From assembly GCA_028370155.1 (NCBI GenBank), contig CP116670.1:1674001-1738000 (forward strand): DNA of 64,000 nt. Reading direction: 5' to 3'. Of the stretch, positions 1 through 64,000 are shown piece by piece; positions within the stretch are counted from its first letter, which is position 1, and every line of letters begins with the position of its first letter. The notes beneath the pieces were generated by a model, which saw only the letters and a program-made list of their open reading frames with translations, was not told the DNA's origin and searched no databases. The position numbers and the translations under genes were made by a program. The DNA comes from Arthrobacter sp. OVS8. Lineage in GTDB: Bacteria > Actinomycetota > Actinomycetes > Actinomycetales > Micrococcaceae.

Positions 1-893
1 GACGGCGCCGGTCTGCAGGTTGGAGGAGGGGCAGATTTCCAGGGCGATGCCCCGGTCCCGCACCCAGCTGGCCAGCTCGCCGAGGGTCACCATGCCGATG
101 TTGTCGTCGAGTTCATCGCCGTCACCGTTGGCGTCTTCGTCCGCCTCGAATTCAACGGTGACGTCCTCGGCGATGCGGACGCCGTGGCCCAGGCGCAGGG
201 CGCGTCCGTCCACCAGGGCGGACTGGATGCTTTCGAGTCCCGCGGCTTCGCCGGCGTGGACCGTGGCCGGGAAGTTGTGCTGGGCCAGGTAGGTGAAGGC
301 GTCCTTGAACCGGGACGGCAGGAAGCCGTCCTCGGCGCCGGCGATGTCGAAGCCGACGGCGCCGTTGTTGCGGTGGCGGACGGCCAGCTCGGCGATTTCC
401 TGGCCGCGTTCGGCGTGGCGCATGGCGGTGATCAGCTGGCCGACCTGGATGTCGCGGCCGGTCTCGGCGACGGCATCCACGCCGGCATCCAGACCCGCCT
501 GCACGGCCTCGACAACCTCGTCCAGGCTCAGGCCCTTCGTCAGGTGCTGTTCGGGGGCCCAGCGCACTTCACCGTAGACAACGCCGTCGTCGGCGAGGTC
601 TTCGACGAATTCCTTGGCGACGCGGAACAGCCCGTCCTTGGTCTGCATCACGGCGATGGTGTGGTCGAACGTCTCGAGGTAGCGGACCAGCGAGCCGGAG
701 TCGGCGGATTCGCGGAACCACTCCCCAGGGCGACGGGGTCCGTGGACGGCAGCGTGTGGCCCACGGCCTCGGCAAGTTCAATGATGGTGGCCGGACGGAG
801 TCCGCCGTCCAGGTGGTCGTGAAGGGAAACCTTGGGGAGGCCCTTCAGGTCGAATTCGAGGTCAGGGGCAGCGTCAAGAATTATCTCAGTCAC
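1..893 (-). CDS. add: Adenosine deaminase, 3' end outside window, frameshifted
   Basis: Converts adenosine (or deoxyadenosine) to inosine in purine salvage. The N-terminus holds the metal-binding motif SLHDHLDGG (residues about 23-31). Further on, after a frame change, come [10 protein letters not shown] (histidine-glutamate active-site motif) and [12 protein letters not shown]. The GTG start at 893 follows AAGG. The frame breaks near 723 at GGGG: one more G turns the reading into ALGEWFRES and the protein then runs open to the window edge, about 298 codons of an expected 330-380. It lies downstream of two DedA genes and close to deoA and cdd, which fits a salvage locus. Cytosolic Zn enzyme. 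Identity is firm; whether the break is real is doubtful. Confidence 0.9.
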
Positions 894-997
894 GTTCCAA
901 CCTTAGGGTCGGAGGCCGGGCAACACCAGCCGGTCCGACGCCGGACGCCCCGCGCCGGCGCCAGGCCGGGCCCGTCGGTGCCGCCCGGGCGGCGGAA

Positions 998-1827
998 TCA
1001 GGCCTCGACGTCGGCCGATGCCGCCAGCGGCCCGGCCAGCGGGGCGGTCCCGGAGCCGTGCCGGTGCCCCGGCGCAGCGGCCGTTTCCCCGCGTGCCGCG
1101 TTCTTCTGCGGGGTTTGGGTGTGCGGGGTTTGGGTGTGCGCGCCTTCGGCGTGCGGGGTTTGGGCGTGTGCCATTTTGGCTTCGGCCGCGAGCGTGGCGG
1201 CCCGGCTGGCGGCCGCGGCAGCACCCGGGTGTCGCGCCAGCGGTGCAGCCAGGTCAGCAGGTGGTCAATCACGATGCCGAGGACGATAGCAAAGGCGATG
1301 GCGATGCCCACCCCGAGCAGCGGGTGTTCGTGGACCCAGTTGCCGGCGACGATGCCGACGCCGGCCGAGTACGCCACCCACGTGATGGAGGCGAAGACGT
1401 CGAGGATGACAAAACGGCGGCGGGGGTAGGCGGTGGTGCCCGCGATCCAGTTCACGGCCACGCGTCCCACCGGGATGTAGCGGGCGGTGAAGATCAGCAT
1501 GGCGCCGCGCTTGTCGAGCTCGTAGCGCGCCCAGTTCAGGGCGCGGTGGACCTTGGGCTTGCGCATCCAGCGGAACCGTTCGACGCCGATGTGACGGCCC
1601 AGCATGTACGCCATGTTGTCCCCGGCGATGGCCCCGAGGGCTGCCGCGGCCATGACCCACCACATGTTCGGCTGGCCGGACGTGACAGAGAGGGCACCCA
1701 AGGCGACGATCAGGGTTTCGCTCGGCAGAATCGGGACGAAACCGTCGATGAAGCAGAAGATCGTAAGAATCGGATAAATCCACCATTGTCCCGCGGCATG
1801 GAGAATAGCCTCATTGATAAATTCCAC
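998..1827 (-). CDS. DedA family membrane protein (first of two), frameshifted
   Basis: DedA proteins are multi-pass membrane proteins; some members flip undecaprenyl phosphate or other lipids. Visible family features: VPILPSETLIVALGAL near residue 30, AGDNMAYMLGRHIG near 75, and RYIPVGRVAVNWIAGTT near 125, then a last hydrophobic segment near 185. The start is GTG with AGGAG upstream. The frame as given runs into a basic tail to 886. Adding one G at the CCCGGGT near 1227 instead gives an Ala/His/Thr-rich tail with repeats of HTQTP and a TGA at 998, total 276 codons. I prefer that end. The tail is unusual for DedA and comes from short GT-rich repeats in the DNA. Substrate unknown. Confidence 0.8.
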
Positions 1828-1893
1828 GCGGGCGTTGCTCCTAGGAAAGTGACGAAAAGCGCTCTTCAGTGTCCCATGACGGACAGGGATGCG

Positions 1894-2573
1894 CTACGTT
1901 CCATCAGCATAAGTCTGATGAGTTTCAGGGCTCCGTCTTTTTGGGCTCCGCCGGAGGGACCGGCTGTCCGGCGTCCCCGGGAAGCGGCCCCGGACCTTGC
2001 CGATGACGACGTCCACCAGGATGCCCAGGCCGACCGCGCAGATGACGGCGACGATGACGCCGAGCAGGTGGTTGTCTTCAAACCATTGGCCGAAGAAGAG
2101 TCCGATCGCGACAGAGTAGGCGGCCCAGAGAACTGCGGAGAGGACGGTCAGCGCGACGAAGCGTGACTGCGCGAAGTGTGTGGCGCCGGCCGTCAGGTTA
2201 ACGGCGACGCGGCCGATCGGCACAAAGCGCGCCACGAGGATCAGGGAGGCGGGCCGTTTGCGCAGTTCCGCCCCGCCCACCGGAAGGCCCGCTGCATTCG
2301 GTGGCCGCGCATCCAGCCCCAGCGCCGTGTGCCCACGCTGCGACCGATCACGTAGGCGATGTTGTCGCCGATGAAGGCACCGGCGGCGGCGGTCACGGCC
2401 AGGAGCGCCGGGTTGGGGACGTCGGCGGTGGCGGCCACGGCGGCGAGTCCCACAACCACCGATTCGCTCGGAATAGGCGGGAAGAAGCCGTCTATCACGC
2501 AGCACGCGAACACCAGGACGAGTACCCAGGGCTGCCCGGCTGCGGCCAGGATGAAGTCGTTGATTGCCTGCAC
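1894..2573 (-). CDS. DedA family membrane protein (second of two), frameshifted
   Basis: Paralogue of the neighbouring DedA gene, 226 codons when restored. It shows FPPIPSESVVVGLAAV near residue 30, IGDNIAYVIGRSVG near 72 and RFVPIGRVAVNLTAG near 125, followed by two hydrophobic segments, so the DedA core is complete. The GTG start at 2573 has AGGAAACC just before it. The frame is broken near 2270 in GGGG; one added G joins WAGAELRKRPASLILVARF. The C-terminal 30 residues are polar and basic and could belong to a further frame error. It is transcribed toward the first DedA gene with a 66-base gap, so the two may be cotranscribed. Confidence 0.8.
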
Positions 2574-2636
2574 GGTTTCCTAACAAACAACGGGAGGACG
2601 GCTGTCGTGCCAGTGTACTGCGGGGCAGGCCGCAGC

Positions 2637-2695
2637 TTGCCCCATCACTTGTGGTCGCTAACCCGGGGATTTAGCGACCACAAGTGATAGGGCAA
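2637..2695. repeat. REP-like intergenic palindrome, copy 1
   Basis: Arms 2637-2661 and 2671-2695 pair at 24 of 25 positions around a 9-base loop. The outer arm (GCCCYATCACTT) recurs at 31425-31489 and 58899-58961 with different inner arms. It lies between the end of deoA and the start of the second DedA gene. No U-run follows, so it is either a weak terminator or an intergenic repeat of the REP type. Confidence 0.8.
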
Positions 2696-2712
2696 CAGGC
2701 TGCTGCCCGCTG

Positions 2713-4034
2713 CTAGGAGATGCGGTCGATGATGAGCTGCTGCGCCGGGCGGGAGCCTTCCGGGGCAACCACGACGGCGTGCTCCAGTGCGTCCCGGGCC
2801 CGCTCGAACTTCTCCGGGGTGTCCGTCAGGAGCGTCATGAGCGGCTCGCCGGCCTTGACCGTGGCGCCCGGCTTGGCGTGCATCCGCACGCCAGCGCCGG
2901 CCTGGACCTGGTCCTCCTTGCGGGCACGTCCGGCGCCGAGGCGCCAGGCCGCGACGCCGACGGCCATCGCGTCGAGCTCCACCAGCACGCCGTCGGCCGG
3001 CGCGTAGATGACTTCGGATTCGCGGGCGACCGGAAGCTTGGCGCGCGGGTCCCCGCCCTGAGCCTCGATCATCCGGTTCCAGACGTCCATGGCCCGGCCG
3101 TCGCGGAGCGCGGCCCGCGGGTCGGCGTCGCGGACGCCGGCGCAGGCCAGCATTTCCTCTGCGAGCCGGACAGTGAGCTCGACGACGTCTTCCGGTCCCC
3201 GCCGGCCAGGACCTCCACCGATTCCTCGACCTCGATGGCATTGCCGGCGGTGAGGCCCAGCGGCGTGTTCATGTTGGTGAGCAGGGCCACCGTGTTGACG
3301 CCGGCGTCCTTGCCCAGGGCCACCATGGTCTCGGCCAGTTCGCGGGCGCGTGCCTCGTCCTTCATAAAGGCGCCGGTGCCCACCTTGACGTCCAGCACCA
3401 GCGAACCGGTGCCTTCGGCGATTTTCTTGCTCATGATCGAGGAAGCGATCAGCGGGATGGCCTCCACCGTGCCGGTGACGTCCCGCAGGGCGTAGAGCTT
3501 CTTGTCCGCCGGGGCCAGTCCGGCGCCGGCGGCGCAGATGACCGCGCCCACGTCCTGAAGCTGGGCCAGCATCTCCTCGTTGCTCAGCGCCGCGCGCCAG
3601 CCCGGGATCGCTTCAAGTTTGTCCAGGGTGCCACCGGTGTGGCCGAGGCCGCGTCCGGAGAGCTGGGGCACGGCAACGCCGAAGACCGCCACCAGCGGTG
3701 CCAGCGGCAGGGTGATCTTGTCCCCCACCCCGCCGGTGGAGTGCTTGTCGGAGGTGGGCTTCACACTGCCGTCGGGGCGGCGCAGGCTGGAGAAGTCCAT
3801 CCGTTCGCCGGAGGCGATCATCGCCGCCGTCCAGCGGGAGATCTCGGCCCGGTCCATGCCGTTGAGCAGGATCGCCATGTTCAGGGCGGCCATCTGCTCG
3901 TCGGCGATGGCGCCGCGGGTGTACGCGTCGATGGTCCAGTCGATCTGGGCAGGGCTGAGGACGCCCTTGTCCCGCTTGATGCGGATGATGTCGACGGCGT
4001 CGAATGCTTCAGTGTTGCTGGTGGTCTGGGTCAC
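2713..4034 (-). CDS. deoA: Thymidine / pyrimidine-nucleoside phosphorylase, frameshifted
   Basis: Splits thymidine or other pyrimidine nucleosides with phosphate into base and (deoxy)ribose 1-phosphate. Family signatures are clear: KHSTGGVGDK (phosphate and ribose binding) and SGRGLGHTGGTLDKLE. The C-terminal alpha/beta domain (VIYAPADGVLVELDAMAVG) is present. Restored length is 440 codons, normal for the family. The frame breaks near 3200 in GGGG; one added G gives VLAGGGPEDVVELTVRLAEEM and joins both parts. The start is GTG, with GGAGG upstream, and overlaps the cdd stop by four bases (GTGA), so the two genes are translationally coupled behind the nucleoside importer. Confidence 0.93.
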
Positions 4035-4435
4035 CGGGGTTCCTCCAGGTGTTGGGGGCCAAAGGCATCGGGAAGGACCTGGTCCATGGTCTTGATTCCC
4101 TGGGTGGTCATGAGCTCCATGTCGGGAGCCCTGAATTCGTACAGCAGCTGCCGGCACCGTCCGCAGGGCATGAGGACGTTGCCGGCCGCATCGACGCAGT
4201 AGAAGGCGCGGAGCAGGCCGCCTCCGGTCATGTGCAGGTTGCCCACAAGGGCGCACTCGGCGCACAGCGTGAGTCCGTAGCTGGCGTTTTCGACATTGCA
4301 TCCGCTGACAATCCGGCCGTCCGCGGTGAGGGCTGCTGCCCCCACCGCGAACTTCGAATACGGCGCATAGGCGTTCTCCATGGCGGCGACCGCGGCGGCC
4401 TCGAGGGCGGCCCAGTCGACGTCGGCGCTGCCCAT
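4031..4435 (-). CDS. cdd: Cytidine deaminase
   Basis: Zn enzyme that deaminates cytidine and deoxycytidine to uridine and deoxyuridine. At about 134 residues it is the short tetrameric type. Zn ligands and catalytic Glu are visible in LCAECAL and PCGRCRQLL, and the ribose-binding NVENASYGL precedes them. I chose ATG at 4435, which has AAGGG six bases before it; a TTG at 4441 would overlap the stop of the upstream permease and is the alternative. The gene is unbroken. It sits between the importer permease and deoA, so imported cytidine can be deaminated and then phosphorolysed. Confidence 0.95.
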   Translation of the reverse strand: MGSADVDWAALEAAAVAAMENAYAPYSKFAVGAAALTADGRIVSGCNVENASYGLTLCAECALVGNLHMTGGGLLRAFYCVDAAGNVLMPCGRCRQLLYEFRAPDMELMTTQGIKTMDQVLPDAFGPQHLEEPR

Positions 4436-4437
4436 CG

Positions 4438-5763
4438 TCAACCCTTGACGTACGGTATGCCGCTCGCGGCCGGCGGCCGGGAACGGCCGACGAGCCCGGC
4501 GACGGCGAACACGGTCACGAGGTACGGCAGCATCGCCATGAACTGGCTCGGCACCGGGGTGCCGATGATGGTCACAATGCTTTGCAGGTTGTCGGCGAAG
4601 CCGAACAGCAGCGCGGCGAAGAACGCCCCGATCGGGTTCCAGCGGCCCAGGATCATTGCGGCGAGGGCGATGAAGCCGCGGCCACCGGAAATCTCCTTCG
4701 TGAAGCTGTCGATCGCCACGAGCGTGAAGAACGATCCGCCGATGCCGGCGACGGCGCCGCCGAGCGTGACGTTCCAGAAGCGGGTCGCGTTGACCTTGAT
4801 GCCCAGGGTGTCGGCGGCCTGCGGGTGTTCACCGACGGAGCGGACACGCAGGCCCCACTTGGTCTTGAACAGCCCGATCCATACAACAATCACGGCGATG
4901 TACATGAGGTAGCCCACGACGGACTGCTTGAACAGGATGGGGCCGAGGACCGGAATGCTGGACAGGACCGGGATTTCGATGATGGGGAGCCGGCCGGGCG
5001 AGTTGAACATTTCCTTGTTCGCCTGCATCACGGTGCTGAACAGGAAGCCGGTGAGTCCGGAGACCAGGACGTTGAGCACCACACCGACGATGATCTGGTT
5101 GACGACGTACTTGATGCTGAACACGGCCAGCACCATCGACACGAGGGCGCCGGCAACGGCGGCCGCGAGCAGGCCCAGGTAGGGGTTGTCGGTCACGCTG
5201 GCGACAATCGCGGCCGTGAAGGCGCCGCCGAGGAGCTGGCCTTCGATGGCGATGTTCACGACGCCGGCGCGTTCGCACAGGACACCGGAAAGGGAGCCGA
5301 AGACAATCGGGACGGCGAGGGTCACGGACCCGGCGATGAGGCCGGCCAGCGAGATGCTGGGGGTCCTGGCGCCGCCGACAACCCAGATCAGGAAGGCGAT
5401 CACGAAGATGACGGTGAACACCACCGGCAGCCAGCGCGGGGTGTGCCGGTTGTTCGTTTTCCGGACCATGGAGTAGCCGGCAAGGCCGAGCAGGATCACG
5501 GAGAGCACGATGCCGGACAGGAAGGCGGGCAGTTCGATGGCGGGCAGTTGGAAGAAGTCCCCGCCGGAGGACACACCGAACTTGGCGGTCGTTTGGGGGC
5601 CCATCAGGCCAAAGAAGATGAACGCGACGACTGCCAGCACCATCAGGGTCACGGGCAGTTTCCACGTGACGGGCTTGGCGGACACAGTCTGCTTGCGCTC
5701 CGTTGCCTGCTCCGGCTTGCCCTGCGGGCCACCCGGTACGGGAGCTGTTGCTGTTGTGCTCAT
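4438..5763 (-). CDS. Nucleoside ABC importer, permease (NupQ-like)
   Basis: Membrane subunit of a BMP-type (basic membrane protein) ABC importer. The 441-residue protein has about ten hydrophobic segments and the branched-chain-permease-like core seen in NupQ/YufQ: GVLCERAGVVNIAIEGQLL near residue 180, then VGEHPQAADTLGIKVNATR near 330. The N-terminal 30 residues are Pro/Gln-rich and cytosolic. The ATG at 5763 has GGAGG upstream and overlaps the TGA of the preceding permease (ATGA). The order binding protein, ATPase, permease, permease matches Bacillus NupNOPQ, a guanosine importer. The reading frame is intact. Confidence 0.88.
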   Translation of the reverse strand: MSTTATAPVPGGPQGKPEQATERKQTVSAKPVTWKLPVTLMVLAVVAFIFFGLMGPQTTAKFGVSSGGDFFQLPAIELPAFLSGIVLSVILLGLAGYSMVRKTNNRHTPRWLPVVFTVIFVIAFLIWVVGGARTPSISLAGLIAGSVTLAVPIVFGSLSGVLCERAGVVNIAIEGQLLGGAFTAAIVASVTDNPYLGLLAAAVAGALVSMVLAVFSIKYVVNQIIVGVVLNVLVSGLTGFLFSTVMQANKEMFNSPGRLPIIEIPVLSSIPVLGPILFKQSVVGYLMYIAVIVVWIGLFKTKWGLRVRSVGEHPQAADTLGIKVNATRFWNVTLGGAVAGIGGSFFTLVAIDSFTKEISGGRGFIALAAMILGRWNPIGAFFAALLFGFADNLQSIVTIIGTPVPSQFMAMLPYLVTVFAVAGLVGRSRPPAASGIPYVKG

Positions 5764-7161
5764 GCTGCACCTCCGGTGGTTGCTGCCTTCTGGGTTTTGC
5801 CGGCGGTTGCGGCCTTCTTCTTGCGCGGGTTCATTCCGAAGATCGCCCGGACCAGCGGCGGCGCCGCGATGAACAGCACGATGAGTGACTGGACCACCAG
5901 CACGATGTCGATCGGGGTGCCGGTCTGGATCTGCATCTGGACCGCACCGGCGCGGAAGGCGCCGAACAGGATGCCGGCGGCGAACGTGCCCCACGGCGTC
6001 GAACGTCCCAGCAGTGCCACGGTGATGGCATCAAAGCCGTATGTTGCCGCGACGCCGTCGGTCAGGACCTTTTCGGTGCCCGCCACCTGCGCGACGCCGG
6101 CCAGGCCGGCCAGGCCGCCGGCCAGGGTCATCACCAGGATGGTGGCGCGGGGAACGTTGATTCCGGCGGTCAGTGCTGCCTTGGGGTTGGCACCGACGGC
6201 GCGGAATTCGAAACCGATCGTGGACCGGTTCAGCAGCCACGAGACAAACACTGTTGCCGCGATGGCCAGCAGGAATCCTAGGTGCAGCCGGTACTGGCTG
6301 CCGAAGATCTGCGGATACAGGGCAGACGCTTCCAGGATCGGGGAAATCGGGGTGGTCTCGCCCGGGCGCTGGAACAAGTCCGTGTCCAGCAGGTACCGCA
6401 GGAAGTAGAGGGCGATGTAGTTGAACATGATGGTCACGATGACCTCATGGGCTCCCGTTCTCGCCTTGAGCACGCCGACGAGGCCGCCCCAGACGGCACC
6501 GCCGATGATGCCTGCGATCAGGACGAGCAGCAGGTGGAGCCCCACCGGCAGGTCCAGCGCGAAGCCCACCCAGGCGGCCAGGATGCCGGCCATGATGATC
6601 TGGCCCTGCGCACCGATGTTGAACAGGCCCGCACGGAAGGCCAGTGCGACGCCGAGGCCGGCGGTGATCAGCGGGGTGGCGATGGTGAGGGTTTCCATCA
6701 GCGGGGCGAACTGTCCGGCAACGCCGCTGGCCCGGGGTTGAAGACCGCTCCCTGGAATAGCGCGACGTAGGAGCCGGTGGCCGCAGACCAGACCGCGGAG
6801 AGGAAGTCGGTGGGCCGGGCGAAGAAGTAGCTCGACGTCGCCGCGACCACCTTGTCCGTGGCGGCAATGAGCAGTCCGCCAAGGAACAGGGCAAGGAGGA
6901 CGGCCAGGATGGTGACGATGCCGTTGCCCGTGAAGATCTTGCGCAGCACCGAATCCGGTTCCTCAGCGCCGGGGATCTTCCCGCTCTGGGCGGAGACCGG
7001 GACAGCCGAGGGCCGCATCGCTCCGCCGGCGGTGTCCAGCGTGGTGACAAAGTCGGCGTCGTCCTCCAGGGGTCCTGAGGCGCCGCGTCCGGGGACTGGG
7101 TTGTGGGAATCCGCTCCGGATCCGGTTCAGCCGAGTGTCGCGGCTGGTTGTTCTCACTCAT
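5760..7161 (-). CDS. Nucleoside ABC importer, permease (NupP-like), frameshifted
   Basis: Second membrane subunit of the importer. The polar N-terminus (MSENNQPRHSAEPDPERIP) is followed by a hydrophobic segment near residue 65 and then the permease core with TIATPLITAGLGVALAFRAG and LFNIGAQGQIIMAGILAAW. Two breaks: near 7072 a missing C in GACCCC (restores APQDPLEDDADFVTTLD) and near 6735 a missing C in CAACCCCGG (restores VFNPRASGVAGQFAPLMET). Restored length is 467 codons. The start is ATG with GGAG upstream and lies inside the end of the ATPase gene. Stop and next start overlap as ATGA, so the operon is tightly coupled. Confidence 0.87.
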
Positions 7162-8820
7162 GGTCGTCTCCTACAGCGCCGGAGCTGGACTCCTGCACGG
7201 GGTGGGCGGCGGGCGCCTGGTTCGATTCTTTGGTTGCGGCGGCGTTTTCGGCAGCGTCTGCGGCGGCCGCTTCCCGGGATCCCGGGCCGGCTGCCTGCTT
7301 GCGGCGTCGGCGAGGGCGTCCTGCGGGGACAGGCCCGCCATCATCAGGCCGAGGACATCGCGTCCGGTGCCGGCCGGGACGATCCCGACGAGTTTGCCCT
7401 TGTAGAGCACGGCGATCCGGTCGGCGAGTTCGATCACCTCGTCCAGTTCGGTGGAGACGATCATCACGGGGGTGCCGTGGTCTCGCTCGGCCACGATGCG
7501 CTTGTGCAGGAACTCGATGGATCCGACGTCCACGCCGCGGGTGGGCTGGGAGGCGATGAAGAGCCGCAGCGGCCGGGAGAGTTCCCGGGCCATCACCACT
7601 TTCTGCTGGTTGCCGCCGGACAGCGTGCCGGCCGCGAGCGATCCTGACGGGGTGCGCACGTCGAACTCTTCGATCCGGGTCTTGGCGTTCTCCAGGACCT
7701 TGGCCGGGCTCATGCTGATGCCCTTGGCGAACGGGGCCTTGTCATAACGGTCCAGGATCAGGTTCTCGGCGATCGAGAAGGTGCCGATCAGGCCGTCGAC
7801 CGAGCGGTCCTCGGGCACGAAGCCGACGCCGGCGTTGAGGACCTCCTTGACGCTGCGGCCCAGGAGTTCTTCGCCGTCCAGCAGGATCGATCCCTGGGCG
7901 CGTTCATGGAGGCCCAGGATGGCCTCGGTCAGTTCCGTCTGGCCGTTGCCCTGGACGCCAGCGACGGCGAGGATCTCGCCGCGTGCGATGTCGAAGCTGA
8001 TGCCGTCCACCACGTGCTGGCCGCTCGGGGCGATCACGGTGAGGTCCTTGACTTGGAAGGTGGTCTCCTGGGGCTTGGCCGGGGCCTTGTCCAGGGTCAG
8101 GTTCACGGCCCGGCCCACCATCAAGGAGGCCAGCTCCGTCGTCGAGGCGCCGGGGTCGGCGCTGCCGACCACTTTGCCGCGCCGGATCACCGTGATGGTG
8201 TCCGAGACGGCTTTGACCTCACGGAGCTTGTGCGAAATGAAGACGATTGAGGTGCCGTGGCTCTTGAGCTGGCGCATGATGTCCAGCAGCTCATCGGTAT
8301 CCTGCGGGGTCAGCACGGCCGTGGGCTCATCCAGGATGAGCACCTTGGCGTCGCGGACCAGCGCCTTGATGATTTCCACGCGCTGCTGCACACCGACCGG
8401 GAGGTCCTCGACCATCGCATCGGGGTCGACGTCGAAGCCGTACCGGTCCGAGATCTCCTTGATCTTCCGGCGGGTGTCGTCTAGGTTCAGGAATCCGCCG
8501 GTCTTGGTGGCCTCCGCCCCGAGGGCGACGTTTTCGGCCACGGTGAATACCGGGACCAGCATGAAGTGCTGGTGCACCATGCCGATGCCGGCGGCCATGG
8601 CGTCGCCCGGGCCGCGGAAAGTGACGGGTTTGTCGTCGATGAGGATCTGGCCCTCGGTGGGCTCGTAGAGTCCGTACAGGACGTTCATCAGCGTGGACTT
8701 ACCCGCGCCGTTCTCGCCGAGCAGACAATGAATCTGCCCGGGTTCAACAACCACATCAATGTGATCGTTGGCTACCAGGGAGCCGAAGCGTTTGGTGATC
8801 CCCTTGAGTTCAAGTTTCAA
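7154..8820 (-). CDS. Nucleoside ABC importer, duplicated ATPase (NupO-like), frameshifted
   Basis: ATP-binding subunit with two nucleotide-binding halves, as in sugar and nucleoside importers of the RbsA/NupO type. First half: Walker [10 protein letters not shown] (near residue 37), Walker [14 protein letters not shown]. Second half: [17 protein letters not shown] and a degenerate Walker A region GVQGNGQTEL. I prefer TTG at 8820 (LKLELKGITKRFG) as start. The frame as given ends at 7171 in a Pro/Arg tail. One added G near 7288 gives an Ala-rich acidic tail ending at 7154, overlapping the next permease start by eight bases, total 555 codons. A stem-loop separates it from the upstream binding-protein gene. 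Confidence 0.9.
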
Positions 8821-8927
8821 AACTCTGACCAATCTCGAAGTGTCCGGCAATTATGGCGCGGACGGATGATGGGGCTGCAGACCCAGCCTAGTGCCTGCAG
8901 CCGGAAGCGGAGCCAGTCCGCTCAACG

Positions 8928-8975
8928 AAAAGCGCCACAGCCCGTGCGGTGGTGACCGTACGGGCCGTGGCGCTT
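8928..8975 (-). terminator. Intrinsic terminator between binding protein and ATPase genes
   Basis: Arms 8930-8949 and 8956-8975 pair at 18 of 20 positions with a six-base loop, and on the minus strand the stem is followed by TTTTC. It lies directly after the BMP lipoprotein stop. A leaky terminator here would let the binding protein be made in excess over the rest of the importer. Confidence 0.8.
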
Positions 8976-8987
8976 AGCGAAAGGAAG

Positions 8988-10096
8988 TTAGACCTTGGGG
9001 CTGGCTGCGGATTCAACCTTCAGCTTGCCGTCGGCGATGTCCTTCTTGATCTGATCCAGCTCGGACTTCAGTTCCGCCGGAACCTGAGAGTCCAGGTCGT
9101 GGAACGGAGCCAGCTGGACGCCTTCGTTCGCGAGGGTGCCGACGTACGGCGTGTTGTCGAAGTTGCCGTCCTTGTCTTCCTTCACAACGGTGTAAACAGC
9201 CTCGCCCATCAGCTTCATGACGGAGGTGAGCATGATGTCCTTGTAATCCGGAGCCGTGAGGAAGCCGTCGGAGTCAACCCAGATGAGTTTGACGTCCTTG
9301 CCTGCTGCCTTGGCTTCCTTCAGGGCCGCGCCGGCGCCCTTGCCAACCGGACCGGCGACGGGCATCACGATATCCGCGCCCTGGTCCAGGAAGTTCTGGG
9401 TGAACTGCTTGCCCTTGTCCTGCTTTTCGAAGTCACCGGTGAAGGAGCCGTCCTGCTTGGCCTTGTCCCAGCCAAGAACCTTGACGTCCTTGCCCTTCTG
9501 CTCGTTGTAGTACTTGACGCCGTCGGCGTAGCCGTCCATGAAGATGGTGACCGTGGGGATCTTGATGCCGCCGAACGTGGCGACCGTTCCGGTCTTGGTG
9601 GTGCCGGCGGCGAGGTAGCCCGCCAGGAAGGCAGCCTGGGCCGTGTCGTAGATGATCGGCTTGACGTTGCTGATCGGGGTCTCGTAGCCGAAGTCGACGA
9701 TGGCGAAGTGGCTCTCCGGGTTGGCCGTGGCCTGGGCCTTGGTGGCGTCGCCGAGCAGGAAGCCCACCGTGACGGTCAGGTCGCAGCCTGCGGTGACCAT
9801 GGCGCGGAGGTTGGGCTCGAAGTCGTTGTTCGTCTTGGACTCGGCCTCGTTGACCTTGATGCCCAGATCCTGCTCAGCCTTCTTCAGTCCCTCGTAGGAG
9901 GACTGGTTGAACGACTGGTCGTCGAATCCACCCGAGTCGGAAACGATGCAGCCTGAGTAGTCGCTGGCCGAGGGGCCGCGCTGCTGCCGGTCGTCGGGGC
10001 GGCACCGCAGCCGGTCAGCAGAAGTGCAGCCGCACCGGCGGTGGCGACTCCGGCCATCGAACCGCGCTTGAAGGTTGCACGCAGAGAGTTCTTCAA
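8988..10096 (-). CDS. BMP family nucleoside-binding lipoprotein, frameshifted
   Basis: Extracellular solute-binding lipoprotein of the BMP/Med/TmpC family, the receptor for the nucleoside importer encoded downstream. The N-terminus is a lipoprotein signal peptide with lipobox LLTGC near residue 30. Family features follow: SDSGGFDDQSFNQSSYEG (in the restored frame), VTVGFLLGDA, HFAIVDFGY, TAQAAFLAGYLAA, and IVMPVAGPVGKGAG. The start is TTG with GGAGG five bases upstream. The frame breaks near 9982, where one base is missing; restored length is 369 codons. It is the first gene of the importer operon. The 282-base upstream gap holds its promoter, which I could not place with confidence, and a terminator at its far end. 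Confidence 0.9.
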
Positions 10097-10315
10097 TGTT
10101 CCTCCAGGAAGAAAAAGTAGGCGCTACGACGGGTGCTCAATGAGTGTCTGTTGGCGGGGTTTCCGCTGAAACGCTGTTTTCACTGATGGATTTCGCAGCA
10201 CTGCGCCGAGGCGCACTGATGCAAGACACTTTAGTGGCCTGAGACACGTCCAAGTAGCACAGTTCACAGCGATTCCACAGATTGTTGAGAACTTGTTACC
10301 AAGCGGTAGACGCGG

Positions 10316-10350
10316 AAAGCCCCGCACCGGCATTCCGGAGCGGGGCTTTT
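10316..10350 (-). terminator. Bidirectional intrinsic terminator
   Basis: A 10-bp stem (AAAGCCCCGC with GCGGGGCTTT, arms 10316-10325 and 10340-10349) with an inner CCGG/CCGG pair and T-runs on both strands. It lies 29 bases after the oxidoreductase stop and ends that minus-strand unit. Confidence 0.85.
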
Positions 10351-10378
10351 CACGTGCGGGCGGGGTGCGCGGACGGAC

Positions 10379-11410
10379 CTAGACGCGGACCAGCATCTTG
10401 CCGGTGTTGGCGCCGTCCAGGAGATCCATAAACGCCTGCGGGGCGTTCTCCAGCCCGTCCACGATGGTCTCGTCGTAGCGGACGGTGCCGTCCGCGAGCC
10501 AGCCGGACATGGTCCCGACGAACTCGGCCATGTGCTGCCAGTAGCCGCCGACCAGGAATCCCTTGAGGGTCAGCTGCTTGCCGATGGCCTGCATGAGGTT
10601 CCGCGGAGCCGCCGTGGGCTCGGTTGCGTTGTACTGCGAGATCGCCCCGCACATGGCAACGCGGCCGCCGACCGTGAGCGCCGAGAGGGCGGCTTCGAGG
10701 TGTTCCCCGCCGACGTTGTCGAAGTACACGTCGATCCCGCGTTCGCCGGCGGCCGCGGCGAGCTGCGCGGCAACCGGGCCGTCGTGGTAGTTGAAGGCCG
10801 CATCAAAACCCAGCTCCAGCAGCCGGGCCACCTTTTCCGGCGAGCCGGCGCTGCCGATGACGCGGGAGGCGCCCATGGCCTTGGCGATCTGCCCCACGAG
10901 GGAGCCGACGGCACCCGCGGCGCCGGAGACGAAAACGACGTCGCCGGCTTTGAAGTCCGCGACCTTGAGCAGGCCGGCATACGCCGTCAGCCCGGTCATG
11001 CCCAGCGCGCCGAGGAAAGCCTGCGCGGGGGCCAGATCGGTGCGGGCGGGGGTGGTGGCGCCGGCGTCGAGCACGGCATATTCACGCCAGCCCAGGGAAT
11101 GGACGACGGCGTCGCCCACCTGTCGGTCAGCGGAACGGGAGGCGATGACCTCACCGACGGCGCCGCCGTCGAGCGCGGCGTCCAAGGCGAACGGCGCCGA
11201 GTAAGACTTGACGTCGTTCATCCGGCCGCGCATGTAGGGGTCCACCGAGATGAAAAGGTTGCGGACCAGGACCTGGCCGTCCTGGAGTTCAGGCAGGGCG
11301 GTCTCGGCCAGGCGGAAGTTTTCCGGCACGGGGCGGCCGTGCGGGCGTGATGCCAGCTGGATCTCGCGCGTTGTGGCGGGAAGGGCGATGGTTTCGGTGT
11401 TGGCGCTCAT
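10379..11410 (-). CDS. NADP-dependent MDR-family oxidoreductase (CurA / LTB4DH-like)
   Basis: Zinc-independent medium-chain reductase of 343 residues that probably reduces alkenals or enones with NADPH. Visible: PENFRLAETALPELQDGQVL at the start, SVDPYMRGRM (family marker near residue 57), the nucleotide-binding SGAAGAVGSLVGQIAK near residue 160, and VYFDNVGGEHLEAAL near 228. It lacks the Zn ligands of alcohol dehydrogenases. The ATG at 11410 has GGAGG upstream and overlaps the ohr stop (ATGA), so it is cotranscribed with ohr. That pairing suggests detoxification of lipid peroxidation products, an inference from context. The frame is intact. Confidence 0.88.
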   Translation of the reverse strand: MSANTETIALPATTREIQLASRPHGRPVPENFRLAETALPELQDGQVLVRNLFISVDPYMRGRMNDVKSYSAPFALDAALDGGAVGEVIASRSADRQVGDAVVHSLGWREYAVLDAGATTPARTDLAPAQAFLGALGMTGLTAYAGLLKVADFKAGDVVFVSGAAGAVGSLVGQIAKAMGASRVIGSAGSPEKVARLLELGFDAAFNYHDGPVAAQLAAAAGERGIDVYFDNVGGEHLEAALSALTVGGRVAMCGAISQYNATEPTAAPRNLMQAIGKQLTLKGFLVGGYWQHMAEFVGTMSGWLADGTVRYDETIVDGLENAPQAFMDLLDGANTGKMLVRV

Positions 11411-11838
11411 GCGGCGACCTCCAGAATCTTGATGTCGACAGTGATGTTTCCACGGGTGGCGTTGGAGTAGGGGCAGACTTCGTGCGCTTGGGCGACCAAG
11501 GCTTCCGCCGTGTCCCGGTCCACGGCGGGCAGGGCGATCTCGAGTTCCGCGGCGATGCCGTAGCCGGTTCCGTCGGCGAGGGCGCCAAGGTGGATCCGGG
11601 CGGCGACGGCGGAATCCGTCAGGTCGGCCTTCTGCCGGCGCCCGACGAGGCGCAGGGCGGAGTGGAAACAGGCGGCGTAACCGGCGGCGAAGAGCTGTTC
11701 CGGGTTGGTCCCCTCGCCGCTGCCGCCGAGTTCCACCGGGCTGGCCAGGGCCACGCTGAGCCGGCCGTCCTTGGTGACGGCGGTGCCGTCGCGGCCCTCG
11801 CCCGAAGCCAGTGCTTCAGCTGTGTAGAGAGTCTTCAT
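11407..11838 (-). CDS. ohr: Organic hydroperoxide resistance protein Ohr (OsmC family)
   Basis: Thiol peroxidase that reduces organic hydroperoxides. The two reactive cysteines are present: GYAACFHSAL near residue 60 and EVCPYSNATRGN near residue 124, which is the Ohr rather than the OsmC pattern. The N-terminal KTLYTAEALASGEGRDG and length (143 residues) are typical. The gene is intact and overlaps the oxidoreductase by four bases. The likely repressor gene ohrR lies 142 bases upstream on the same strand. Confidence 0.93.
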   Translation of the reverse strand: MKTLYTAEALASGEGRDGTAVTKDGRLSVALASPVELGGSGEGTNPEQLFAAGYAACFHSALRLVGRRQKADLTDSAVAARIHLGALADGTGYGIAAELEIALPAVDRDTAEALVAQAHEVCPYSNATRGNITVDIKILEVAA

Positions 11839-11980
11839 GGGAAATCCAATCTGTTGGGAAAATCTGGTGGCCGGCGGCGAGTTCGCCGGAAGCCTGCGCA
11901 GACGCCGTAAGCTTCCGGCGAGCTGGGACGCTTTCCGCGATTTCGACGTCGAACGCGGGCTTCAGCGGGCGGGCGGGGCT

Positions 11981-12428
11981 TCAGCGGGAGGCGTGCAGGG
12001 CGGCGGTGAGCCGTCCGAGGGTCTCCCGAAGCTGTTCGAGTTCGGCGGGCGAGAGCCCGGCGGCGTCGGCCAGCCGCTGCGGGATGGCGGACGCCCGCGT
12101 GCTGAGTGCCGTGCCGGCGTCGGTCAGGAAAACCTCAACCCGGCGCTCGTCCTCGGCGGACCGGCGCCGTTCCACGAGGCCCAGCGTCTCGAGCCGCTTG
12201 AGCAGCGGGGAGAGTGTGCCGGAGTCGAGTCCCAGCTCCTCCCCAGTTCGCGGACGCTGCGCGGCTGGTCTTCCCAGAGCACCAGCATGACGAGGTACTG
12301 CGGGTACGTCAGGCCGAGTTCGTCGAGGGTGGGCCGGTAAGCCGCCGTCGCGGCCCTCGAGGCCGAATACATGGCGAAGCACAGCTGCTTGTCGAGTCGG
12401 GGGCGTTGTCACGGGGAGCATCGGTCAC
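11981..12428 (-). CDS. ohrR: OhrR-type MarR-family repressor, frameshifted
   Basis: Peroxide-sensing repressor expected to control ohr. In the restored frame the N-terminus reads LDKQLCFAMYSASRA, which carries the single peroxide-sensing Cys of OhrR, followed by LGLTYPQYLVMLVLWE, the winged-helix region ELGLDSGTLSPLLKRLE and ERRRSAEDERRVEVFLT. Two breaks: near 12393 (missing C in GCCCCCGA) and near 12240 (missing G or A within the Glu-Leu-Gly stretch). Restored length is 149 residues. The start is a GTG at 12428 and no good ribosome site is seen. An operator-like palindrome lies 15 bases upstream. Confidence 0.87.
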
Positions 12429-12442
12429 ATGAATACGATAGC

Positions 12443-12464
12443 GCACAATTAAGTTGTGCACAAC
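12443..12464. promoter_or_regulatory. Operator-like palindromes upstream of ohrR
   Basis: GCACAATTAAGTTGTGC (12443-12459) is a palindrome with 6-bp arms, and GTTGTGCACAAC (12453-12464) is a perfect 12-bp palindrome that overlaps it. They lie 15-36 bases before the ohrR start. MarR/OhrR proteins bind such AT-centred palindromes, so this is probably the autoregulatory site. I found no equally clear copy before ohr. Confidence 0.6.
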
Positions 12465-12491
12465 TGAAATGGACCGCGTTGTTCCGCCGAG

Positions 12492-12540
12492 GTGAGAGTT
12501 CGCGCCCATGACACTCGGCGGGATGGGCGCGAAGTCTCAC
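12492..12540. repeat. Intergenic inverted repeat
   Basis: Arms 12492-12509 and 12523-12540 (GTGAGASTTCGCGCCCAT) pair at 17 of 18 positions with a 13-base loop. A direct repeat CTCACCTGGGCG follows just after. It lies between the end of the amidohydrolase gene and ohrR, with no U-run, so it is a REP-like element or a weak terminator. Confidence 0.65.
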
Positions 12541-12586
12541 CTGGGCGAATCTCACCTGGGCGGGGGCGTGGGAGCCCGCGCCCCGG

Positions 12587-13785
12587 TTAGAGGTCGCGGA
12601 TGGTGCGCAGGGCTGCGGCCGTGAGGACCTGCACGCCCAGGCCCAGGGCACGTTCGTCCAGGATGTAGTCGCCGCGGTGCAGGTCGTACTCTTCGCCGCC
12701 GGGGGTCTTGGTGCCGAGGCGCATCATGGCGCCGGGGAGGTCCGCAAGGAACCAGGCGAAGTCCTCGCCGCCCATGGACTGCGGGGTGAGGACCACGGCG
12801 CCTTCGCCGATCTCGGCACGGGCGGCGGCTTCGATCAGCGCGGTCTCGTGTTCGGAGTTCACCACGGGAGGCACGCCGCGGGTGTGTTCCAGGTGCACGT
12901 CGACGCCGTACGGTGCGGCGATCTGCTGCACCACCTCGTCGAGGATCTTGCCGGCGCTGTGCCAGGCGTCGCGGTCCAGGCAGCGCATGGTGCCGGCCAT
13001 GTAGCCGCTGGCCGGGATCGCGTTGGGGGCGGAGCCGGCGGAAATGTGGCCCCAGACGACGGAGACGCCGCTGCGGACGTCAACGCGGCGGGACAGGACC
13101 GCCGGGACGTTGACCGCGATCTGGGCGAGGGCGAACACGAGCTCCTCGGTCAGGTGTGGGCGGGAGGTGTGGCCGCCGCGGCCGGTCAGCTCGATCTTGA
13201 TGGTGTCCGAGGCGGAGGTGATGGCGCCGATCCGGGTGCCGATCTTTCCCACGTCGATGCGGGGGTCGCAGTGCAGCGCCAGGATCCGGGGAACCCCTCG
13301 AGGACTCCCTGTTCGATGCAGCTCTGGGCGCCGCCGGGCATGGTTTCCTCGGCCGGCTGGAAGATGATCCGCACGGAAGCGCGCAGTGGCGACTCCTCGT
13401 GCATCCGCTGCAGGACCAGGGCCGCGCCGAGCATGGTGGCGGTGTGGACATCGTGGCCGCAGGCGTGGGTGACGCCGTGGTTCTTCGAGGCGAACGGCAG
13501 CCCGGTCTCCTCGATGATGGGCAGGGCGTCGATGTCGCCGCGCAGGGCGGTGGCGATCGGGCCGTCACCGATATCAACCGTCAGGCCCGTCCCCTCGAGG
13601 CGCCGGGGTTTGAGGCCGGCTTCCTCGAGTCGCTGGACGAGCTTGTCCGTGGTGCGGAATTCCTTGAAGGAGAGCTCCGGGTGTGCGTGCAGGTCCCGCC
13701 GGAAGGCGATCAGCTCCGGCAGGAGAGGCTCGAGCCACGGCCCCACCAATGTGGTGGGCTCAGCTTCAGTAGAGTAGTTGCGCAC
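12587..13785 (-). CDS. M20 family amidohydrolase / peptidase, frameshifted
   Basis: Metal-dependent hydrolase of the M20D group (hippurate or N-acyl amino acid amidohydrolases). Visible: RRDLHAHPELSFKE near residue 29, LRGDIDALPI near 82, HACGHDVHTATMLGAA near 106, QPAEETMPGGAQ near 143, GRGGHTSRPH near 200, and MGGEDFAWFL near the C-terminus, covering the metal ligands and dimerisation domain. The frame breaks near 13290 in CCCC; one added C gives GFPRILALHCDP. Restored length is 399 residues. The GTG start has no ribosome site, but a TAGAGT -10 box stands six bases before it, which suggests a leaderless mRNA. Substrate unknown. Confidence 0.88.
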
Positions 13786-13791
13786 AGAATA

Positions 13792-13797
13792 ACTCTA
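13792..13797 (-). promoter_or_regulatory. -10 box of a probable leaderless promoter (amidohydrolase)
   Basis: TAGAGT stands six bases before the GTG at 13785. This spacing puts the transcription start on the start codon. The same arrangement is seen at five other genes in the window. Confidence 0.5.
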
Positions 13798-13887
13798 GCG
13801 AGCGGACAATAAATAGCGGCATCGCGTCCGGCGCGTTACGAACCGGGAAACACTTCCGGCGCCCCCGGTAGGGCCGAAGGGCCCGGA

Positions 13888-13967
13888 GGACGCCGGAACA
13901 AGTGGGCGTCAGAACAACAGGACGCCAGGACTGGTGGACGCCGGAACTAGAGGACGTCGGTGTCGCC
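13888..13967. repeat. Five degenerate 16-bp tandem repeats at the manC 3' end
   Basis: Units begin at 13888, 13904, 13920, 13936 and 13952, each starting GGACGCC or a close variant and mostly continuing GGAAC. The last unit and the end of the fourth lie inside the 3' end of manC. Nothing else is seen in this gap. Confidence 0.65.
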
Positions 13968-15116
13968 GCTGGCCTTGAGCGCGTCGACGGCCTGCTTCAC
14001 GCGCTGGGAGTGCTCCTTGTGCATCACCAGAAGGGCATCAGGGGTGTCCACCACAACGATGTCCTTGATCCCGATCAGCGCAATCACACGCTTGGTGTCC
14101 GAGACCACCACACCGCTCGCATCCTCGGTGAAAACGCGGGCGCCTTCACCGATCACGGTGACGTCCTTGACTTCCTTCGCGCTGTGGAGCCGGCCCACCG
14201 AGGCGAAGTCCCCTACGTCGTCCCAGCGGAACGTGCCAGGAACGACGGCGACATCACCGGCGGCGGCGGCCGGTTCGGCTACGGCGTAGTCAATCGCGAT
14301 CTTGGGCAGGGTGGGCCAGACGCGGGCCTGGACCTCGTCACGCCGCGGGGTGTCCCAGGCCCGGGCGATCTCCTGGACCCCGGCGAAAAGCTCGGGCTCG
14401 TTGGCTTCGAGGTGCTTGAGCATCAGCGAGACCGGCGCCACGAACATCCCGGCGTTCCAGACGTAGTCGCCGCTGTCGAGGTACTCCTGGGCGATTTCCT
14501 CGCTGGGCTTTTCCACGAACTCGACGACGGCCTGGGCACTGGGGGCGCCGTCCACGCCAAGGTTCTTCCCGGCGCGGATGTAGCCGAAGCCGGTGGAGGG
14601 GTGGGTGGGCTTGATGCCGATCGTGACGATCTTGCCGGCCGCGGCCGCGTGGATGGCCTCCCGGACGGCATCGTGAAACAGCTCATCGGGGCTGATCACC
14701 TGGTCCGCCGCGAACGAGCCCATGATGGTGTCGGGATTGCGCTCGTACAGGATTGCCGCGGCCAGGCCAATGGCGGCGCCGGAGTCTTTGGGTTCGCTCT
14801 CGAGCACCAGGTCGGCGTCGTCAATCTCGGGGAGCTGGCTGCAGACAGCGTCGCGGTGGGCCAGACCGGTCACCACGAGCATGTGCTTGCCGGCGAGCGG
14901 CTCCAGCCGGTCATAGGTGGACCGCAGGAGGGTGCTGCCCGAACCCGTGAGGTCGTGGAGGAACTTGGGGGCTGCCGCCCTCGACAGCGGCCAGAGCCTC
15001 GTCCCCACGCCGCCGGCGGGAATCACGGCAATAAAGCGGCCCAGGGCGGAACCCTGAGCCGAATCTTGCGCCGATACCTGCGGCGAGTCCTGGCTTGTCA
15101 CATTGTCTGTAGTCAT
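13947..15116 (-). CDS. manC: Mannose-1-phosphate guanylyltransferase
   Basis: Makes GDP-mannose from mannose 1-phosphate and GTP, the donor for mannolipids, lipoglycans and exopolysaccharide. Nucleotidyltransferase signature IPAGGVGTRLWPLSR near residue 30, PKFLHDL near 48, GSFAADQVI near 127, GFGYIRAG and VVEFVEKPS near 170-195, VWNAGMFVA near 213. Length is 389 residues with no C-terminal isomerase domain. The N-terminal 25 residues are a low-complexity Ser/Gln/Asp stretch. The ATG at 15116 has no Shine-Dalgarno but a TAAAGT box seven bases upstream. The frame is intact. Confidence 0.93.
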   Translation of the reverse strand: MTTDNVTSQDSPQVSAQDSAQGSALGRFIAVIPAGGVGTRLWPLSRAAAPKFLHDLTGSGSTLLRSTYDRLEPLAGKHMLVVTGLAHRDAVCSQLPEIDDADLVLESEPKDSGAAIGLAAAILYERNPDTIMGSFAADQVISPDELFHDAVREAIHAAAAGKIVTIGIKPTHPSTGFGYIRAGKNLGVDGAPSAQAVVEFVEKPSEEIAQEYLDSGDYVWNAGMFVAPVSLMLKHLEANEPELFAGVQEIARAWDTPRRDEVQARVWPTLPKIAIDYAVAEPAAAAGDVAVVPGTFRWDDVGDFASVGRLHSAKEVKDVTVIGEGARVFTEDASGVVVSDTKRVIALIGIKDIVVVDTPDALLVMHKEHSQRVKQAVDALKASGDTDVL

Positions 15117-15123
15117 CACCGCT

Positions 15124-15129
15124 ACTTTA
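15124..15129 (-). promoter_or_regulatory. -10 box of a probable leaderless promoter (manC)
   Basis: TAAAGT ends seven bases before the manC ATG on the minus strand. No ribosome-binding site lies between, so a leaderless transcript is likely. Confidence 0.5.
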
Positions 15130-15324
15130 GCCGACCGTGATGCGGCAGTCCCTGATCCAGTGGCGGACACGACACCGCACGCCCCACTGGACGTGCACAC
15201 GTTGCCCCGGGCGCCGGGGCGCAGCGACGGAGCTCCCGACGAGCCCGGCACCCTAACGAATGTGGCGTTCGTCTCAAAACCCGCGGAAATCCCCGCCGGG
15301 CGCCGTCACCGAGGGGTGGCTGAA

Positions 15325-15360
15325 TTGAATAAGCTGTGAGCGAAGCCTAGATTTAGGCTT
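15325..15360 (+). promoter_or_regulatory. Probable sdh operon promoter with palindrome on the -10
   Basis: TTGAAT (15325-15330) and TAGATT (15348-15353) are 17 bases apart, a sigma-A-type spacing. The -10 lies within AAGCCTAGATTTAGGCTT (15343-15360), a palindrome with perfect 7-bp arms, which could bind a repressor. The 326-base gap between manC and sdhC otherwise shows no feature. Confidence 0.55.
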
Positions 15361-15442
15361 GAGCTTACGAGTGCTCTCGCAGCAGGCGTTCCCCCGCGTG
15401 GATCCCATGCCAGCGCCGCTGTGTTGCAGGGAGGTTTATTCA

Positions 15443-15822
15443 GTGCCGACAAAACCAGCTGGCACCTTGTACCGCGGCCGTGAAGGCATGTGGTCCTGGG
15501 TTGGACATCGCATTACCGGTGTAGTGATCTTTTTCTTCTTGTTGGTCCATGTGCTGGACACCTCACTGGTGCGTGTGTCCCCCGAGGCCTACACCGCCGT
15601 GATCGGTGCCTACAAGAACCCCTGATGGCCCTGGGTGAAACGGGCCTTGTCGCAGCGATCGTGTTCCACGCCTTCAACGGCCTGCGGATCATCGCCGTCG
15701 ACTTCTGGAAGAAGGGCGCCAAGTACCAGCGCCAGATGCTGTGGGCGGTGCTCATTCTCTGGGCAGTCGTCATGGTGGGCTTCTCCATCCGCCACCTTTC
15801 CCTCGCCCTTGGAGGTCACTAG
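15443..15822 (+). CDS. sdhC: Succinate dehydrogenase cytochrome b556 subunit, frameshifted
   Basis: Membrane anchor of complex II that binds haem and quinone. It begins VPTKPAGTLYRGREGMWSWV, then shows SHRITG-like GHRITGVVIFFFLLVHVLDT near residue 26 and AAIVFHAFNGLRIIAVDFW near 71, with three hydrophobic segments. The GTG start has GGGAGG upstream. The frame breaks near 15622 in AACCCCTGA; one added C gives KNPLMALGET and a total of 126 residues. It is the first gene of sdhCDAB, and sdhD starts two bases after its stop. Confidence 0.93.
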
Positions 15823-15824
15823 CC

Positions 15825-16322
15825 ATGAGTGCAACTGAGATTCAGAGCCCGCGCAGCGCCAAGGCGCCCGCTGCAAAAGTTGGCAGCAACCGGATTGCTC
15901 CTCAGTACCGCCGCAACGGCAGTTCCAAGGGGAACTTCGAGATGCTCGCATGGCTCTTCATGCGGCTCTCCGGCGTTGTCCTGGTGGTGTTGATCTTCGG
16001 ACACCTGTTCGTCAACCTCCTGGTGGGCGAAGGTATCCACGCGATCGACTTCGGCTTTGTGGCCGGCAAGTGGGCCGACCCGTTCTGGCAGATCTGGGAC
16101 CTGGCGATGCTGTGGCTCGCCATGCTGCACGGCACCAACGGTGTCCGCACCATCATCAACGATTACGCCGAGAAGGACGCCACGCGCCTGTGGCTGAAGA
16201 TCGTGCTCTACGCAGCCACCACCGTCATCATCATCCTGGGCACCCTGGTCATCTTCACGTTTGACCCGTGCCCGGTCGTGAACGGCGTCCAGCTGCCCGG
16301 CGGCTTCTGCCCCGCGCCGTAG
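15825..16322 (+). CDS. sdhD: Succinate dehydrogenase hydrophobic membrane anchor
   Basis: Second membrane subunit of complex II, 165 residues. The first 38 residues are polar and cytosolic (Ser/Lys-rich), followed by LAWLFMRLSGVVLVVLIFGH with the conserved Arg-Leu-Ser motif near residue 46, then LAMLHGTNGVRTIINDYAEK near 102 with the haem-ligand His region, then a third hydrophobic segment. The frame is intact. It starts two bases after the sdhC stop, so translation is coupled. Confidence 0.93.
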   Translation: MSATEIQSPRSAKAPAAKVGSNRIAPQYRRNGSSKGNFEMLAWLFMRLSGVVLVVLIFGHLFVNLLVGEGIHAIDFGFVAGKWADPFWQIWDLAMLWLAMLHGTNGVRTIINDYAEKDATRLWLKIVLYAATTVIIILGTLVIFTFDPCPVVNGVQLPGGFCPAP

Positions 16323-16447
16323 CGGCGCTACCCAGCGGCAACCGATCCCCGCCTGCCCGGTGCAGGCCAGGGATTTCCACGAGGTTTCACCGGGCTGGCT
16401 CCGCCGGCCGGTGTTGTTAGCGAATTTTGAGAGAAAGAGCGTCTGGT

Positions 16448-18254
16448 ATGCAGGTCCATAAGTACGACGTCGTCATCGTCGGTGCCGGTGGCGCCGGGAT
16501 GCGCGCGGCGATCGAATCCGGTCAGCGCGCCCGAACAGCAGTACTGACCAAGCTGTACCCCACCCGCTCCCACACCGGCGCGGCGCAGGGCGGCATGTGC
16601 GCGGCCCTGGCCAACGTCGAAGAGGACAACTGGGAGTGGCACACCTTCGACACCATCAAGGGCGGCGACTACCTGGTTGACCAGGACGCGGCCGAGGTTA
16701 TGGCGAAGGAAGCGATCGACGCCGTCCTGGACCTGGAGAAGATGGGCCTGCCGTTCAACCGCACGCCCGAGGGCCGGATCGACCAGCGCCGCTTCGGCGG
16801 GCACACCCGCGACCACGGCAAGGCTCCCGTCCGCCGCGCCTGCTACGCCGCGGACCGCACCGGCCACATGATCCTGCAGACCCTGTACCAGAACTGCGTC
16901 AAGCACAACGTCGAGTTCTACAACGAGTACTACGTCCTTGACCTGCTGACCGTCGAGGAAGACGCCGTCCGCGAGGACGGGACGCCGTACAAGCAGAAGC
17001 GTGTTGCCGGCGTCGTCTCCTACGACCTCGCCTCCGGTGAGCTGCACGTCTTCCAGGCCAAGTCCGTGGTGTTCGCCTCCGGCGGCGCCGGCAAGGTCTT
17101 CAAGACCACGTCCAACGCGCACACCCTCACCGGCGACGGCATGGGCATCGCGTTCCGCCGCGGCATCCCCCTGGAGGACATGGAGTTCTTCCAGTTCCAC
17201 CCGACGGGCCTCGCCGGCCTGGGCATCCTCCTCTCCGAGGCTGCCCGCGGCGAAGGCGCCATCCTGCGCAACTCCGAGGGTGAGCGCTTTATGGAGCGCT
17301 ACGCGCCCACCATCAAGGACCTCGCCCCCGCGACATCGTGGCCCGCTCCATGGCCAACGAAGTCCGCGAGGACGCGGCTGCGGCCCCAACAAGGACTACG
17401 TCCTCCTGGACCTGACGCACCTTGAGCCAGCGCACATCGACGCCAAGCTGCCGGACATCACCGAGTTCGCCCGCACCTACCTCGGCGTCGAGCCGTACAC
17501 GGAGCCGGTTCCGGTGTTCCCGACGGCGCACTACGCCATGGGCGGCATCCCCACCAACATCAGCGCCGAGGTGCTCCAGGACAACGACACCGTGGTCCCG
17601 GGCCTCTACGCCGCCGGTGAGGTGGCCTGCGTGTCCGTGCATGGCTCCAACCGCCTGGGCACCAACTCCCTGCTGGACATCAACGTCTTCGGCAAGCGGG
17701 CCGGCATCGCCGCCGCGGAATACGCCAAGACCGCGGACTTCGTGGAGCTCCCCGCTGACCCGGAGGCCTACACGCTGAACCTGCTGGACCACGTCCGCAC
17801 CTCCGACGGCACCGAGAAGGTCGCTGCTATCCGCAAGGAACTGCAGGACACCATGGACGCCAACATGCAGGTGTTCCGCACCGCCGAGACGCTGAACCAG
17901 GTCCTGAAGGACATCGCGTCCTTCGAGGAGCGGTACCAGCGCATCAGCGTCCAGGACAAGGGCAAGCGCTTCAACCTTGACCTCCTCGAAGCCGTGGAAC
18001 TGGGCTTCCTCCTGGAGCTCGCCAAGGTCATGACCGTGGCGGCCCTGCACCGCGAGGAATCCCGCGGCGGACACTTCCGCGAGGACTTCCCCGAACGCGA
18101 CGACGAAAAATTCATGAAGCACTCCATGGCGTACAAGGATGAGCATGCTCCGGCGGATGGAACTGCGGGGACCGCAAAAACAACAGCCGGCATCCGGCTT
18201 GCCACCAAACCGGTGGTCTTTACGCGCTACGAGCCGATGGTGAGGAAGTACTAA
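16448..18254 (+). CDS. sdhA: Succinate dehydrogenase flavoprotein subunit, frameshifted
   Basis: Catalytic FAD subunit that oxidises succinate to fumarate. FAD-binding VIVGAGGAGMRAAIESGQ at residue 10, the flavinylation site TRSHTGAAQGGM near 40 (His attaches FAD), FHPTGLAGLGIL near 250, and RDIVARSMANEV with the catalytic Arg near 295 in the restored frame. Two breaks: near 17327 a missing C in GCCCCCGCG and near 17376 a missing G in GAGGACGC. Restored length is 602 residues, normal for actinobacteria. The ATG at 16448 is the second in frame; AGAAAGAG precedes it. Essential TCA role makes real disruption unlikely. Confidence 0.95.
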
Positions 18255-18255
18255 G

Positions 18256-19038
18256 ATGACCGCTGAACTCGCTGAGCCAGCCTCCAAGATCGAACTGCCC
18301 GCCCACATCGGAGGCGGCGGGGAGATCCCGTCCTTCGATGTGACCCTGCGCGTGCGCCGCTACAACCCCGAGGTCTCCGAGGACGCCACGTGGGATGACT
18401 TCAAGGTCACCATGTACGGCACCGACCGTGTGCTCGACGCCCTGCACAAGATCAAGTGGGAGATGGACGGCAGCGTCTCCTTCCGCCGGTCCTGTGCCCA
18501 CGGCGTCTGCGGCTCCGATGCGATGCGCATCAACGGCCGCAACCGCCTCGCCTGCAAGACCCTCCTGAAGGACCTGGACACGTCCAAGCCGATCACGGTC
18601 GAGCCGATCAAGGGCCTGCCGGTGGAGAAGGACCTGATCGTGGACATGGAGCCGTTCTTCCAGTCCTTCCGCGAGGTTATGCCCTTCCTGATCAACAGGG
18701 GCCACGAGCCCACCAAGGAACGCCTGCAGTCCGCCGAGGACCGCGAACGGTTCGACGACACCACCAAGTGCATCCTCTGCGCCGCGTGCACCTCGTCCTG
18801 CCCGGTGTTCTGGACCGACGGCCAGTACTTCGGCCCGGCCGCGATCGTCAACGCACACCGCTTCATCTTCGATTCCCGCGATGACGCCGGCGACATGCGC
18901 CTGGAGATCCTCAACGACAAGGAAGGCGTGTGGCGCTGCCGCACCACCTTCAACTGCACCGAAGCGTGCCCGCGCGGCATCCAGGTCACGCAGGCCATTG
19001 CCGAGGTCAAGCAGGCCATTCTGTCCCGCAAGATCTAG
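18256..19038 (+). CDS. sdhB: Succinate dehydrogenase iron-sulfur subunit
   Basis: Carries electrons from FAD to quinone through three Fe-S clusters. The [2Fe-2S] ligands are in RSCAHGVCGSDAMRING and LACKTL (residues about 76-105). The [4Fe-4S] and [3Fe-4S] ligands are in CILCAACTSSCPVFW and FNCTEACPRGIQ. Length is 260 residues and the frame is intact. The ATG follows the sdhA stop by one base. A strong hairpin ends the operon 26 bases later. Confidence 0.97.
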   Translation: MTAELAEPASKIELPAHIGGGGEIPSFDVTLRVRRYNPEVSEDATWDDFKVTMYGTDRVLDALHKIKWEMDGSVSFRRSCAHGVCGSDAMRINGRNRLACKTLLKDLDTSKPITVEPIKGLPVEKDLIVDMEPFFQSFREVMPFLINRGHEPTKERLQSAEDRERFDDTTKCILCAACTSSCPVFWTDGQYFGPAAIVNAHRFIFDSRDDAGDMRLEILNDKEGVWRCRTTFNCTEACPRGIQVTQAIAEVKQAILSRKI

Positions 19039-19063
19039 CCACCGGCCACTCACAATATTCATC

Positions 19064-19109
19064 ACGACGACGGCGCCTCTCACCTCACGGGTGGGGGCGC
19101 CGTCGTCGT
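19064..19109 (+). terminator. Terminator of sdhCDAB
   Basis: A perfect 14-bp stem (arms 19064-19077 and 19096-19109, ACGACGACGGCGCC) with an 18-base loop follows the sdhB stop. The T-run after it is weak, so termination may be inefficient. Confidence 0.75.
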
Positions 19110-19134
19110 CCTCGCTCTCACGAAAGGGGACACC

Positions 19135-19897
19135 ATGTCCCGCTCCGAAAAGGTCAGTTTCCAGGGTTCCACCGGCGAACTGCTCTCCGGCATCGTTGAT
19201 GTCCCGGAGGGCCCCGTGAAGGGCTGGGGTGTGTTCTCGCACGGTTTCACCCTGGGCAAGGACAGCCCCTCGGCGTCGCGGATGTGCAAGGCCCTGGCGG
19301 ACAACGGCGTGGGGATGCTCCGCTTCGACAACCTGGGCCTCGGTGAGTCCGCGGGGCTCTGGTCGGAGGGTCCTTCAGCCACAAGGTGGCCGACACCGTC
19401 AAGGCGGCCGAGTTCATGCGGGATTCGGGACGGCCGGTTTCGCTGCTGGTGGGCCATTCCTTCGGCGGGGCTGCCGTCCTGGCCGCCGCCGGTGCCATCC
19501 CGGAGCTCGACGCCGTCGCCACGGTGGGGGCGCCGTTTTCGCCCAAGCACGTGGCCCATGTGTTCGACGCCGCCCTGGACCGGATCCTCAGCGAGGGAAG
19601 CGCGGAAGTGGACCTAGGCGGCAAGCGGGTGGAGATTCGGCGGCACTTCGTGGAGGACCTGGAGAACGCCGACCTCACGGACTGCATCAAGCGGCTCGGC
19701 AAGCCGCTGCTGGTGATGCACTCCCCACGGACAACACGGTGGGGATCGAGAACGCCAGCACCATCTTCCAGACCGCGCGGCATCCGCGCAGCTTTGTGTC
19801 CCTTGAGGGCAGCGATCATCTGTTGACGGCCAAGGGCCAGGCGGCCCGTGCCGGGAAGATTATTTCGGCGTGGGCCGACCAGTACCTCGACGCCTGA
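19135..19897 (+). CDS. Alpha/beta hydrolase, frameshifted
   Basis: Serine hydrolase of the type often joined to an OsmC domain in bifunctional proteins; no OsmC domain is present here. Visible: GVFSHGFTLGKDSPSASRM near residue 33, LRFDNLGLGESAG near 63, the nucleophile elbow LLVGHSFGGAAVLAAA near 101, the acid HSPTDNTVGIENA near 200, and the catalytic His in EGSDHLL near 226. Two breaks: near 19370 (missing G in GGAGGGTCC) and near 19726 (missing C in TCCCCAC). Restored length is 254 residues. The ATG has GAAAGGGG upstream. Substrate unknown. Confidence 0.82.
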
Positions 19898-21023
19898 ACG
19901 CGGCGGACCATGAGGTCCGCCTGGGCCGAGGCTCCGCCGGCGTTTTGCCCGGCTGGACGCGCCGGGCGCCCCACCCGGTGGTGGTGTTGCCCGGCTCCGT
20001 GTTGCGGTCCTGCTCCCGGATGGCCACCCACGCGGCGCAGATGACGTAGACCTGGCTGACCAGGTTGAACCAGATCAACAGGCCGATGATGATGGCGAAG
20101 GGCGCCAGAATGGGGTTCTTGCCTGCGCTGGCCAGCAGCTGGGTGCTGAAGATCTGCAGCACGGTGGTGCCCACCGCGGCGAGGATGGTGCCTTCCAGCA
20201 GGGCGCGGCGGGCCGGTTTCAGCCCGGCCGCCACCCGGAACATGATCAGGGCGGTCCCCCAGCCGAGCAGCAGGGGCACCAGGATCGTCACGGAGGTGGT
20301 CAGGGCCGGCCAGCAACGGATCGAGGCTCAGTTGCTCGGTCACCCAGTCCGCCGCCGTGCCGAACACCAGCGACGCTGCCGCGCTGATCACCAGGGCGAT
20401 TCCCAGCAGGATCAGCGCGCCGACGTCGAGCAGTATCTGCAGGACCGGGTTCATGCCCCGCGGGCCGAGCTGCATCATGCCGCGCACGCCGTCGCGGATG
20501 CCGCTGATCCAGCCCAGGGACGTAAACACGGTCACGACGGCGGCGATCACGGCCGCCCAGCCCAGGCTGGTGGGGTTCAGGAGCGCGTACGGGTCCACCA
20601 GCCCCTCGCTGCCGTCCACCTGCAGGAGGCCGGGCGCGGTCATGGCCACACTCTTGATGATCTGGTCCAGCAGCGCCGGCTGGCCGCTGAGGAAGAGGCC
20701 GGCCAGGGAGAACCCCGTGGCCAGCAGACCTGTGATGGAGAAGAACATCCTGAACCCGATGCCGGCACTCATCAGCGGGCCGTGCTGGCGGCCGTAGTGC
20801 TGGAACGCGCGCATGGGCAACAACGTGTTGAGCCGGGCCAGCATCCACCCGACCATTGCCATGAGCGACGCCAGTCCCCGCCGCCGGACCGTCGGGCCTT
20901 GCCCCAGTCGACCCGCTTGCGGATGACCTCCAGTTTCAGCCCGGCCAGATCGGTGGGGAGGGGCGGCTTACCGGGCGCCTGCGGTGCCGTCCTGGCCTCT
21001 GTCGTCGTCAGGTTTGGTCCCAA
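19860..21023 (-). CDS. YihY / BrkB family membrane protein, frameshifted
   Basis: Multi-pass inner membrane protein of the BrkB family (function unsettled; once taken for RNase BN). The core has about six hydrophobic segments with GIGFRMFFSITGLLATGF, TSLGWISGIRDGVRGMM and NPILAPFAIIIGLLIWFN, where the last is a family marker. The soluble N-terminus (KPPLPTDLAGLKLEVIRKRV) overlaps the upstream gene in another frame, and the start is unclear: TTG at 21023 or 21029. Breaks: near 20888 (missing G in GGCGGGGAC) and near 20303, where two bases seem lost or one gained. Restored length is about 388 codons. Confidence 0.8.
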
Positions 21024-21633
21024 AGTCAAGCTCTTCCCGTAGCTGCCAAATGCCGTTGTCATCGTGCTCGTAGAGTCCCATGCTAGCCACCGGGAACGTG
21101 GCCCGGTAATCCTTGAGGACCGTTTCGGCTTCGTCGAGGCTTTCCGGGGCGACGTCGTGGGCCACAGTGACGTGCGGGTGGTAGGCAAACGGCAGGTCCC
21201 GCTCCAGGGGTCCGGACTGCAATTGGCGGTGCAGGTTCACGCAGTCCCCGAAACCGTCCTCGACGTTCAGGAACACCACCGGGGACACCGGCCGGAAGGA
21301 TCCGGTGCCCGCGATGGTCACGTTGAACGGCTCCTGCTGGCTGGCGATCTCGCGGACATGGCTGCGGGTCGCTTCCCAGTCCTGGGTCATGGTGGTGGTC
21401 ACCAGCGTGATGTGGGCCGGGATGACCTCCGCCATGGGATCTCCGAACGAAGCACGCCAGCGCTGGAGCTCCTCGGCGATCTCGTCCGGGAACCCCAGGA
21501 TCACGCCGATGCTGATACCCTCGCTGCCCTGTCCGTTGTCCCCGGCGTCCGCGGCCTCCGGTGCGGCGCGCCCGGCGGCACGCGCGCTGGCGCGTTTCGG
21601 CTCGCTGGCGGTGACTTTGCTGACGGAGGACAT
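20968..21633 (-). CDS. 2'-5' RNA ligase / 2H phosphoesterase family protein
   Basis: Small 2H-fold enzyme; members act on 2'-5' linked or cyclic phosphodiester RNA ends. The two H-x-T motifs are PAHITLV near residue 80 and HPHVTVAHDV near 150. About 221 residues from ATG at 21633, with a low-complexity Ser/Ala-rich N-terminus. As given, its frame is continuous with the end of trpS. Adding one G to ACCGGGGAG at about 21650 instead ends trpS with TAG at 21638, five bases before this ATG. I therefore treat it as a separate gene. Confidence 0.82.
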   Translation of the reverse strand: MSSVSKVTASEPKRASARAAGRAAPEAADAGDNGQGSEGISIGVILGFPDEIAEELQRWRASFGDPMAEVIPAHITLVTTTMTQDWEATRSHVREIASQQEPFNVTIAGTGSFRPVSPVVFLNVEDGFGDCVNLHRQLQSGPLERDLPFAYHPHVTVAHDVAPESLDEAETVLKDYRATFPVASMGLYEHDDNGIWQLREELDFGTKPDDDRGQDGTAGAR

Positions 21634-21637
21634 TGGC

Positions 21638-23582
<1,945 letters not shown>

Positions 23583-23592
23583 CCGATCCACT

Positions 23593-24168
23593 CTAGTCGA
23601 CAATGGTTCCGGACACGGGCTCGTCCCTGCCGCCGGAGGACTTGATCATGTCCCGGGCGTTGGTGGCGGTGATCTCGATGGTCTCGAGCGCGCGCCGGAT
23701 GGTGTCCTCGTCTGAGGCCCCGCCTTTCGCCCGCTCCTGCTCGACGACGCGGACCTGCACCTGCACGATCTTGAACGAGTGGTCCAGCTTCAGGTCCCGG
23801 ACCTCGTCCGCTTCCCGGCGGACCTCCACGAGGCGGGTGCTGCCGTGGTCAACACTGCCCGACGACGGCGCCCGGCCGGCCGCCGCGTTGAAGGCGTTCT
23901 GCGCTTCGGTGAGCTTGGCGCCGGCCTTCCGGGCCGCCTTCTGGATGCTGAAGACGACGAAGGCGGCCAGGGCGAGCCAGAAGCCGGCGATGATCGCCAC
24001 GATCCAGCCGACGACGTCGTTCTGGTTCGCGGCAAAGATGACCGCGACGACGAAGGCGATGATAAAAACCATCATTCCGGGTCCGCTGATGCGGAGCATG
24101 GAGAACTTGCCCGTGGCGGTGTTGTACGCGGACGGCTTGGAAGACTCGGAGTTGCCCAGAGATTGCAT
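23593..24168 (-). CDS. Small membrane protein of unknown function
   Basis: I do not recognise the family. The 191-residue protein has a polar N-terminus, two adjacent hydrophobic segments (MMVFIIAFVVAVIFAA near residue 33 and VVGWIVAIIAGFWLALAAF near 52), then a charged, helix-prone C-terminal half (residues 78-191) likely in the cytosol. The end has a run of Arg, Glu and Ala that could form a coiled coil. The ATG has no ribosome site but a GATAAT box six bases upstream. The frame is intact. It lies just before the exodeoxyribonuclease gene, with an 11-base gap to the chosen start. Confidence 0.75.
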   Translation of the reverse strand: MQSLGNSESSKPSAYNTATGKFSMLRISGPGMMVFIIAFVVAVIFAANQNDVVGWIVAIIAGFWLALAAFVVFSIQKAARKAGAKLTEAQNAFNAAAGRAPSSGSVDHGSTRLVEVRREADEVRDLKLDHSFKIVQVQVRVVEQERAKGGASDEDTIRRALETIEITATNARDMIKSSGGRDEPVSGTIVD

Positions 24169-24174
24169 GAGCCC

Positions 24175-24180
24175 ATTATC
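24175..24180 (-). promoter_or_regulatory. -10 box of a probable leaderless promoter
   Basis: GATAAT stands six bases before the ATG at 24168 with no Shine-Dalgarno between. Confidence 0.45.
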
Positions 24181-24212
24181 GCAAACCCCGCGGCGGCCCG
24201 GCCCGCTTCCAC

Positions 24213-24231
24213 CCCGGGCGAACAGCCCGGG
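24213..24231. terminator. Short GC hairpin after the VOC gene
   Basis: CCCGGGC and GCCCGGG (arms 24213-24219 and 24225-24231) form a perfect 7-bp stem with a five-base loop, 22 bases after the VOC stop. No T-run follows, so its role as a terminator is tentative. Confidence 0.4.
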
Positions 24232-24253
24232 ACAGCAATGCCTACGACAGGAC

Positions 24254-24610
24254 CTACGACAAAACGAGGCAGAACGGGTGGCCGCTGGGGTCCGTGTAGA
24301 CGCGGAAGGTCTCGGTGCCGGCGTCGAGGCTGGTGGCGCCGAGCCGGAGCACCTTGGCTTCGGCGGCGTCGAGGTCCCCGACCAGCACGTCCACGTGCAT
24401 CTGCTGCGGGTGGTCGGCGTCGGGCCACTGCGGACGGACCAGCCGTTCGACGCGCTGGAAGTCCACGGACGGCAGGCCGGCGGCGTCGCCGATCGAGATG
24501 AAGCCGTCCTCCTCGTGGACCCGGGTCATGCCCAGCAGTTCCTGGTAGAAAGCGGCCAGGGCGTCCGGGTCCTCGCAGTCGATCACGAGGGCCCGCAGTG
24601 TGCCGATCAT
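24254..24610 (-). CDS. VOC (glyoxalase / bleomycin-resistance fold) protein
   Basis: A 118-residue single-module VOC protein with beta-alpha-beta-beta-beta halves: VIDCEDPDALAAFYQELLG near residue 9 and HVDVLVGDLDAAEAKVLRLG near 72, ending FRVYTDPSGHPFCLVLS. The family covers dioxygenases, isomerases and antibiotic-binding proteins; the substrate cannot be read from sequence. The frame is intact. It lies 21 bases after the last exporter permease and may be cotranscribed with it, so a link to resistance is possible but unproven. Confidence 0.8.
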   Translation of the reverse strand: MIGTLRALVIDCEDPDALAAFYQELLGMTRVHEEDGFISIGDAAGLPSVDFQRVERLVRPQWPDADHPQQMHVDVLVGDLDAAEAKVLRLGATSLDAGTETFRVYTDPSGHPFCLVLS

Positions 24611-24631
24611 GGGTTCTCCGTCTCTTGAAGG

Positions 24632-25480
24632 TTATTTGAGGAACAGCTTGCGCAGCCGCCCGGTGGTGAGCAGCACGCCGAGGGCGATCATCACCAGGTA
24701 GTAGCCGATATGCACTGCGGTGGCCGGGGTGAAGACGCCCACGCTGATCTGCCGCAGCAGCTCCACGCCGTGCCACAGCGGCATGGCCTGGATGAACCAC
24801 TGGATGTACTGCGGGTAGACGCTGAGCGGGTAGAACGTGGCGCTGAACAGGAACATGGGAAGCATCACGAAGTTGATCCAGTCCATCTGCTGGAACGTCT
24901 TCATGTAGCTGGTGATGCCCATGCCGAAGCTCGCGAAGCCGAAGGCGATCAGCACCGCGGCCGGGATCATCAGGATGGCCCACGGAGTGGTGATCAGCCC
25001 CATCAGTCCCATCACCGCGGTGAATCCGGTGGCGTACATCAGGCCGCGGAGCAGGGCCAGGAAGATCTCGCCCATGGCGACATCCAGCGGGCCCAGGGAG
25101 GTGTACAGCATGCCCTGGTACAGCTTGGCGAAGTTCATCTTGAAGAACACGTTCCAGGTGGAATCGTAGACCGCACCGTTCATCGCGGACACGGCCAGCA
25201 GGGCCGGGGCGATGTACGCCGCGTAGGAAATCTCCCCGCCGCCGGGCCCCTGCACCGAGCCGACGATCGCGCCCAGGCCCACGCCCATCGAGATCAGGTA
25301 CAGCACCGGTTCGAAGAAGCCCGAGAGCATGACCATCCAGTTGCTGCTCTTGGTGGCCATCAGCCCGCGGGCGACGACGGCGCGGACGTTGCGGGAGTAG
25401 AGCGACCCGAAGTGCCGGTTGCGGGCAGCCTCAGCGACACTGCTGCTCCCCGGCCCCGGGCCGGTGGTGACGGCGCTCAT
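24632..25480 (-). CDS. ABC-2 type exporter permease (second)
   Basis: Membrane subunit of a NodJ/DrrB-type exporter, 282 residues with six hydrophobic segments. MVMLSGFFEPVLYLISMGVG near residue 50 and LFSATFYPLSVYPQYIQWF near 218 are typical of the ABC-2 family. The N-terminal 40 residues are polar. The ATG overlaps the upstream permease stop by four bases. With the ATPase and the first permease it forms an operon making a heteromeric exporter for an unknown drug, lipid or glycan. Confidence 0.87.
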   Translation of the reverse strand: MSAVTTGPGPGSSSVAEAARNRHFGSLYSRNVRAVVARGLMATKSSNWMVMLSGFFEPVLYLISMGVGLGAIVGSVQGPGGGEISYAAYIAPALLAVSAMNGAVYDSTWNVFFKMNFAKLYQGMLYTSLGPLDVAMGEIFLALLRGLMYATGFTAVMGLMGLITTPWAILMIPAAVLIAFGFASFGMGITSYMKTFQQMDWINFVMLPMFLFSATFYPLSVYPQYIQWFIQAMPLWHGVELLRQISVGVFTPATAVHIGYYLVMIALGVLLTTGRLRKLFLK

Positions 25481-26349
25481 CCGCCCATCCTTTTAACGAA
25501 CTGGCGTTTGGTCAGGATCCAGCCAACAACACAAAGCGCCAGCAGGAACACGACGTGCGCGATGGTCAGCAGCGGGGGCTCCTCGTAGCCGTAGCTGAGC
25601 ACCCGGCCCAGCTCCGTGCCGTGCCAGATCGGGGAGATCCAGCCGATCCAGCGCACGGCAAGGGGCAGGGTGTCCAACGGGAAGAAGGTGCCGGAAAACA
25701 GGAACAGCGGCATCACGATGAAGCGCATCACCATGGCGAACTGGCCTTTGTCTTCCTTGATGGAGGCCGCGTAGGCCATCAGCGGCAGGCCGAAGGACAG
25801 CCCGGCGAGGGTGGCGACCAGGATGGAGGCCCAGCCCCAGGGGCTCGGGGACGCACCGAACAACGCCACCACACCGAAGTAGATGGCGGACTGCACCAGC
25901 AGGCGCACCGTGACGGCGATGATCTGTCCGAGCGCAATCTGCTCCGGTGTCAACGGCGAGGCGTGCGGCCCGTAGTAGACCCGGCGCCATTTGAACCCGT
26001 CCATCACCGGGAAGGTGAACTCGTTCGCGGCGGTCATCACGGCGGCCGAGATCAGCAGAGCCGGGGCGATGAACACGAGGTAGCTGACCCCGCCGAACGC
26101 CGCCGTGCTGTTGGTGTCCACCAGGGTGGCGAGCCCGACGCCCATCGCAAAGAGGTAGGCGACCGGCTGTCCGACGCCGTACATCACGATGGTCCAGCCG
26201 TAGCCCTTCATCACGCGCAGGACCTGCTCGGCGTAGTAGAACGCGCCCCACTTCCGGGCTTTCGCCGCGGAGACCTCCGGCGAATGCGCCCGGAGGGCGG
26301 GAGCCGCCGTCGTGGAGGCCGTTGTGGAGGCCTGGATCGACTTAGTCAA
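25477..26349 (-). CDS. ABC-2 type exporter permease (first)
   Basis: Membrane subunit of the same exporter, 290 residues with six hydrophobic segments. VMYGVGQPVAYLFAMGVGLA near residue 55, NEFTFPVMDGFKWRRVYYG near 108, and LFLFSGTFFPLDTLPLAVRW near 220 mark the family and show kinship with the next permease. The start is TTG at 26349, overlapping the ATPase stop by eight bases; no other in-frame start keeps the N-terminus. The frame is intact. Confidence 0.87.
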   Translation of the reverse strand: MTKSIQASTTASTTAAPALRAHSPEVSAAKARKWGAFYYAEQVLRVMKGYGWTIVMYGVGQPVAYLFAMGVGLATLVDTNSTAAFGGVSYLVFIAPALLISAAVMTAANEFTFPVMDGFKWRRVYYGPHASPLTPEQIALGQIIAVTVRLLVQSAIYFGVVALFGASPSPWGWASILVATLAGLSFGLPLMAYAASIKEDKGQFAMVMRFIVMPLFLFSGTFFPLDTLPLAVRWIGWISPIWHGTELGRVLSYGYEEPPLLTIAHVVFLLALCVVGWILTKRQFVKRMGG

Positions 26350-27352
26350 CGAGGCTCCTGCCGGTCAGGCGCAGGAAGACGTCCTCGAGCGAGGACCTGC
26401 GCACCAGCGAAGTCACGGGACGCAGCCCGCGGGCGGAGACTTCCTCGAGGGCGGCCTCGCCGTCGTGCGCGTAGATCAGGACACGGTCCGGCAGGGTTTC
26501 CAGCCGTTCGCCGATCCCTTCCAGCTCGGCGCCGATGGTGGCGTTGCGTTCCGAGCCGAAGCGCAGTTCCAGGACTTCGCGGGTGGAGTACTCGCGGATC
26601 AGGCTGGCGGGCGACCCCTCGGCCATGATCTTGCCCTTGTCCACCACAATCAGCCTGTCGCAGAGCTGCTCGGCCTCGTCCATGTAGTGGGTGGTGAGGA
26701 TCAGGGTGACGCCCTGCTCCTTAAGCCGGAACAGCCGGTCCCAGAGGATATGCCGGGCCTGCGGGTCCAGCCCGGTGGTGGGCTCGTCCAGCAGCAGGAT
26801 CCTGGGTTCGTTGATGAGGGAGCGCGCGATGGTGAGCCGGCGCTTCATGCCGCCGGAGAGCGCATCGACCTTGGATTTGGCCTTGTCCGTGAGCTGGGCG
26901 AACTCCAGCAGCTCATCGGCCTTGGGCTTGAGGTAGCTCATGGGCAGGCCGAAGTAGCGGCCGTAGACCAGCAGGTTGTCGCGGACCTTGAGTTCCTCGT
27001 CCAGGTTGTCCTGCTGCGGGACGACGCCCAGGTGCGCGCGGACTTCCGGGCCGTTCTGGTCGGGGTCCAGGCCCATGATGGTGAGGTTTCCGGAGGTCCG
27101 CTGGGACACCCCGCCGATCATCTTCATGGTGGTGGACTTGCCGGCGCCGTTGGGACCGAGGAGGCCGAACGCCTCGCCGGCGGGCACGGAGAAGGAGATG
27201 CCGTCGACGGCGGCGACATCACCGTAGCGCTTGGTCAGGTTTTCGGCAGTGATGACGTACTGCGGAGCGCCGGTAGCGGAGGGACTGCTCAAGGTGGCGT
27301 CCTTTTGGGAGGCTTCCGAGGGTGGGGTTTGCTTCGAGACGAGTTCAGGCAC
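26342..27352 (-). CDS. ABC exporter ATPase (NodI / DrrA type)
   Basis: Energises the ABC-2 exporter. Walker A LLGPNGAGKSTTMKMIGG near residue 63, Q-loop VVPQQDNLDEELKVRDNL near 109, signature LSGGMKRRLTIARSL near 166, Walker B RILLLDEPTTGLDPQARH near 186 and the H-loop TTHYMDEAEQ near 220. A C-terminal domain of about 90 residues follows, as in NodI and DrrA. The N-terminal 30 residues are Ser/Thr-rich. The start is GTG at 27352. Exported compound unknown. Confidence 0.9.
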   Translation of the reverse strand: MPELVSKQTPPSEASQKDATLSSPSATGAPQYVITAENLTKRYGDVAAVDGISFSVPAGEAFGLLGPNGAGKSTTMKMIGGVSQRTSGNLTIMGLDPDQNGPEVRAHLGVVPQQDNLDEELKVRDNLLVYGRYFGLPMSYLKPKADELLEFAQLTDKAKSKVDALSGGMKRRLTIARSLINEPRILLLDEPTTGLDPQARHILWDRLFRLKEQGVTLILTTHYMDEAEQLCDRLIVVDKGKIMAEGSPASLIREYSTREVLELRFGSERNATIGAELEGIGERLETLPDRVLIYAHDGEAALEEVSARGLRPVTSLVRRSSLEDVFLRLTGRSLVD

Positions 27353-27448
27353 CCGAACACGGTAATGGAAACAGCCGAACTATGAAAGAGTCTTTTCGTA
27401 AAAAATCCAGACGTTTGCCGTTCCGTTATCTCCCGGGCTTAAACGCCT

Positions 27449-27484
27449 CAGGGCGCTGCCTCCTTCGAAGGAGGCAGCGCCCTG
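27449..27484. terminator. Perfect 36-bp palindrome, terminator of glyA-folD
   Basis: Arms 27449-27463 and 27470-27484 (CAGGGCGCTGCCTCC) pair perfectly around TTCGAA, itself a palindrome. It lies 51 bases after the folD stop. No clear T-run, but position and stability fit a terminator. Confidence 0.75.
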
Positions 27485-27534
27485 GGGTCGGATCGTTCCG
27501 TCTCCGAGACTAGGCGTGGCCGGAGCTGCCTTCT

Positions 27535-28451
27535 TTACTTGCCTTCGGTCGCGTGCCGTTCCGCCGTTTCCACCACGTTGGCCAGCAGCATGGCGCGGGT
27601 CATGGGGCCCACTCCCCGGGATTCGGGGAGAGCCAGGCGGCGACGTCGGCCGCGGCGGGGTCCACGTCTCCGGTGACCACAGCCTTGCCGGAGCCGTCCT
27701 CGACGCGGCTGACGCCGACGTCGAGCACTATGGCACCCGGTTTGAGGTCCGCCGCCTTGATCATGTGCGGCTGGCCGGCCGCGGCGATCACGACGTCGGC
27801 CTGCCGGAGTTCGGCGGGCAGGTCGACCGTGCCGGTGTGGGCAAGGATCACCGTGGCGTTGACGTCCTTGCGGGTGAGCAACAGCCCCACCGGACGGCCG
27901 ATGGTGACGCCGCGGCCCACCACCAGGACACGCTTTCCGTTGAGGTTGATGCCGTGCCGGGTGAGCAGCTCCACGCAGCCCTTCGGCGTGCAGGGCAGCG
28001 GGGACTTCATGGGGCCGCCGACATTCGCCACCAGCCGGCCGAGGTTCATCGGGTGCAGGCCGTCGGCGTCCTTGTCGGGGTCCATGGCCTCCAGGATGAC
28101 GTCCTGGTCGATGTGCTTGGGCAGCGGGAGCTGGACGATGTAGCCGGTGCATTCCGGGTTGTCGTTGAGCTCCCGGACCACAGCCAGCAGTTCCTCCTGC
28201 GTGGTGTCCTCCGGCAGGTCGCGGCGGATGGACGTGATGCCCACCTCGGCGCAGTCCTTGTGCTTGCCGCCCACGTACCAGGTGCTGCCCGGGTCGGACC
28301 CCACCAGGATGGTGCCGAGACCCGGGACGATGCCCTGGGCCTTGAGGGCGGCGACGCGTTCGGTCAGTTCGGCCTTGATCGTGGCGGCCGTGGCTTTGCC
28401 GTCAAGGATCCGGGCGGTGTTGGCGTGGATGTTTGTGGTCTCCGTCGTCAT
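27535..28451 (-). CDS. folD: Methylene-THF dehydrogenase / cyclohydrolase, frameshifted
   Basis: Bifunctional enzyme interconverting 5,10-methylene-THF and 10-formyl-THF with NADP. Visible: [20 protein letters not shown] near residue 44 (catalytic Tyr and Lys), [11 protein letters not shown] near 100, [19 protein letters not shown] near 165 (NADP loop), and [13 protein letters not shown] near 205. The C-terminus ([19 protein letters not shown]) is in another frame, joined by one added G at CCCGGGGAG near 27612. Restored length is 305 residues. It follows glyA closely and shares its ZTP riboswitch, feeding formyl-THF to purine synthesis. Confidence 0.95.
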
Positions 28452-28455
28452 CCGT

Positions 28456-29757
28456 TTACCACTGCTCGTGCTGCGGGTACAGCGGGAAGTCAGCGGCGAG
28501 CTTGTCCACACGGGACTGGAGCGCCTCCACGTCCGTGGCCGAGCCGGCCTTCAGCGCCGTGGCGATGATCTCCGCGACCTCGGTGAACTCCTCGGCGCCG
28601 AAGCCCCGGGTGGCCAGGGCGGGCGTGCCGATGCGCAGGCCGGAGGTGACCATCGGCGGGCGCGGGTCGAACGGGACGGCGTTGCGGTTCACCGTGATGC
28701 CCACCGAGTGCAGGAGGTCTTCGGCCTGCTGGCCGTCCAGCTGGGAGTTGCGCAGGTCCACCAGGACCAGGTGCACGTCGGTGCCGCCGGTGAGGACTGA
28801 CACGCCGGCGTCGGACACGTCGGTCTGGTTCAGGCGGTCGGCGATGATCCGGGCACCTTCCAGGACGCGCTCCTGACGCTCCTTGAACTCCGCCGTGCCG
28901 GCGATCTTGAACGCCACGGCCTTGGCGGCGATGACGTGCATCAGCGGTCCGCCCTGCTGGCCCGGGAAGACGTTGGAGTTGATCTTCTTGGCCCACTCCT
29001 GTTTGGCCAGGATCACGCCGGAGCGGGGGCCCGCGAGGGTCTTGTGGACCGTGGAGGTGACGACGTCGGAGTGCGGGACCGGGCTCGGGTGCAGTCCGGC
29101 GGCCACGAGGCCGGCGAAGTGCGCCATGTCCGTCCACAGCAGGGCGCCGACCTCGTCGGCGATGGAGCGGAATGCAGCGAAGTCCAGGTGGCGCGGGTAG
29201 GCGGACCAGCCGGCGATGATCACCTGGGGCTTCTCGGCGATGGCCTGCTCGCGGAGCTTGTCCATGTCGATGCGGAAGTTGCCTTCCTCGACCTGGTACG
29301 CGGCGACGTCATAGAGCTTGCCGGAGAAGTTCAGCTTCATGCCGTGGGTCAGGTGCCCGCCGTGGGCCAGGGACAGGCCGAGGATCTTGTCGCCCGGCTT
29401 GATCATCGCGGACAGGGCCGCGGCGTTGGCCTGGGCGCCGGAGTGCGGCTGGACGTTGGCGTATTCGGCGCCGAACAGCTCCTTCACACGGTCGATCGCC
29501 AGCTGCTCGGCGATGTCCACGTATTCGCAGCCGCCGTAGTAGCGGCGGCCGGGGTAGCCCTCGGCGTACTTGTTGGTCAGGACCGAGCCCTGGGCTTCCA
29601 TGACTGCGCGCGGGGCGAAGTTCTCGGAGGCGATCATTTCCAGGGTGCCGCGCTGGCGGCCCAGCTCCTGGGCAAGGACGGCGGCGATTTCGGGATCGAG
29701 GTCGGCCAGCGGCTGGTTGCTCACGGCGGCTGACGAAAGGCTAAGAGAGGTGGTCAC
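28456..29757 (-). CDS. glyA: Serine hydroxymethyltransferase
   Basis: PLP enzyme converting serine and THF to glycine and methylene-THF, the main one-carbon source. Visible: [18 protein letters not shown] near residue 42, [20 protein letters not shown], and the PLP-lysine site [14 protein letters not shown]. The start is GTG at 29757 (VTTSLSLS) with AGGAG upstream, giving 433 residues; the longer reading from 29778 lacks a ribosome site. The frame is intact. A ZTP riboswitch lies about 170 bases upstream on the same strand, and folD follows four bases after the stop. Confidence 0.97.
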
Positions 29758-29930
29758 GGGGAACTCCTGGCTAGGCAACGGGCACTGCTTAAGGTCAGGT
29801 TACCGGCTGGCCCGCGGCAGCGCCCTAGATTACGGCCCCGGATGACGGGGCGTGCCAAGGGACCGGCACCCGTATGCGGGGTGCCCACGCGGGCCGGCAG
29901 CGGGTGCTGCCGACCGGAAAACATGACCCT

Positions 29931-30015
29931 CGGCCCAGGCGTACGATCCGTGGTCTTCGTGATTGCCGCTCCCTGGTGGTTAGCCACCCAACGCCAGTTG
30001 CGACCCTTTCAGACT
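29931..30015 (-). ncRNA. ZTP (pfl) riboswitch controlling glyA-folD
   Basis: Read on the minus strand, the leader holds GGGTCGCAACTGGCG, then a short hairpin with GGTGG and CCACC, then AGGGAGCGG, and after a variable linker CGCCTGGGC. These conserved blocks, in this order, are the pfl motif, which senses ZTP/ZMP (AICAR), a signal of low 10-formyl-THF. The known targets of this riboswitch class include glyA, folD and purH. Downstream, three GC hairpins (about 29893-29916, 29865-29886 and 29833-29852) stand before the glyA start and may form the expression platform. The rest of the 338-base gap holds the purU promoter. Confidence 0.85.
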
Positions 30016-30082
30016 ACCCCAGGCCGGCGCCCGGCCACAGCCTGCGTACAGCCCCTGCGCACGGGCCGTGCGCCGCCGCGGG

Positions 30083-30088
30083 TAGGCT
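30083..30088 (+). promoter_or_regulatory. -10 box of a probable leaderless promoter (purU)
   Basis: TAGGCT ends seven bases before the purU GTG, with no ribosome site between. The same hexamer stands at the same distance before the genes at 32134 and 59595. Confidence 0.5.
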
Positions 30089-30095
30089 ATCCTCC

Positions 30096-30956
30096 GTGAC
30101 TGACCACCAGCTGACTGCCTCTTATATCCTCACTCTCTCCTGCCCGGACCGCCCCGGAATCGTGCACGCCGTCGCCGGCGCCCTGCTCGTCGCGGGCTGC
30201 AACATTACCGACTCACAGCAGTACGGCAGCCAGAGCACCGGCACGTTCTTTATGCGCGTGGAGGCCACGACGTCGGCCTCGCAGCTGGAACTGCAGGCCG
30301 CCCTGGAACCCGTTGCCCAGGCCTTCGGCATGCAGTGGAGCCTCAACCCGGCCGGCCGGAAGGTCCGCACCCTGCTGATGGCCAGCACATCGGCGCACTG
30401 CCTCAACGACCTGCTGTTCCTGCAGCGCTCCGGCACCCTGCCCATCGAGATCCCGGCCATCGTGTCCAACCACCGCGACCTGGCGGGCCTGGCCGAGTTC
30501 TACGGCATCCCCTTCCACCACATCCCGGTCACGCCGGAAACCAAAGTCCAGGCCGAGGACCAGCTGCGGGCACTCATGGCCGAGCACGACGTCGAGCTCA
30601 CGGTCCTGGCCCGCTACATGCAGATCATCTCCGACGACCTGTGCCAGGAGCTGACCGGCAAGGCCATCAACATCCACCACTCCTTCCTGCCGTCGTTCAA
30701 GGGGGCCAAGCCCTACCACCAAGCCCACGCCCGCGGCGTGAAGCTCATCGGCGCCACCGCGCACTACGTGACCGCGGCCCTGGACGAGGGCCCGATCATC
30801 GAGCAGGAAGTCATCCGCGTGGACCACCGGCGCACAGCCGAGCAGTTCGTCCAGATGGGCCGCGACGTCGAGGGCCGCACGCTGGCCCAGGCCGTGCAGT
30901 GGCATGCCGAGCACCGGGTCCTGCTCGACGGGAACCGGACGGTTGTCTTCAACTGA
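30096..30956 (+). CDS. purU: Formyltetrahydrofolate deformylase
   Basis: Hydrolyses 10-formyl-THF to THF and formate, balancing the one-carbon pool. An N-terminal ACT domain (LTLSCPDRPGIVHAVAGALL, residues 11-80) is followed by a formyltransferase-fold domain with NIHHSFLPSFKGAKPYHQA and GATAHYVTAALDEGPII, giving the Asn-His-Asp catalytic set. Length is 286 residues. The GTG at 30096 keeps the ACT domain intact. The frame is unbroken. It diverges from the ZTP-controlled glyA-folD unit, so supply and removal of formyl-THF are encoded back to back. Confidence 0.95.
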   Translation: MTDHQLTASYILTLSCPDRPGIVHAVAGALLVAGCNITDSQQYGSQSTGTFFMRVEATTSASQLELQAALEPVAQAFGMQWSLNPAGRKVRTLLMASTSAHCLNDLLFLQRSGTLPIEIPAIVSNHRDLAGLAEFYGIPFHHIPVTPETKVQAEDQLRALMAEHDVELTVLARYMQIISDDLCQELTGKAINIHHSFLPSFKGAKPYHQAHARGVKLIGATAHYVTAALDEGPIIEQEVIRVDHRRTAEQFVQMGRDVEGRTLAQAVQWHAEHRVLLDGNRTVVFN

Positions 30957-31010
30957 CCCTGTTGTATTCAGCCGGTTGTATTCCACTGACGCCGGTCATT
31001 GAATAGGGGT

Positions 31011-31431
31011 ATGGCACTTTCTCCGGAAGATCCGCTCTCGGAATTCGTGGCCCTGCTCAAATCCGAGGGCCGCAACGGTGTGCTGGGCCTCGATTGCGGC
31101 CACGGCGCGGACGGGCTGCGCTTTGTGCGCTCCGGCATCCACTTCACCGGCGTCGACCGGTCCGAGGAGAACATCCATACCGCCCGGGCCCACGGGCTGG
31201 AGGCCTCGGTGGCCGGTGCCCCGTCGCTACCGTTCGCCGACTCGGCCTTCCTCCGTGTGGGCGGTGGACGCCCTGGCCGGCCTGCCGCCGGAGGACTGGG
31301 GCGACGTCGTCCGCGAACTCGAACGGGTGGCGGCGCCCGGCGCCCCGATCGCCGTCGTGCTCCCGGAGCCGGGTCCTGCGGAACAGGGACCGGGCTTCAC
31401 GGTCCTGCGCTCCCCGCCTAACCCCCGTTGA
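31011..31431 (+). CDS. Small SAM-dependent methyltransferase-like protein, frameshifted
   Basis: About 140 residues with a class I methyltransferase core: motif I VLGLDCGHGADGLRFV near residue 25, then FTGVDRSEENIHTARAHGLE near 46, SLPFADSAF near 77 and VWAVDALAGLPPEDWGDVV. The frame changes near 31250 at GCCTTCCTCC; unlike most breaks it needs two added bases (or one fewer), for example TTCTCCTCC. It lacks a C-terminal substrate domain, so it may be partial or act with a partner. The ATG has AGGGG close upstream. A REP-like palindrome overlaps its 3' end. Substrate unknown. Confidence 0.65.
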
Positions 31432-31489
31432 CCTATCACTTGTCGTCGTTCTGAGGGCCCGGAAGGGACCAAAAGTGATAGCTCAACGG
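31425..31489. repeat. REP-like intergenic palindrome, copy 2
   Basis: Arms 31425-31441 and 31473-31489 pair at 16 of 17 positions (CCGTTGASCTATCACTT); the inner part is imperfect. It sits between the convergent methyltransferase and DUF2231 genes. The outer arm matches the copies at 2637-2695 and 58899-58961. Confidence 0.75.
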
Positions 31490-31502
31490 CGGGCGGACGG
31501 TC

Positions 31503-32021
31503 TCAGCGGCGGCGCGCTCGGCCCATGTACCCGCCCAGGAAACCTCCGACGATCAGCAGGGCCCCGCCCGCGCGGGCCAGCCCCACGCCCAGACTGTGCC
31601 GGTCCCGGGTCCGCGCGGCCCAGGACGCCAGGAAGATGAGCGTGGCGGCGAGGTTGGCCGCGGCATGGACGACGCCGACGCGCCGCGTGCCGCGGTCCGC
31701 CCGCGCCCATTCGGCCCAGCCGCTGATTCCGGTGGGAGTCGCGGCGACGACGCCGAGGGCCACCAGCCGCGTCGCTGCCCGACGGGCGCCGGGGTCGGGG
31801 AAAAGGTCCAGGAAAATCGCCATGAACCAGGCGCCGAAGGGCACATCCTTGGCGACGACGTGCGGCGGAATGCCGGTGGCATCGCCCCGGAAAAAGCGCC
31901 GCAGCCTGGGGTCGGCCACGAGCCGGCCCGCGAGCGGGTCCGCAACCCGGACGGCCGGGTCAAGGCGGTCCGCGTTCTCCAGCCGCCGCATCGTTCGCAG
32001 GAACACGTTGTCGGTCACCAC
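31503..32021 (-). CDS. DUF2231-type membrane protein
   Basis: A 172-residue protein with about four hydrophobic segments. The pattern PHVVAKDVPFGAWFMAIFLD near residue 53 and VVHAAANLAATLIFLASW near 120 fits the DUF2231 family, which in other bacteria is often linked to Rieske or cytochrome proteins; no function is assigned. The N-terminal 50 residues are polar and Arg/Asp-rich. The GTG at 32021 has GGGAGGGGG upstream. The frame is intact. Confidence 0.65.
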   Translation of the reverse strand: MVTDNVFLRTMRRLENADRLDPAVRVADPLAGRLVADPRLRRFFRGDATGIPPHVVAKDVPFGAWFMAIFLDLFPDPGARRAATRLVALGVVAATPTGISGWAEWARADRGTRRVGVVHAAANLAATLIFLASWAARTRDRHSLGVGLARAGGALLIVGGFLGGYMGRARRR

Positions 32022-32133
32022 GGACCCCCTCCCGGACGGCGCATTTGATGCGCCCGATCCTACTCAGCTCCGGGCACGGTTCAACCCCCGCCCGGAACCA
32101 GCCCGCGGCAGGGGCGTGTCCTAGGCTGGAGGC

Positions 32134-32649
32134 ATGGCTCCCATTTACGCTTTCGCCGGGGACACCCCGGCCGTCCACGAATCCGCCTTCATCGCACCGA
32201 GCGCCTCGGTGATCGGCAAGGCCACCCTCGCCGAGGACTCCAGCGCCTTTTACGGCGTCTCCGTCCGGGCCGACACCGCCGCGATCACCGTGGGGGCGGC
32301 ACCAACCTGCAGGACAACGTGGTGCTGCACGCGGACCCGGGCTTCCCTGCACCGTCGGCGCCCGGGTCAGCGTCGGGCACAGCGCCGTGGTGCACGGCTG
32401 CACGGTCGAGGACGACTGCCTGATCGGCATGAGCGCCACCATCCTCAACGGTGCCGTGATCGGCGCCGGGTCGCTCATCGCGGCCGGCGCCGTGGTCCTG
32501 GAAGGAACCGTGGTCCCGCCCCGCTCGCTGGTTGCCGGTGTGCCGCCAAAGTCCGCCGCGAACTGAGCGACGAGGAATTCGCCGGGGTCCAGCAGAATGC
32601 GGCGCACTACCGGGAGCTGGCCCGGGCGCACCGGGAACTGCACGGCTAA
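32134..32649 (+). CDS. Gamma-carbonic anhydrase family protein, frameshifted
   Basis: Left-handed beta-helix (hexapeptide repeat) protein of the PaaY/YrdA/CaiE group; some members are Zn carbonic anhydrases. In the restored frame: FIAPSASVIGKATLAEDSSA, TNLQDNVVLHADPG, VGHSAVVHGCTVEDDCLIGM, carrying the His ligands of the trimer interface. Three breaks, near 32293 (G run), 32347 (C run) and 32548, return the gene to its first frame, giving 172 residues. The ATG has GGAGGC upstream and a TAGGCT box (32122-32127) six bases before it. Its role beyond the family is open. Confidence 0.83.
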   Translation: MAPIYAFAGDTPAVHESAFIAPSASVIGKATLAEDSSAFYGVSVRADTAAITVGAAPTCRTTWCCTRTRASLHRRRPGQRRAQRRGARLHGRGRLPDRHERHHPQRCRDRRRVAHRGRRRGPGRNRGPAPLAGCRCAAKVRRELSDEEFAGVQQNAAHYRELARAHRELHG

Positions 32650-32663
32650 GCACGCTGGGAGAC

Positions 32664-34365
32664 TCAATCCAGCGAGATCGGGCCCAGTTCGTCCAGCACA
32701 TCGCCCGGCCCCGGGTTCCCGGCCGCCGACGACCCGCCCAGGTGGTTGACGACGCCCCAGACCGCGTTCAGTCCGGTGGTCACCGCGCCCTCGGCCCACC
32801 CGGCGGTGAACGACACGTCGTCGCCGGCCAGGAAGATCCCGCGCTGCTCCTCCGGGAGCCGATCCTGCTTGAAGTGGCTGAAGAGGCGCTGCTGGTAGCG
32901 GTAGTGTCCCGGCAGGTTGGCCTTGAAGGCCCCCATGAAGTTGGGGTCCGCTTCCCACGAGACGGTGATGGGCTGGCCGACAATGTGGCCGGCGATGTCC
33001 ACGCCCGGGTAGATCTGCTCGAGCGAGTGCAGCATCAGCTCCACCCGCTGGTCTGCGTCCAGGGCCAGCCATTTCAGCGCGTCGTCGTTCCAGGTGTAGG
33101 AGAGCAGGATCACGGCGGGCTGGTCCGGCCCGTTGTCCAGCAGGTAGGTGGCCCGGTTCAGCCGGTCTGTCAGCGTCATGGACATGACCTCGCGGCCCGT
33201 CGCGGGATCGATGTCCTTCCAGAAGGGCCGGTCGACCATCACGAAGGTCTTGGAGGACTGCATGTAGTGGGAGCGTTCGATCGCGGTCCACAGTTCTGCC
33301 GGGAACAGGGTTTCCTCGGTGTGGATCCGTGTCGACAGCAGCCATGACTGGCAGGTGGTGACGACGGCGGGATAGGCTGCCTCGCGGCCCCACCGCTCCC
33401 GGATGCGGAAGTCGCCGCTGCCGTCCCGGGCGATCCGGTCCACGGCGCCGCGCGGGGCGCCGGCGTGCAGCGACGCCAGCGATGTTCCCTCGGGCCAATG
33501 GGCCATGTCCGACGGCGCGTGCTGCCAGAGCGCCTCCGGGAGCCGTTGCGCCCCGCCGGCAATGAGCCGGTGCGCGTCGTCGGCGTCCGTGTAGACGACG
33601 CGCAGAATCTCGAGGATGGAGTTGGGGAAGTCCGTGTCCCAGCCGCCCGTGCCGAAGCCCACCTGACCGAACGCCTCGCGGTGCGCGAAACCGGCTTGCT
33701 TGAACGAGTCGCTGCCGGCGATGAAGCCGTAGAAGGTCTGTTCGTCCAGCAGGGGAAGCAGCCCGTTCCACAGCTCCTTGATCCGGGCGGTGTCCCGCGC
33801 GCGGATCGCGTCCTGCATCTCAGTGAACTTGGCGCCGTCGTTGACGGCAGCCTTCCACGCCTCCGCGACTTCCCGGAAGAACGGCGGGAGGTCAGCCGGG
33901 GTGCGGGCGTAGTGCATCTGCCCGGCGAGCTCGATCACGGTGCTGGAGGTCCCCGCCGCCAGCGGATTGGGGAATTCCTGGGTTTCCAGTCCGAGCAGCT
34001 CGACGTAGTGGTAGAACGCCTTGCCGGACACGGGGAAGCGCATCCCGCCGAGGTCGGCGACCACGCCGGCGGCGGAGGAAACTCGCGGTCCGCAGCCGGC
34101 CGCCGATCTGGTCCGCCTCGTAGAGGACCGGGCGCAGGCCCAGTTTCATCAGTTCGTAGGCCGCCACCAGTCCGGAGAGCCCTGCGCCTACCACGGCCAC
34201 TTCGGTTCCGTGCAGCCCGGCCGGGACGGCGCCCAGGCCGTCCGGGTGGGCCAGGTAGTGGTCGTAGCTGAACGGGAAGTCGGGATTCAGCATGGTGATC
34301 GGAGCCTGGCCGCCGGAGCCGGGCGCTGCCGGTCCGGGGGCCGGGAGTTCTGTGGCGGTTGTCAT
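32664..34365 (-). CDS. davB: DavB-like FAD amino acid monooxygenase (lysine 2-monooxygenase family), frameshifted
   Basis: Amine-oxidase-fold flavoenzyme of 567 residues when restored. It closely resembles Pseudomonas DavB, which converts L-lysine with O2 to 5-aminovaleramide. Visible: EVAVVGAGLSGLVAAYELMK (FAD) near residue 53, VADLGGMRFPVSGKAFYHYV near 100, HREAFGQVGFGTGGWDTD, SSKTFVMVDRPFWK and EQRGIFLAGDDVSFTAGWAE. The break near 34085 (TTTCCTCC) needs two added bases. The ATG overlaps the permease stop (ATGA). With a permease, PucR regulator and DavA-like amidase alongside, a lysine or similar amino acid route is likely. Substrate specificity is inferred. Confidence 0.8.
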
Positions 34366-35897
34366 GAGTGGTGTGCTTTCATCGGTGCGGGCGTGGGGTC
34401 GGACGGGGCTGCGGCGGATAGTTCACGGTATTCCTCGTGGCTGAGCGCCGCTACCCGGGAGTGCCTGCGGCCGTAGCCGAAGTAGACGGCCAGTCCCACC
34501 AGCATCCACAGTCCAAAGACCACCCACGTGTCGGCGCCGAGGTTGAGCATGAGGTAGCCGCACATGGCGGCGCCCAGGATGGGCGTCAGCGGAAACAGCG
34601 GGACGCGGAAGCTTCGGGTGAGTTCGGGCCGGTGGCGCCGCAGGTAGATGACGGCGACGTTGACCAGGGCAAAGGCGAAGAGCGTGCCGATACTGGTGGC
34701 GTCCGCCAGCGCACCGAGCGGGACGAGGCCCGCGGTGAGGGCGACGGCGGTGCCCACAATCAGGGTCCCGGCCACCGGGGTGCCGGTGCGGGGCGAGACG
34801 CGGCCGAAGATTTTGGGCACCATGCCGTCCCGTGACATCGACAGCAGGATGCGGGTCTGGCCGTAGAGGACCGTCAGCACGATGCTGGCGATGGCGAGCA
34901 CGGCCCCGATGGCGAACACCAGCGCAATCCAGGGCTGCCCGGTTGTCTCTTCCAGAATCTTTACGAGGGCGGCTTCGGTGCCGTCGAACCAGCCCCAAGG
35001 GCGCGCGCCGATCGCGGCGACCGCGACGAGCACGTAGATGGTGGTGACGATCAGCATCGAAAGCAGGATGGCCCGGGGCAAATCGCGCTTCGGATTGCGG
35101 GCTTCCTCGCCGGCCGTGGAGGCTGCATCGAACCCGATGTAGGAGAAGAACACCCGGGAGGCGGCGGCGGAGACGCCGGCCGCGCCCATCGGCAGCAGCG
35201 GTTCGAAGTGTGCGGCGTTGAAGGCGGTGAAGGCCACGGCGCAGAAGAACACCAGGATGCCGACTTTGACCACCACAATGGCCGTGTTGATCCAGGCGCT
35301 TTCCCTGGCGCCGCGGACCAGCAGCGCGGTGGCGAGGACCACGATCACGATCGCCGGCACGTTCAGCACACCGCCGTCCCCGGGCGGCTGCGAGATTGCG
35401 TCCGGCAGCGCGAGGCCGAAGACTGCGAGGGCTTCGTTGACATACTGGCCGGCCCCGACGGCGACGGCGGCAACGGAGACGGCGTATTCGAGCACCAGGC
35501 ACCAGCCGCAGATCCAGGCCATTCCCTCGCCCATGGTCGCGTATGTGTAGGAGTAGCTCGATCCTGCCGCGGGCACCATTCCGGCCATTTCGGCGTAGGA
35601 GACGGCGGAGAGCAGCGCAGCGGCTCCGGCGATCGCGAAGGAGATCCAGATGGCCGGGCCCGCCAGCGGCACGGATTCACCCAGGATGACCAGGATGCCG
35701 GTGCCGAGCGTGGCGCCGACGCTGATCATCGTCAGCTGCAGCACGCCGAAGCTGCGGACCAGCCGCGTGCCGCCGTGTCCGGTTTCGGCTTCGCGGACGA
35801 GCTGTCCGATCGGCTTGCGGCGAAGGAGTTGCGCGGTCAGTCCGGGACGGCCGGTGCTGGCCGGTGGCCTTTCCCCAATAAGAGTTGGCACAGTCAT
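34362..35897 (-). CDS. APC superfamily amino acid permease
   Basis: Cationic-amino-acid-transporter-like permease of 511 residues with 12 or more hydrophobic segments. LTMISVGATLGTGILVILGE near residue 55 is the unwound helix 1 motif with the GxG substrate site; SYAEMAGMVPAAGSSYSYTY near 95 and GFDAASTAGEEARNPKRDLP near 245 are typical of the CAT group, which takes basic amino acids. The ATG at 35897 is the first good start. The frame is intact. It is cotranscribed with the DavB-like gene, so its cargo is probably lysine or a related amino acid. Confidence 0.88.
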   Translation of the reverse strand: MTVPTLIGERPPASTGRPGLTAQLLRRKPIGQLVREAETGHGGTRLVRSFGVLQLTMISVGATLGTGILVILGESVPLAGPAIWISFAIAGAAALLSAVSYAEMAGMVPAAGSSYSYTYATMGEGMAWICGWCLVLEYAVSVAAVAVGAGQYVNEALAVFGLALPDAISQPPGDGGVLNVPAIVIVVLATALLVRGARESAWINTAIVVVKVGILVFFCAVAFTAFNAAHFEPLLPMGAAGVSAAASRVFFSYIGFDAASTAGEEARNPKRDLPRAILLSMLIVTTIYVLVAVAAIGARPWGWFDGTEAALVKILEETTGQPWIALVFAIGAVLAIASIVLTVLYGQTRILLSMSRDGMVPKIFGRVSPRTGTPVAGTLIVGTAVALTAGLVPLGALADATSIGTLFAFALVNVAVIYLRRHRPELTRSFRVPLFPLTPILGAAMCGYLMLNLGADTWVVFGLWMLVGLAVYFGYGRRHSRVAALSHEEYRELSAAAPSDPTPAPMKAHHS

Positions 35898-36006
35898 CGT
35901 TGACGTCCGTTCTTCAGTAGTGGTCTTTCCCCGCGTCCAGCCTAGGCTTGTGAGCCAGCTCTCACCGTTGTGCAAAATGACCTGTAGTCTTCACTCATGA
36001 GACTTA

Positions 36007-37768
36007 ATGCACCGCAGCTACCGGCTCTGGGCGCCCGTGGCGGCCGTGGCTGCTGACGACGCCGAGCGGCTGGGTTTCGTCACCCTGGCGCAGTTCCTGC
36101 GCCAGCTGCCGCCGGAACTGTCGGTTCTGCACGACGGCGGCAACGGGGCGGAACGGCTGCGCTGGGTGGAGCCGAGCGAGCTGGAGGATCCCACCCCGTA
36201 CCTGCTCGACGGCGAGTTCCTGCTCACCGCCGGCCTCCCGTTTCTGGGCGGGGCGGCGCCGCGAAACTTGTGGACGCCTACGTGCGGCGGCTGGTCGGTG
36301 CGCGCGTCTCCGCCCTGGGCTTCGGCCTGGAACCGTACTTCGACTCGGTGCCCGACGCTGTGGTGCAGGCCTGCCGCCGCCACAACCTGACGCTCGTGGC
36401 CGTCCCGAAAACCGTTCCCTTCGCCGCCGTCGGTCTGGAGTTCTCGCAGTTGCTGGAATCGGACAACGCCACGACGTTCCGGCAGCTCGCGGACACGAAC
36501 CGGCAGCTGATGCGTGCAGTGCTGTCGGCGCGGCCGGAGCACGAGCTCCTGGCCGCCCTCGTGCAGCGGGTTCCGGTCTGGGCAGTCCTGGTGGGCGCGG
36601 ACGGGCGGGTGCGTGCCCGCGGAACCGCCGGCGCAGCGGGAGCCCCGCCACGCCCGGCGCGGACACGGCAGCGCTGCAGCCCCTGCTGGCAAGGCTGCTG
36701 TCCGGCAGCGGCCCGCGGGTGGAGCTGGACTCATTCGGCACAGCAGGTTCGGCGATGGTCTTCGGGTATCCCCTGCGCAGCACCCGGGACGCCAACCTGG
36801 GCGCCCTGGTCCTGGGCACCGACGCCCCGCTGACCCCCGCCCAGAACAGCGTTGTCTCCACCGCCGTCGGGCTGCTGGAACTGCTCGTGCGCCAGCGCAC
36901 CAGCGGCTCACTGGCCCCCAGCCAGCTGGCCACCGCGCTGCTGCTGCATCCGGACAGCGTGGCGTCCGGAGGCACCCGCCAGCTCAACGGGCTCAAGGAC
37001 CTGCTGGCGCAGAGCGTCTCCTCCACCCGCTCCGGCCAGCTGCGAGTGGTCCTGGGCATCCGCCCGCAAGCCGCAGGGGCTCCGGATGCCCCGGCTGCCG
37101 CCGCGGTCCCGGCAGCCTCCGCCGCCGCACCGGGCCGCTCCGGCCGCTCCGTCGAGAGTCCCGTGCGGGAGCTGCTGGAGTGGCGCCGGATGTTTGACAC
37201 CAAGCTGGTGGAGATCACCGACTACGGTTTTGCCGCCATCACCCGGCTGAAGGTCGACGACGCCCTGCTGGCCGGCGCGGAGCGGATCGGCTGGCGCTTG
37301 GTGATCGGGAGCGCCACCGAGCTCTCCGGTCTGGCGGAGGCCTACCAGCGGGCGTGGTCCCTTCGCGGCCGTGTCGGGACCACCGGAGGCAGCGTGCGGG
37401 TGGATGACGTGACGTGGTCCGTGGCCGGGCTGCTCGGCAATGAGGCCGGCGCCATGCTGGCCGCCCGGCTGCTGGCGCCCGTGCTGGCGCTGGCACCGGA
37501 ACGGCGGGACGCCCTGCTCGGCATCCTTCGCGCCTGGCTCGGCGAGAACGGCAGCTGGGATGCCACAGCCAAAGCCACCGGCCTGCACCGTAACAGCATC
37601 CGCCGGCAGATCGGCACACTCGCGGAGTTGCTGGACCTTGATCTCAACCGGGCTCAGGCCCGGGCCGAGCTTTGGATTGCCCTGCAGTACACGGACGGGC
37701 TGCCGGGGATGCGGGCGGCGGCGGAGGCCCCTGTGTCCGGTGCCGGTCAGCCGCCCCAGGAACGGTAG
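36007..37768 (+). CDS. PucR family transcriptional regulator, frameshifted
   Basis: Regulator of 587 codons with the PucR layout: N-terminal sensor domain (VTLAQFLRQLPPELSVLHDG, then AKLVDAYVRRLVGARVSALG), a central GGDEF-like region, and a C-terminal helix-turn-helix DATAKATGLHRNSIRRQIG near residue 555. Breaks near 36258 (missing G in GGGCGGGGCGG) and 36645 (missing C in AGCCCCGCC). An Ala/Pro-rich linker lies near 355-385. The start is uncertain: ATG at 36007 is in frame, ATG at 35997 is not. It diverges from the permease-davB unit with a 109-base gap and probably regulates it. Confidence 0.85.
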
Positions 37769-38538
37769 ATCTCCGGCCGGAGATCATCCAGGTATGCCAC
37801 CTCGTGCCCGGTCGCGCCCGGCTCCGGCACCTCGGCGAACAGCAGTTCGGCCCCGCTGCCGGCCGAGGCCAGGAGACCGCCGTCCGGGGCTGCGATGACG
37901 CTTCCGCCCAGGAAGTCGCAGCCCTCCTCCGTCCCGCAGTGGTTGGCATAGGCCACCGTCAGATGGTTCTCCAGTGCCCGCGCCCTGATCAGCACCTGCG
38001 GCACGGCATCGAATCCGTCAGCGAGGGCTGTAGGCACCAGCAACAGTTCGGCGCCGCGCACCGCGGCGGCGCGGACGGCCTCAGGGAACTCCACGTCGTA
38101 GCAGATCACCAGTGAGGTCCTGAGCCCGTGGAAGTCCACGACGCCGGGGCTGGCGCCTGCGGGGGCAAAGGCCTGGCGCTCCTCCGGCCCGAAGAGATGG
38201 ACCTTGGCGTAGCTGAGAAGCTCGTCGCCGTTCTTATCGACGAGGGTGGCCGTGATCTGCCAGTCCCCCGCCGCGGTGACGGCGGGGAGGCTGTAGACCA
38301 GCGCAATGCCGTTCCGGCGGGCCACCTCCGCCAGGGCCTGCCGGAGGGAGGGCAGCGCCGCCGGGTCGAACTCGGCCCGCAGCCGGAGGGGCGCATACCC
38401 CACCGGGAAGAGCTCCGGAGTGAGGAGCAGCTGGGCGCCCGCTGCCGCAGCCTTGCCGGCGGCGGCATCCACCGCAGCGCAATTGGCGTCAACGTCCAGC
38501 ACGGCGGCATTCGCCTGCATCAGGGCCAGTAGCACCAT
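37747..38538 (-). CDS. davA: DavA-like carbon-nitrogen hydrolase (amidase, nitrilase superfamily)
   Basis: Amidase of 263 residues. The catalytic Glu-Lys-Cys triad is visible in LLTPELFPVGY near residue 39, SYAKVHLFGPEE near 110, and LVICYDVEFPEAVRAA near 144. Length matches 5-aminovaleramidase (DavA), which hydrolyses 5-aminovaleramide to 5-aminovalerate; beside a DavB-like monooxygenase this is the natural reading, though the fold also covers other amidases. The ATG at 38538 is preferred over a long upstream extension without a ribosome site. The frame is intact. It overlaps the convergent PucR gene by 22 bases. Confidence 0.8.
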   Translation of the reverse strand: MVLLALMQANAAVLDVDANCAAVDAAAGKAAAAGAQLLLTPELFPVGYAPLRLRAEFDPAALPSLRQALAEVARRNGIALVYSLPAVTAAGDWQITATLVDKNGDELLSYAKVHLFGPEERQAFAPAGASPGVVDFHGLRTSLVICYDVEFPEAVRAAAVRGAELLLVPTALADGFDAVPQVLIRARALENHLTVAYANHCGTEEGCDFLGGSVIAAPDGGLLASAGSGAELLFAEVPEPGATGHEVAYLDDLRPEIYRSWGG

Positions 38539-38762
38539 TACCACCTCAGCTTCCCGGGGACCGCCCTTCGCGGCGGACCCTCGCTCCCCCAAGCGTAGCC
38601 ATCCGCCAGCATCACCGTCCCGGTGCATTTCCGCCCGGCCGTCCAGGAAGTAGGGCGGAATGCCCCACCGGGCCGGGCTAGCGCCCGGTAGCAAAGGCAC
38701 CACGGCGCCCGTCCGCGTGCCGGGCCCTCCTTGGCCCGCCGGCGGACTTCCCGACCCGCCAT

Positions 38763-38786
38763 GCGTTAACTTCTTGACTACAAGGC
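38763..38786 (+). promoter_or_regulatory. 24-bp motif upstream of the ROK gene (copy 1)
   Basis: This 24-base box agrees at 19 of 24 positions with 40020-40043 upstream of the sugar ATPase gene. Shared parts are GCGTTAA, CTTGAC and ACAA. It contains a TTGACT that could be the -35 hexamer, so repressor binding here would block the promoter. Confidence 0.55.
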
Positions 38787-38809
38787 ACGGATGAGGCACT
38801 CTTCATTGC

Positions 38810-39999
38810 ATGCCCTCACCAACGCGCTCAACGAGGAGCCGCACCAAAAATCCCGGATCACAGTCCGCTCTCCGGCATTTGAACCAGCAGCGGATCATAG
38901 AATGCCTTCTCGCCGGGCCCTCCACGCAGGCGGAACTCGCACGGCAGACGGGCCTCTCCACGGCCACTGTCTCGAACATCGTCAAGATCATGCAGGACGC
39001 CGGACTGGCCTCCACCGAACCAATCACCAGTTCCGGGCGGCGGGCCCTGAACGTCCGGCTCAACAGCAACGGTGCCGTGGCGGTCGGCATCGACTTCGGT
39101 CGCCGGCACCTGCGCGTCGTGCTGGCTTCGCTGAGCTATCACGTGATCGCCGAGGAATCGATCCTGCTTCCCTGGGCCACCACGCCGAGGAGGGCATCAT
39201 GGCCGCCGTCGGACTCCTTGACCGGCTCCTGGCCGGCAGCGGCGTGGAACGCAGCGCCGTCGTCGGGGCCGGCGTCGGCATCCCCGGCCCCATCGACCGC
39301 CGCACAGGCACGGTGGCGCAGGGCGCCATCCTGCCCGAATGGGTGGGCATCAACATCCTGCAGCGCCTCGAGGATGCCCTGGATCTCCCGGTTTTCGTGG
39401 ACAATGACGCCAATCTGGGTGCCCTCTCCGAGGTGACCTGGGGGCCGCATACCGGCATCAGCAACCTGATGTTCCTCAAGATCGGCTCCGGCATCGGCGC
39501 GGGGCTCATCCTGAACGGGATGCCCTACTACGGCAACGTGGGCATCACCGGCGAGATCGGCCACGCAACCATCCATGAGCACGGTTTGGTCTGCCGCTGC
39601 GGCAACCGCGGCTGCCTGGAAACGATTGCGTCGACCACCACTATGATCGAGCTCCTGAGCCGCGGCGAGGACAAGCCGATCACCCCGGAAGACATCGTCC
39701 GCAAGGCCGTCGCGCGGGACTCTGCGACCCTGCGCGTCGTGGACGACGCCGGACTCGCCGTCGGGCGCGCGCTGGGCAATGTGGCCAACCTGATCAACCC
39801 CGAAGTGATTGTGGTCGGCGGACCGCTGGCAGGGCTCGGCGAACTGCTGCTGGACCCGATCCGGCGGGGCCTGATCCGGCACGCGGTGCCCGTGATCGGC
39901 GAAACCACAACGCTCACCATGTCCTCACTGGGCGACCGTGCCGAGGCCCTCGGAGCCACCGCACTGGTCTTCCAGCACGCCGGAATCCGGCGGAACTAA
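38810..39999 (+). CDS. ROK family transcriptional regulator, frameshifted
   Basis: Sugar-responsive repressor of 396 codons. N-terminal winged helix (STQAELARQTGLSTATVSNI near residue 38), then a sugar-kinase-like ROK domain with GIDFGRRHLRVVLA, VGIPGPIDRRTG, VDNDANLGALSEVTWG, and the Zn-binding CRCGNRGCLETIAS near 265. The break near 39172 is a missing C at TCCCTGG; one added C gives LPLGHHAEEGIMAAV. The start is ATG at 38810. It lies just before the sugar importer on the same strand, with a shared 24-bp motif before both units, which suggests that it controls itself and the importer. Confidence 0.87.
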
Positions 40000-40019
40000 G
40001 TTTTCGTTACCGGGCCGTT

Positions 40020-40043
40020 GCGTTAAAGACTTGACGACAATGC
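40020..40043 (+). promoter_or_regulatory. 24-bp motif upstream of the sugar importer (copy 2), with -35
   Basis: Second copy of the box at 38763-38786. It includes TTGACG (40031-40036); TTTACT (40055-40060) is a possible -10 at 18 bases. Likely operator-promoter of the mmsA-mmsB-chvE unit. Confidence 0.55.
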
Positions 40044-40129
40044 CTGTGATCCAGTTTACTTTCTCATCAGACGGCCCTGCGGTTTGCAGGGGCGGACAAC
40101 GAAGTCATGCATTGGAGGCGTAAGGGCAG

Positions 40130-41685
40130 ATGACGTCCCTCAACACGCACAGCGATCCGGTAATCCTCGAGATGCGCTCCATCACCAAAGAGTTCCCCGG
40201 CGTTAAAGCCTTGTCCGAGGTGAACCTGCGGGTGAAGGCCGGTGAAATCCACGCCATCTGCGGTGAGAACGGCGCCGGCAAGTCCACCCTGATGAAGGTG
40301 CTTTCCGGGGTGTACCCTTCGGCAGCTACACCGGGGACATCGTGTACCAGAGCGAAGTCCAGGAATTCAAGGACATCCGGGCCAGCGAGCACGCCGGCAT
40401 CGTGATCATCCACCAGGAACTCGCGCTTATCCCCGAGCTCTCCATCATGGAGAACATCTTCCTGGGCAACGAGCCCACCAAGCGCGGCGTGATCGACTGG
40501 GCCGAGGCCCGGATCCGCTCCACCGAGCTGCTGGCCCGCGTGGGGCTCCGGGAGGACCCGGAAACCCCGATCAAGGAGATCGGCGTCGGCAAGCAGCAGC
40601 TCGTCGAGATCGCCAAGGCCCTGAACAAGTCCGTGAAGCTGCTGATCCTCGACGAACCCACGGCGGCGCTGAACGAATCCGATTCCCAGCACCTGCTGGA
40701 CCTCATGCTTGGCCTGAAGGGCCGCGGCATCACGTCCATCATCATTTCCCACAAGCTGAACGAGATCGAGCAGATCGCGGACTCCATCACCATCATCCGT
40801 GACGGCAAATCGATTGAGACGCTGGACGTGAAGGCCGACGGCGTCGACGAGGACCGCATTATCAAGGGCATGGTGGGCCGGACCCTGGAATCCCGGTTCC
40901 CGGACCACGAGCCGAAAATCGGCGAGGTCTTCTTCGAAGTCAAAAACTGGAACGTGGGCCACCCGCAGGTCCAGGACCGCATGGTCTGCAAGAACTCCAA
41001 CTTCTTCGTCCGGCGCGGCGAGATCGTCGGCTTCGCCGGGCTGATGGGCGCGGGCCGCACCGAACTGGCCCGCTCCGTCTTCGGCCGGTCCTACGGCCGG
41101 TTCCTCTCCGGGCAGGTCTACCTGGACGGCAAGGAGGTGGAGCTCAAGAGCGTCCGCCAGGCCATCGACGCCGGCCTGGGCTACGTCACCGAGGACCGCA
41201 AGACCCTCGGACTGAACCTGCTGGACGACATCAAAGCCACCACGGTCTCCGCCAACCTTCGCAAGGTCAGCAAACACAACGTCATCGACGCCAACAAGGT
41301 CTTCACCGTGGCCGAGCAGTACCGCAAATCCCTGCGGACCAAGGCACCGTCCGTGGAGGAAGGCGTCGCCAAACTCTCCGGAGGCAACCAACAGAAGGTG
41401 GTGCTGGCGAAATGGATGTTCACCGACCCTGAGCTGCTGATCCTGGACGAACCCACCCGCGGGATCGACGTCGGCGCCAAGTACGAGATCTACGGCATCA
41501 TCCAGCAGCTGGCCAACCAGGGGAAGGGCGTCATCGTGATCTCCTCGGAGCTGCCCGAGCTGCTGGGCCTCTCGGACCGCATTTACACCATCTTCGAAGG
41601 CGCCATCACCGGCGTGCTCAACAAGGACGAGGCAAGTCAGGAAAACCTGATGAAACTCATGACCTCCGCCCGCAAGACCGCCTGA
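40130..41685 (+). CDS. mmsA: Sugar ABC importer, duplicated ATPase (MmsA / GguA type), frameshifted
   Basis: ATP-binding subunit with two half-sites for a multiple-monosaccharide importer. First half: Walker [21 protein letters not shown] near residue 43 and [16 protein letters not shown]. Second half: [20 protein letters not shown] near 304 and [16 protein letters not shown] near 420, followed by [20 protein letters not shown]. The break near 40318 is a missing C in TACCCTTCG; one added C gives [20 protein letters not shown]. Restored length is 518 residues. The order ATPase, permease, binding protein is shared with GguAB-ChvE systems for glucose, xylose, galactose or arabinose. Confidence 0.88.
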
Positions 41686-41734
41686 CCCGCTGTGGCTAAC
41701 CGCTCCGTACATTCCGGAAACAAGGACTGAAACA

Positions 41735-43003
41735 ATGAACGCGCTCAAGAAGCTCTTTGGCGGCAACACCCGCCAATTCGGCATGATCTTCGCCTTGGTG
41801 GCCCTGATCATCTTCTTCCAGATTGCAACTGACGGCCGCACGCTCACCCCGGGCAACGTCATCAACCTCTTCAACGGCAACTCCTACATCCTGATCCTCG
41901 CCATCGGTATGGTGCTGGTGATCATCGCCGGCCACATCGACCTGTCCGTCGGCTCGGTGGCGGCGTTCGTGGGCGTCTGCGTGGCCCTGTTCATCAGGGA
42001 CTGGGGCATTCCCTGGTACCTGGGCGTCCTGATGGGGCTGCTGCTGGGCGTCCTGATCGGAGCCTGGCAAGGATTCTGGACGGCCTATGTCGGCATCCCG
42101 GCGTTCATTGTCACGCTGTCCGGCATGCTCATCTTCCGCGGCGCCAACCAGTTCGTCGGCAAGTCCAACACCATCCCGGTTCCCGCGGACTACCAGTACA
42201 TCGGCTCGGGCTACCTGCCCGAAATCGGGCCAAACACCGGCTACAACAACCTCACCGTGCTGCTGGGCCTGGCCGCCGTTGCCTTCGTGGTCTTCAGCGA
42301 GATCCGCTCCCGCCGCAACGCCAAGGCCCTCGGCGCCGAAGTGCCCGAGACCTGGGTCAGCGTCGTCAAGCTGGTCCTGATCTGCGGCGCCATCCTCTAC
42401 GCAACCTACCTCTTCGCCACCGGCCGGCCGGGCACGTCCTTCCCGATCCCCGGGCTGATCCTCGCCGTCCTGGTGATCGTCTACGGCTTCATCTCCTCCA
42501 AGACCGTCATCGGCCGCCACATCTACGCCGTCGGCGGCAACCGGCACGCCGCCGAGCTCTCCGGTGTCCAGTCCAAGAAGGTCAACTTCCTGGTGATGAT
42601 GAACATGTCCATCCTGGCGGGCCTCGCAGGCATGATCTTCGTCGGCCGCTCCACCGCGTCGGGCCCGTTCGACGGCGTCGGCTGGGAACTGGACGCCATC
42701 GCGGCCGTGTTCATCGGCGGCGCCGCGGTGACCGGCGGCGTCGGCACCGTGATCGGCTCGATCGTCGGAGGCCTGGTGATGGCCGTGCTGAACAACGGCC
42801 TGCAGCTCCTCGGCGTCGGCGCCGACCTGACCCAGATCATCAAGGGCCTGGTGCTCCTGATCGCCGTCGCGTTCGATGTCTACAACAAGACCCAGGGCAA
42901 GAAATCCATCATCGGCCTGATGTTCAAGAACTTCGGCCGCAGCAGCGAGATGAAGGCCGACGAGACCACCTCCACCAAAGAGGTCATCTCCCGCGGTGCC
43001 TAG
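41735..43003 (+). CDS. mmsB: Sugar ABC importer permease (MmsB / GguB type)
   Basis: Membrane subunit of the monosaccharide importer, 422 residues and 10 or more hydrophobic segments, longer than ribose-type permeases as in GguB. Markers: NLFNGNSYILILAIGMVLVI near residue 45, AGHIDLSVGSVAAFVGV near 65, AVGGNRHAAELSGVQSKKVN near 265, and AIAAVFIGGAAVTGGVGTVI near 325. The ATG follows an AAGGA ribosome site. The frame is intact. The charged C-terminal tail is cytosolic. Confidence 0.9.
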   Translation: MNALKKLFGGNTRQFGMIFALVALIIFFQIATDGRTLTPGNVINLFNGNSYILILAIGMVLVIIAGHIDLSVGSVAAFVGVCVALFIRDWGIPWYLGVLMGLLLGVLIGAWQGFWTAYVGIPAFIVTLSGMLIFRGANQFVGKSNTIPVPADYQYIGSGYLPEIGPNTGYNNLTVLLGLAAVAFVVFSEIRSRRNAKALGAEVPETWVSVVKLVLICGAILYATYLFATGRPGTSFPIPGLILAVLVIVYGFISSKTVIGRHIYAVGGNRHAAELSGVQSKKVNFLVMMNMSILAGLAGMIFVGRSTASGPFDGVGWELDAIAAVFIGGAAVTGGVGTVIGSIVGGLVMAVLNNGLQLLGVGADLTQIIKGLVLLIAVAFDVYNKTQGKKSIIGLMFKNFGRSSEMKADETTSTKEVISRGA

Positions 43004-43066
43004 TCCGCTCCCTGATCCGCTCCATCACGATTCTCCGCACACCATCTAAAGAAAGTGAACCAAGCA

Positions 43067-44165
43067 ATGCGAATGATTGGTAAAGCAGGAAAGGCAGCAG
43101 CAATTGCTGCTATTGCGGCACTGGCGCTGACAGCCTGCGGCCGCTCCGACAGCGGAGCGACCGGCGGTTCCACCACCGGCGGCGAGGCCTTCCCGAAGGA
43201 CTCCTGATCGGCGTCGCACTCCCCAGAAGACCAGCGAAAACTGGGTGCTGGCGGAGACGCTCTTCAACGACGGACTCACCGAAGCCGGATTCAAGCCGGA
43301 TGTGCAGTTCGCCAACGGCGGCGTTTCGGAACAGCAGAACCAGATCAGCGCCATGATCACCAAGGGCGCCAAGGTCATCATCGTCGGCGCCATCGACGGT
43401 GCGCAGCTGGGCACCCAGCTCCAGCAGGCCAAGGAATCCGGCGCCACGATCATCGCGTATGACCGGCTGCTGCTGAACACCCCGAACGTTGACTACTACG
43501 TGGCCTACGACAACTTCAAGGTCGGCGAGCTTCAGGGCCAGGCCCTGCTTGAGGGCATGAAGGCCAAGAAGCCGGAAGGCCCGTACAACATCGAGCTCTT
43601 CGCCGGCTCCCCGGATGACGCCAACGCGAAGGTCTTCTTCGACGGCGCCATGAGCGTCCTGAAGCCGAAGATGGACGACGGCACCCTGAAGGTGCTCTCC
43701 GGCCAGACGTCCTTCGAGCAGGCCGTTACCCAGGGCTGGAAGGCAGAAAACGCCCAGAAGCGCATGGACACCCTGCTCGCGGGAACCTACGCGAGCGCCA
43801 CCCTCGACGGCGTGCTGTCCCCGAACGACACCCTGGCCCGCGCCATCATCACCTCGGTCAAGGCCGCCGGCAAGCCGATTCCGGTCGTCACGGGCCAGGA
43901 CTCCGAAGTTGAGTCCGTGAAGTCCATCATGGCCGGTGAGCAGTACTCCACCATCAACAAGGACACCAGCAAGCTCGTGGAGCACGCCATCACCATGGTC
44001 AAGGACCTCCAGGCCGGCAAGACGCCTGAGATCAACGACGACAAGTCCTACGACAACAAGGTCAAGATTGTTCCCGCGTACCTGCTGGAACCGGTCATCG
44101 TGACGCAGGAAAACGTCAAGACGGCCTACGTCAACGATCCGGTCCTTGGACCGCTGACGCAGTAG
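43067..44165 (+). CDS. chvE: Sugar-binding lipoprotein of the importer (ChvE type), frameshifted
   Basis: Extracellular monosaccharide receptor. N-terminal lipoprotein signal with lipobox LTAC near residue 25, then a Gly/Ser/Thr linker. In the restored frame the domain starts LIGVALPQKTSENWVLAE; markers are GAKVIIVGAIDGAQLGTQL, IIAYDRLLLNTPNVDYYVAY, FAGSPDDANAKVFFDGAMSV and PVVTGQDSEVESVKSIMAGE. Two breaks near 43203 (missing C in ACTCCTGA) and 43221 (missing C in CTCCCCAG). Restored length is 366 residues. It ends the importer operon, followed by a strong terminator. Confidence 0.88.
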
Positions 44166-44190
44166 TTCCTGTCTAGACAGCACCTCAGGG

Positions 44191-44226
44191 AGCCCCGGCT
44201 CCGCCTCCTGGCGGGCCGGGGCTTTT
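44191..44226 (+). terminator. Intrinsic terminator of the sugar importer operon
   Basis: Perfect 9-bp stem AGCCCCGGC / GCCGGGGCT (arms 44191-44199 and 44215-44223) followed by TTTT, 25 bases after the chvE stop. Confidence 0.9.
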
Positions 44227-44354
44227 GCTGCCCTCACCTCGCGGGCAGGCCTTCACAGCGGATCCATAGCTCCGGAAAGCGGTCCGCACAGCGGCCCGTA
44301 CCAGTGTGGTGTCTGCCGCCGCCATTCCGGCCGCCCAAGATCCCTAGGAGTCAC

Positions 44355-45811
44355 GTGAGCGTCCTTGCCCGGAGTGTAGGCAACGCCTTCAGAAACAAGG
44401 TCCGAACAGCCGCCGTGGTGGCCGTTCTGGCGGTTGCCATCGGCCTCGCCCTGGCCATGCTGGTGGCCAACCAGGCCGTCGCGGGGAAGGTAGCGGAACT
44501 GAACGCCTCGGTGGGCACCGTCCTCACCGTCAATCCGGCGGGCGGCCAGGGCTTCGAAGGCGGCGGCGAGCCGCTGACCGCGACACAGGCTGCGACGGCG
44601 GCCTCCGTGCCGAACGTGAACACGGTGGTCGGCACCAAGGCGCTGCGCCTGCGCAACACCGATGCGGCCGCAGCCACCGAAGGTCCTGGCGGTGTTGGCG
44701 GGCAGGGCGGACTGGGAGGTCCAAACAGCCAGTCCGCTACCACGCTGACCACGAGCCTCACCGCCGCCGTCGACGCCGGAACGCTCGGCGCACGCAACCA
44801 GGCCTCCACCGGCACGTCGGGAACGTCGGGGACCTCCGGGGCCACGGGCACGGCGCCGGCGTTCTCCGTGCCCATCACGGCCACCGGCATCGGCGCCGAG
44901 GTGGACACCACCGGCAAGGCCCTGGAACTGACGCAGGGCACGGGCCTGGGCGATTACACCGCGGCGTCCACCGGCGCCCTGCTCGGCACCACCCTGGCCG
45001 AGAAAAACGGCCTCGCCGTCGGCTCGACGTTCACCATCAATGACCAGAGCTTCACCGTGGCGGGCCTGTTCGACGCCGGCACCGCCTTCGGCAACAACGC
45101 CCTGTACCTTACACTCCCCGCGGCGCAGGGACTCGCGGAACTTCCCGGGGAGCTGTCCACGATGATCGTCACCGTGGATTCGATGGAAAACGTCGACGCC
45201 GCCAAGACGGCCCTGCAGGAGGCGCTGGGCACCGATGCGGCCGACGTCAGCCAGGGCCAGCGCAACCTTGAAACCGCGGTCAGCTCGCTCGGCAGCGTCA
45301 AGAACATCTCCTTTATCGCCTTCGTGGCTGCCCTGGCCACCGCGGGCGTGATCATCCTGCTGATCATGGTCATGCTGGTCCGCGAGCGGCGCCGGGAAAT
45401 CGGCGTCCTGAAGGCGATCGGCGCCCGGAACCGCACCATCGGGCTGCAGTTCGTACTGGAGGCGCTGGTCCTCGTGGCCCTGGGCAGTGCGGTGGGTGCC
45501 GCCGTCGCGTCCTTCGCCAGCGGTGGCATCGCCTCCGCACTGATCAGCTCCAACACAGCCACGGCCACCGCCACTACCGGGGCCGGCCAGCGCGGCATTC
45601 CCGGCGGCACGGCCGGCGGATTCCCCGGTGCGCCCGGCGAAGGGCCCTCGGCGGGGCCAGCCAGCTGCTGACGTCCGTCACCGCGAGCGCCTCACCCGGC
45701 GTGATCGCCGCCGGTATCGCCGCGGTGTTTGGTGTCGCCATCATCGGGGCGCTGGTTCCGGCCCTCCTGACCGCCCGCATCCGTCCCGTCGAAGTCCTCC
45801 GAGGAGAGTAG
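44355..45811 (+). CDS. FtsX / MacB-type ABC permease, frameshifted
   Basis: Permease of a LolCDE/MacB-type transporter, 485 codons when restored. One hydrophobic segment (VVAVLAVAIGLALAMLVANQ) near residue 20, then an extracellular domain of about 270 residues with Gly-rich and Thr-Ser-Gly repeats near 110-165, then three segments: FIAFVAALATAGVIILLIMV, ALVLVALGSAVGAAVASFA and, after a break, AAGIAAVFGVAIIGALVPAL. ERRREIGVLKAIGARNRTI is the family's cytosolic coupling region. The break near 45657 is a missing G in GCGGGGCC. GTG start with AGGAG. The partner ATPase follows two bases later. Substrate unknown. Confidence 0.85.
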
Positions 45812-45813
45812 CC

Positions 45814-46703
45814 ATGATCGAAGTCAAGAACCTGGTCCGCACGTTCAAGTCCGGCGACCGCACCATTAAGCCGGTCAACGATGTCAGCTTCGAGCTCGAG
45901 CAGGGCACGCTGGCCTCCATCGTGGGCAAGAGCGGCAGCGGCAAAAGCACCCTGTTGTCCCTCCTCGGCGCGCTCGACAAGCCGACCAGCGGGGATGTGC
46001 TGGTCAACGGCGTCGGCCTGGCCGGCATGCCCGACAGCAAGCTCACCGAATACCGCCGGCGGGACATCGGATTCGTGTTCCAGCAGTTCAACCTGATTCC
46101 CAATCTGTCTGCGGTGGACAACGTTATGCTGCCCATGGAGTTTGCGGGGATCCGGAAGGCTGCCCGCCTGGAGCGTGCCCGGGAACTGCTGGAACAAGTG
46201 CAGCTCGATCCGGAAAAGCATGTCCGCCGCATCAACCGGCTCTCCGGCGGCGAGCAGCAACGCGTCGCGATCGCCCGCGCGCTGGCCAACTCCCCCAACT
46301 GATCCTGGCGGACGAACCCACCGGCAACCTGGACGAACAGACCGGCGAGCACATCATCGAGCTCCTCAGTTCGCTGAGCCGGGACCACAACACCACCATT
46401 CTCGTGGTGACCCATGACCGCTCCTTGGCGAACAAGACCGACCGGCGGTTCCGGCTCCAGCAGGGCCGGCTGACGGAGGAGGCAGCGCGCAGCCGGGCCG
46501 GGGCCGGCTCCCCGCCTGACCGGGCCGCCGCGGAAGCCGGGGCGCTCCCTACCCCGACGCTCCCTCAGCTTCCGCGGCTCCCTCCCCGACGCTCCCTCAG
46601 CTTCCGCGGCTCCCTCCCCGACGCTCCCTCAGCTTCCGCGGCTCCCTCCCCGACGCTCCCTCAGCTTCCGCGGCTCCCTCCCCGACGCTCCCTCCCCGGG
46701 TGA
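45814..46703 (+). CDS. LolD / MacB-type ABC ATPase with repeat-encoded tail, frameshifted
   Basis: ATPase partner of the preceding permease. Walker [21 protein letters not shown] near residue 37, [20 protein letters not shown] near 85, signature [19 protein letters not shown] near 143, Walker [19 protein letters not shown] and the H-loop VVTHDRSLA. The break near 46300 is a missing C in TCCCCCAAC; one added C gives [10 protein letters not shown]. Restored length is 296. The last 50 residues ([18 protein letters not shown] and on) are encoded by four 32-bp tandem repeats and are not part of the family. Confidence 0.87.
46556..46696. repeat. 32-bp tandem repeat, four full copies
   Basis: Units begin at 46556, 46588, 46620 and 46652, with a partial fifth at 46684, each starting GACGCTCCCTCAGCTTCCGC. 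Copies are nearly identical, so the expansion is recent. As 32 is not a multiple of three, each copy is read in a different frame. The array forms the 3' end of the ABC ATPase gene. Confidence 0.95.
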
Positions 46704-46715
46704 GAAGATGACACC

Positions 46716-47785
46716 ATGACCGCCCTCATCGCCAAGCCCTGGTTGTTCAGTCAGACGGACACCGATCCCCGGACTGCAACAGGCGCCAGGCTGCGCTGGG
46801 GCGTGATTGCCACTGGAGGCATCGCGGCGTCCGTGACCCGCGACCTGGAACTCCTGGCAGACGCCGAGCTCTACGCTGTCAGTTCGCGCACGCAGGCGGC
46901 CGCGGATGCCTTCGCCTCCGATTTCGGCTTCGCGCGTGCGTACGGGGACCAGAACGGGCAGACCGGCTATGAACGGCTGCTCGCCAACGACGCCGTCGAC
47001 GTCGTCTACGTCGCCACGCCGCACGCGCACCACCACGAAATCGCGCTGGCGGCCCTGACCGCGGGCAAGCACGTCCTCTGCGAGAAGGCGCTCACCGTCA
47101 ACGCCCGGGAGGCCTCGGAGCTCGTGTCGCTGGCGCGGGCGAATGGCCTGTTCCTGATGGAGGCCATGTGGAGCCGCTTCCTGCCGAGCATGCAGCGGGC
47201 CTTCGAGATCGCCGCCTCCGGCGAGATCGGGGAGGTCAAGTGGGTGGGGGCGGACCTGGGCTTCCCGGCACCGTACTCGCCCGCCTCGCGCCTCTGGGCA
47301 CCCAAGGACGGGGGCGGCGCGCTGCTGGACCTCACCGTATACCCGCTGCTCTGGGCCTTGGGCACGCTGGGCTTCCCGCAGACCGTCAGTGCCACCGGCT
47401 GGCTGAACGACGACGGCGTGGACGCCCAGAACGCGCTGACGCTCGGTTACCACCATGGCGCCCAGGCGCAGCTGACCTCCTCCTCCTGGCGCACGGCCCC
47501 CGCACCGCGACAGTGGCCGGCAGTCATGGCTTCCTGCAGTCCCTCGGCTCGATCAACAACCCCAAAGAGCTTCTGGTCCGGGTGGGCTTCGACGAGCCGC
47601 GCAGCGAATCCTTCGACGTCGTCGGGCGGGGCTACGCCTACGAACTGCGCGAGGTGACCCGTTGCATCCAGCAAGGACTCACCGAGAGTCCCGTGATGCC
47701 GCTCGAGGATTCCCTCAACACCATGCGGCTGTTCGACGGCGTGCGCGCGCAGCTGGGTGTGATTTATCCAAACGACGCCCGGTGA
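46716..47785 (+). CDS. Gfo/Idh/MocA family oxidoreductase, frameshifted
   Basis: NAD(P)-dependent sugar or polyol dehydrogenase of 356 residues when restored. Rossmann motif LRWGVIATGGIAASVTRDLE near residue 27, VDVVYVATPHAHHHEIALAA near 95, and the catalytic GKHVLCEKALTVNAREASEL near 115, where the Glu-Lys pair marks the family. The C-terminal domain continues with FPAPYSPASRLWAPKDGGGA. The break near 47497 is a missing C in GGCCCCCGC; one added C gives RTAPRTATVAGSHGF. The ATG at 46716 lies 12 bases after the ABC ATPase stop. Substrate unknown. Confidence 0.87.
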
Positions 47786-47892
47786 CGGCCGTTTTCGGCG
47801 ATTGAGACCGCCGAGTTTGTGATGCACTCTGGACTCGCCACCGCACGCGGACTTACCCTATAGGGAACCATCGAGCGTTCGGGGAATGGGGT

Positions 47893-49183
47893 GTGCACTT
47901 GGACCCAGCAGCTGTCCCGCTACGCGCGCGCCGCACACTCCGGCGGGTGGTTCTGGGCGGTGTCGCCGGAATTGCCTGGCTGACGCTCGCGGCTACAGCG
48001 GCCAGCGCGGACGAGGCCGCAAGTCCCCCTCCGACGGCGGCCGCCACAGTCATGACGGTCCCCACGGGAGCAGCGCCGGTCACAGCGAACCCGGTGCCGA
48101 CTGTTCTGACGGCGGCTCACGTAGTTGCCGTGCCCGCGGCCGTGGAAACCACCTGGGCAGCTGTTCCGGTTCCGACCCCCGACGGTGAACCAGTCTCGGA
48201 CCCTTCGACTCCGGACCCCTCGGTCCCGGCGCCTCCGCCCGAGCCTGCTGTCCCCGCGCCCGTTCTGGCGCCCGACCCTCCGGCCCCTGCTGTTCCTCCT
48301 GCACCTCCTGCACCTCCCGCACCTCCCGCCCCGCCGGCCCTCCCGCTCCACCCGTTCCTGAACCCGTTTTGGATCCCGCTCCTCCCGCTCCTGCACCCGA
48401 TCCAGCTCCGCCCGTGGCCACACCGGCGCCCGATCCACCCCCTCCCGTGAACGCTCCGGTCCCGGATCCCACGCCTCCGGCCACGACCCCCGCCCCGGTG
48501 CCGGTGCCCGCCGAGCCGGTGGTTCCGGCGCCGCTGCCGTCTGTGCCGCCAGTAACAGGGCCGGCAACGCCGGTTGATCCGGCCGGTCCAAAGCCGGCTC
48601 TCCAGGATATTGTTCTCCCCGAATCGCCGCCCCCTGCCCCGGCCCCGGCTCCCCGGATCCCGTGGTCGCACCGGGAACGGTAGCGCCGCCGGCGTCCGTG
48701 CTCTCTCCGGCGTCCGTGGATGTGCGGGCATCCGGAATCCCCGCCGGCTGCCAGGTCGGCGGCCAAGCCCTGCGGGAACTGCAGCACTCCAAGTGGGCGT
48801 CCGGCACCGAGTTCCTGGGAACTGTCCTGTACCTCCCCGTGCTGGCCGGCGAGGCGAGTCTGACGGCAAAGGGCCAGCAGTCCGGCAGTGCACCCCCGCA
48901 AGAAACGGCACCGGGAGAAACTGCGCCGCCGGCACCTAGCGGCAAGGACCGCCCTGGCCCCATGCCCAACGGGACAGGTCTGCCCGCTCCCAATGCGCTG
49001 CCCGCGGCTCCCGGCTCCAGCACCGGAAATACGGTCTCGTCCGGCGGCCCCGGAAGTGGAGCCGCCTGGCTTCCGAACCAATACTTGGTCATTCCCACCG
49101 CCGGCGCGGAACCAATCCGCGGCCCGCTTCAGCACGTCCATTCCGCCGACGCTGCTGACCCCGGTTCCTCCCTGACTAGTTAG
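47893..49183 (+). CDS. Secreted Pro/Ala-rich protein, frameshifted
   Basis: I do not recognise a family. A twin-arginine-like or Sec signal peptide opens the protein (RARRTLRRVVLGGVAGIAWL, then LAATAASA and a cleavage site near residue 40). Residues about 70-270 are Pro/Ala/Val-rich with many PAPP and PDP units, like wall-spanning stalks. The C-terminal 150 residues are Gly/Ser/Pro-rich but include VGGQALRELQHSKWASGTEF, perhaps a small domain. Two breaks near 48328 and 48653, both missing C. Restored length is 430 residues. GTG start with GGGG upstream. It precedes a 55-bp repeat array and a Ser/Thr kinase, a possible surface-signalling neighbourhood. Confidence 0.65.
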
Positions 49184-49472
49184 CCGTCTCTGCCTTCCAC
49201 AGAGCACGGCCATTCGGGCTGCCTTTGTGCGCCCGTCAACAGTCATTCAGGAGATTCCAATGGACGCCACCGTCCACTGCCGGTACTCCGGCACCCCTTT
49301 GCCTCTGTCGCCTCCCCCGTCACGGGACTGATCTCGTCAGCCCCGGTAGGACCGGACACCGGGCCAGCCAGGCCCGAAGGCCCCCTGCGCGCCGCAAACC
49401 CTGCCCTCAGCAGGAGGAACGCCCGCCGTAAGCGCCCCGCCCCCGCCACGTCTTGTGGGGCCGGAGCGAAGT

Positions 49473-49828
49473 CGTTGGGTCCGCTGGGGGACTCAACGGC
49501 CCCACAGCTCCGGCAAGGCAGTCCATCGTTGGGTCCGCTGGGGGACTCAACGGTGAGCCCGTTCCAGCAAGGCAAGTCCATCGTTGGGTCCGCTGGGGGA
49601 CTCAACGGTGAACAGGCTCCGGCACGGCAAGTCCATCGTTGGGTCCGCTGGGGGACTCAACGGTGAACAGGCTCCGGCACGGCAAGTCCATCGTTGGGTC
49701 CGCTGGGGGACTCAACGGTGAGCCCGTTCCAGCAAGGCAAGTCCATCGTTGGGTCCGCTGGGGGACTCAACGGTGAACAGGCTCCGGCACGGCAAGTCCA
49801 TCGTTGGGTCCGCTGGGGGACTCAACGG
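49473..49828. repeat. Seven-copy 55-bp tandem palindrome array
   Basis: A 27-base unit (CGTTGGGTCCGCTGGGGG plus ACTCAACGG) recurs at 49473, 49527, 49582, 49637, 49692, 49747 and 49802, a period of 55 (54 for the first). Each unit folds as CGTTGGGTCC with GGACTCAACG, 9 of 10 pairs plus one G-U in RNA. The 27-28-base linkers fall into two main types (one with GAACAGGCTCCGGCACGG, one with GAGCCCGTTCCAGCAAGG), used in the order A, B, B, A, B after a divergent first linker. The 780-base gap between the Pro-rich gene and the kinase holds only this; 49184-49472 shows nothing else. Confidence 0.95.
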
Positions 49829-49963
49829 CAGAGAGGCTGCGGAAGCTTCTGCCCCGCACAGCGGCCGTCGGTCAAGGGCCGGCGTGCGGGGAGCCGATAC
49901 CCGTCCCGGTATCATTCAGGAGGTGTGCCGCCGTGGCGCACGGAAAAGGGACGGGGACAAAAC

Positions 49964-51200
49964 GTGGACAGTTCGCCCAATATCGTCACGGCCGAGCTCC
50001 TCGGCGGCCGCTACCAACTGGGGAAGTGATCGGCAGGGGCGGCATGGCTTCCGTCTATGCCGCCAAGGACATGAACCTGGGCCGCGATGTGGCGCTCAAA
50101 CTCTTTGCGCCGCAGTCCGCCGATGCCGACGAACTCAAGCGGCAGGAGGCCGAGATTCAGCTCCTGGCAACCCTGAACCATCCAAGCCTGGTCACATTGT
50201 TCGACGCCGGGACGGACACCCGGATCCCCGGGAACCCCGCCCCTTCCTCACGATGGAACTCGTTGACGGGCAGGACCTGCGGACGCGGATCCGGCACAGC
50301 CCGCTGCCGCTGGCTGAGATCGCAGTCATCGGAGCCGGAGTGTCGGACGCTCTGGCCTACGTGCACTCTCTCGGCATCATCCACCGGGATATCAAGCCCG
50401 CGAACATCCTGCTTGTTCCGGTCCGTCCCGGGGAACCGCTGCGGCCCAAACTCACGGACTTCGGGATCGCCCGCATGATGGATGGCACCCGGCTGACCGC
50501 GACGGGCACCATGGTGGGCACCGCCGCGTACCTGAGCCCGGAACAGTCCCGGGGCGCGGACCTGGGCCCGGCCAGCGACATCTACTCCCTGGGGCTGGTC
50601 CTGCTCGAATGCATCAAGGGCGAGGTCGAATATCCCGGCAGCGCCGTGGAATCCGCCGTGGCGAGACTGCACAGGGCACCGGGCATCCCCGATGCCGTCC
50701 CGGCCGAATGGGCCACCCTGATCCGGGCCATGACGGCCCTGGACCCTTGGACCGGCCATCCGCAGCGGACCTTGAGGTGGCGCTGCGGCAGGCCCTGGTC
50801 TCGCCCGAGGCGCTTCCCGGCCTCCTGGCCGAAGAGCGCACCCGGGTGCTGCCCGCCCCTCCGGCCCGGCCCCCGCGGCCACCTTCGGCGGCACCGGCTC
50901 CCGATGACACCTCCCCCACCCGCTCGGGCGGGGGACGCTGGCCCTGCACCAGCTGGACCCGGATGCAGTGGCTGTCCCAGGCCGGGCGTCTTTCCTGGTC
51001 CGGACCGCTGCACGCTTCCGGCGGGCACGCCGCCGCACCCGGATCCTGCTGTCGCTCGCGTTGCTGGCCGTCGTAATGGGTGGGGTCGCCGCCGTTGTCG
51101 CCGTCGCAACCCCTGAACCGCCCGCCGTCGTTCCTTATCCGGCTGTGCCGGGGACCTTGGCCAGCATCTGAAAGAGCTGCAGGAGAGTGTGGAACCATGA
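49964..51200 (+). CDS. Membrane Ser/Thr protein kinase (PknB-like, no PASTA), frameshifted
   Basis: Eukaryotic-type kinase of 413 codons when restored. Kinase motifs: GRGGMASVYAAKD near residue 22, VALKLF near 42, SLGIIHRDIKPANILLV near 130, LTDFGIARMMDGTRL near 165 and GTAAYLSPEQSRGADLG near 188. A Pro-rich juxtamembrane linker follows, then one membrane segment (ILLSLALLAVVMGGVAAVVA near 365) and a tail of about 30 residues with no PASTA domain. Five breaks, near 50025, 50243, 50752, 50936 and 51160, all missing G or C. The last moves the stop to 51200, overlapping the next ATG. GTG start at 49964. Confidence 0.82.
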
Positions 51201-51734
51201 GCCTGATCAATCGGCGGTCCCGTAGCGCCGGGCGCAACAGCCCCGTCTGCGCCTGGCCGGCGCGGTCCTCGGCATGGCGCTTGCCACCGCCTCCCTTGCC
51301 AGCTGTTCTGCCGCCCCGGATCTGGACCGCAATGCCGCCCGGCAGCTGCAATCCAAGGTCCTTGCCGTGACCGGGGCCGCCGCCGCCAATGATCCGGCCG
51401 CCTCGCTGAAGCATCTTGACGCTTTTGTGCTGGAACTGGACGAGGCGGCTGCCCGCGGGGAGGTGTCCTTCAGACGGCACCAGAGCATCAGCAAGTCCGT
51501 CGACGCTGTCCGGGCGGACCTCAAGGCCCGGCAGGCCGAAGCCGCCCGGGTTGCCGCCGAGCAGAAAGCCAAGGCCGCCGCAGACAAGGCCGCGGCCGAC
51601 AAGGCGGCAGCAGACAAAGCGGCGGCGGCAGCAGCCGCACAGGCCGCCGCAGCCGCTGCGGCTCCCCGCCCGCCGTCGCGCCCGCGCCGGCCGACAGAGG
51701 CAAGTCCAAGGGCAAGGGCAAGGACGACGACTGA
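51197..51734 (+). CDS. Lipoprotein with helical Ala/Lys repeats, frameshifted
   Basis: No family recognised. The restored N-terminus is a lipoprotein signal (RLRLAGAVLGMALATASLAS with lipobox LASC near residue 38). A domain of about 80 residues follows (LQSKVLAVTGAAAANDPAAS, LDAFVLELDEAAARGEVSF), then a repetitive helix with ADKAAADKAAADKAAA, a Pro/Ala linker and a terminal GKSKGKGKDDD. Two breaks near 51243 and 51667, both missing C, give 179 residues. It overlaps the kinase stop (ATGA), so it is cotranscribed and could be a wall-side partner or sensor of that kinase; that is inference. Confidence 0.65.
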
Positions 51735-51793
51735 GGCCGCGCCCAACCGTTTCCCGACGGCGCTGCCGGTAGCGGCCGCGACGGGGTATGAAA

Positions 51794-51839
51794 AACGCCG
51801 AACGGCGCAGCGGAAGGTTCCACTGCGCCGTTCGGCGTT
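51794..51839 (-). terminator. Intrinsic terminator of icd
   Basis: Perfect 17-bp stem (arms 51794-51810 and 51823-51839, AACGCCGAACGGCGCAG) with a 12-base loop. On the minus strand a TTTTT run follows, which fits icd, whose stop is 30 bases away; it may also block read-through from the kinase unit. Confidence 0.9.
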
Positions 51840-51869
51840 GCCTGTCGCCGGCGAAACGGCGTGGCGGTA

Positions 51870-54089
<2,220 letters not shown>

Positions 54090-54247
54090 TGCTCGGGCGT
54101 CTCCCTGAAGGTCTGGGTATTTCCGGAATTTTGTGTTATCTCAACATCACTAACTTACCCGAGGGAGCCGGGTTGCCGCCTACCGGCGTCGTCCGTCCCC
54201 GACTCCATGAAGCCCACAACGCGCCATGACAAGAATTGACAAAATGC

Positions 54248-54276
54248 TTTACAGATTGGTCAATGTCCCGTAGTTT
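54248..54276 (+). promoter_or_regulatory. Possible promoter of the protease gene
   Basis: TTTACA (54248-54253) and TAGTTT (54271-54276) are 17 bases apart and 60 bases before the protease ATG. The match to consensus is moderate. Confidence 0.4.
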
Positions 54277-54336
54277 CGTTCCCATCACAGCGGACGCCAC
54301 CGGCAGCCGCACCGCTTTCCACCGGTTAGGACAACC

Positions 54337-55337
54337 ATGAGAACACCCAAAACTCTGGCCACCAGCCTTTTGAGCCTCTCGGCCGCAGCACTGCTGGCAC
54401 TGAGCGCTGCGGGCGCAGCCAGCGCAGCCCCGGCACCCGGCAAGGCACCGACGGAGACGTCGGGGGTCAGCAGCCACACTGTCGTTGAGACCGGCGGAGC
54501 GGAGTACTGGACAGCGGAGCGGATGCGCAACGCAATCCCCGGTGATGTGCTGGCCGAAAAGGCCAAGCAGCGGAGCGCCAACTCCACGGCCGTCCTCAAC
54601 CGGCCGGCCGAAGCCGGGGCGCCCAGCACGGTGGAGGCGCAGAGCCCGCTGCGCCAGGCCAAGGAAGCCCAGCCCAAGGCGAACGCCAGCGAGACCCCGG
54701 TCAAGCACATCGGCAAGGTCTTCTTCACCCTGGGCGGCGCCAACTACGTCTGCTCGGGCAACTCGGTCTCCTCCACGAACAAGAGCACCGTCTCCACGGC
54801 CGGCCACTGCCTCAACGAGGGCCCGGGCGCGTTCGCCACCAAGTTCACGTTCGTGCCCGCCTACCTCAACGGCTCCGCGCCCTACGGCATGTGGACGGCC
54901 AAGTCCCTCCACGCCCCCACCCAGTGGAGCTCCGGCGGCGACATGACGTACGACACCGGCTTCGCGGTCATGAACACCCTCAACGGCCAGACCCTCTCGG
55001 ATGTTGTGGGGTCCTCGGGCGTACAGTTCAACGCCGCCCGCGGCCTCACCTACAAGGCCTTCGGCTACCCGCGGCACGGCCCTTCGACGGCGAGTCCCTC
55101 AAGAGCTGCAGCGGCACCGCCACCAATGACCCGTACAACCCGCAGTTCAACAGCCAGGGCATCCCGTGCAACATGACCGGCGGGTCCTCGGGCGGTCCGT
55201 GGTTCATCGGTTCCAGCTCCACCGGCTACCAGAACTCGGTCAACAGCTACGGCTACGGCAGCAAGTCCACCACGATGTACGGCCCGTACTGGGGCTCCGT
55301 CATCCAGCAGGCCTACAGCACCGCGGCCGCTTCCTAA
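54337..55337 (+). CDS. Secreted S1-family (V8 / trypsin-like) serine protease, frameshifted
   Basis: Exported serine protease of 333 residues when restored. A Sec signal peptide (residues 1-30, ending AGAASA) is followed by a propeptide-like stretch to about 125, then the catalytic domain: HIGKVFFTLGGANYVCSGNS, the His in VSTAGHCLNEGPG near 150, the Asp in MTYDTGFAVM near 205, and the Ser in MTGGSSGGPWFIGS near 290. Cys pairs around the His and Ser are kept. The break near 55081 is a missing C in GGCCCTTCG; one added C gives HGPFDGESLKSCSG. Substrate specificity is unknown. Confidence 0.87.
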
Positions 55338-55448
55338 GCGCCCACCCGGCTACACAGACGCGGGGTCACTCGAGGCCCATCTCCAGCAGCGGGGATGGGC
55401 CCAGGTGGCCCCGCTTTGGCGTGCGGCCCCGTATCGTGCCCGGGCCGC

Positions 55449-55600
55449 GGGACATGCCCTCCCTTGGCGCCATGGACTGGGCATGTCCCCAGGGCCCCAC
55501 GGGACATGCCCTCCCCGGGGAGCTGGCCTGGACATATACCCCTTGTGCCCACCCGCGGCCACAAAATGGACATGCCCTCCGCGAGGGGGGCATGTCCATT
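55449..55600. repeat. GGACATGCCC palindrome cluster
   Basis: GGGACATGCCC at 55449-55459 and 55501-55511, and its inverse GGGCATGTCCC at 55479-55489. A second hairpin has 13-bp arms AATGGACATGCCC (55565-55577) and its inverse (55588-55600). The cluster fills most of the gap between the convergent protease and purH genes. No long T-run follows either hairpin. Confidence 0.85.
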
Positions 55601-55646
55601 CTTGGTGCAGCGATCGGGCAGGGACGCGCGCCGGGCGATCGCGACA

Positions 55647-55683
55647 AGCGACCCCCGCCAGCGACCCCCGCCAGCGACCCCCT
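55647..55683. repeat. 13-bp direct repeat at the purH end
   Basis: AGCGACCCCCGCC occurs twice in tandem from 55647 and a third time in part, reaching the purH stop codon. Confidence 0.7.
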
Positions 55684-57366
55684 AGTGGAAGAAGTGCCGG
55701 GCGCCGGTGAAGTACATCGTGATGCCCGCGGCGTTGGCTGCGGCGATGACTTCGTCGTCCCGGACCGAGCCGCCGGGCTGGACGACGGCGCGGACGCCGG
55801 CGTCGATCAGGATCTGCAGTCCGTCGGCGAACGGGAAGAACGCGTCCGACGCCGCGACGGCACCGCGGGCACGTTCCGGCGACGCGGCCGCGTCGGCGTT
55901 GGAGGCACCGCCCGCACCGTCCACGTCCGAGTCCACCGAGACGCCCAGCGAGTTGGCCCGCTCGACGGCAAGCTTGCAGGAATCGAGCCGGTTGACCTGG
56001 CCCATGCCGATGCCCACGGCGGCGCCATCCGACGCCAGCAGGATGGCGTTGGATTTGGCCGCGCGGCAGGCGGTCCAGGCGAACGCGAGGTCGGCCAGGG
56101 TGCCGGCGTCGGCGGCGTCACCGGCGGCGAGGGTCCAGTTGGCGGGATTGTCGCCGTCGGCGTCCACCCGGTCCGACATCTGCACCAGCACGCCGCCGGA
56201 GACCTGGCGGATTTCCGAGGGTAGCGGCCGTAGCCCTCGGGCAGGGCGAGGAGACGGATGTTCTTCTTCTTGGACAGGATCTCCACGGCCTCGTCCTCGA
56301 AGCCGGGGGCGATGACCACCTCGGTGAAGATGCCCGCGACGGTCCGGGCCATGCCGGCGGTGACCGTGCGGTTCGCCGCGATCACGCCGCCGAACGCGGA
56401 GACCGGGTCGCAGGCGTGGGCCTTGGCGTGCGCGTCGGCGATGGGATCCGCCGCGGAGGCCGAGCCCACGGCCACGCCGCAGGGGTTGGCGTGCTTGATG
56501 ATCGCGACGGCCGGCTCGGCGAAGTCGAAGGCAGCGCGCAGGGCGGCGTCGGCGTCGACGAAATTGTTGTAGCTCATGGCCTTGCCGTGCAGTTGGTCGG
56601 CCTGCGCGATGCCGGCCGGGGCGGCCTTGTCCACGTAGAGGGCGGCCTGCTGGTGCGGGTTTTCGCCGTAACGGAGCACCTCGGAGCGCTCCAGGGCCAG
56701 CCCGGCGTACGCGGGCCAGTCGATGACGCCGTCGCCGTCCTCGTCGAGGAACTGGCTCGCGGTCCAACTGGCCACGGCCGTGTCATAGGTCGCCGTGTGT
56801 GCGAAGGCCTTGGCGGCCAGCCGGCGTCGGGTCTTCAGGTCGAAGCCGCCGGAAGCGGCGGCAGCCACGACGTCGTGGTACGAGGACGGGTCCACCACAA
56901 TCGCGACGGCGGCGTGGTTCTTCGCGGCGGAGCGCACCATCGCGGGGCCTCCGATGTCGATCTGCTCGACGACGTCGTCCTGCGCGGCGCCCGACTTCAC
57001 CGTTTCCACGAACGGGTAGAGGTTCACGACGACGAGGTCGAACGGCTCGATGTCCATCGACGCGAGCGTGTCCATGTGGGCCGGGACGCGGCGGTCGGCG
57101 AGGATGCCGCCGTGGACGCGCGGGTGGAGGGTCTTGACGCGGCCGTCCAGCATTTCCGGGGAGCCGGTGACTTCCTCGACTTCCTGCACCGGGATACCGG
57201 CGGCGGCGATCTTCTTGGCGGTGGAGCCGGTGGAGACGATCTTGACGCCGGCGTCGTGCAGGCCCCTCGCGAGCTCCTCCAGACCGGTCTTGTCGTAGAC
57301 CGAAATAAGGGCCCTGCGGATGGGAACGCGGTCGATGGATACACGGTCAAGCTGCGTGAAGCTCAC
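55682..57366 (-). CDS. purH: Bifunctional AICAR transformylase / IMP cyclohydrolase, frameshifted
   Basis: Last two steps of de novo IMP synthesis. The N-terminal MGS-like cyclohydrolase domain shows [20 protein letters not shown] near residue 17, [10 protein letters not shown] near 44 and [19 protein letters not shown] near 74. The C-terminal transformylase domain has [13 protein letters not shown] near 235, [13 protein letters not shown] near 290, and [19 protein letters not shown] near the end. The break near 56221 is a missing C in TACCCTCGG; one added C gives [16 protein letters not shown]. Restored length is 561 residues. GTG start. It uses formyl-THF made by folD-glyA, 27 kb away. Confidence 0.94.
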
Positions 57367-57514
57367 AAAAGTCTCCGTCTTATATCGCGGCGGGGCCGCG
57401 GGTGGTGGGGATGCGGCCAGTTTATCGCGTCAGCGCGCCGCCCTTCCCGCGCGCCGGAGTATGAAGCGCACCGCACCCCCGCGCGGCCACGTAGAGTTTT
57501 CCCAGGAGGCTGAG

Positions 57515-58866
57515 ATGAATACGTACACCACTGTGCCCAGCGGCGAACAGGTGGTCCAGGAACTGCCCTGGCGCTGGAAGGTGCAGGGCCGGATCTTCCT
57601 GATCGGCGGCCTGGGCTTTATGTTCGATGCCTGGGACGTCACGCTCAACGGCATCCTGATTCCGCTGCTGTCCAAGCACTGGTCCCTCAGCCCGGGCGAG
57701 GCCGCCTGGATCGGCGCCTCGAACCTGATCGGCATGGCCCTGGGCGCCTTCATCTGGGGCACCATCGCGGACACGATCGGGCGCAAAAGGCCTTCACCGC
57801 CACGTTGCTGATCTTCTCGCTCTTCACCGTGCTGGGCGCCTTCTCCCCCGATTTCCTCTGGTTCGTCGCGTTCCGCTTTATGGCCGGCTTCGGCCTGGGC
57901 GGCTGCATCCCGGTGGACTACGCGCTGGTGGGCGAGTTCACGCCCCGCAAGCAGCGCGGCAAGGTCCTCACCGCGATGGACGGCTGGTGGCCGATCGGCG
58001 CCGCGCTGTGCGGCTTCGTGTCCGCCGGACTCGTGGCCCTCTACGGCGACTGGCGGCTGACCATGCTGGTCATGGTGCTGCCGGCCCTGCTGGTGTTCTG
58101 GGTCCGCCGCAGCGTCCCCGAATCCCCGCTGTTCCTGATCCGCAAGGGCCGCCGGGACGAGGCCGCCAAGGTGATCGATGACCTCGTCGCCGCGACCGGG
58201 GCGGAACCCCGCGTCTACAGCCTCCCCGAGGCGCAGGACGCGCCCCGGCTCTCCGCCGGCAGCGCCTGGACCCAGCTGCGCCTGCTCTGGCAGTACGACT
58301 GGAAAATCACGACGGCGGCCTGGTCCCTGTTCTTCAGCATCCTGCTGGTGTACTACCTGTCGCTGACGTGGATGCCGCGGATCCTGATCGGCGCCGGCTT
58401 CGAGGAGTACAAGGCGTTCCTCACCACCGCCTCCATGGCCGCCGTCGGGCTCCTCGGGGTGGTGGTGGCGGCCCTGCTGGTGGAACGCGTGGGCCGGAAG
58501 TGGATCCTGGCGATCACCGGCCCGCTGTCCGCGCTGACCCTGGTGATCGTCGCGATCGTGGTGGACATCCCGACGGCGGCCGTGTTCTGGCTGCTGGTGT
58601 TCGGCTTTGTGGTGCAGGTGGCCATCCCGGTGCTCTACGCCTATGTCTCCGAGCTGTATCCGACGGAACTGCGCGGCTCGGGCTTCGGCTGGGCCTCGAC
58701 GTTTTCCCGGATCGGCGCCGGCTTCGGCCCGCTGGTGTTCGCGGCGTTCCTCTGGCCGGAGCTGGGCCTCGCGACGTCGTTCGCGATTGCCGGTGTGCTG
58801 GTGCTGCTGAGCGTGCTGTGGATGGCGTTCTTCGCGCCCGAGACCAAGCAGCGCCACCTCGCCTAG
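57515..58866 (+). CDS. MFS transporter (sugar / aromatic acid porter type), frameshifted
   Basis: Permease of 450 residues with 12 hydrophobic segments. The motif between helices 2 and 3 is GTIADTIGRKKAF (residues about 85-97) in the restored frame; its repeat is LLVERVGRKWIL near 325. GGCIPVDYALVGEFTPRKQR near 127 and SELYPTELRGSGFGWASTFS near 385 fit the SP/AAHS groups. The break near 57789 is a missing A in GCAAAAGG, the one clear A-run error. The ATG at 57515 has AGGAGG upstream. Substrate unknown. It is divergent from purH and convergent with purN. Confidence 0.87.
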
Positions 58867-58898
58867 GCCGGCCGTCACTTTCGCACGCACCTCCCCGC

Positions 58899-58961
58899 CG
58901 TTGCGCTATCACTTTTGGTGCTCCTGAGCCTCTGAGAAGCACCAAAAGTGATAGGGCAACG
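58899..58961. repeat. REP-like intergenic palindrome, copy 3
   Basis: Arms 58899-58922 and 58938-58961 pair at 23 of 24 positions, with outer arm GTTGCSCTATCACTT as in the copies at 2637 and 31425 and a different inner arm. It lies between the convergent MFS and purN genes, where it may act as a two-way terminator. Confidence 0.8.
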
Positions 58962-58982
58962 TGGGGTTCAGGCGGGTGGTGG

Positions 58983-59555
58983 CTAGGGCGCCTTTGCGGC
59001 CGCGAGGGTTGCCAGCGTGGAGACCAGGAGCCGGCGTTCCACCACCTTGATCCGTTCGTGCAGGGAGTCCTCGGTCTCGCCGTCCCCGACCGTCACGGCT
59101 TCCTGCGCGATGATCGGGCCCGTGTCCACCCCGGCGTCGGCCCAGTGCACCGTGCAGCCGGTGACCTTCACGCCGTACGCCAGCGCGTCGCGGACGCCGT
59201 GCGCGCCGGGGAACGCGGGCAGCAGGGCAGGGTGCGTGTTGAGGTATTTGCCGCCGAACGCGTCGATGAAGTCCGCGCTGACGATCCGCATGAACCCTGA
59301 CGACACGACGACGTCGGGCGCGTAGGCGGCCACGGCTTCGGTGAGCGCGGTGTTCCAGGCGGCCCGGTCCGCGTAGGCCTTGAAGTCCACCACGAAGGTC
59401 GGGATGCCGGCGGCGGCGGAGCGCTCCACCCCGTAGGTGCCCGGCCGGTCCGCGCCAACGGCGGCGATCTCGACGTCGAGCCTGCCCTCTTTCACGGCGT
59501 CGATGACGGACTGGAGGTTGGAGCCGGTGCCGGAGACGAGGACTACGATGCGCAT
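58983..59555 (-). CDS. purN: Phosphoribosylglycinamide formyltransferase
   Basis: Third step of purine synthesis, adding formyl from 10-formyl-THF to GAR. Visible: VVLVSGTGSNLQSVIDAVKE near residue 4 (phosphate loop), VVSSGFMRIVSADFIDAFGG near 84, LNTHPALLPAFPGAHGVRDA near 107 with the catalytic Asn-His, and GCTVHWADAGVDTGPIIAQE near 132 with the catalytic Asp. Length is 190 residues and the frame is intact. It is downstream of the PerM-like gene and divergent from a small membrane protein, as is common in actinobacteria. Confidence 0.95.
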   Translation of the reverse strand: MRIVVLVSGTGSNLQSVIDAVKEGRLDVEIAAVGADRPGTYGVERSAAAGIPTFVVDFKAYADRAAWNTALTEAVAAYAPDVVVSSGFMRIVSADFIDAFGGKYLNTHPALLPAFPGAHGVRDALAYGVKVTGCTVHWADAGVDTGPIIAQEAVTVGDGETEDSLHERIKVVERRLLVSTLATLAAAKAP

Positions 59556-59581
59556 GGTCTTAGCTTATGGGGCCGCTCGCG

Positions 59582-59587
59582 TAGGCT
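59582..59587 (+). promoter_or_regulatory. -10 box of a probable leaderless promoter
   Basis: TAGGCT ends seven bases before the ATG at 59595. GGAAAAC also precedes the ATG, so a short-leader mRNA cannot be excluded. Confidence 0.45.
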
Positions 59588-59594
59588 GGAAAAC

Positions 59595-60032
59595 ATGAAT
59601 CCCCCGAACGACTCCGGCAGCCAGGGCGGCCAGCCGCAGGGCCCGCATCCGCTCAGCGACGCGGCCAAGGCCTCGCAGGCGAAAACCCACATTCTGTTCC
59701 GCAGCTTCATCGTGGCGGTGCTGGGGTCGTTCTTCGTCTACCAGCTGGACATCAATTACCTCTGGCTGAGTGCACTCCTGACGGTGGCCGCGATCGTGCT
59801 GGGCATCATGGTGCTGGTCCGGTACGCCAAGTTCAAGGAATCCAAATTCGTGCTGTTCGGGACGATTTCCGGGCTGGTGGTTGTGGCGGTGCAGGTGCTG
59901 CTGCTGGTGTCCTCGGCCCTGTTCTTCAACCAGGTCCGGGATTACCAGCAGTGCAGCCGCCAGGCCCTGACCGAGCAGGCAGCCTCCAAGTGCCAGACCC
60001 AGCTGGAGGAATCGCTGCCGCGGTTCCGCTAA
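59595..60032 (+). CDS. Small membrane protein of unknown function
   Basis: A 145-residue protein, family not recognised. A polar Pro/Gly/Gln-rich N-terminus (residues 1-30) is followed by three hydrophobic segments (SFIVAVLGSFFVYQLDINYL, LWLSALLTVAAIVLGIMVLV and LFGTISGLVVVAVQVLLLVS), then a C-terminal helix with two Cys residues (YQQCSRQALTEQAASKCQTQ), which may form a disulfide outside the membrane. The frame is intact. It is divergent from purN and convergent with the PerM-like gene. Confidence 0.72.
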   Translation: MNPPNDSGSQGGQPQGPHPLSDAAKASQAKTHILFRSFIVAVLGSFFVYQLDINYLWLSALLTVAAIVLGIMVLVRYAKFKESKFVLFGTISGLVVVAVQVLLLVSSALFFNQVRDYQQCSRQALTEQAASKCQTQLEESLPRFR

Positions 60033-60045
60033 CAGCAGCACCGCG

Positions 60046-61379
60046 TCACAGGGACGCCGGCTCCAGGTCCGCTTCGCGCAGTTTCTGCTGGCGTTCCAGC
60101 CACGGCCCGGCGGCGTAGCCGATCACGACGCCGATCCCCACTTCCGTGGCCACGAACAGTGCCGTCCGGAGCGGGTCGGGCCCGATGTCCGTGAGCCTTC
60201 CGATGCCGGCGGAGCCGCGGGCCAGCCAGGCCAGTCCTGCCGCGAGCAGCCCGGCCACGCCGCCCACCATCACGCCGAGCGCCAGGGTGGACACCGTGGC
60301 GGTGAACCAGCGGGCACGGATCTTGATGGAGAGCCATTCGTCGAAGTGGTTTTCGCCCTCGCGCAGGAACCACCAGCCGGCCAGGACCCCGGCGAGGACC
60401 GGCACCACCAGTGCCGCGGCACCAAAGTCCGGCGACCCGGCCGGCAGCGCCGCAAACACCGGGATCGACGGCAGCGGCCCGACGGCGGTGCCGAGCGCCC
60501 CGGCCTGGGAGCCGACGCCGAGGGCGAAGCCCGCGCCGGAGGTCCACGCGAGCGCGAACACGGCCAGGTTGGGCAGGAAGCCGAGCTGCGCGATGGTGAG
60601 CACGGCACCGCCCCAGGCTCCGGCGTCGAGCGCTTCATAAACGGCGATCACGAGGTTCCAGTGGATGAACAAGGTGGCGGCGAGGAGAACGCAGGACATC
60701 GCCAGGCTGGCCATCAGCGCCACGAAGCCGGCTTTGATCGCGGACACGAGGTAGGAGCCGGCCCAGCGCGAGTGCTGGCTGGTGCGGGAGAGCCAGGCGA
60801 CGGCGTCGACGCCGATCAGCCGGCTCCAGGAGCCGGCCTCGCGGCGGGCGCCGATCACCATGCCGAGTGCGAACGGGATCAGCGGGATAAGGGCGGCGGA
60901 CCAGAGGCCCACGCCGACGTCGTGCGTGCGGCAGACAAATCCCGTGGTCAGGCCGAAGGCGGCGTACATCAGCCACGAACCGAGCAGCGCCTGCCAGAGC
61001 TGGTCGGTGTAGGACGCCCGGGCCAGCCGCCGCCCGCGCGCCAGGCTAGCAGGAACGGGATGAGCGTCAGCCCGAGCGGGAAGAGCGAAAGGACGCCGGT
61101 TTCGGGCTGGGCCGCGGATCCGGCGCCGGCGGTGTCCAGCAGCAGCGGAACGCCGTGGATCAGCAGCCAGGCCTGGCCGGCCAGGCGGGCCATGGCGTCG
61201 GGCGCCCCGTTCAGGAAACCGGCGGTGGCCCACACCGCCAGGATCGGAGCGGCCACCACCAGGGCGGAGATGAAGGCTGCCTGCGCGGACTCGATGGCTC
61301 CCTGCAGCCACAACGGCATCGGAAGTCCACGTTCCCCGGTCTGATCAGCGCGCAGTTTCATCGTGTTCCATCGTGCCAT
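60046..61379 (-). CDS. PerM-like (DUF6350) membrane protein, frameshifted
   Basis: Large membrane protein of 444 codons with at least ten hydrophobic segments, matching the DUF6350 family by layout and place: in Mycobacterium the family member PerM (Rv0955), a division-linked persistence protein, lies beside purN and purH. Markers here: MPLWLQGAIESAQAAFISAL near residue 20, GLTLIPFLLAWRAGRRLARA near 105 across the break, and GAWGGAVLTIAQLGFLPNLA. The break near 61037 is a missing G in GCGGGCGG. ATG at 61379, or at 61361 as an alternative. The family assignment is from pattern and context, not from a search. Confidence 0.72.
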
Positions 61380-61545
61380 GTGGCGGGGTTCCTGCCCGGG
61401 ACGACAGGCTCAACCGGCCGATTTGGCCGGGATTTTTCCGCGTTCCAGGTAGTGCGCCCTCAGTTCAGCTGTTCCCCTTTCCAGCGCTTTTTCCCTACCC
61501 GGCCGTAAAATTGGAATGTCCGCAATCAGTGGTTGGAGGCAGAAA

Positions 61546-62016
61546 ATGACTACCGCATCTCCACATGCACATGGCGTTCATTTCGGACGGACGGATGTCC
61601 AGAACGTCGGCATGGGTGTAGGTATCGTCCTTATAGTCGTGGGTATCCTGGGGTTCATCCCCGGCGTCACCTCGCAGTACGACTCATTGGCGATCGTTGG
61701 ACCGAATTCCACGGCCCTGTTCCTGGGCCTGTTCCAGGTATCGATGCTGCTTAACATCATTCAGGCCCTCATCGGCACCATCGGCGTGGTGATGTCCCGG
61801 AGCAACCCCATGGGCGCCCGGAACTTCCTCATGGGCTTTGGCCTGCTGTACGTCGTCCTAAGCGTCTACACGCTCATCGTCGGTGTGGGAGCGGCGGCCA
61901 ATTTCCTGTCGCTGAATGTCATGGGTGCGTGGGGTTTTATGATCTTGGGCGTAGCAATGGTAGTCGCCGGCTGGCTGATGTCGAGGCATCTGGCCGACGA
62001 TGCACAAACCCGGTAA
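61546..62016 (+). CDS. DUF4383-type membrane protein
   Basis: A 156-residue protein with four hydrophobic segments. MGVGIVLIVVGILGFIPGVT near residue 23 followed by a short extracellular loop, then GLFQVSMLLNIIQALIGTIG near 65 and GWLMSRHLADDA at the end, fits the DUF4383 family of small actinobacterial membrane proteins of unknown role. The ATG at 61546 has GGAGG upstream; the in-frame ATG at 61516 has none. The frame is intact. A terminator follows at 62086. Confidence 0.75.
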   Translation: MTTASPHAHGVHFGRTDVQNVGMGVGIVLIVVGILGFIPGVTSQYDSLAIVGPNSTALFLGLFQVSMLLNIIQALIGTIGVVMSRSNPMGARNFLMGFGLLYVVLSVYTLIVGVGAAANFLSLNVMGAWGFMILGVAMVVAGWLMSRHLADDAQTR

Positions 62017-62085
62017 GCGAACACCGGGAAAAAGGGAGCCGCGAATGAGTAACGTTTCATAGCAATCTGAAAATTCGTACTACCT

Positions 62086-62130
62086 GCTGGTGCAGTCGCC
62101 TCGCGGAAACGCAGCGGCTGCACCAGCTTT
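62086..62130 (+). terminator. Intrinsic terminator of the DUF4383 gene
   Basis: Perfect 10-bp stem GCTGGTGCAG / CTGCACCAGC (arms 62086-62095 and 62118-62127) followed by TTT, 70 bases after the stop. Confidence 0.75.
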
Positions 62131-62136
62131 CGTTGT

Positions 62137-62164
62137 GGGTGGGGGTTGGGCTTGAGGGGCGGGG
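62137..62164 (+). other. G-run tract, possible G-quadruplex
   Basis: Five runs of three to five G separated by one to five bases, read on the plus strand. The surrounding 62133-62260 is G/T-rich and C-poor. It lies in the 575-base gap after the terminator, where no gene is seen. Confidence 0.5.
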
Positions 62165-62283
62165 TCTCCGTGGTGCGGGTGGCCGCGGGTGTGGATGGCG
62201 GGTGCTGTGGTCGAGGGTGGTGGTGGCTGCGCGTCTTGGTGGCAGGGGTGTCCGCACGAAACGAGAACGGTCGAAAATCTCAT

Positions 62284-62417
62284 CCATTCGCCACAAATGG
62301 CCGCTACGTGCCGCCCGCGCCTGTCCATTTACCACAAATGGCCGCTACGAGCCGCCCGCGCCCATCCATTCGCCACGAATGGCCGCTATGAGCCACGGAA
62401 TAGCGGCCACTTGTGTC
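62284..62417. repeat. 41-bp tandem repeat closed by an inverted copy
   Basis: Units start at 62284, 62325 and 62366, each with CCATTCGCCACAAATGGCCG or a close variant and then CTA. The third is followed by an inverted part copy (TAGCGGCCACTTGTG, 62401-62415), making a hairpin. The TAGCGRCCAC core also occurs in the palindrome at 2637-2695. Confidence 0.85.
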
Positions 62418-62529
62418 AGATCGCTGCGACCGCGCGACCGGGGACGCCCCGCGCCCTCCCCATCGACTCGGCGCCCCGCCCTGAAACCGCACTCCTGTAA
62501 ATATTTTCACTTTACTTAGGACAGAATCA

Positions 62530-62574
62530 TTGACCTGCTAAAAATCTTCACTATAGTTATGTGAGTCAGCTCAC
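62530..62574 (+). promoter_or_regulatory. Promoter and possible operator of the XRE-cupin gene
   Basis: TTGACC (62530-62535) and TATAGT (62552-62557), 16 bases apart, stand in a locally AT-rich stretch. GTGAGTCAGCTCAC (62561-62574) just after is a 5-bp-arm palindrome and could be an autoregulatory site. Confidence 0.65.
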
Positions 62575-62591
62575 CAAGTGAAGGACATCGA

Positions 62592-63198
62592 ATGACCGCC
62601 GAGAGCACCACGAGCAGTGCCCCCTTGCCACCAGCGCCCTGCTGGCCACGGTCGGCAACAAGGTGCGCTCCATGCGCAAGGAAAAGGGCATGACGCTCGC
62701 CAAGCTCTCGGATATCACGGGCCTCAGCCCGGCAATCGTCAGCCAGATTGAACGCGGCCTGGCGAATCCGTCCTTCACCACCCTGGCGCAACTGGCCCAC
62801 GGCCTGGACATCCCGGTCGGGAAATTCTTCATCGGCCAGGAAGAAACCAGGTCCCCGTGGTCCGCAAGGCCGATCGGCGCAACCTGAAAGGCGTCACCAA
62901 GAAATCCGTGGGCGAGGCAGTCTACGAACTGCTCACGCCCGACCTCAACGGCGCCTTGGAAGCCCAATGGATCGTCAGCCCGCCCGGCCATGACACCAGC
63001 GCCACCCCTTTCCGCCACAGCGGCGAGGAATTCGGCATCATCCTCTCCGGCCGGAAAGACATCTTCCTGGACGGCGAGTGCTACACGCTCGAGGAAGGCG
63101 ATTCCATCACCTTTTCCTCGGACACCCCGCACTGGTACAAGAACAGCTACGAAGAGGTATGCGTAGCGATCTGGGTTAACGCACCTCACGCGTGGTAG
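62592..63198 (+). CDS. XRE-cupin transcriptional regulator, frameshifted
   Basis: Regulator with an N-terminal helix-turn-helix (MRSMRKEKGMTLAKLSDITG, LSPAIVSQIERGLANPSFTT; residues about 25-80) and a C-terminal cupin (FRHSGEEFGIILSGRKDIFL, LEEGDSITFSSDTPHWYKN). This layout is typical of repressors sensing small metabolites, often for polyamine, amino acid or organic acid catabolism. Two breaks near 62623 (missing C in GCCCCCTTG) and 62848 (missing G in CCAGGTCC) give 202 residues. Start ATG at 62592; a ribosome site AAGGAC lies upstream. The MHS transporter follows on the same strand. Confidence 0.85.
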
Positions 63199-63359
63199 CG
63201 GCGCCGACCCCAAGCGGCCCCTATCGTTCCCCACTGTCGCGGTCCCCCACGGCCCGCTGACAGTCCTTGCCACCTTCGCAGCCACCGCCCCTTAACCCCG
63301 GACGGCGATGCGTCATACCCTCCCTCGCCTCCCCATGGCGTCAGCGTAAGGACAATTCC

Positions 63360-64000
63360 ATGCTCGACACCCCCATGCTCGACAACACCCGGCCAGACAG
63401 CGCAGTCACGGCCCCGGACTCCAACAAAAACACAAAAGACACCAAGAAATTCACCCCGAGGTCCGCAAAGGCCTCCTAGGCCTCGGCCTCGGCAACGCCC
63501 TGGAATGGTACGACTGGATGGTCTTCGGCCTCCTCTCCGCCTTCATCGGCCCCAACTTCTTCCCCAACACCGATCCCCTCTCCGCCACGCTGAACGCCCT
63601 CGCCGTGTTCGCCGTCGGCTTCGCGTTCCGGCCGCTGGGCGGCATCATGCTCGGCACCCTCGCGGACCGGATCGGTCGGCGCCGCGTGATGCTGATGTCG
63701 ATCATGCTGATGGCGGCACCACCCTGGTCATCGCCGTCTGCCCCAGCTACGAACAGATCGGCGTCTGGGCCGGCATCATCCTCGTGGCCTGCCGCATCCT
63801 GCAGGGCATCTCCACCGGCATCGAAGCCCCGCTCTCCACCTCCCACGCCGTGGAGCTGGTGCCGGACGGCCGCGAAGGCTACGTCGCCGGCATCATGTCC
63901 TTCTACGTCAACATCGGCATCCTGCTCGCCTCGCTGGTCAGCTTCCTCTGCAGCCTCACCCTCGGCGGCGCCGTGATGGCCGAATGGGGCTGGCGTGTGC
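63360..64000 (+). CDS. MHS-type MFS transporter, 3' end outside window, frameshifted
   Basis: Metabolite:H+ symporter family (citrate, ketoglutarate, proline/betaine or shikimate porters). Markers: LGLGLGNALEWYDWMVFGLL near residue 42 (family helix 1), GFAFRPLGGIMLGTLADRIG near 88 and RRVMLMSIMLMA, then CRILQGISTGIEAPLSTSHA. A polar N-terminus of 38 residues precedes. Two breaks: near 63455 (missing C in ACCCCGAGG) and near 63719 (missing base at GGCACC). The ATG at 63360 has AAGGA upstream. It runs off the window. The XRE-cupin gene upstream is the likely regulator. Substrate unknown. Confidence 0.83.

Follow-up and report, generated by a model that had tools for sequence, protein, structure and literature searches.

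Reading-frame breaks in the window

The window, i.e. the whole analysed stretch of 64,000 nucleotides from the Arthrobacter sp. OVS8 chromosome, carries frame breaks in a majority of its tested genes (Table 1). Breaks were located with our own frameshift-aware protein-to-DNA aligner, using as queries the proteins of three close relatives (G046, G153 and G132). With G046 proteins, 53 shifts were found in 34 of 56 genes; 48 needed one added base, four needed two and one needed the removal of a base. G153 proteins gave 48 shifts in 31 of 50 genes, and G132 proteins 39 shifts in 26 of 45. Control comparisons between relatives gave two shifts in one of 54 genes (G046 DNA with G153 proteins), three in two of 54 (G153 with G046 proteins) and four in three of 51 (G132 with G046 proteins).

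Four calls (27537, 31701, 31742 and 48339) were removed from the 53, as they fell in a divergent gene end or in small genes of doubtful status that show no clean gap at the nucleotide level. The retained set comprises 49 breaks in 32 of 54 genes, 46 of one base and three of two bases, with no base removals. Forty-four were reproduced with G153 or G132 proteins; among the other five, 12403 and 20875 match a gap relative to G088, another near relative, and 34077, 36251 and 36643 were called with G046 alone. Among the tested relatives, the breaks are private to the window genome. An open reading frame at 51861-54236 (+) lies antisense to the gene at 51873-54089 (-).

Table 1. Retained breaks by alignment of G046 proteins; gene names follow Pfam/NCBIfam matches, graded as stated
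Feature	Coordinates	Strand	Breaks
Adenosine deaminase gene, cut by window start	1..893	-	one, near 727
VTT-domain membrane protein gene	1001..1827	-	one, near 1226
DedA-like gene (NCBIfam matches below cut-off)	1928..2573	-	near 1991, 2275
Gene without assigned name	2716..4034	-	one, near 3199
ABC transporter permease-like gene	5763..7161	-	near 6732, 7067
ABC transporter ATP-binding gene	7157..8820	-	one, near 7271
Substrate-binding protein-like gene	8991..10057	-	one, near 9969
MarR-family regulator gene	11984..12446	-	near 12245, 12403 (12403: G046 and G088, absent with G153, G132)
Amidohydrolase gene	12590..13746	-	one, near 13292
sdhC-like succinate dehydrogenase cytochrome b subunit gene	15524..15819	+	one, near 15624
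sdhA	16448..18251	+	near 17325, 17369
Gene without assigned name	19135..19894	+	near 19373, 19723
YhjD-like gene (below cut-off)	19863..21062	-	near 20301 (two bases), 20875
trpS	21641..22730	-	near 21653, 21931
Exodeoxyribonuclease III gene	22754..23582	-	near 23189, 23248
folD	27513..28451	-	near 27616; a further, doubtful call near 27537 was removed
Methyltransferase-domain gene	31011..31419	+	one of two bases, near 31251
Hexapeptide-repeat transferase gene	32134..32646	+	near 32297, 32344, 32547
FAD/NAD-binding-like gene (weak matches)	32667..34365	-	one of two bases, near 34077, G046 only
PmfR-like regulator gene (weak matches)	36037..37765	+	near 36251, 36643, G046 only
ROK-family gene	38981..39996	+	one, near 39174
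GguA-type sugar ABC transporter ATP-binding gene	40130..41682	+	one, near 40320
Gene without assigned name	43073..44162	+	near 43203, 43220
FtsX/MacB-type permease gene	44415..45808	+	one, near 45649
ABC transporter ATP-binding gene	45814..46517	+	one, near 46292
GFO/IDH/MocA oxidoreductase gene	46716..47782	+	one, near 47482
Ser/Thr protein kinase gene	49964..51197	+	near 50019, 50234, 50749, 50937, 51155
Gene with FIMAH match below cut-off	51197..51728	+	near 51243, 51665
Gene without Pfam match	54370..55334	+	one, near 55073
purH	55685..57366	-	one, near 56216
MFS transporter gene	57461..58863	+	one, near 57786; sole A-run case among 49
Gene without NCBIfam match	60049..61319	-	one, near 61036, GCCGGC-type drop-out
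Nucleotide-level gaps outside the gene test (~62.0-64.0 kb)	62619..63713	.	one-base gaps against both near relatives at 62852, 63453, 63713; near 62619-62623 each has one extra base, placed slightly differently by the two

The original prediction put the number of breaks at about 53, in 35 of 58 genes, and the excess is confirmed, with the somewhat different counts given above. Each of the ten positions it put forward for checking (723, 2270, 3200, 15622, 17327, 21940, 27612, 40318, 56221 and 57789) lies within eight bases of a break, as do its two-base cases near 20303, 31250 and 34085. The genes it listed as hit (sdhA, sdhC, trpS, purH, folD and a kinase gene with five breaks) were recovered under those names, and its A-run case near 57789 corresponds to AAAA against AAAAA at 57785. 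Its statement that nearly all breaks lie in short G or C runs was too strong. By the smallest edit, 34 of the 49 breaks are plain contractions of G/C runs (35 with the A run) and 14 fall outside plain runs of at least four; 44 fit runs only if one extra substitution is permitted, a generous rule applied without a computed null. Runs as short as three or two bases also contain breaks, and a few of the non-run breaks are drop-outs in GGCCGGC-like sequence.

Run length and sequence context of the missing bases

Run lengths were scored over 428 kb of the chromosome, taking as truth those runs on which the relatives agree and excluding 5,526 runs with altered flanks. Overall, 184 of 42,783 runs were shortened and none was lengthened. 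For G/C runs of two to seven bases the shortened fractions were 21/27119, 10/5039, 37/987, 96/232, 9/9 and 1/1, so that contraction rose from 0.2% at length three to 3.8% at four, 41% at five and nine of nine at six. For A/T runs of two to six bases they were 1/8336, 3/867, 1/171, 4/20 and 1/2. When the near relatives served as the focal genome, no G/C runs of three to six bases were shortened, either in G046 (1332, 244, 44 and 2 runs) or in G088 (1338, 246, 44 and 2 runs). Correspondingly, G/C runs of exactly six are scarce, with 0.4 per 100 kb in the 228 kb around the window and 0.8 per 100 kb in a pool of 20 stretches from elsewhere, whereas relatives have 12.7, 14.5 and 16.3; runs of at least six are about 20-fold rarer here. 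Contraction also depended on neighbouring bases, as runs of five C were shortened in 39 of 46 cases after CT, in two of 26 after GG and in five of 38 after CG. CTCCCT was noted as a further fingerprint of loss beside run length.

Across all contexts, indels of at most two bases relative to both near relatives numbered 254 deletions and 14 insertions in 228 kb, five of the insertions falling within one tandem array. The predicted one-sidedness holds strictly for the scored runs, but a minority of breaks are not run contractions and one-base insertions do occur. The deletion excess over the control was about 1.2 per kb in 196 kb; extrapolated to the whole 4.18 Mb, were it all alike, this would amount to some 5,000 excess deletions. 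A cruder count, of frame-breaking indels private to a genome when compared with three or more relatives and taken in coding and noncoding DNA, gave 25 in the window (24 of them deletions) and 4, 1, 23, 19 and 11 in G088, G046, G153, G069 and G132. We rejected it as too blunt, since gap placement varies by relative, intergenic variation is included, and G153 and G069, in which one-base insertions outnumbered one-base deletions, nearly match the window. It was replaced by the protein-level frameshift test and the run test.

Losses were not confined to genes. Runs of five were shortened alike in coding (60/140) and noncoding DNA (8/22). Runs of four were shortened more outside genes (11/108 against 21/648 inside), so that part of the loss in noncoding DNA may be genuine. 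Aligned with each other, this genome's five 16S copies show five columns with a one-base gap; in one copy, two bases that are consensus positions in the Rfam model are missing.

Among motifs, drop-outs at GCCGGC stood out in two counts (7/336 and 8/474). All examples lay inside GGCCGGC (8/256; three other GC palindromes gave 1/888); none was seen at 29 GGCCGGCC sites, and CCAGG was not enriched (1/1191). A palindromic modification site behind the non-run drop-outs was considered and rated unlikely, because only about 3% of sites are affected and the context forms no clean palindrome. The minor drop-out class clustered in one context does resemble Dcm-type modification errors as described in the available part of PMC6591954, but differs from them in the roughly three affected sites per 100, the missing clean palindrome and the behaviour of CCAGG. 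It is improbable, if conceivable, that the loss fingerprint (CT before five C, CTCCCT, GGCCGGC) is partly a trace of DNA modification in native DNA; if it were, a bare consensus genome would reveal the target of a methyltransferase. A search for C5 enzymes found one C5-methyltransferase gene (G000:C1:1803695-1804719), itself split in two frames, whose product matches DNMT1 and the HaeIII and HhaI methylases in PDB only in part, which is uninformative on its target.

Origin of the breaks

The breaks are almost certainly errors of the assembly consensus and involve no biology; most likely, the organism itself carries intact genes. Real mass pseudogenisation, for example in a mutator or a reduced symbiont, would likewise leave many frameshifted genes, as in authentic reduced bacterial genomes, and the shifts are indeed present in the deposited sequence and private among the relatives tested. 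Against this, central genes (sdhA, trpS, purH and folD) and rRNA are affected, and read-through of the 56 genes with G046 proteins left no in-frame stop beside the 53 shifts; one and two stops remained with G153 and G132 proteins, and each control pair leaves one. Conservation is not relaxed either, with a median amino-acid identity of 0.974 in 34 broken and 0.976 in 22 intact genes (p = 0.21). As drift would not yield a one-sided, length-dependent loss that shortens every scored G/C run of six and lengthens none, we regard pseudogenisation as extremely unlikely, in agreement with the original prediction; the run-length curve, the clean relatives, the noncoding and rRNA losses, the untouched conservation and the genome-wide mark all support consensus error.

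Homopolymer slippage is known from other bacteria, and the location of breaks at runs might suggest that the shortened runs are real and their frames rescued by transcriptional slippage or ribosomal frameshifting. This we consider less probable still: noncoding DNA and rRNA show losses of the same kind, some breaks lie in runs of three or two or in GGCCGGC-like sequence, and the near relatives retain full-length runs.

Under consensus error, the basecaller or consensus step would under-count G/C homopolymers: a run of four would sometimes be read as three, one of five in nearly half the cases as four, and one of six, in all scored cases, as five or four. Adjacent bases would shift the odds of contraction, as current-based (nanopore) reading gives, and the result would have been left unmended by any accurate short reads. 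We infer that the platform was an older nanopore chemistry applied to native DNA and not polished with short reads. According to the available part of PMC8486125, nanopore reads G/C runs worse than A/T runs, underestimates lengths above four to five and has a strongly neighbour-dependent signal; that of PMC9262707 describes R9.4.1 consensus homopolymer indels which cause frameshifts in gene calls. In these accounts and that of PMC6591954, as far as the available text goes, deletions dominate and rise from about four or five bases, as here, are worse for G/C and for high-GC genomes, vary with the flanking sequence and disrupt gene calls. We see no difference in kind; here the consensus rather than single reads loses 96 of 232 five-base and nine of nine six-base G/C runs. 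Among the papers listed for a literature search on Arthrobacter complete genomes, nanopore and frameshifts, none was on this genome, judging by title.

The same artefact might instead stem from PacBio CLR data whose consensus was left unpolished or had thin coverage, a rather unlikely but appreciable alternative. In the available part of one study (PMC11649196), PacBio-derived assemblies also were one base short in G/C runs of 4 to 10, so a nanopore platform is probable rather than certain. That study concerned three to eight sites per genome, in contrast to the density of deletions found here, and strong neighbour-base dependence suits current-based reading better, yet neither point is decisive; the unequal collapse of five-C runs after CT and GG is expected of nanopore data, but is not unique to it.

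Consequences for the use of this genome

The assembly is a single 4.18 Mb contig with a completeness of 79.72 and a contamination of 5.65; the five relatives used have a completeness of 99 to 100. Through the consensus errors, genes would appear truncated or absent in protein databases. As this genome represents its species in a one-genome-per-species set, its apparent losses (79.72% complete) could pass for real gene loss. The finding stands as a warning on assembly quality.

Missing bases in the window genes

Frameshifts were counted with our own protein-to-DNA aligner, which charges for frameshifts, using proteins called in relatives of the same genus as queries. With proteins of the near relative G046, 34 of 56 genes showed a total of 53 shifts; with those of the more distant G153 there were 48 shifts in 31 of 50, and with those of G132 39 shifts in 26 of 45. 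When relatives were compared with each other by the same aligner, two shifts were found in 1 of 54, three in 2 of 54 and four in 3 of 51 genes. Removal of four doubtful shifts from the G046 set left 49 in 32 of 54 genes, and 44 of these also appeared with G153 or G132 proteins. As originally predicted, base additions, mostly single, are needed: all 49 breaks are missing bases (one in 46 cases, two in three), and the identities of the genes named as broken were confirmed. A simple gene caller found 67 genes in the window (median 221 residues, 76% coding) and 59 to 63 in the stretches of five relatives (medians 315 to 336 residues, 85 to 88% coding).

Each break was placed at the edit best restoring agreement with a relative. 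The expectation that breaks fall in short G or C runs held only in part: 34 of the 49 edits extend a G/C run to at least four, one extends an A run to five, and the other 14 have neither effect. If one substitution is permitted, the G/C figure becomes 44 of 49, under a generous rule that picks the longest run and comes with no null.

Run length, sequence context and coding status

Runs were scored over 428 kb of the OVS8 genome (228 kb surrounding the window plus the 200 kb from 0.70 to 0.90 Mb), taking as reference the runs of the other near relative, G088, that were matched, flanks included, by G046 or G153; runs in which the flanks were altered (5,526) were left out. Contracted G/C runs of lengths 2 to 7 numbered 21/27119, 10/5039, 37/987, 96/232, 9/9 and 1/1, and A/T runs of lengths 2 to 6 numbered 1/8336, 3/867, 1/171, 4/20 and 1/2, while none of the 42,783 scored runs was lengthened. 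With G046 or G088 as focal genome, no G/C runs of lengths 3 to 6 were shortened (0/1332, 0/244, 0/44, 0/2 and 0/1338, 0/246, 0/44, 0/2, respectively); with G153, two runs of three were shortened and one lengthened. Per 100 kb, three relatives have 12.7 to 16.3 G/C runs of six; the OVS8 genome has 0.4 in the region surrounding the window and 0.8 in 20 stretches pooled from other parts of the genome.

With G5 scored as C5 on the opposite strand, C5 contraction was high after CT (39/46), TT (7/8) and AA (8/10) and low after GG (2/26) and CG (5/38); C4 contracted in 24/147 cases before T and 2/213 before A. Drop-outs outside runs of at least four favoured GGCCGGC (8/256 versus 0/74 in the control G046) and CTCCCT (4/54 versus 0/19). 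The sole C5-methyltransferase match in the genome, L218, looks frameshifted too, because the match spans two overlapping frames.

Deletions relative to both near relatives amounted to 1.12 per kb within genes and 3.57 outside (control G046, 0.08 and 0.73), and insertions to 0.06 and 0.59 (control, 0.08 and 0.80); the excess therefore consists of deletions alone, and it is present within genes as well as between them. Runs of five were contracted at like rates in genic (60/140) and nongenic (8/22) DNA, and runs of four more often outside genes (11/108 versus 21/648). The five 16S rRNA copies measure 1522, 1522, 1522, 1520 and 1519 bases, and their alignment shows five columns with a one-base gap, along with some substitutions. 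Compared with the Rfam consensus, the copy at 3052402 is one base short in each of CCUGGGGAGUACGG and GAUGUUGGGUUAAG, the loss in GAUGUUGGGUUAAG being common to three of the five copies. Genuine operon differences are also present, as one copy carries many spacer substitutions.

Alternatives to a consensus artefact

Had the broken genes been pseudogenes, as the original prediction denied, they might be expected to carry other signs of decay. No in-frame stop was found in the 56 window genes read through with G046 proteins, and broken and intact genes are equally conserved (median amino-acid identity to G046 proteins 0.974 in 34 and 0.976 in 22 genes, p = 0.21), which argues against pseudogenization; one in-frame stop was left with G153 proteins, two with G132 proteins and one in each control pair. 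Two observations speak against an artefact. Insertions do occur, numbering 14 versus 254 deletions (up to two bases, common to both near relatives, 228 kb), and a blunt count of private indels (versus at least three relatives) sets the window only poorly apart from G153 and G069, another relative. Five of the 14 insertions sit at 49.5-49.8 kb, in a tandem array whose units measure 53 or 54 bases in G046 and G088 (3.5 and 4.5 copies, respectively); five units one base longer than in the relatives form the main insertion cluster. Seven copies each hold an identical 26-base inverted repeat, which was not found elsewhere in the genome with up to two mismatches allowed. RNA of two units folds only mildly better than shuffled sequences (7 of 200 shuffles were as good).

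Elsewhere in the genome, a triosephosphate isomerase-family gene is split into adjacent pieces matching profile positions 153-243 and 1-151; two other matches to this family lie in open frames. In the window, the gene opposite the antisense ORF has DNA matches to plasmid genes that carry the annotation NADP-dependent isocitrate dehydrogenase. The ORF translation as query matched 79 loci, among them loci in Kitasatospora, Corynebacterium and Pseudomonas; the simplest explanation is that the sense gene is conserved and rich in GC.

Coordinates of the features discussed
Feature	Location	Strand	Description
Tandem array	window 49472-49829		6.5 copies of a 55-base unit, located upstream of the Ser/Thr protein kinase gene
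Antisense ORF	window 51861-54239	+	792 residues; antisense to the gene in the next row
Sense gene	window 51873-54089	-	739 residues
L002 and L004	G000:C1:746843-747594		split triosephosphate isomerase-family gene
L218	G000:C1, about 1803695-1804719		C5-methyltransferase match

Origin of the breaks and its consequences

The genome is a single contig of 4,175,013 bases with 79.72% completeness and 5.65% contamination; the window covers its positions 1674001-1738000. A test piece had a match in 197 of the 198 genomes of the genus searched, the nearest being 98% (G088) and 97% (G046) identical. Two other genomes of the genus, G030 and G193 (one and two contigs), have completeness of 92 and 78, low for so few contigs, and may carry the same consensus fault.

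Passages of published work describe comparable errors. Homopolymers of up to five bases (four in high-GC bacteria) are read well, longer ones tending toward underestimation; C/G runs are read worse than A/T runs, and surrounding bases strongly influence the signal (PMC8486125). Homopolymer indels in nanopore consensus often lead to frameshifted gene calls (PMC9262707), and in one test genome consensus errors were associated with Dcm sites first and homopolymer length second (PMC6591954). In PacBio-derived assemblies, G/C runs were one base too short at 3 to 8 sites (PMC11649196). We conclude that the breaks are a consensus artefact of an ordinary kind, arising from long-read assembly without accurate polishing, the platform very probably having been nanopore. 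The OVS8 genome is thus an unsafe basis for claiming that genes are lost, that proteins are truncated or that runs undergo phase variation.
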